A stretch of 21,422 nucleotides of DNA, taken from Comamonadaceae bacterium (GTDB lineage: Bacteria; Pseudomonadota; Gammaproteobacteria; Burkholderiales; Burkholderiaceae). The stretch lies in the NCBI GenBank assembly GCA_947377705.1, contig CANCGU010000018.1, forward strand, positions 1 to 21,422, in the 5' to 3' direction. The translations under genes and the position numbers were made by a program. The stretch's first letter is position 1. Each line of letters opens with the position of its first letter. The notes under the pieces were generated by a model, which was not told the DNA's origin, ran no database searches, and worked only from the letters and a program-made list of their open reading frames with translations. Positions 1 through 21,422 of the stretch are shown here, piece by piece.

Positions 1-141
1 GTGGTGGCGGGTGTGGGGCGTTTGTCCATGCACCAAGTCATCAAAGGGGTGAACCCATTTTTGGTGACCTACCTCATCATCTTGACTGCGTTTGTTTTGT
101 TCCCACAAATCGTGACCGCCCCTGTGGCGTGGATGCGATAA
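1..141 (+). CDS. dctM: TRAP transporter large permease (DctM family), C-terminal end only
   Basis: The window opens inside this gene; 46 codons and a TAA stop at 139-141 are visible in frame 1. The fragment reads like the last cytoplasmic turn and final membrane helix of a DctM subunit: a Gly-Val-Asn-Pro-Phe turn is followed by a run of Leu/Ile/Val/Phe residues and then a short Pro-containing tail ending in Trp-Met-Arg. DctM is the large ion-coupled membrane subunit of tripartite TRAP importers. The match rests on this short tail and on the DctP-type binding protein that starts 24 bp downstream on the same strand. The 5' part of the gene, and any small DctQ subunit, lie outside the window. 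Confidence 0.75.
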   Translation: MVAGVGRLSMHQVIKGVNPFLVTYLIILTAFVLFPQIVTAPVAWMR

Positions 142-152
142 GTTTTTAACCC

Positions 153-158
153 AAGGAG
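153..158 (+). promoter_or_regulatory. Ribosome binding site of dctP
   Basis: AAGGAG lies 7 nt before the ATG at 166. It fixes the start of the binding-protein gene in the short gap after the DctM stop. Confidence 0.75.
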
Positions 159-165
159 ACTTCCC

Positions 166-1185
166 ATGACTTTTCTTCGTCGAACCCTGATTGCTGCAGC
201 CACGGTGGCTGTGGCCAGCGCCTCGTTGTCTGCCTTTGCGCAAGACATCAAGCCCCGCTTGATTCGCTTTGGCTACGGCTTGAACGAGCAAAGCAACCAA
301 GGCCGTGCGGCCAAGGTGTTTGCTGAGCAAGTTGAAAAAGCCTCTGGCGGCAAGATGAAAGTGCGCGCCATTGGCGCAGCCGCATTGGGCCCTGACACCC
401 AAATGCAACAAGCCTTGATTGGCGGCGCACAAGAGATGATGGTGGGCTCCACCGCCACGTTGGTGGGCATCACCAAAGAGATGGCTTTGTGGGACACACC
501 GTTCTTGTTCAACAACGCCAAAGAAGCTGACGCTGTATTGGACGGCCCCATCGGCCAAAAGGTGATGGACAAGTTGCAAGACAAAGGTCTGGTGGGCTTG
601 GCTTATTGGGAAAACGGTTTTCGTAACCTGACCAACAGCAAGCGCCCCGTCACCAAGCTGGAAGACTTGAACGATGTCAAGCTGCGCGTGATGCAAAACA
701 ATGTGTACCTCGACAGCTTCAAGATCTTGGGCGCCAATGCGGTGCCCATGCCTTTCTCAGAGTTGTTCAGCGCTTTGGAAACCAAAACGGTGGATGGCCA
801 AGAGAACCCTTACAACACCATCTTGTCGAGCAAGTTCTACGAAGTGCAAAAGTACTTGAGTGTGACCAACCACGTTTACAGCCCTTGGATCGTGACCGTG
901 AGCAAAAAGTGGTGGGATGGCTTGAGCAAGACAGAACAAAAAATCTTGCTTGATGCCGCACGCGTGAGCCGCGACTTTGAGCGCAAAGATACGCGTGATG
1001 AAGCCGCCAAAGCCTTGGGTGACTTGAAAGCCAAAGGCATGCAAGTCAACGAACTGTCGGTGGCAGAAGTGAACCGCATGCGCGACAAGTTGACGCACGT
1101 CAACGCTGGCATTGCCACCAACGTGGGCATGGACCTGTGGGGCGATACACAAAAAGAGCTGACACGTTTGCGCGCCAAGAAGTAA
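166..1185 (+). CDS. dctP: TRAP transporter periplasmic solute-binding protein (DctP family)
   Basis: This is a 339-residue extracytoplasmic receptor that captures an organic acid in the periplasm and hands it to the TRAP membrane subunits. Residues 1-26 form a clear Sec signal peptide (Arg-Arg, a hydrophobic Ala/Val core, then Ala-Phe-Ala before Gln). The mature protein has family landmarks: an N-terminal Ile-Arg-Phe-Gly strand, the Leu-Arg-Val-Met-Gln-Asn segment with Arg174 at the position of the carboxylate-binding arginine of DctP proteins, and a Val-Asp-Gly-Gln-Glu-Asn-Pro segment at about 209-215. Length is normal for the family. The gene follows dctM by 24 bp, so it is probably co-transcribed with it and is the last gene before a terminator. 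The order dctM-dctP differs from the more common dctP-dctQ-dctM. The ligand cannot be read from sequence; C4-dicarboxylates or sugar acids are possible. Confidence 0.9.
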   Translation: MTFLRRTLIAAATVAVASASLSAFAQDIKPRLIRFGYGLNEQSNQGRAAKVFAEQVEKASGGKMKVRAIGAAALGPDTQMQQALIGGAQEMMVGSTATLVGITKEMALWDTPFLFNNAKEADAVLDGPIGQKVMDKLQDKGLVGLAYWENGFRNLTNSKRPVTKLEDLNDVKLRVMQNNVYLDSFKILGANAVPMPFSELFSALETKTVDGQENPYNTILSSKFYEVQKYLSVTNHVYSPWIVTVSKKWWDGLSKTEQKILLDAARVSRDFERKDTRDEAAKALGDLKAKGMQVNELSVAEVNRMRDKLTHVNAGIATNVGMDLWGDTQKELTRLRAKK

Positions 1186-1202
1186 CTTCTATCGCGACAT
1201 GA

Positions 1203-1228
1203 GAAAAGCCACCCTTGGGTGGCTTTTC
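1203..1228. terminator. Intrinsic terminator shared by convergent dctP and ppc
   Basis: A perfect 11-12 bp inverted repeat (left arm GAAAAGCCACCC, right arm its exact complement) encloses a 2-4 nt loop. On the plus strand a short T run follows at 1229-1232, giving a standard Rho-independent terminator 17 bp after dctP. The A run in the left arm means the minus-strand transcript also ends its hairpin in a T-rich stretch, so the element probably also stops the ppc operon, whose last stop codon is at 1251-1253. Confidence 0.85.
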
Positions 1229-1250
1229 TTTTGCGCCAATGCTTGTGGGC

Positions 1251-4133
1251 TTAGCCAGTGTTGCGCAAACCTGCCGCAATGCCGTTGATGGAGATGTGAA
1301 TGCCGCGCTGGGCTTTCTCATCACGGTCTTGCGGCCGCTTGCCTTCGCGGTAGCGACGAATCAACTCCACTTGCAAATGGTGCAGTGGGTCGATGTAGGG
1401 GAAGCGGTGACGCATGGAGCGTTCCAATGCCGCGTTGTTCACCAAACGTTGCTTGTCGCCCGTGATGAGTTTCAAGGCATCTGAAGTGCGGTGCCATTCT
1501 GCTTCTATCAAACCAAAAATCTTCTTGCGCAAGCGGGTGTCGCTGACTAACTCGGCGTAGCGTGAAGCCAGCCCTAAGTCGCTCTTGGACAACACCATGT
1601 CGAGGTTCGACAAGAGTGAGCGGAAGAAGGGCCATTGACGCTGCATTTTTTGCAGCAAGGCCAACGCGTCTTTGGGCTTGAGCGTGGGGTGCTGGTGGAT
1701 GAACTGGTCCACGGCCGAGCCAAAACCCAACCAGCCTGGCAGTGTCAAACGACATTGACCCCAGCTAAAGCCCCAAGGAATGGCGCGCAAGTCTTCAATA
1801 CGCGGTGACGCGTTGCCGCTCTTGGGGCGTGCCGCAGGGCGTGAGCCAATGTTGAGTTCTGCAATTTCGCGCAAGGGCGTGGAAGCAAAGAAGTAGTCGG
1901 TGAAGCCCGGCGTCTCGTACACCAAGCCACGGTAAGCAGCCATGCTGGCGTGTGAGAGCCACTGCGCGGCATCCAAAAAGGCTTGTGGCGCTGGCTTGGT
2001 GGTTTGCAACAGCGTGGCTTCTAAGGTGGCGGCCACCAAGGTTTCTAAATTGCGGCGGCCAATTTCTGGGTTGGCGTATTTGGAGCCAATCACTTCGCCT
2101 TGCTCGGTCAGACGAATTTGCCCGCGCACCGTGCCTGGGGGCTGCGCCAAAATCGCTTGGTAGCTGGGGCCGCCGCCACGACCGACTGTGCCGCCACGGC
2201 CATGGAACATGCGCAAGGTGATGTCATGTTGTTTGAACAACCCATCAAACAAAGTGACCAAGGCAATCTCGGCACGATAAAGCTCCCAGTTGCTGGTGAA
2301 GATGCCGCCGTCTTTGTTGCTGTCCGAATAGCCCAACATGATGTCTTGCTCGCCACCGCTGCGTTTGACCAAGTTGGCCACGCCGTCGATGGCGTAGAAG
2401 CCACCCATGATGTCGGCGGCACAACGCAAGTCTTCGATGGTTTCAAACAAAGGCACCACAATCAAATCGCACGTCGATGTTTTGCTGTTGAGGGTGCCGC
2501 GCATCAAGCCTGTTTCTTTTTGCAGCAACAGCACTTCGAGCAAGTCGCTCACGGTTTCGGTGTGGCTGATGATGTAGTGGCGAATTGCGTCTTTGCCAAA
2601 TGTTTCCAACATCTCGCGTGCGGTTTCGAAAATCGCCAGTTCTTTGAGGGCGAGTTCGGAATAGTTGGCGCCCATCACGCGCAGCGGACGTGCGTCGTGC
2701 AGCAACTGATTGAGAACATTGACGCGTTGTGCTTCATTGAGCTTGGCGTAGTTTTTCTCCACGCCTGCTGTGGCCAGCAATTCGGCGACGACCAACTCGT
2801 GTTGGTCAGAGCTTTGACGCAAGTCCACCGTGGCGAGGTGAAAGCCAAACACTTCCACCGTACGCATGAGCGGCGTGAGGCGTTGGGCCATCAAGGCGCT
2901 GCCATGTTGGGCTTCAAGAGATTCGGCAATCACGCGCAAATCGGCCAACAGTTCTTGGGCTGACAGGTACGGGTTTTGTGGCGCCACAGCATGGCGCGCC
3001 GCATCGCCTCCTGTGAGGCCTTTGAGCGTGGCAGCCAAACGTGCGTACATGCCCGTGAGGGCGCGGCGATAGGGCTCGTCTTGGCGGTGCGCGTTGGTAT
3101 CAGGCGAGCGGTCGGCCAAGGCATGCATCTCTGGCGTGACATCGACCAACATGGCCGACATCGACAACTCGGTGCCGAGGTAGTGCAGCTCGGTCAGGTA
3201 GTGGCGCAAGGCCACATCACACTGGCGGCGAAGCGCAAAGCGTAGCGTGTCAGCATTGACGTTGGGGTTGCCATCGCGGTCACCGCCAATCCATTGGCCC
3301 ATGCGCAAAAAGCTGTGCACATGGGCGTGGCCCAACTCGGCTTCGAGGTCGGCGTAGAGCTTTGGAATTTCGCTCAAGAAGGTGGACTCGTAATAACTCA
3401 GTGCATTTTCGATTTCATCCGACACGGTGAGCTTGGTGAAGCGCAGCAAACGGGTTTGCCACAACTGCAACACGCGTGCACGCAATTGCATTTCGTTGGC
3501 TGCCAATTCACGCAGAGCCAGTGCATCAGGTACAGCTTTGGCTGACGCGTGTAGCGCTGAGCGTGATTTGATGTCGTCGCGCAAACCTAGCAGCTGGGCA
3601 ATGCCACGCTCGGCATCCAAGATACTTTTGCGCTGCACTTCGGTGGGGTGAGCGGTGAGTACAGGCGACACATGGCTGTGCGCCAATGTTTGTACGATGC
3701 TCTTGGGCGCAATGCCGGCGGCCTTGAGACGACTCAAGGCGACAGACAAGCTGCCTTCTTGCGTGTGGCCTGCGCGTTCATGAATGGCACGGCGGCGAAT
3801 GTGGTGTCGGTCTTCGGCAAGGTTGGCCAAGTGACTGAAGTAGGTGAAGGCGCGGATGACGCTCACCGTGGCTTCGGCGCTCAGCGAGGCCAAGAGTTTT
3901 TTCAGGGCTTTGTCAGCGTTGGCATCGGCGTCGCGGCGAAAGGCGACCGAGAGTTTGCGCACTTGTTCGACCAACTCATAGGCTTCTTTGCCTTCTTGTT
4001 CGCGAATGACATCGCCCAAGATGCGGCCCAAGAGTCGAATGTCTTCAACCAAGGGACGTTCGTTCTCTTTGGCTTGCTGTGTGGCTCTGGCTGCTGCAGT
4101 GGGTTTGGCTTTGGCTGAAGTTTTGTCAGTCAT
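1251..4133 (-). CDS. ppc: Phosphoenolpyruvate carboxylase
   Basis: The cytoplasmic anaplerotic enzyme that converts phosphoenolpyruvate and bicarbonate into oxaloacetate and phosphate. The 960-residue product has all the family landmarks: the catalytic histidine block Leu-Thr-Ala-His-Pro-Thr-Glu near residue 162, the Gly-Tyr-Ser-Asp-Ser-Asn-Lys-Asp segment, the glycine-rich loop [14 protein letters not shown], and the characteristic C-terminus [11 protein letters not shown]. Length is a little above the E. coli enzyme because of an Ala/Lys-rich N-terminal tail. I chose the ATG at 4133; the frame stays open to a TTG at 4211, but those 26 extra residues are low-complexity and abut the glk stop codon. 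It is the last gene of the minus-strand series, 78 bp after glk, and a terminator follows. Its place behind ED genes suggests that carboxylation is co-regulated with sugar breakdown. Confidence 0.97.
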
Positions 4134-4211
4134 ATGGTGCTCTAGTTTGTGATGTTTGAATTTGGTTCTTGCGTTTGATTGCTGTGCTCGCTTGGCTACA
4201 GGGGAATGCAA
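4134..4211 (-). other. glk-ppc intergenic gap
   Basis: A 78 bp gap, the largest inside the hexR-to-ppc series. I see no hairpin, HexR-like palindrome or convincing promoter. A short GAG about 8 nt before the ppc ATG is the only ribosome-binding candidate, and it is weak. Confidence 0.5.
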
Positions 4212-5222
4212 CTAGAACCATTGCGTTAATGACAAAGCCTGCGACGCACCTTGCAATGCTGGCGACACGGGGCTGTGAATCACCCAGGTCGGTACTTCTT
4301 GCAAATACTTTTTGAAACGACCTTTGGCTTCAAAGCGCTCACGAAACGGTGAGGCATCAAAACGTTCGCCCAAGCGCGGCACGATGCCGCCACCAATGTA
4401 GATACCGCCGCGTGCGCCCAGCGTTAAGGCCAAGTCGCCTGCAACGGAGCCCAAGAACCCACAGAACATATCCAGCGCTTCGTTGGCGGTGGAGGTGGGG
4501 ACTTCTTGGGCGCGTTCTAATACTTCGGCGGGTGTGGTGATTTCGCGTCCTTGACCGTCTTTCAAATCACATAAGGCGTGGTACAGATCGACCAAGCCTG
4601 CGCCAGAAATCACGCGTTCGGCAGAAACATGGCCGTAGCGTTTTTGTAGTTGCTGAATGGCTGCAAACTCGTGTTCCGTGGTGGCGGTCAGGCTGACGTG
4701 GCCCCCTTCGCCCGCGATGGGTATCCATTTGTTTTGATAGCCCACCGGGAACAAACCCGAAACGCCCAAACCGGTGCCTGGGCCAATCAAACCAATGGCG
4801 GCATTCGGTGTCGCCGTACCGCTGCCGACTTGGCGCTTTTGCGATTCGGGCAAGCGTGTGAGCGACAAAGCCAAGGCCGTGAAGTCGTTGAGCAGCAAAA
4901 AGTGCGACACACCCAAACCTTCGCGCAAAGCGTTGACTGAAAACTTCCAGTGGTGGTTGGTCATGGCCACTTGATCGCCCGTGACAGGGTTGGCAATGCC
5001 AAAGGCCGCGCAGGGTGGGGCGCTCAGGCCTTGCTCTGTGAGATACGTTTGTGCAGCGGCCAACAACGATTCGTGTTCGGCACAAGGCAACACTTGTACA
5101 TGGCTGATCGGTGCACCTTCCTGCGCTTGCCAGCCAAAGCGGGCATTGGTGCCGCCGATGTCGCCCAGCAACCGTGGATAAGCTGCTGCGTTGGCCACGG
5201 TTGGATCGCGTGACTCAAACAT
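4212..5222 (-). CDS. glk: Glucokinase (E. coli Glk type)
   Basis: Phosphorylates cytoplasmic glucose with ATP to glucose-6-phosphate, the entry metabolite for Pgi/Zwf. The 336-residue protein carries the hexokinase-like phosphate-1 loop Gly-Asp-Ile-Gly-Gly-Thr-Asn-Ala-Arg at about 20-28, the Leu-Asn-Asp-Phe segment with the probable catalytic base Asp113, the Gly-Pro-Gly-Thr-Gly-Leu-Gly nucleotide loop, the Gly-Glu-Gly-Gly-His sugar-binding block, and the Gly-Gly-Ile-Tyr-Ile-Gly-Gly-Gly-Ile segment near the end. These mark the Glk family rather than ROK kinases, as there is no ROK Cys-x-Cys-Gly-x-x-Gly zinc motif. The ATG begins only 3 bp after the pgi stop, so translation is probably coupled. 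Next to a sucrose-splitting enzyme, it would handle the glucose half. Confidence 0.95.
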   Translation of the reverse strand: MFESRDPTVANAAAYPRLLGDIGGTNARFGWQAQEGAPISHVQVLPCAEHESLLAAAQTYLTEQGLSAPPCAAFGIANPVTGDQVAMTNHHWKFSVNALREGLGVSHFLLLNDFTALALSLTRLPESQKRQVGSGTATPNAAIGLIGPGTGLGVSGLFPVGYQNKWIPIAGEGGHVSLTATTEHEFAAIQQLQKRYGHVSAERVISGAGLVDLYHALCDLKDGQGREITTPAEVLERAQEVPTSTANEALDMFCGFLGSVAGDLALTLGARGGIYIGGGIVPRLGERFDASPFRERFEAKGRFKKYLQEVPTWVIHSPVSPALQGASQALSLTQWF

Positions 5223-5225
5223 GCA

Positions 5226-6836
5226 TCACGCTTTCAGGCGTGCCGCTTCTGCGGCTTCAATATCTTTAGCCATTTTCTTGCCCAGCTCGACGCCCCATTG
5301 GTCATAGGCGTGGATGCCCCAGATCGCGGCTTGGCAGAACACCTTGTGTTCATACAAAGCCATGAGCGCGCCCATGCTGCGTGGCGTGAGCGCGTCCACC
5401 CAAATGGTGGTGCTGGGCACGTTGCCAGGGTAGCTGCGGTGTGGGGCCAAGCGCTGAACTTCGGCTTCATCCATGCCGCTGTCACGCAGCTCATGCACGG
5501 TTTCTTCAGGCGTACGGCCGATGGCTAAGGCTTGGGCTTGGGCTTGCATGTTGAGCAAGACCACGCGGTGATGTTCGGCTGCAAACGGCAAGGGGCTGCG
5601 CTCGGTGCGCAAACCAATGAAATCCATCGGCACCAAGTGCTTGCCTTGGTGGATGAGCTGGAAGTAGGCGTGTTGACCGTCAATGCCTAAACCGCCCCAC
5701 AACACAGGCGCGGTGGCCACTTCAACAGGACTGCCATCAATGTGCGTGCCCTTGCCGTTGGACTCCATGTCCATTTGTTGCAAGAACGAGGCGAACTTAC
5801 CCAAGGGCGAGGCGTAGGGTGCAATGTTGTGCGTGGTGGCGCCCAAGAAATTGCGGTTCCATACGCCAAACAAGGCCATGAGCAAAGGCAGGTTCTGGTC
5901 AGAAGGCGCGGTGAGGAAATGCTCGTCCATGGCGCGTGCGCCCAAGAGCATGTCTTGGAAGGCAAAGGCGCCAATCGAGATGGCCAAAGGCAAACCAATG
6001 GCAGACCACACCGAGTAACGGCCACCGACCCAATCCCAAAAACCAAAGGTGTGCTCAGGCGTGAAGCCTTGTGCAGCAGAGATTTGTGGGTTGGCCGTCA
6101 CCGCAATCAGGTGTTTGCCCAATTGGTCAGTGGGGCAGCCACCGTCGGTTAACCAGCGCTTGGCCGAGGCCGCCAAAGTCATGGTTTCTTGCGTGGTGAA
6201 AGTTTTGCTTTGCACCACAAAGGCGGTGCGTGCCGGGTTGAGGTAGGCCAGTGCGGTGTACAGGCTCCACGCGTCCACGTTGGACACATAGTGGACGCGC
6301 ACTTTGTTTTTGAAGCTGTCGCGCGTCAAGTGACTGAGCGCTTCAGTGGTCATGCGCGGGCCGAGGTCTGAGCCGCCAATGCCGAGGTTGACCACATCGG
6401 TGATGGACTCGCCGCCAAAGCCTTTCATTTGACCTTCGCGCACTTTCTCCGCGAAAGTACACACACGGTGCAATTCATTCGCGACTTGCTTAGAAATTTC
6501 ATGGCCCCAAGGTGGGTTGGGTACATGGCTGCCGCGCAAGGCGACGTGCAACACTGCACGTTGTTCGGTGGCGTTGATGGGCTCGCCTTTGAACATGGCT
6601 TGTGCTTGTGGCATGACTTGTGATTCGTCAGCCAAAGCCAAGAGTTGTGCCATAACTTCGCGTGTGACGCGTTGGCGTTCGTAGTCGATGCTGATGCCAG
6701 CGCCACTGGCATGCAAGGCCGCGTTGCGTTCTGGGTTTTTCAACAACTCACGCAAATGTGGTTGTGACCCTTGAGCCAAGGCTTGCAGGGCTTGCCATGC
6801 TTGGCGTTTGTGTGGGGGGACGAATGGGGTCATCAT
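5226..6836 (-). CDS. pgi: Glucose-6-phosphate isomerase
   Basis: Interconverts glucose-6-phosphate and fructose-6-phosphate. The 536-residue protein shows Gly-Ile-Gly-Gly-Ser-Asp-Leu-Gly-Pro at about 152-160, the signature Val-Gly-Gly-Arg-Tyr-Ser-Val-Trp-Ser at about 270-278, the catalytic glutamate in Met-Glu-Ser-Asn-Gly-Lys-Gly (about Glu358), the Gly-Gln-His block (about His389), and the C-terminal signature Gly-Val-Glu-Leu-Gly-Lys. Two adjacent ATG codons (6836 and 6833) could both start it; ribosome binding is weak for either. It follows eda by 70 bp and precedes glk by 3 bp. With no phosphofructokinase in the window, Pgi here probably runs from fructose-6-phosphate to glucose-6-phosphate, bringing fructose carbon into the ED route. 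Confidence 0.97.
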   Translation of the reverse strand: MMTPFVPPHKRQAWQALQALAQGSQPHLRELLKNPERNAALHASGAGISIDYERQRVTREVMAQLLALADESQVMPQAQAMFKGEPINATEQRAVLHVALRGSHVPNPPWGHEISKQVANELHRVCTFAEKVREGQMKGFGGESITDVVNLGIGGSDLGPRMTTEALSHLTRDSFKNKVRVHYVSNVDAWSLYTALAYLNPARTAFVVQSKTFTTQETMTLAASAKRWLTDGGCPTDQLGKHLIAVTANPQISAAQGFTPEHTFGFWDWVGGRYSVWSAIGLPLAISIGAFAFQDMLLGARAMDEHFLTAPSDQNLPLLMALFGVWNRNFLGATTHNIAPYASPLGKFASFLQQMDMESNGKGTHIDGSPVEVATAPVLWGGLGIDGQHAYFQLIHQGKHLVPMDFIGLRTERSPLPFAAEHHRVVLLNMQAQAQALAIGRTPEETVHELRDSGMDEAEVQRLAPHRSYPGNVPSTTIWVDALTPRSMGALMALYEHKVFCQAAIWGIHAYDQWGVELGKKMAKDIEAAEAARLKA

Positions 6837-6906
6837 GTTTGGATTCTCGTCAAATTTATGGCGTTTCTCGGCGCAGTTGAATGAAACTTTTGATCAAGCT
6901 GTTGAA
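6837..6906 (-). other. eda-pgi intergenic gap
   Basis: 70 bp, AT-richer than the flanking genes. No hairpin, HexR-type palindrome or clear promoter was found, so co-transcription of eda and pgi is the simplest reading. Confidence 0.45.
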
Positions 6907-7551
6907 TTAATTTACGTTTGCCGCTGCCGTCGCTTCACGGGCCAGTCGGGTGATTTCAGCCCAATCACCACGTTCGACCACCTCTATCGGCGTGAGCCAT
7001 GAGCCTCCCACCATCGCCACATTGGGTTGCTTCAAGAATTCACCCATATTGGCCAGCGATACGCCCCCTGTGGGGCAAAAGCGCATATCGCCCAAGGGGC
7101 CGCCCAAGGCTTTGAGCATGGCCAAGCCGCCGGCTTGTGCTGCGGGAAAGAGTTTGACCAGGCCAAATCCATAGTCACGCGCGGCCATCACTTCACCGGG
7201 CGTCATCACGCCGGGCATGAACGGCAGTTTGCAATTCATGGCCGCTTGCACGAGTGCATCGGTCATGCCGGGTGAGAGTGCAAAACTGGCTCCCGCGGCT
7301 TGCACACCGGCCATTTCTTCGGCGCGTGTCACCGTACCTGCCCCCACATGCATCTGTGGGACATGTTTGGCGACTTGTTCAATCGCAGGCAAACCTGCGG
7401 CATGGCGCAAGGTGATTTCCATCACATCCACGCCGCCTTCAAGCAGAGCGTGTGCCATGGGCACGGCTTGGTCTGGGTGAGTGATGACGATGACAGGCAC
7501 CACGCGTGAGGTGAATGCTGGACGGGTGAAAGCGGGGTTGAGTTGGGTCAT
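6907..7551 (-). CDS. eda: 2-dehydro-3-deoxy-phosphogluconate (KDPG) aldolase
   Basis: The last ED-pathway enzyme: it cleaves KDPG into pyruvate and glyceraldehyde-3-phosphate. The 214-residue class I aldolase has the expected active site at the same numbering as the E. coli enzyme: Glu45 in Val-Met-Glu-Ile-Thr-Leu-Arg, Arg49, and the Schiff-base lysine Lys133 in Val-Lys-Leu-Phe-Pro-Ala. The phosphate-binding Pro-Thr-Gly-Gly-Val loop follows at about 163. Full length and intact. It lies 12 bp after edd on the same strand. KDPG, its substrate, is the known effector that releases HexR from DNA, so Eda activity would tend to restore repression of its own operon. Confidence 0.97.
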   Translation of the reverse strand: MTQLNPAFTRPAFTSRVVPVIVITHPDQAVPMAHALLEGGVDVMEITLRHAAGLPAIEQVAKHVPQMHVGAGTVTRAEEMAGVQAAGASFALSPGMTDALVQAAMNCKLPFMPGVMTPGEVMAARDYGFGLVKLFPAAQAGGLAMLKALGGPLGDMRFCPTGGVSLANMGEFLKQPNVAMVGGSWLTPIEVVERGDWAEITRLAREATAAANVN

Positions 7552-7563
7552 ATCGAATCTGCT

Positions 7564-9396
7564 TTAGAGGTGTGTGAATAAAGGCGATGCGCCTTCTTCG
7601 GCCAGTGCAGCATTGGCGCGGAACAAAGCAAAGATGTCTCGGCCAGTGCCATATTGGTTACCAGACAAATCTGGCTCAGGGGCTGTGCGTGTGGCGAGTT
7701 CTGCATCGCTCACTTCGAGCTGCAAAGTTTGGGTGTCGCAGTCGAGCGCAATCATGTCGCCGTCTTGCACTTTGCCAATCAAGCCGCCGTTGACGGACTC
7801 AGGGCTAAGGTGAATCGCGGCAGGCACCTTGCCTGATGCGCCCGACATGCGGCCATCGGTGAGCAAGGCGACTTTGAAGCCTTTGTCTTGCAACACACCG
7901 AGCACGGGCGTCAAGCGATGCAGCTCAGGCATGCCGTTGGCTTGTGGGCCTTGGTTGCGCACCACGGCCACGAAGTCGCGCTCGAGCTTGCCTTCTTTGA
8001 AGAGTTGGCCAAGTTGTTTTTGATCAGTCAGCACAATGGCAGGGGCACGCACTTGACGGTGTTCGGGTTTGACGGCCGAGACTTTCACCACGGCTCGGCC
8101 TAAATTGCCTTGTAACAAACGCAAGCCGCCATCGGCGCTGAAGGGGTTGGTCACAGGGCGCAAGACCGCTTCATCGGCAGACTGTGCGGGCACATCACGC
8201 CAATCGAGTTGACCGTTCAACGCTGGGTTGAGCCAAGGCTCCACGGCATAGCGGTGCAGGCCTTGTCCCATGATGGTCTGCACATCGTCGTGCAGCAAAC
8301 CTACGCTGAGCAACTGAGCCATCAAATAGCCCATGCCACCGGCGGCTTGAAAGTGGTTCACATCGGCGCTGCCGTTGGGGTACACACGGGCGAGCAAGGG
8401 AACGCAAGCGGAGAGATCAGAGAAGTCATCCCAGTTCACGATGAGACCCGCAGCGCGGGCCATGGCGACGATATGCAACGTGTGGTTGGTCGAGCCACCT
8501 GTGGCTAATAAACCTACGATGCCGTTGACGATGACTTTGGCGTTGATTTGGTAGCCAATGCCTGCTGCTTTGTTTTGCGAAAGAGCGACTGCGCGTTTGA
8601 CGGCATCGACGGTCAGGGCCTCGCGCAAGGGTGTGCCCGGATTTACAAACGACGAGCCAGGCAAATGCAAACCCATGATTTCCATGAGCATTTGGTTAGA
8701 GTTGGCCGTGCCGTAAAAAGTGCAGGTGCCTGCGCTGTGGTATGCAGCTTGTTCGGCTTCGAGCAACACTTCGCGGCTGACCAAACCTTGTGCGTATTGC
8801 TGACGCACTTTGGCTTTGTCGTCATTTGACAAACCAGAGGTCATGGGGCCCGCGGGTACAAACACCGCAGGCAAATGACCAAACTGCAAAGCCCCGATGA
8901 AGAGGCCGGGGACGATTTTGTCGCACACGCCTAAGAACAGTGCGGCATCAAACACGTTGTGCGACAAGCCTACGGCCGTGGCCAACGCAATCACATCGCG
9001 TGAAAACAATGACAGCTCCATGCCATCTTCGCCTTGGGTCACGCCATCACACATGGCGGGCACGCCACCTGCGACTTGGGCTGTGGCACCTGCGGCTCGA
9101 GCTGCTGCACGGATTTTTTCCGGGTAATGCTCATACGGTTGATGGGCTGACAGCATGTCGTTGTAGGCCGTGATGATGCCAACGTTAGGTTGACGCTCTT
9201 GGCGCAGCACCAGTTTGTCGTTGGCAGGCATTGCTGCATAAGCGTGAGCTGCATTGGCGCATCCCATGCCGCCACGGTAAGGGCCGGGCTTTTTGGCTTG
9301 GGCCAACACGTCCAAATAGGCTTGGCGTGTTTGTGCGCTGCGTTGTTCAATGCGTGCGGTGACCGTGGCGAGGGTGGGGTGTAGAGGTGTGGTCAT
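7564..9396 (-). CDS. edd: Phosphogluconate dehydratase
   Basis: Dehydrates 6-phosphogluconate to KDPG, the defining first step of the ED pathway. The 610-residue protein (E. coli Edd is 603) belongs to the IlvD/Edd iron-sulfur dehydratases. Likely cluster ligands sit in Met-Cys-Asp-Gly-Val-Thr-Gln-Gly (Cys116), Gly-Val-Cys-Asp-Lys (Cys158) and [10 protein letters not shown] (Cys225). The C-terminal [10 protein letters not shown] block is intact. The frame is open upstream to 9486, but that stretch lies inside pgl in another frame and the ATG at 9396, 5 bp after the pgl stop, is the natural start. No good Shine-Dalgarno is seen, so expression probably depends on coupling to pgl. Confidence 0.97.
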
Positions 9397-9401
9397 GGTT
9401 T

Positions 9402-10145
9402 TCAGTTGGCAAGCCAAAGCGCCACAGGCGTTTGGGTTTGTTGCAACACAAAGGAAATCGGCAAGGCAGGTGTGGCTTGCTTCCAAGCCTGCTGCAAGGT
9501 ATTGAGTTTGTCAGCGCCTGTCAGTGGCAATACGATGTGACGTGCTGACAGAATTTGCGCCAAGGTTTGGCTGATGCGTGCATAGGGGGCATTGGCGGGA
9601 GGATGGGCCAACTCAATGGCCACACAGGTTTGTGTGTTGCGCAAATCCATTGCCTCTGCCAAATTGGGCGCCTCTGGAAATAAAGAAGCCGTGTGGCCGT
9701 CTGCGCCCATGCCTAACACTAACACGTCAGCCGGACTCGCTGCGAGCAAGGCAATCCCTGCTGCTTTGGCTTGTGCTGCAGGTGTGTCCAAAGGCTCAGA
9801 GGCACTGGCCACCATGAATACCAGTTGGGCCTTGGCCGCGAGGTCTTGTTGCAAATGGGTTTGAACCAACAGCGCATTGCTGTCCGGGTGGCTGCGTGGC
9901 ACGCAACGCTCATCCACCAAAGTGATACGCACGCGCGACCAATCGATGTCAATCACACGCAGCGCTTCAAACAAAGCCACGGGAGATTTACCGCCAGACA
10001 CACTCAGCACGGCAAAACCGCGTGCTTGAATGGCTGCAGCTAAACGTTGTGCAATGTCTTGTGCCAAACGCACATTCAGCTCAGCTGGGCTGACGGTGTG
10101 TACCGTCAATGATCCGCGTGATTCAGGGTGCCATGTGCTGTGCAT
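9402..10145 (-). CDS. pgl: 6-phosphogluconolactonase (DevB/Pgl type)
   Basis: Hydrolyses 6-phosphogluconolactone, the Zwf product, to 6-phosphogluconate. The 247-residue protein has the sugar-isomerase-like loop Ser-Gly-Gly-Lys-Ser-Pro at about 50-55, the Val-Asp-Glu-Arg-Cys-Val-Pro strand with a following Ser-Asn at about 77-90, and the signature [13 protein letters not shown] with the expected catalytic His151. This is the DevB family, not the beta-propeller YbhE type. Its ATG shares one base with the zwf stop (TAATG), and it ends 5 bp before edd, which points to one co-translated unit. Confidence 0.95.
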
Positions 10146-11611
10146 TAGGCTTCCTCAAACCAAGACAATTCTTCACGGGCCATCAACGCCGACGAAGCTG
10201 CAGGGCCCCAGCTGCCCGCTGAGTAAGCGCGTGGTTTGTCGTCCAACTCAGCCCAGCCGTTGATGATAGGTTCGACCCAAATCCATGCCGCTTCCAATTC
10301 GTCGCGGCGCATGAAGTGAGTCAGGCGGCCTTTGATGACATCCATCAACAAGCGCTCGTAAGCTTCGGCACGGCGTTTGTCAGAAGACTGTTGCAAGTCA
10401 AGGCCCAGCTTCACAGGATGCAAGTTCATGCCGGTCCCAGGCTCTTTGACCATCATCTCCAACTGAATCGACTCTTCGGGTTGTAGCGTGATGATGAGTC
10501 GGTTGGGCTCTTGCTGTGCGGTGGAACCAAAGATAGAGAAGGGTTGATCTGCAAACTCAATGATGATTTGCGATTCGCGACGCTGCATGCGCTTGCCCGT
10601 ACGCAGGAAGAAAGGCACATTGGCCCAGCGTGCATTGTTGATTTGCGCGCGCAAGGCCACAAAAGTTTCGGTGCGGCTGTTGGCGGGCACGTTGTCTTCT
10701 TCTAAATAGCCTTTGACGGCGGCACCTTCTGAGGCACCTGCGGTGTATTGGCCGCGCACGGTGTCGCGTTTGATGTCGGCCAAATCCATCTTGCGCAGCG
10801 AGCGCAAGACTTTGAGTTTCTCATCCCGCACATCGTCGGCGCCTAACGAAATAGGCGGCTCCATGGCCACGATGCACAAGAGCTGCAACAAATGGTTTTG
10901 AATCATGTCGCGCATTGCACCTGCGCCGTCGTAAAAACCTGCGCGACTTCCCACGCCCACGCTTTCGGCCACCGTGATTTGCACGCTCTTGATGTAAGGT
11001 GCACGCCAGAGCGGTTCGAAAATGGCGTTGCCAAAGCGCAGCACCATCAGGTTTTGGACGGTCTCTTTGCCTAAGTAATGGTCGATGCGGTAAATCTGTT
11101 GTTCGTCAAAATAACGGGCCACATTCGTGTTGATTTCGCGTGCCGAGGCGAGGTCAGTGCCCAGCGGTTTTTCCAGCACCACGCGCGACTGGGCATCTAC
11201 TAAACCTGCGCCAGACAGGTGGGCGCAAATTTGTGTGAACAAGCTCGGTGCCGTGGCCAAGTAATACACGCGCAGCGCGGGTGTGTGGCACAAGTCTTTG
11301 AGTTTGACGAAGTCGTTGGCATTGGTGACGTCCATGCTCACGTAGGCCAGTCGGCTCAGAAAGCTTTGCCAGTCGTCTGCGGTGAACGCATCTTTTTCGA
11401 TGAACGCGGGCGAGTTTTTGTCGATGAAGTCCAAATACTCTTGGCGAGTCCAATCTTGGCGACCCACGGCAATGATGCGTGCTGAGGCATCGAGTTTGTC
11501 ATGCAAATGCGCCATGTAGAGCGCGGGCAAAAGTTTGCGGAATGACAGATCGCCAGCGCCGCCAAAAATCACGATGTCCAGCGTACCTGCTGAAGGGGTG
11601 TTCTGTGTCAT
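10145..11611 (-). CDS. zwf: Glucose-6-phosphate 1-dehydrogenase
   Basis: Oxidises glucose-6-phosphate to 6-phosphogluconolactone, the committed step into both ED and the oxidative pentose-phosphate route. The 488-residue protein shows the dinucleotide-binding Gly-Gly-Ala-Gly-Asp-Leu at about 17-22, Glu-Lys-Pro-Leu-Gly at 147-151, and the active-site signature Arg-Ile-Asp-His-Tyr-Leu-Gly-Lys-Glu at 175-183. Asp177, His178 and His240 fall at the numbers of the catalytic residues described for the Leuconostoc enzyme. The ATG overlaps the hexR stop by 4 bp (ATGA), so regulator and enzyme are translationally coupled. Cofactor preference (NADP versus NAD) cannot be decided from what I see. Confidence 0.97.
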   Translation of the reverse strand: MTQNTPSAGTLDIVIFGGAGDLSFRKLLPALYMAHLHDKLDASARIIAVGRQDWTRQEYLDFIDKNSPAFIEKDAFTADDWQSFLSRLAYVSMDVTNANDFVKLKDLCHTPALRVYYLATAPSLFTQICAHLSGAGLVDAQSRVVLEKPLGTDLASAREINTNVARYFDEQQIYRIDHYLGKETVQNLMVLRFGNAIFEPLWRAPYIKSVQITVAESVGVGSRAGFYDGAGAMRDMIQNHLLQLLCIVAMEPPISLGADDVRDEKLKVLRSLRKMDLADIKRDTVRGQYTAGASEGAAVKGYLEEDNVPANSRTETFVALRAQINNARWANVPFFLRTGKRMQRRESQIIIEFADQPFSIFGSTAQQEPNRLIITLQPEESIQLEMMVKEPGTGMNLHPVKLGLDLQQSSDKRRAEAYERLLMDVIKGRLTHFMRRDELEAAWIWVEPIINGWAELDDKPRAYSAGSWGPAASSALMAREELSWFEEA

Positions 11612-12456
11612 GAGTAACGTTTGTTAAGGAGGTTTTGTTTCATGTTGCGCAGCAAGGGCTGCAACTGCGCACTGCCAATACGCAAAGCAACAGCGGTGGC
11701 CAATACGTCGACGATCATCAGGTGCAGCAAGCGCGACACCATGGGGCTGAATTTTTCGTAACTTTCAGGATGATCTGCTGCGAGGTGAATTTTTCCGACG
11801 CTGGCCAAAGGTGAGCCAGAGGCCGTGACCACCACGGTGGTGGCACCATTCTTTTTGGCAATCTCACACGAGTCGAGCAAGTCCCGCGTGCGCCCCGAGT
11901 TAGAGAACACCACCAAGCAGTCACCAGGACCGAGCAAGGAAGCGCTCATGATTTGCATATGGCCATCGCTGTGCGCAATGGTGTGAAAGCCTAGGCGAAA
12001 AAATTTGTGTTGCGCGTCTTGTGCCACGATGCCTGAGTTGCCCACGCCAAAAAACTCAAGGCGTTTGCCTTTTTTATGGCTGAGTGCAATGACCTCTGCG
12101 GCCTTGTCAATCTGAGCGGCCGAGGCATCGTTGCGGTATTTCAAAAATGCAGTGACGGTGTTGTCAATGACTTTGACCAGCACATCATTGCTGCTGTCTT
12201 GTGCGCCAACGCTGCGGTGGATGAAGGGGACCCCTTCGCTGATACTGCCTGCGAGCTTAAGTTTAAAATCACTAAGCCCTTTGTAGCCCATGCTGCGGCA
12301 AAAACGCACCACGGTGGGTTTGCTCACTTGGGCGCGTTCGGCTAAGTCTGCGACAGGGGTGCTCGCAAAACTGCGCGGGTCGCTCAACAGCAACTTGCCC
12401 ACCCGCTGCTCGGCGGGGGCCAATGACTGCAAAGTGGATTGGATTCGGTCAAGCAT
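11608..12456 (-). CDS. hexR: HexR, RpiR-family transcriptional regulator of ED/glucose genes
   Basis: A 282-residue DNA-binding repressor with the RpiR-family layout: an N-terminal helix-turn-helix domain (recognition region about residues 35-57, with Val-Ser-Lys-Pro-Thr-Val-Val-Arg-Phe-Cys) and a C-terminal SIS sugar-phosphate domain (Gly-Val-Gly-Asn-Ser-Gly near 138 and Phe-Ser-Asn-Ser-Gly-Arg-Thr near 185). HexR proteins of this family bind KDPG and control zwf, edd, eda and related genes in proteobacteria. Two things support HexR rather than another RpiR member: it overlaps zwf by 4 bp at the head of the ED genes, and a HexR-consensus palindrome lies in the predicted promoter just upstream. 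It probably represses its own operon and is relieved by KDPG. Confidence 0.95.
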   Translation of the reverse strand: MLDRIQSTLQSLAPAEQRVGKLLLSDPRSFASTPVADLAERAQVSKPTVVRFCRSMGYKGLSDFKLKLAGSISEGVPFIHRSVGAQDSSNDVLVKVIDNTVTAFLKYRNDASAAQIDKAAEVIALSHKKGKRLEFFGVGNSGIVAQDAQHKFFRLGFHTIAHSDGHMQIMSASLLGPGDCLVVFSNSGRTRDLLDSCEIAKKNGATTVVVTASGSPLASVGKIHLAADHPESYEKFSPMVSRLLHLMIVDVLATAVALRIGSAQLQPLLRNMKQNLLNKRYS

Positions 12457-12485
12457 GGTTGTAACTGGATTAAATCAATCTCTGA

Positions 12486-12513
12486 ATTTTAATGTAATTA
12501 AGTTACATGGCAA
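12486..12513 (-). promoter_or_regulatory. Predicted sigma-70 promoter of the hexR-zwf operon
   Basis: On the minus strand TTGCCA (12513-12508, five of six consensus bases) and TAAAAT (12491-12486, five of six) are separated by 16 nt. A start site would fall about 20-25 bp before the hexR ATG, giving a short leader. The spacer is almost entirely occupied by the HexR palindrome. Predicted from sequence only. Confidence 0.7.
12493..12507. promoter_or_regulatory. HexR operator
   Basis: TGTAATTAAGTTACA, with perfect TGTAA/TTACA arms around a 5 bp centre, matches the published HexR motif of gamma- and betaproteobacteria (TGTAAT-www-ATTACA type). It lies between the predicted -35 and -10 boxes, so a bound repressor would block RNA polymerase. 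This is the only such palindrome I found in an intergenic part of the window. Confidence 0.88.
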
Positions 12514-12543
12514 GCGCTATTTGTCGTTTGTGGCTATCTGTTG

Positions 12544-13506
12544 TTAAAAATTCAATGGATGCGCCACAGACCAAGCGTGTGCCTGATCCCAAGTGGGCGG
12601 TACACAGCCCTTTTCTTGAACGCACAAACTGGCGCTGGCAACGGCATGACGCAAGAGCTGTTCGAGCGCTGCCTGACTGCTGATGTCTAGGTTTTGATTG
12701 AGCAAGGCTGCGAGCAAACCGGCCAAAAAACTGTCTCCCGCACCCACCGTATCGGCAATAGCCAGCTTCGTGCTTTCAAGCCCAAAGCACAGCAAGCCAT
12801 TGGCAGACATCAGCCACGCCCCGTGTTCACCTAATGTCAGGGCTAAGAGTTGCGCAGAGGTTTGTCGTAGCAATTGCTGCGCACTCTCAACCGGTGAGGC
12901 TCCTTCTAACCCGAGGTGAATCAAATCTTCATCACTGACCTTGATGATGTCAGCTAGGGCCAAAGCCTGTTGAATGGCAGCGCGGTAGCTTGGCAAATCA
13001 GGCATGACCGACGGGCGAAGATTGGCATCGACCACCACCCAGTGACCTGCCTGCTTTTGGTTCTTTAGCCAAGGCAAGTAATGGCCTTGGTCGCGTGCAT
13101 CGAGGGCGAGTGCACCTGTGCAAACCATCTTGAGTTCTGAGAGTTGACTGCAACTGTCTTGCAACGACGCTGCGCTGATTTGTCGATCAGCCACGCCTTC
13201 GCGGTAAAAGGCGTAATCGGGGTGTCCTGTATCGTCTAAGTTCACCACGGCCAGCGAGGTGACTTCTTGTACCGCATTTGGCTTTGCAAGTGCTACACCA
13301 TCCTGCTCGAGTTGTTGTGCAAGCAAACGACCAAAGCGGTCTGACGACAGTGGGTTGAGATACATAGCCCCCACACCTTGGCGAGACAATGCGCGGGCCA
13401 AGTTGTACACCGCACCACCCAAACACGGCGTGAACGTTCCGTTAGGACTGGCGATGAGATCAATCAATGCCTCACCAGCGAGTGCAATGCGAATGGGCTT
13501 AGTCAT
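12544..13506 (-). CDS. Fructokinase-like PfkB-family sugar kinase
   Basis: A 320-residue ribokinase/PfkB-family kinase, probably phosphorylating fructose at C6. It shows an N-terminal Gly-Glu-Ala-Leu-Ile-Asp strand, the sugar-binding Gly-Gly-Ala-x-x-Asn-Leu-Ala block (about 30-37), the Asp-Ala-Asn-Leu-Arg-Pro strand typical of bacterial fructokinases (about 160-165), and PfkB signature 2, Asp-Thr-Val-Gly-Ala-Gly-Asp-Ser-Phe, with catalytic base Asp258. It overlaps the MFS transporter gene by 8 bp, and the upstream neighbour is a sucrose-splitting enzyme family, so fructose is the natural substrate. Family members also use KDG, ribose or adenosine, so the substrate is inferred from context. 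No terminator separates it from hexR, 87 bp downstream. Confidence 0.88.
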   Translation of the reverse strand: MTKPIRIALAGEALIDLIASPNGTFTPCLGGAVYNLARALSRQGVGAMYLNPLSSDRFGRLLAQQLEQDGVALAKPNAVQEVTSLAVVNLDDTGHPDYAFYREGVADRQISAASLQDSCSQLSELKMVCTGALALDARDQGHYLPWLKNQKQAGHWVVVDANLRPSVMPDLPSYRAAIQQALALADIIKVSDEDLIHLGLEGASPVESAQQLLRQTSAQLLALTLGEHGAWLMSANGLLCFGLESTKLAIADTVGAGDSFLAGLLAALLNQNLDISSQAALEQLLRHAVASASLCVQEKGCVPPTWDQAHAWSVAHPLNF

Positions 13507-14803
13507 TGGTTTTCACACGAAGCGTGAGCAATGCCGCAATGCCCAAGAAGCAGCCGGCCAATTGAATGACATGCCTTGGGTCGCTGCCCAACAAGCTGTT
13601 GTAATACAGCGGCAATGTGAGCATCTGAATGATCATGGGTAAGACAATGAACATGTTGAAGATGCCCATGTACACGCCAGCACGCTCAGGTGGAATGCTG
13701 CGGGCCAACATGATGTAGGGGTTACCCATAATGCTGGCCCAAGCCAAGCCAATGCCCACCATAGGGACAAACAACAACGCCGTGTCTTGTATGTTTGGTA
13801 AGCACCACATGCCAACGCCTGCAAGTGACAAACAGGCTGCATGGACCAATTTAGGTCCAAAGCGTCGCGTCAATGGAATGAGAGCGAAGGCTGCCACGAA
13901 CGCTACAAAGTTGTAGAAGCCACCAATTTGCCCGTTGAGCAAACTCGCATCACGAAAGCCTTGTGACGAAGCATCCGATGTGCCAAACACTGATTTGGCG
14001 ACTGAAGGCACGATGTAAATCCAGTAACACATCATGCCGTACCACTGGAACAGTTTCATCCACCAGAGTTGGCGCATGGCCTGAGGCATCTCGCGCACAG
14101 CTTCCACAATTTCGGCCAGTGTGGCTTTGATGCCGGTAGGCTTGGCCAAGATGGCCTCACGCTCTTGGTTTGTCAAAGGCAGTTCAGGCGTCGAATGCAC
14201 TGACCACCACACCGTAGTCAATGACAGTAGCGAGCCAATCAAAAATGCAATGACCGTGATGTGTGGAATATTGCTGTCATTGACTGCATCTTTGTTCAAA
14301 CCAAACCAAAAAAGGAGTGAGGGCGTGAGGTAGGCCAAGGTTTGTGCCAAACCTGTGAATGCGCTTTGGGTCAAAAAGCCCAATGAGTGTTGGTTGGTGT
14401 TGAGCCGGTCACTCACGTAAGCACGGTAGGGCTCCATGGTTACGTTGTTGGCAGCATCCAAAATCCACAGCAAGCTCGCAGCAAACCACAGGGTGGGGCT
14501 GAACGGCATGAACAGCAAGCAGATGCTGCACAAGATTGCGCCAATCATGAAGAAGGGCGTACGACGGCCCCATCTGCTGATGGTGCGGTCACTCACCGCT
14601 CCAATGATGGGCTGCACCAGCAAACCCGTCATCGGGCCCGCAAGCCACAGCAAAGGCAAGCTGGCCTCGTCTGCACCTAAGTATTGGTAGATGGGACTCA
14701 TGTTGGCTTGTTGCAGGCCAAAGCTGTATTGGATTCCGAAGAACCCGAAGTTCATGCTGAGGATTTGCCAAAACGACAGATGCGGTTTGAGGTGTGTGCT
14801 CAT
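13499..14803 (-). CDS. MFS sugar transporter (SLC45/GPH-like sucrose or maltose carrier)
   Basis: A 434-residue inner-membrane carrier with about 12 hydrophobic segments, expected to move a disaccharide from periplasm to cytoplasm with a cation. The first helix ([14 protein letters not shown]) and the loop Gly-Ala-Val-Ser-Asp-Arg followed by Trp-Gly-Arg-Arg-Thr-Pro at about 68-83 are typical of the plant-SUT/SLC45-like group. Pro-Tyr-Arg-Ala-Tyr-Val-Ser-Asp also fits that group. The ATG overlaps the stop of the GH13 gene by 4 bp (ATGA) and no Shine-Dalgarno is visible, so translation is probably coupled. Genes of this type sit beside amylosucrase-family enzymes in the Xanthomonas sux locus (SuxC). 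Sucrose is the likely substrate; maltose is the main alternative. Confidence 0.88.
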
Positions 14804-16737
14804 TTTTTAAGCCAGATGGCTGAGTAGGGGGCGAGCTGCAAACCTTGCAGTTCAAGTGCCTTGCCTGAAATTAAATCAGTGCCATACGTTATGCAATTTT
14901 GCGTGATTGCTGGCGTGGGCGATAAGGTTTGTGGTTGTCCTGAGAAATTGAATAGACCCAGGACATTGCTGCCGCGCTTCAAACCCAACACAGCGCTTGT
15001 GCCGGTATTCCAAACGCTCAATGGATGCGTGGCACTCAAACTGCTATTTTGCTTTTTGGCTTGAATGAATGCGCGCAGTGCGGCATAAATTTGGCCTTGC
15101 ATCGTGGACGCGTCATGGCGATTGGCAAAGCTGTGTTCATCAAACATGGGGCGATGCAACTCACGGCCATCGGGGCCTTGACGCTGAGCAATCTCTTGTG
15201 CCGAAGTGTTGCCTTGGCCCCATTCGTCGCCCATGTAAATCAGCGGTAAGCCACCCACAAACAAAGACAAGGCCTGCATCATCACCAAGCGTGATTTGGC
15301 AGCTTCTTGTTCTGCTGGCGTTTTTGCGGATGTCAAGCCCACTAAGGCAGCGGCCATGCCGTTGGTGCCGTGCACAACCGTGGGGTCGCTTGCTTGAAAG
15401 GCCGCGCCTTGTGCATAGCTGCCAGAAACCTCCCCCGCAAAGAATTGCGATGCATGCAGCAGGCGTGCGCGTTGATCCGCACCGCGTGCATCCATCTCCG
15501 GGCGCAGCACGTTCCAGCCAATGTCGTCATGGCAGCGCACATAGGTCATCCATGCGCAGCCATCGGGTAGGGCGGGGGTGTGCGAAAGCACGTCTTGAAT
15601 GATTTGTGCGTTCTCTTCAGCTAAGGCCACCCAGCTCGCTGACATGAGGCTGGAGTGATAGGCCACATGGCACTCTGCGCCTTTTGTGTCACCCAAACCA
15701 AAGTAGGGCGGCAAGTCTTGCGTGGGCATGATGGCCTCGGCCTTCAGCAACACGCCGGGCGCGGCAATGTTGGTCAGGCTGCGCATGGCTTGCAAAATCC
15801 AATGCACTTCGGGCTGGTTCATGCAGTTGGTGCCTGGGCGCTTCCACAAGAAACCTGTGGAATCTAAACGGAAAGCCTCTACGCCTAAATTTGCCAGTTG
15901 CAACAGCGACTGAGCCATTTCTGCAAACACATCGGGCTGTGTGTAGTTCAAATCCCATTGGTAGGGGTAGAACGTGGTCCATGCCCAAGCCTTGACTTCT
16001 GGAATGAAGGTGAAATTGCCAGGGGCTGTGTTGGGGAAGATTTGAATCAGATTTTTTTCATGCGCGGCCACTTCCTCGGACGTTTTTGCCCAATGAAAGT
16101 ACGACTGATAGTGCGCATCGCCCGCACGAGCCTTCAAAGCCCACTCGTGCTCGTGTGAGACGTGGTTCAACACAAAATCACTGCACAAGCTGATGCCTGC
16201 GGCGCGTAACTCTTTGGTGAGTGTTTGTAAATCTTGGTTGTTACCCAATGCTGGGTCAACTTGGTCATAGCTGGCGACTGCAAATCCGCCATCGTTGGGT
16301 GGTGTGCCGGGCTTCAAGAAAGGCAGCAAGTGCAAGTAGGTCACACCCAGTTCTTGCAGATGGGGAATGCGCTGACGCACGCCAGACAAGTTGCCTGCAA
16401 ACTTGTCGGTGTAAGCGCAATAGCCTAAAGAGCCTTGCAAGTGCCAGTTGGGTTGTGAGGCACGTTGAATATCTAATCCCCACAAATCATCGGGACGAGA
16501 CAACGCGAGGTGTAATGACTGAATCACTATTTGGTTCAACCAATCAGAGAAATTCTTATTGCCGCCGTATAAGCGAGATAGCCTGTCGCGCAGAACAGGG
16601 AACTCGACATTCAGACGTTCGCGCAAAACAACTGCGCGAGTTATGGGGGCGCTTTCAAGCAGCTCATTGATGCGAGCTGGAAGATGGGCCTGTCCGGATA
16701 TGACGTGGCGATCTTCAATGAGGGGCATAGTGTTCAC
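14800..16737 (-). CDS. Amylosucrase / sucrose hydrolase family enzyme (GH13_4)
   Basis: A 645-residue cytoplasmic GH13 enzyme (no signal peptide), close in length to Neisseria amylosucrase and alignable along its whole length from memory. Catalytic residues: nucleophile Asp292 in Phe-Arg-Leu-Asp-Ser, acid/base Glu334 in Lys-Ala-Glu-Ala-Ile, and transition-state stabiliser Asp404 in Arg-Cys-His-Asp-Asp-Ile-Gly-Trp. The pair that closes the sucrose pocket in amylosucrase (Asp144-Arg509) appears as Asp149 (in Asp-Gly-Gly-Phe) and Arg525 (in Arg-Glu-Leu-His-Arg-Pro). Differences: Phe152 replaces the stacking tyrosine, and Ile231 replaces an arginine of the glucan acceptor site. It may therefore mainly hydrolyse sucrose to glucose and fructose rather than build alpha-1,4-glucan. 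The start is GTG at 16737; the ATG at 16728 is an alternative, and neither has a good ribosome site. It resembles SuxB in role and context. Confidence 0.88.
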   Translation of the reverse strand: MNTMPLIEDRHVISGQAHLPARINELLESAPITRAVVLRERLNVEFPVLRDRLSRLYGGNKNFSDWLNQIVIQSLHLALSRPDDLWGLDIQRASQPNWHLQGSLGYCAYTDKFAGNLSGVRQRIPHLQELGVTYLHLLPFLKPGTPPNDGGFAVASYDQVDPALGNNQDLQTLTKELRAAGISLCSDFVLNHVSHEHEWALKARAGDAHYQSYFHWAKTSEEVAAHEKNLIQIFPNTAPGNFTFIPEVKAWAWTTFYPYQWDLNYTQPDVFAEMAQSLLQLANLGVEAFRLDSTGFLWKRPGTNCMNQPEVHWILQAMRSLTNIAAPGVLLKAEAIMPTQDLPPYFGLGDTKGAECHVAYHSSLMSASWVALAEENAQIIQDVLSHTPALPDGCAWMTYVRCHDDIGWNVLRPEMDARGADQRARLLHASQFFAGEVSGSYAQGAAFQASDPTVVHGTNGMAAALVGLTSAKTPAEQEAAKSRLVMMQALSLFVGGLPLIYMGDEWGQGNTSAQEIAQRQGPDGRELHRPMFDEHSFANRHDASTMQGQIYAALRAFIQAKKQNSSLSATHPLSVWNTGTSAVLGLKRGSNVLGLFNFSGQPQTLSPTPAITQNCITYGTDLISGKALELQGLQLAPYSAIWLKK

Positions 16738-16751
16738 AATTCGGTATGAGA

Positions 16752-16778
16752 TGTGCTGAGCCTTGTGGGCGCAGCACA
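16752..16778 (-). other. Small inverted repeat in the amylosucrase leader
   Basis: TGTGCTG and CAGCACA, 13 nt apart, could form a 7 bp hairpin in the mRNA 15 nt before the GTG start. It is not followed by a T run. It could be a translation-tuning or mRNA-protecting stem, or chance. Confidence 0.35.
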
Positions 16779-16794
16779 GTTAATCTTCAAGTAA

Positions 16795-16828
16795 AAGAAA
16801 CCAAGTCGCTTGCGCGTCTTGGTTTCTT
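16795..16828 (-). terminator. Terminator-like hairpin between the receptor gene and the amylosucrase gene
   Basis: An 11 bp perfect stem (AAGAAACCAAG with its complement) and a 12 nt loop begins 9 bp after the receptor stop codon on the minus strand. The transcript then runs into a T-rich tail (TTTCTTTTA). It probably stops or weakens transcription after the receptor gene, so the downstream sugar genes rely on read-through or on their own promoter, which I could not identify. Confidence 0.75.
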
Positions 16829-16836
16829 CATGAGTT

Positions 16837-19062
16837 TTAGAACTCGTACTTCAAAGTTGCTTTGGCGCTACGACCTGCCAAAGCGCGAGCGGCGTGGCCG
16901 TCGCCTTCAACTTCTGTGAAAGCCAATTTGTTGAAAGCGTTGTTGACGCTAACAATTGCAGAGGCTTGTTTGTTGATGCGGTAGTTCGCAAACAAGTTAG
17001 TGATCACGTAACCATCCATTGTGATGGTGTTGGCATCGTCACCGTATGACTTGCTAGAACCAATGAATGCAGCACCATACTCAAGATCACCTGTACGGTA
17101 CGAAGGAGACAATGCGTACATGAGGTCAGCTTGGCGGCGTGGCTTCTTGCCCACTTCAGCAGCTGTCAAAGAGCTCTTGATCTTTGCATCTGTGATGGTG
17201 GCGCCAGCGCTCAGGCGGAATGCCCCAGAGCGATAGCCTGCCTCAAGCTCGAAACCTTTGGCATCGTAGCTATTGGTGGTGAACTTTTGTGTTGTGGCTT
17301 CGTAGTTCGACTCGTCAGTTTGAGCCATGAAGAACGATCCAAACAAGCTCAGGTTACCTTCGCGGTGCTTGATGCCCAATTCTTGTTGTTTCAGACGGTT
17401 GAATGAAACAGGTTTGCTGCCATTTAATGAGCCGGCAGTGCTATACAACAGACGGTCCGCGGCAAAGTTGTAGCCATCGCTCAGGCGGGCAAAGAAAGCG
17501 GTGTCTTTGTTCAGGGCGTAGTTAGCGCCACCAGAGTAAGACATCTTGCTTTGCTTGTAGTTCACCGTGTCAGCTGATGCGGCATTCCATGATGCGCTCG
17601 ACAGAGATGTAGCGTTGGTAGGTGTCGAGCCTTGGAATGTTTGTCCTGTCGCTGACATGTCGTTTTGGCGGACGCTACCTTCAACCGTCAACTTGTCTTT
17701 TTCCCAGCTCAGGGCAGCGTATGGTGCAGTCACGTTGTACTTCACGTCGTAAGTACGCGAGCAGCAACCACCCCATGTGTTCCATCCGCTAGATACGGGT
17801 GCAGACCAAGAACCATTTGTGCCAACTGTGTATTGGTTCCAGAACCAAGTTTGGCCCAAGTTTTGTGAGCCAGTGAACAAGCCACCGGTAAACACAGACT
17901 TGCCACCGTTCATGTCAAATGACTTGGAGGCTTTCAGATCGTTGAACATGTTGTCCATGTTGTCCAGCGATGTGTTAAACATGGTGCCTGTGAATGTATT
18001 GCCACCGTTGCCGTTGTCGGCAGGGAACATGCCTACAAAGCGTCCGCCATTGGTGCTCTTACGCATTCTTTCTTCAACAGTCCAACCGCTGTCCAAGTTC
18101 AACTTGGCTTCCAAACCGATAGATCGGCTGGTGACGTGCAAACCATCGGCAGGGTTTGTTGTGACTTGATTGCCATTGCGATCAATTGTGGTGTCACGCG
18201 TCATGTTGGGGTTGATGAAGAACGCATTGCGTGGATCAATACCTGGCAATGTTTGGATACTGCCATTCGTCACTTTAGTTGGTACTGGCAAGATGGTGGG
18301 TGTCTTGTCGTCCAGGTTTTTGAAGTTCACGCGAACGTAGCTACCTTTGTCCAACTCTTTGGTAACGCTGGCTTTGAATTGACCGCCGTCTTGTGAGTTG
18401 AAACCTGTTTTGAATGGACCGCCTTCACCTTGGCGTGTGAAACCACCCATGTTGAAGTAGGTGTCGGCACCCATTGCGCTGCCGAAGTTGAAGTCATAGC
18501 GGTTCAGACGTGAACCCAGGCCTGTGGTCACGCCAACAGCATTTCCCACGTCGCGACCTGCTTTGCTCACGAAGTTGATGATGGCGCCAGGGGCATTGCT
18601 TGCCAAGGTTGAAGCGCTTCCGCCGCGAACCACTTCGACGCGGTCTGTTGTGAAGTCTGTGCGCATGAATTGGTCTGGTGTGCCAAAGGCAATGTCACCA
18701 AACAACAAAACTGGCAATCCATCTTCTTGCATTTGTACATAACGGCTGCCACCTGCGGACACAGGAGCGCCACGCACCGTGATGTTTGCATTGCCTTCAC
18801 CACCGGAAGATTCGGCGCGAATACCTGGGATAGAGCGCAAAATTTCAGCGGCACTGGTAGCGCCGCTGCGCATGATGGCTTCTTCGCCCACTGAGGTGAC
18901 TGAGTCGCTCGACTTCATTTTTGTGCGACCCGTTGGAGAGGCCGTGACAACGACTTCGTCGAGGTTCAAGTTTTGCGCATACACCGCACCAATTTGCATT
19001 GCGGCCAATGAGGCTGCAACTGCAATCGTTTTTGGACTGATTGTTTTCTTGTTTGCTTTCAC
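16837..19062 (-). CDS. TonB-dependent outer-membrane receptor, probably for sucrose or a related glucoside
   Basis: A 741-residue outer-membrane active transporter. Residues 1-29 form a signal peptide ending Val-Tyr-Ala, and a TonB box Asp-Glu-Val-Val-Val-Thr-Ala follows at about 35-41, next to the mature N-terminus. The plug domain has Arg-Ser-Ile-Pro-Gly-Ile, a Val-Arg-Gly block and Val-Glu-Val-Val-Arg-Gly-Gly-Ser-Ala. The rest is barrel-like with Asn/Gly/Thr-rich loops and ends in Lys-Tyr-Glu-Phe, the expected C-terminal aromatic. The GTG start is supported by AAGGAG 6 nt upstream. Adjacent cysteines 433-434 lie in a probable extracellular loop. Substrate is inferred from the neighbours (amylosucrase family, MFS carrier, fructokinase), as in the Xanthomonas sux locus; the sequence alone does not give it. 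A dedicated tonB-exbB-exbD cluster diverges from it. Confidence 0.92.
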   Translation of the reverse strand: MKANKKTISPKTIAVAASLAAMQIGAVYAQNLNLDEVVVTASPTGRTKMKSSDSVTSVGEEAIMRSGATSAAEILRSIPGIRAESSGGEGNANITVRGAPVSAGGSRYVQMQEDGLPVLLFGDIAFGTPDQFMRTDFTTDRVEVVRGGSASTLASNAPGAIINFVSKAGRDVGNAVGVTTGLGSRLNRYDFNFGSAMGADTYFNMGGFTRQGEGGPFKTGFNSQDGGQFKASVTKELDKGSYVRVNFKNLDDKTPTILPVPTKVTNGSIQTLPGIDPRNAFFINPNMTRDTTIDRNGNQVTTNPADGLHVTSRSIGLEAKLNLDSGWTVEERMRKSTNGGRFVGMFPADNGNGGNTFTGTMFNTSLDNMDNMFNDLKASKSFDMNGGKSVFTGGLFTGSQNLGQTWFWNQYTVGTNGSWSAPVSSGWNTWGGCCSRTYDVKYNVTAPYAALSWEKDKLTVEGSVRQNDMSATGQTFQGSTPTNATSLSSASWNAASADTVNYKQSKMSYSGGANYALNKDTAFFARLSDGYNFAADRLLYSTAGSLNGSKPVSFNRLKQQELGIKHREGNLSLFGSFFMAQTDESNYEATTQKFTTNSYDAKGFELEAGYRSGAFRLSAGATITDAKIKSSLTAAEVGKKPRRQADLMYALSPSYRTGDLEYGAAFIGSSKSYGDDANTITMDGYVITNLFANYRINKQASAIVSVNNAFNKLAFTEVEGDGHAARALAGRSAKATLKYEF

Positions 19063-19068
19063 AAACGT

Positions 19069-19074
19069 CTCCTT
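19069..19074 (-). promoter_or_regulatory. Ribosome binding site of the receptor gene
   Basis: AAGGAG (within AAAGGAGA) on the minus strand lies 6 nt before the GTG at 19062. It is the strongest ribosome site among the minus-strand genes and decides the non-ATG start. It suggests high expression of the receptor. Confidence 0.8.
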
Positions 19075-19186
19075 TACAAGTTTAAAAAATCCCCAGTTTT
19101 GCTGCGTTTAAATAGCTGGGCTGGAAGGGTGACTCTTTGTCGTGCCTTGGATGCATTGCAATGAGTGAACGAATTTTGCGCATCAA

Positions 19187-19200
19187 TGCAAACGTTTGCA
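19187..19200. promoter_or_regulatory. LacI-family-type operator 1 (receptor side)
   Basis: TGCAAACGTTTGCA is a perfect 14 bp palindrome with the central CG step typical of LacI/GalR-family operators. It lies 125 bp upstream of the receptor start codon. The cognate repressor is not encoded in the window. Confidence 0.8.
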
Positions 19201-19358
19201 ATAAGATTGTTTGATTTTTTAAAAATTATTTGAATGTCTAAATTTAAATGCACACACCAACTCATTGATTTTTCTCGATAAAACCAATGAAATCAGTACT
19301 TTCCCTAGTGTAATTTCAATGCAACAAACGATTTTTTCCAACTTAGGGTTTATCCCTG

Positions 19359-19386
19359 TTGTTCATGGATTTGTCTTAAATAGAAT
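19359..19386 (+). promoter_or_regulatory. Possible tonB promoter
   Basis: TTGTTC (19359-19364, three of six) and TAGAAT (19381-19386, five of six) are separated by 16 nt. The -10 is good and the -35 weak. The second LacI-type operator starts on the last base of the -10, so a bound repressor would cover the start site. Confidence 0.45.
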
Positions 19387-19401
19387 TGCAAACGATTGCA
19401 A
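19386..19401. promoter_or_regulatory. LacI-family-type operator 2 (tonB side)
   Basis: TTGCAAACGATTGCAA has perfect TTGCAA arms and a central CG, with one mismatched base pair. Its inner 14 bp differ from operator 1 at one base only. It lies 49 bp before the tonB ATG and directly behind the predicted -10, so the receptor gene and tonB probably answer to the same regulator. Confidence 0.75.
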
Positions 19402-19450
19402 AGATAACTCGTCTATTTTTACAACAAAGATAACCAGGAGCCACACACAC

Positions 19451-20041
19451 ATGAAAGACTACGCCAGTCAACAACGCAATCCAGGCAAGCACGTTGTCGG
19501 ATTGAGCCTGGTGGTTTTGTTGCACATCATCTTGTTTTGGGCGATCAGTTCTGGCCTTGCCAAGAAGTTCGTCAAAGTGATCAAGGGGCCCGTTGAAGCT
19601 CAATTGATTGAAGATGCCAAACCTGACATTCCACCGCCACCGCCACCGCCTCCGCAAAAGAGTGCGCCTCCGCCGCCACAAGATTACGTGCCGCCGGTTG
19701 ATATTGCAGTGAATGCACCAGGCGGTGCCAATGCGATTGCTTCTGTCTCTGCCGCCCCTGTGCGCACAGCGCCGGTGGTGAATGCTGCGGCCAACTGTCC
19801 GAAGCCTGAGTACCCCAGTGCTTCGCGCCGCAATGAAGAAGAGGGCACGGTTCAGTTGCGCTTCTTGATTGGTACCGAAGGCCAAGTGCTGGAGTCGCAA
19901 ATCGAGAAAACCTCTGGCTACACGCGATTGGATGAGGCCGCACGCATTGCCTTGTCACGCTGCCAGTTCAAACCCGGCACGCTGAACGGCAAGGCTGAGC
20001 AAAGCTGGGCCAGCATGAAATACACATGGCGCTTGGAATAA
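19451..20041 (+). CDS. tonB: TonB energy-transducing protein
   Basis: Couples the proton-motive force harvested by ExbB-ExbD to the outer-membrane receptor. The product has 196 residues: a short cytoplasmic N-terminus, one membrane anchor at about 15-35 containing a histidine (Val-Leu-Leu-His-Ile-Ile-Leu-Phe-Trp) as in the TonB anchor, a proline-rich periplasmic spacer with an eight-proline run at about 60-80, and a C-terminal TonB domain from Pro-Lys-Pro-Glu-Tyr-Pro through Gly-Thr-Val-Gln-Leu-Arg-Phe to the Ser-Gly-Tyr/Leu-Asp-Glu-Ala helix. The ATG at 19451 is chosen because AGGAG lies 10 nt upstream and the anchor then starts at the usual place; an open frame back to 19265 adds 62 residues unlike TonB. 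First gene of a tonB-exbB-exbD-exbD series divergent from the sugar receptor. Confidence 0.93.
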   Translation: MKDYASQQRNPGKHVVGLSLVVLLHIILFWAISSGLAKKFVKVIKGPVEAQLIEDAKPDIPPPPPPPPQKSAPPPPQDYVPPVDIAVNAPGGANAIASVSAAPVRTAPVVNAAANCPKPEYPSASRRNEEEGTVQLRFLIGTEGQVLESQIEKTSGYTRLDEAARIALSRCQFKPGTLNGKAEQSWASMKYTWRLE

Positions 20042-20094
20042 GCGACACGACATCAACCACTGAATTCGATTAAATTTCTTAGGAGTCATTCATC

Positions 20095-20940
20095 ATGATT
20101 AAACAAATCAAAACTTTTGCGTTGAGCGCTGGCCTTGTTGTAGGCTTGATGTTCGGCATGGTCGGCCAGGCGCAAGCGGCCAAAGAGAAAGCTCCTGCAG
20201 CAGCACCCGCTGCCGCTGAAGTGGCAGCACCCGCACCTGTGGCTGCGCCTGCACCAGCACCCGCTGCAGCAGCTCACGCTGGCGAAGAAAACCCATACGG
20301 TTTGAGCGCTTTGTGGGCGCAAGGTGACGTGGTGGCCAAGGGCACATTGCTGATCTTGGTGATCATGAGCATGGGCAGCTGGTACGTGATCTTCACCAAG
20401 TACTTTGAGCAAGCCAAGATCATCCGTTTTGCCAAGGCTGCACAAGACAGCTTCTGGTCAGCAGGCAATGTGCGCCAAGGTGCAGACACCTTGGCCGAAG
20501 ACAGCCCCTTCCGCTTCATTGCTGAAAAAGGCTTGGAAGGTGCAAGTAAGCACACAGGTATGTTGGGTGCGATCAACTTCAACGACTGGGTGACCATGAG
20601 CATTCAGCGCGCCATCAACAACGTGCAAAGCCGCATGCAAGATGGTTTGGCTTTGTTGGCGACCGTGGGTTCTACAGCACCATTTGTCGGTTTGTTCGGC
20701 ACCGTTTGGGGTATCTACAACGCGTTGGTGAAGATCGGCATGTCCGGCCAAGCCAGTATCGACAAAGTGGCTGGTCCTGTGGGTGAGTCACTCATCATGA
20801 CGGCCATTGGTTTGGCTGTGGCTGTGCCTGCGGTGTTGGGCTACAACTGGTTGGTACGTCGCAACAAGTCGGCCATGGAAGATGTGAATGCTTTTGGGTC
20901 TGACTTGCACTCTGTGCTGCTCGGCACCAATAACAAGTAA
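20095..20940 (+). CDS. exbB: ExbB, proton-channel subunit (MotA/TolQ/ExbB family)
   Basis: Forms with ExbD the inner-membrane proton channel that energises TonB. The 281-residue protein has an N-terminal signal-like helix (1-28, ending Ala-Gln-Ala-Ala), an Ala/Pro-rich linker of about 35 residues, then three membrane helices: about 82-100, a second in Leu-Ala-Thr-Val-Gly-Ser-Thr-Ala-Pro-Phe-Val-Gly-Leu-Phe-Gly-Thr-Val, and a third in Ala-Ile-Gly-Leu-Ala-Val-Ala-Val-Pro-Ala-Val. The last two are the MotA/ExbB signature. The N-terminal extension is also seen in other long ExbB proteins. AGGAG lies 9 nt before the ATG, and the gene follows tonB by 53 bp. Confidence 0.95.
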   Translation: MIKQIKTFALSAGLVVGLMFGMVGQAQAAKEKAPAAAPAAAEVAAPAPVAAPAPAPAAAAHAGEENPYGLSALWAQGDVVAKGTLLILVIMSMGSWYVIFTKYFEQAKIIRFAKAAQDSFWSAGNVRQGADTLAEDSPFRFIAEKGLEGASKHTGMLGAINFNDWVTMSIQRAINNVQSRMQDGLALLATVGSTAPFVGLFGTVWGIYNALVKIGMSGQASIDKVAGPVGESLIMTAIGLAVAVPAVLGYNWLVRRNKSAMEDVNAFGSDLHSVLLGTNNK

Positions 20941-20955
20941 TCAGGAGTCACCATC

Positions 20956-21369
20956 ATGGCGATGAATGTTGGATCTGATGGGGATGACGAGATCATCAAT
21001 GCCATCAACACCACCCCACTTGTGGACGTGATGTTGGTGTTGCTGATCATCTTCTTGATCACCATTCCCGTGGTGACCACATCGGTGAAGGTGGATCTTC
21101 CTAAAGAGAAAAACCTGATCCGAGAGACTAAACCAGAGAATGTGATCATTTCGGTGAACGCTGCAGGCAATATTTACTTGTACGACACACCGATCAAGAA
21201 TTCTGCGGACTTGGTCAACCGAATGAAAACTTTTGCGGTGAAAGACCCGCAACCCGAAGTGCAAATTCGCGGTGACGCTCGAAGCGACTTCGAGTCTGTG
21301 GGGCGCGTGATGTATGCCGTGCAGCGTGCAGGTATCGTCAAGGTCGGTTTCATCACCGAACCTAACTGA
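20956..21369 (+). CDS. exbD: ExbD, first copy (TolR/ExbD family)
   Basis: The 137-residue partner of ExbB. A short cytoplasmic Asp/Glu-rich tail leads into Ile-Asn-Thr-Thr-Pro-Leu-Val-Asp-Val-Met-Leu-Val-Leu-Leu, which contains the membrane aspartate (about Asp24) needed for proton movement. The periplasmic ExbD domain follows. AGGAG lies 8 nt before the ATG, and the gap after exbB is 15 bp. Length and layout are normal. Confidence 0.95.
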   Translation: MAMNVGSDGDDEIINAINTTPLVDVMLVLLIIFLITIPVVTTSVKVDLPKEKNLIRETKPENVIISVNAAGNIYLYDTPIKNSADLVNRMKTFAVKDPQPEVQIRGDARSDFESVGRVMYAVQRAGIVKVGFITEPN

Positions 21370-21384
21370 TCGAAGGAGATAAAC

Positions 21385-21422
21385 ATGGGAATGAACATCG
21401 GCCAAGGATCAGGCAGTGGTGA
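21385..21422 (+). CDS. Second ExbD-like protein, 5' end only
   Basis: Only 12 complete codons are visible, cut by the window edge. AAGGAG lies 7 nt before the ATG, 15 bp after the first exbD. The start (Met-Gly-Met-Asn-Ile-Gly then Gly/Ser) resembles the N-terminus of the first ExbD (Met-Ala-Met-Asn-Val-Gly-Ser). Tandem exbD copies are common in Burkholderiales and Xanthomonas TonB clusters, so a second ExbD is the best reading. Confidence 0.7.
   Translation, partial: MGMNIGQGSGSG

Follow-up and report, generated by a model that had tools for sequence, protein, structure and literature searches.

A sucrose uptake cassette next to an ED operon in a Limnohabitans-like bacterium: two modules side by side at a variable slot

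In Pseudomonas, the genes of the ED pathway are grouped with genes for glucose uptake (glucose ABC/OprB). The HexR regulons of proteobacteria are said to have been treated in Leyn et al. 2011, and KDPG is the releasing ligand of known HexR proteins. Extracts from PMC5343134 place hexR beside zwf-pgl-edd-eda and glk in such regulons, with a palindromic site before hexR. For sucrose, the closest described system is the sux CUT locus of Xanthomonas campestris (suxA, suxB, suxC and suxR), where, according to extracts from PMC1790865, sucrose uptake requires SuxA and SuxC, while SuxR acts as the repressor and sucrose as the inducer; growth of the receptor mutant persisted at 20 mM. Powering of this uptake by TonB-ExbBD is described there as undecidable because of TonB redundancy, i.e., seven further TonB-like proteins might substitute (extracts from PMC1790865).

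The DNA analysed here, referred to as the window, is a stretch of 21,422 nucleotides from a Comamonadaceae bacterium (assembly GCA_947377705.1, contig CANCGU010000018.1). The host is a Limnohabitans-like freshwater bacterium in which a cassette for sucrose uptake and splitting, accompanied by energiser genes, adjoins an ED operon. As in Pseudomonas, uptake and ED genes are found together, but here the route is TonB-dependent, serves sucrose and occupies an exchangeable slot. The modules themselves are already known; their combination and the slot are apparently undescribed, and a search of the open-licence literature returned no description of the sucrose-ED combination.

All reading frames of the 12 minus-strand genes are open, and each product scores above the cutoff for its own Pfam family. 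The products of zwf, pgl, edd, eda, pgi, glk and ppc also pass the cutoffs of NCBIfam models; the best NCBIfam matches of HexR, the fructokinase, the carrier, the GH13 enzyme and the receptor fall short of theirs. Some starts in the list of open reading frames are over-long, and likelier ones are 9396 for edd, 4133 for ppc and 19451 for tonB. The gene list of an earlier, sequence-only reading is retained for the 12 minus-strand genes and for the divergent tonB-exbB-exbD, but not for a second exbD, of which only 38 bases lie in the window. The sucrose genes, together with the gap that interrupts them, are as follows:

16837 to 19062, minus strand: SuxA-like TonB-dependent receptor (PF00593 and PF07715), GTG start
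16738 to 16836, minus strand: receptor/GH13 gap of 99 bases with two stem-loops (16795-16828 and 16752-16778; inverted repeats)
14800 to 16737, minus strand: SuxB-like GH13_4 sucrose hydrolase/amylosucrase (PDB matches, motifs), start GTG 16737, alternative ATG 16728
13499 to 14803, minus strand: SuxC-like MFS sucrose carrier (TIGR01301 sucrose/proton symporter, 95 bits, below cutoff)
12544 to 13506, minus strand: fructokinase-like PfkB kinase (PF00294; best NCBIfam fructokinase model NF006957, 148 bits, below the cutoff of 450)

Receptor, GH13_4 enzyme and SuxC-like carrier are thus encoded side by side, as in a sux CUT locus, and the proposed likeness of the first genes to the Xanthomonas set holds: identities to the counterparts in the Xanthomonas locus L070 are 42% for the receptor, 52% for the GH13 enzyme and 62% for the carrier. 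The resemblance to the sux locus, as portrayed in extracts from the literature, extends to a LacI-type repressor, encoded in the same neighbourhood in relatives of the window. Compared with Xanthomonas, the set here includes an additional fructokinase gene and has the ED operon immediately downstream; the repressor gene (in relatives) is the last one of a divergent tonB-exbB-exbD-exbD-TPR operon that has the same operators.

The GH13_4 enzyme keeps the motifs with the three presumed catalytic acids expected of SUH/SuxB. Its nearest PDB chains are 2wpg (631 bits, named amylosucrase or alpha amylase), 9r8i (603 bits, amylosucrase) and 3cze (592 bits, sucrose hydrolase), and further amylosucrases reach at most 463 bits. 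An enzyme acting mainly as an amylosucrase that builds glucan, which would make the cassette one for storage as much as for catabolism, would share the GH13_4 family and its catalytic motifs and would agree with the names of two of these three entries. We regard this as very doubtful in view of the name of the third entry, the catabolic neighbour genes, the sucrose phosphorylase that occupies the same place in genome G156, and the description of Xanthomonas SuxB, in extracts from PMC1790865, as an orthologue of SUH, a sucrose hydrolase.

Facing the receptor gene, and separated from it by one common promoter region, are the energiser genes:

19187 to 19200, no strand assigned: LacI/SuxR-type candidate operator TGCAAACGTTTGCA on the receptor side (palindrome, relatives)
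19387 to 19400, no strand assigned: second candidate operator TGCAAACGATTGCA on the tonB side, 200 bases from the first (palindrome, relatives)
19451 to 20041, plus strand: tonB (PF03544), ATG start
20095 to 20940, plus strand: exbB (PF01618)
20956 to 21369, plus strand: exbD1 (PF02472)
21385 to 21422, plus strand: initial 38 bases of a second exbD, complete in relatives, where the order is exbD2-TPR-lacI(SuxR-like)-murI

The pattern TGCAAWCGWTTGCA occurs exactly twice per genome, solely between receptor and tonB, in eight of eight sux-positive genomes. A genome-wide scan of three sux-negative congeners found it in none of them, and the backwards control gave zero matches in all 11 genomes scanned; the predicted operators at the receptor promoter are thus specific to this locus. 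The lacI gene, which here would lie beyond the window end, ends the tonB operon in five relatives (G001, G401, G421, G425 and G261). Its LacI domain was confirmed in L005, the G401 contig, and the G425 repressor is 44% identical to the Xanthomonas L070 counterpart. Because exbB is present in only 8 of 44 carrier-centred family loci (plus G001, on another contig), most sucrose-carrier loci of the family are without an energiser. Nor is this energiser type tied to sucrose everywhere, since the ExbB of G081, a genome with no sucrose set, is 83% identical to that of the window. Within this genus the association suggested earlier between energiser and sucrose set is made probable by the common promoter region, the paired candidate operators and the operon-terminal lacI of relatives, and the TonB complex seems, as judged from these sites, to be co-controlled with the sucrose receptor.

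Downstream of the fructokinase gene, the ED half begins with a regulatory region:

12486 to 12513, minus strand: promoter-like TTGCCA-16-TAAAAT before hexR (promoter scan), its spacer holding the HexR-like palindrome TGTAACTTAATTACA (12493-12507)
11608 to 12456, minus strand: hexR, RpiR-family ED-operon regulator (PF01418 and PF01380; HexR model NF008451, 239 bits against a cutoff of 296)
10145 to 11611, minus strand: zwf, glucose-6-phosphate dehydrogenase (TIGR00871 above cutoff)
9402 to 10145, minus strand: pgl, 6-phosphogluconolactonase (TIGR01198 above cutoff)
7564 to 9396, minus strand: edd, phosphogluconate dehydratase (TIGR01196 above cutoff), likely start ATG 9396
6907 to 7551, minus strand: eda, KDPG aldolase (TIGR01182 and NF004325 above cutoff)
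5226 to 6836, minus strand: pgi, glucose-6-phosphate isomerase (NF001211 above cutoff)
4212 to 5222, minus strand: glk, glucokinase (PF02685 and NF001416 above cutoff)
1251 to 4133, minus strand: ppc, PEP carboxylase (NF000584 above cutoff), likely start ATG 4133, frame open to 4211

The arrangement of a HexR-controlled ED operon, hexR beside zwf-pgl-edd-eda, is found here with a HexR match that stays below the model cutoff. In contrast to known HexR regulons, the strict site was seen at hexR only (12 genomes scanned), and pgi, glk and ppc belong to the operon as well. The strict pattern TGTAACNNARTTAC has three matches in 12 other genomes, every one directly before hexR, and its backwards control has one match in each of two genomes. 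Among 23 hexR loci inspected, the strict palindrome stands in six, the remainder having looser forms, half forms or nothing; we take the palindrome to resemble the published HexR motif. The promoter-like site before hexR is the best of the window scan, which in total gave 6 sites against 8.1 in shuffles, i.e., no excess.

These features bear on the idea, put forward in the sequence-only reading, of a seamless block. The block is interrupted twice, by the 99-base receptor/GH13 gap with its two stem-loops and by an 87-base gap before hexR with the promoter-like site. The former folds with an MFE of -41.2 kcal/mol (z -6.7), and the corresponding gaps of relatives also fold (a comparison made without a shuffle control); the stem-loops are not among the terminator-like sites of the window scan. 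Between the sucrose and ED halves stand a separate regulator gene, hexR, and the promoter-like site with its HexR-like palindrome. Since the sucrose set has its own paired operators and hexR-ED its own promoter-like site and palindrome, the two halves probably act one after the other and not through a single transcript. In the window scan nothing terminator-like came up between fructokinase and hexR, so that one long transcript could also form.

Comparison within the genus was based on 84 genomes, 40 of which have a completeness of 90% or more and a contamination of 5% or less; six of the 84 harbor the carrier. In the 21 hexR-positive congeners, the space between hexR and murI holds the sucrose genes only (3 genomes), fructose-type ABC genes only (7), both cassettes (2) or neither (5); one further case is broken by contig ends and three are arranged otherwise. 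Both cassettes occur, for example, in the culturable relative Limnohabitans sp. B9-3 (G261, locus L003). Where present, the sucrose set is composed of receptor-GH13_4-carrier-fructokinase and, in relatives, the divergent tonB-exbB-exbD-exbD-TPR-lacI. The hexR-murI spot is therefore a changeable slot with constant borders, occupied by a cassette of the fructose type, by one for sucrose, by both or by none. The fructose/ribose-type cassette, ROK-FucU-ABC-PfkB, fills the slot beside hexR-ED in seven congeners, the same place in Comamonadaceae as the sucrose set, and takes the position ahead of zwf in four further genera (G168, G115, G074 and G125). It differs from the sucrose set in providing inner-membrane monosaccharide uptake by an ABC transporter (specificity judged from protein families) and in having no TonB receptor.

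From this comparison, the "one continuous island" proposed earlier is better described as two modules: the sucrose and ED genes do adjoin, but in relatives they meet at a variable slot. Of the outcome that the sequence-only reading named as speaking against it, an ED operon next to other genes in close relatives, one half is observed: the ED operon does have other neighbours, but these are usually sugar-uptake genes too, and its position is conserved. Joint control as a single unit is not supported by the comparison, given different predicted operators for each half and an ED operon next to fructose-type genes in 7 of 21 congeners and with no sugar cassette in 5 of 21.

Direct contact between sucrose and ED genes within the genus is confined to one small clade. 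In an ED tree, the window groups with G001, G421 and G401 with a support of 81 on the branch to the rest; the tree is unrooted, several supports are below 50, and G131 and G030, both chosen as outgroups, are interspersed with members of the genus. Carrier identities drop roughly in step with ED identities inside the genus. On the basis of this parallel and the tree grouping, our guess is that loss from an ancestor having both cassettes is simpler than separate transfer into each lineage.

Across the family, linkage was counted again by tblastn because mechanical calling of open reading frames in high-GC relatives had hidden genes behind shadow frames. A search of 399 family genomes identified 44 with a SuxC-like carrier, of which four, belonging to 3 of 24 carrier-positive genera, have zwf/edd within ~10 kb of it; the other 40 show no zwf/edd match within the stretch read, some stretches ending early at contig ends. 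For G241, which has two carrier matches, one locus was taken in. Similarly, zwf lies downstream in only 4 of 80 GH13 loci. These low counts, together with the single small clade in the genus, would suit a coincidence, i.e., sux and ED genes joined by genome shuffling with no functional link past ordinary metabolism. We consider this highly improbable: several genera show ED genes in contact with a sucrose or fructose-type cassette, the slot borders are constant, and the genes make one biochemical path. Mere coincidence was set aside on account of the recurring contact, and the linkage proposed in the sequence-only reading, found in three genera, goes beyond chance.

Two other genera (genomes G156, G082 and G186) carry ED genes straight behind the carrier and behind the same operator pair, with no HexR match at E 1e-30. 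The carrier-ED gap is 44 bases in G156 (from the frame ends) and, as estimated from where the alignments end, ~60-70 bases in G082 and G186. Over-long starts made the gap computation invalid for L132, L134 and L012 (negative values) and the receptor-GH13 gap too short for L200 and L204. The arrangement in these three genomes is closer to the single unit first proposed, in which sucrose would induce one transcript from receptor through ppc and hexR would merely fine-tune it. For the window, the common strand, the close or overlapping genes and the lack of a terminator-like site between fructokinase and hexR in the scan also point that way. Such a unit is nevertheless unlikely here, as a promoter-like site and a palindrome precede hexR itself in the window clade, stem-loops follow the receptor gene, and the ED operon is found alone or beside fructose-type genes in congeners. 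A fully continuous operon was set aside as the main reading in view of the hexR promoter-like site, the palindrome and the changing slot.

The reading that we prefer, with a probability of about 0.73, is that of a sucrose cassette docked in the variable slot against the conserved ED operon, the two being presumably controlled in series by a relay from SuxR to HexR. The genes, their order, the slot and the palindromes with their genome-wide restriction are observed; the ligands, binding, induction and the relay itself we infer. When sucrose is absent, the SuxR-like LacI repressor on the paired operators would shut both divergent operons. Traces of sucrose would enter via the receptor, powered by the co-induced TonB-ExbB-ExbD, and via the MFS carrier, and would release the repressor. 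The GH13_4 enzyme would split sucrose in the cytoplasm, and the fructokinase, Glk and Pgi would channel both sugars into glucose-6-phosphate. From there Zwf, Pgl, Edd and Eda would lead to pyruvate (and glyceraldehyde-3-phosphate), with Ppc refilling oxaloacetate. Because a separate promoter-like site, its spacer holding a HexR-like operator, serves the ED genes, their induction would probably come a step behind, once HexR is released by an ED intermediate; transcription might also run on from the sucrose operon into hexR.

More broadly, we lean slightly towards a view of the ED-operon edge in Comamonadaceae as a docking slot for a fructose-type ABC cassette, a sucrose TonB/GH13_4 cassette, a sucrose TonB/phosphorylase cassette, both or none. 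A two-repressor relay would operate where hexR is kept and a single SuxR-controlled sucrose-to-pyruvate operon where it is lost, the cassette bringing its own sucrose-induced TonB complex. The same ED core and borders with different cassettes, apparently in two wirings, would offer a natural series for plugging a new sugar into central metabolism. With a TonB complex seemingly co-controlled with the receptor, the dependence of sucrose uptake on TonB-ExbBD could be tested more cleanly than in Xanthomonas. The locus is also relevant to the question of which relatives of Limnohabitans in fresh water are able to scavenge sucrose; in the table given in extracts from PMC3031073, L. australis is listed as not using sucrose, and of the three other strains one uses it weakly.

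Beyond ppc, two features lie outside the island:

1202 to 1229, no strand assigned: terminator-like stem-loop in the ppc/dctP interval, found by eye (AGAAAAGCCACCC-TT-GGGTGGCTTTTCT, TTT after) and absent from the terminator scan output
166 to 1185, plus strand: dctP, TRAP solute-binding protein (PF03480, TIGR00787), the outer neighbour

The dctP gene is also close to ppc in G001, G081 and G324.

The window has a G+C content of 54% and holds two divergent sets of genes:

minus strand: TonB-dependent receptor (16837-19062), GH13_4 enzyme, MFS carrier, PfkB fructokinase-like kinase (12544-13506), HexR, Zwf, Pgl, Edd, Eda, Pgi, Glk, Ppc
plus strand: tonB, exbB, exbD, then the start (38 bases) of a second exbD

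The sequence-only reading took these genes to be one continuous sucrose-to-pyruvate island that includes the energiser operon. The genes are confirmed and together make up a sensible biochemical route, but the continuous single unit gives way to two adjacent modules that appear to be separately controlled and to meet at an exchangeable slot between hexR and murI; all mechanism beyond this arrangement is inferred from sequence. In profile-model searches, Zwf, Pgl, Edd, Eda, Pgi, Glk and Ppc score above their NCBIfam cutoffs, and HexR (239 bits, cutoff 296), the fructokinase (148, cutoff 450) and the carrier (best model sucrose/proton symporter, 95, cutoff 511) score below. A terminator-like stem-loop, identified by eye and absent from the terminator scan output, lies between ppc and a TRAP dctP gene.

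The window most likely comes from Limnohabitans or a genus close to it. Within the genus, hexR is found in 21 and the carrier in 6 of 84 genomes (E 1e-100), and the hexR neighbourhood was read in all 21, some ending early at contig ends. Here, the slot contains only the sucrose set in 3/21 genomes (G421, G401 and G001, the last with its murI side on a separate contig), as in the window, and only a ROK-FucU-ABC-PfkB cassette in seven (G081, G185, G470, G424, G456, G400 and G468, in some of which the fucU or ATPase gene is uncalled). Both cassettes are found in two genomes (G425, contiguous, and G261), and in five (G324, G461, G435, G443 and G403) the slot is empty, with hexR directly against murI. 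The slot of G454 is broken by contig ends, and G430, G434 and G416 have another arrangement. The murI gene was assigned by PF01177 in locus L005 and elsewhere by likeness. Thus, with its borders constant, the slot next to the same Entner-Doudoroff (ED) operon (hexR to ppc) is filled by different sugar cassettes or left empty. In G261 (L192, L152), type I restriction-modification-like genes, judged by eye from sequence starts, lie between hexR and the ROK gene of the fructose cassette.

In the family, 13 of 200 genomes have GH13 and 157 have edd; the carrier occurs in 44 of 399, representing 24 genera (E 1e-130). Carrier-linked genes, counted by tblastn at one locus per genome, include a sucrose phosphorylase-like gene of the G156 type in 32/44 loci and a GH13_4-like gene in 10, with neither in 2. 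Both zwf and edd lie within ~10 kb of the carrier in at least four of the 44 (G001, G156, G082 and G186), a lower bound because several stretches stop early at contig ends; zwf is found downstream in 4 of 80 GH13 loci (L001, L004, L005 and L012). In G156, a sucrose phosphorylase (TIGR03852 above cutoff) replaces GH13_4, and the carrier is followed after 44 bases (by ORF ends) by zwf-edd-eda, while in G082 and G186 (genus g81) it is followed by zwf-pgl-edd-eda-pgi-glk. A HexR match is absent from these three genomes at E 1e-30, and a single sucrose-to-ED unit is plausible in them. Among 19 ED loci, a non-random sample taken among the top edd matches, most with zwf adjacent, a fructose-type cassette adjoins the ED genes in 6 (completed by an additional stretch in G081 and G185) and the sucrose set in 3.

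The highest-ranked promoter-like site, TTGCCA-16-TAAAAT (10/12), is located in the 87-base gap preceding hexR, and its spacer is occupied by the palindrome TGTAACTTAATTACA. Because the window has 6 promoter-like sites against 8.1 in shuffles, i.e., no excess, the palindrome carries more weight than the promoter-like site. In twelve genomes, the pattern TGTAACNNARTTAC has three matches, all directly 5' of hexR (G401, G421 and G030); its backwards control has two, one each in G401 and G185. The full palindrome precedes hexR in 6 of 23 loci (window, G001, G421, G401, G430 and G030); most others carry a looser or half form, e.g., AACTAAGTTACATT, and in two no form was seen. The window scan lists no terminator-like site between fructokinase and hexR, so read-through from one to the other is possible.

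The divergent operon has the order tonB-exbB-exbD-exbD-TPR-lacI, followed by murI, in G001, G401, G421, G425 and G261 (murI of the last from the overlapping record L003). Among 11 whole genomes scanned, TGCAAWCGWTTGCA is present in exactly two copies, all between receptor and tonB, in each of the eight with a sucrose set (G001, at 76% completeness, G401, G421, G261, G425, G156, G082 and G186), and is absent from the three congeners that lack such a set (G081, G185 and G324); its backwards control gave zero matches in the 11. The window copies, at 19187 and 19387, are 200 bases apart, and the spacing in the relatives examined is 199-250 bases, or 80 in G156. The simplest reading is that one LacI-type repressor would hold both divergent arms. 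A strict tie of the energiser to sucrose is countered by the presence of exbB in only 8 of 44 carrier-centred family loci (additionally in G001, on a different contig) and by an ExbB 83% identical to that of the window in G081, which lacks the sucrose genes. Between exbD2 and lacI, L005 (3650-4840) and its relatives encode a ~396-residue protein, labeled TPR by eye and without a Pfam match at 1e-5, a possible TonB-complex accessory. In G131 (L126/L191), the ED genes directly adjoin exbD-exbD-exbB-tonB, and none of the receptor, enzyme and carrier of the sucrose set has a match in the stretch read.

In a tree of ED genes with several supports under 50 and a doubtful root, the window, G001, G421 and G401 cluster (the branch joining them to the rest has support 81), G425 is found among fructose-only genomes and G261 elsewhere. 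Between G261 and G454 (L152, L215), identity reaches 98-99% for hexR, zwf and edd and 89-92% for the enzyme, the carrier and the fructokinase; their receptors, which take the same position in the set, share only 44%. The window receptor is 89% identical to that of G261 and 42-43% to those of G425 and G454. These identities indicate that parts of the sucrose set move independently, e.g., by receptor swapping. The fructokinase end may have been replaced too, the window fructokinase being 62% identical to that of G425 and the neighbouring carrier 93%.

Among PDB chains, the GH13 enzyme is closest to 2wpg (amylosucrase or alpha amylase, 631 bits), 9r8i (amylosucrase, 603) and 3cze (sucrose hydrolase, 592), presumably all of Xanthomonas origin; further amylosucrases match at ≤463 bits. 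The enzyme keeps the motifs carrying the three catalytic acids. Identities to the Xanthomonas locus L070 are 42% (receptor), 52% (enzyme) and 62% (carrier). In X. campestris, the sucrose locus consists of suxA, suxB, suxC and the repressor gene suxR, sucrose is the inducer, and uptake requires SuxA and SuxC, although growth on 20 mM sucrose did not require suxA (PMC1790865). Loci L184, L185, L186 and L189 have a SuxC-like carrier near more distant GH13 enzymes (35-43% to that of the window), a further enzyme variant. The gap between the receptor and enzyme genes (16738-16836) holds two stem-loops (z -6.7). The same gap folds in G401, G425, G261, G454 and G156 at -30 to -40 kcal/mol, values without a shuffle control, with differing arm sequences, and loops like CTCACAAGG are seen by eye in several relatives; these stem-loops are perhaps a partial terminator or an mRNA-stabilising element.
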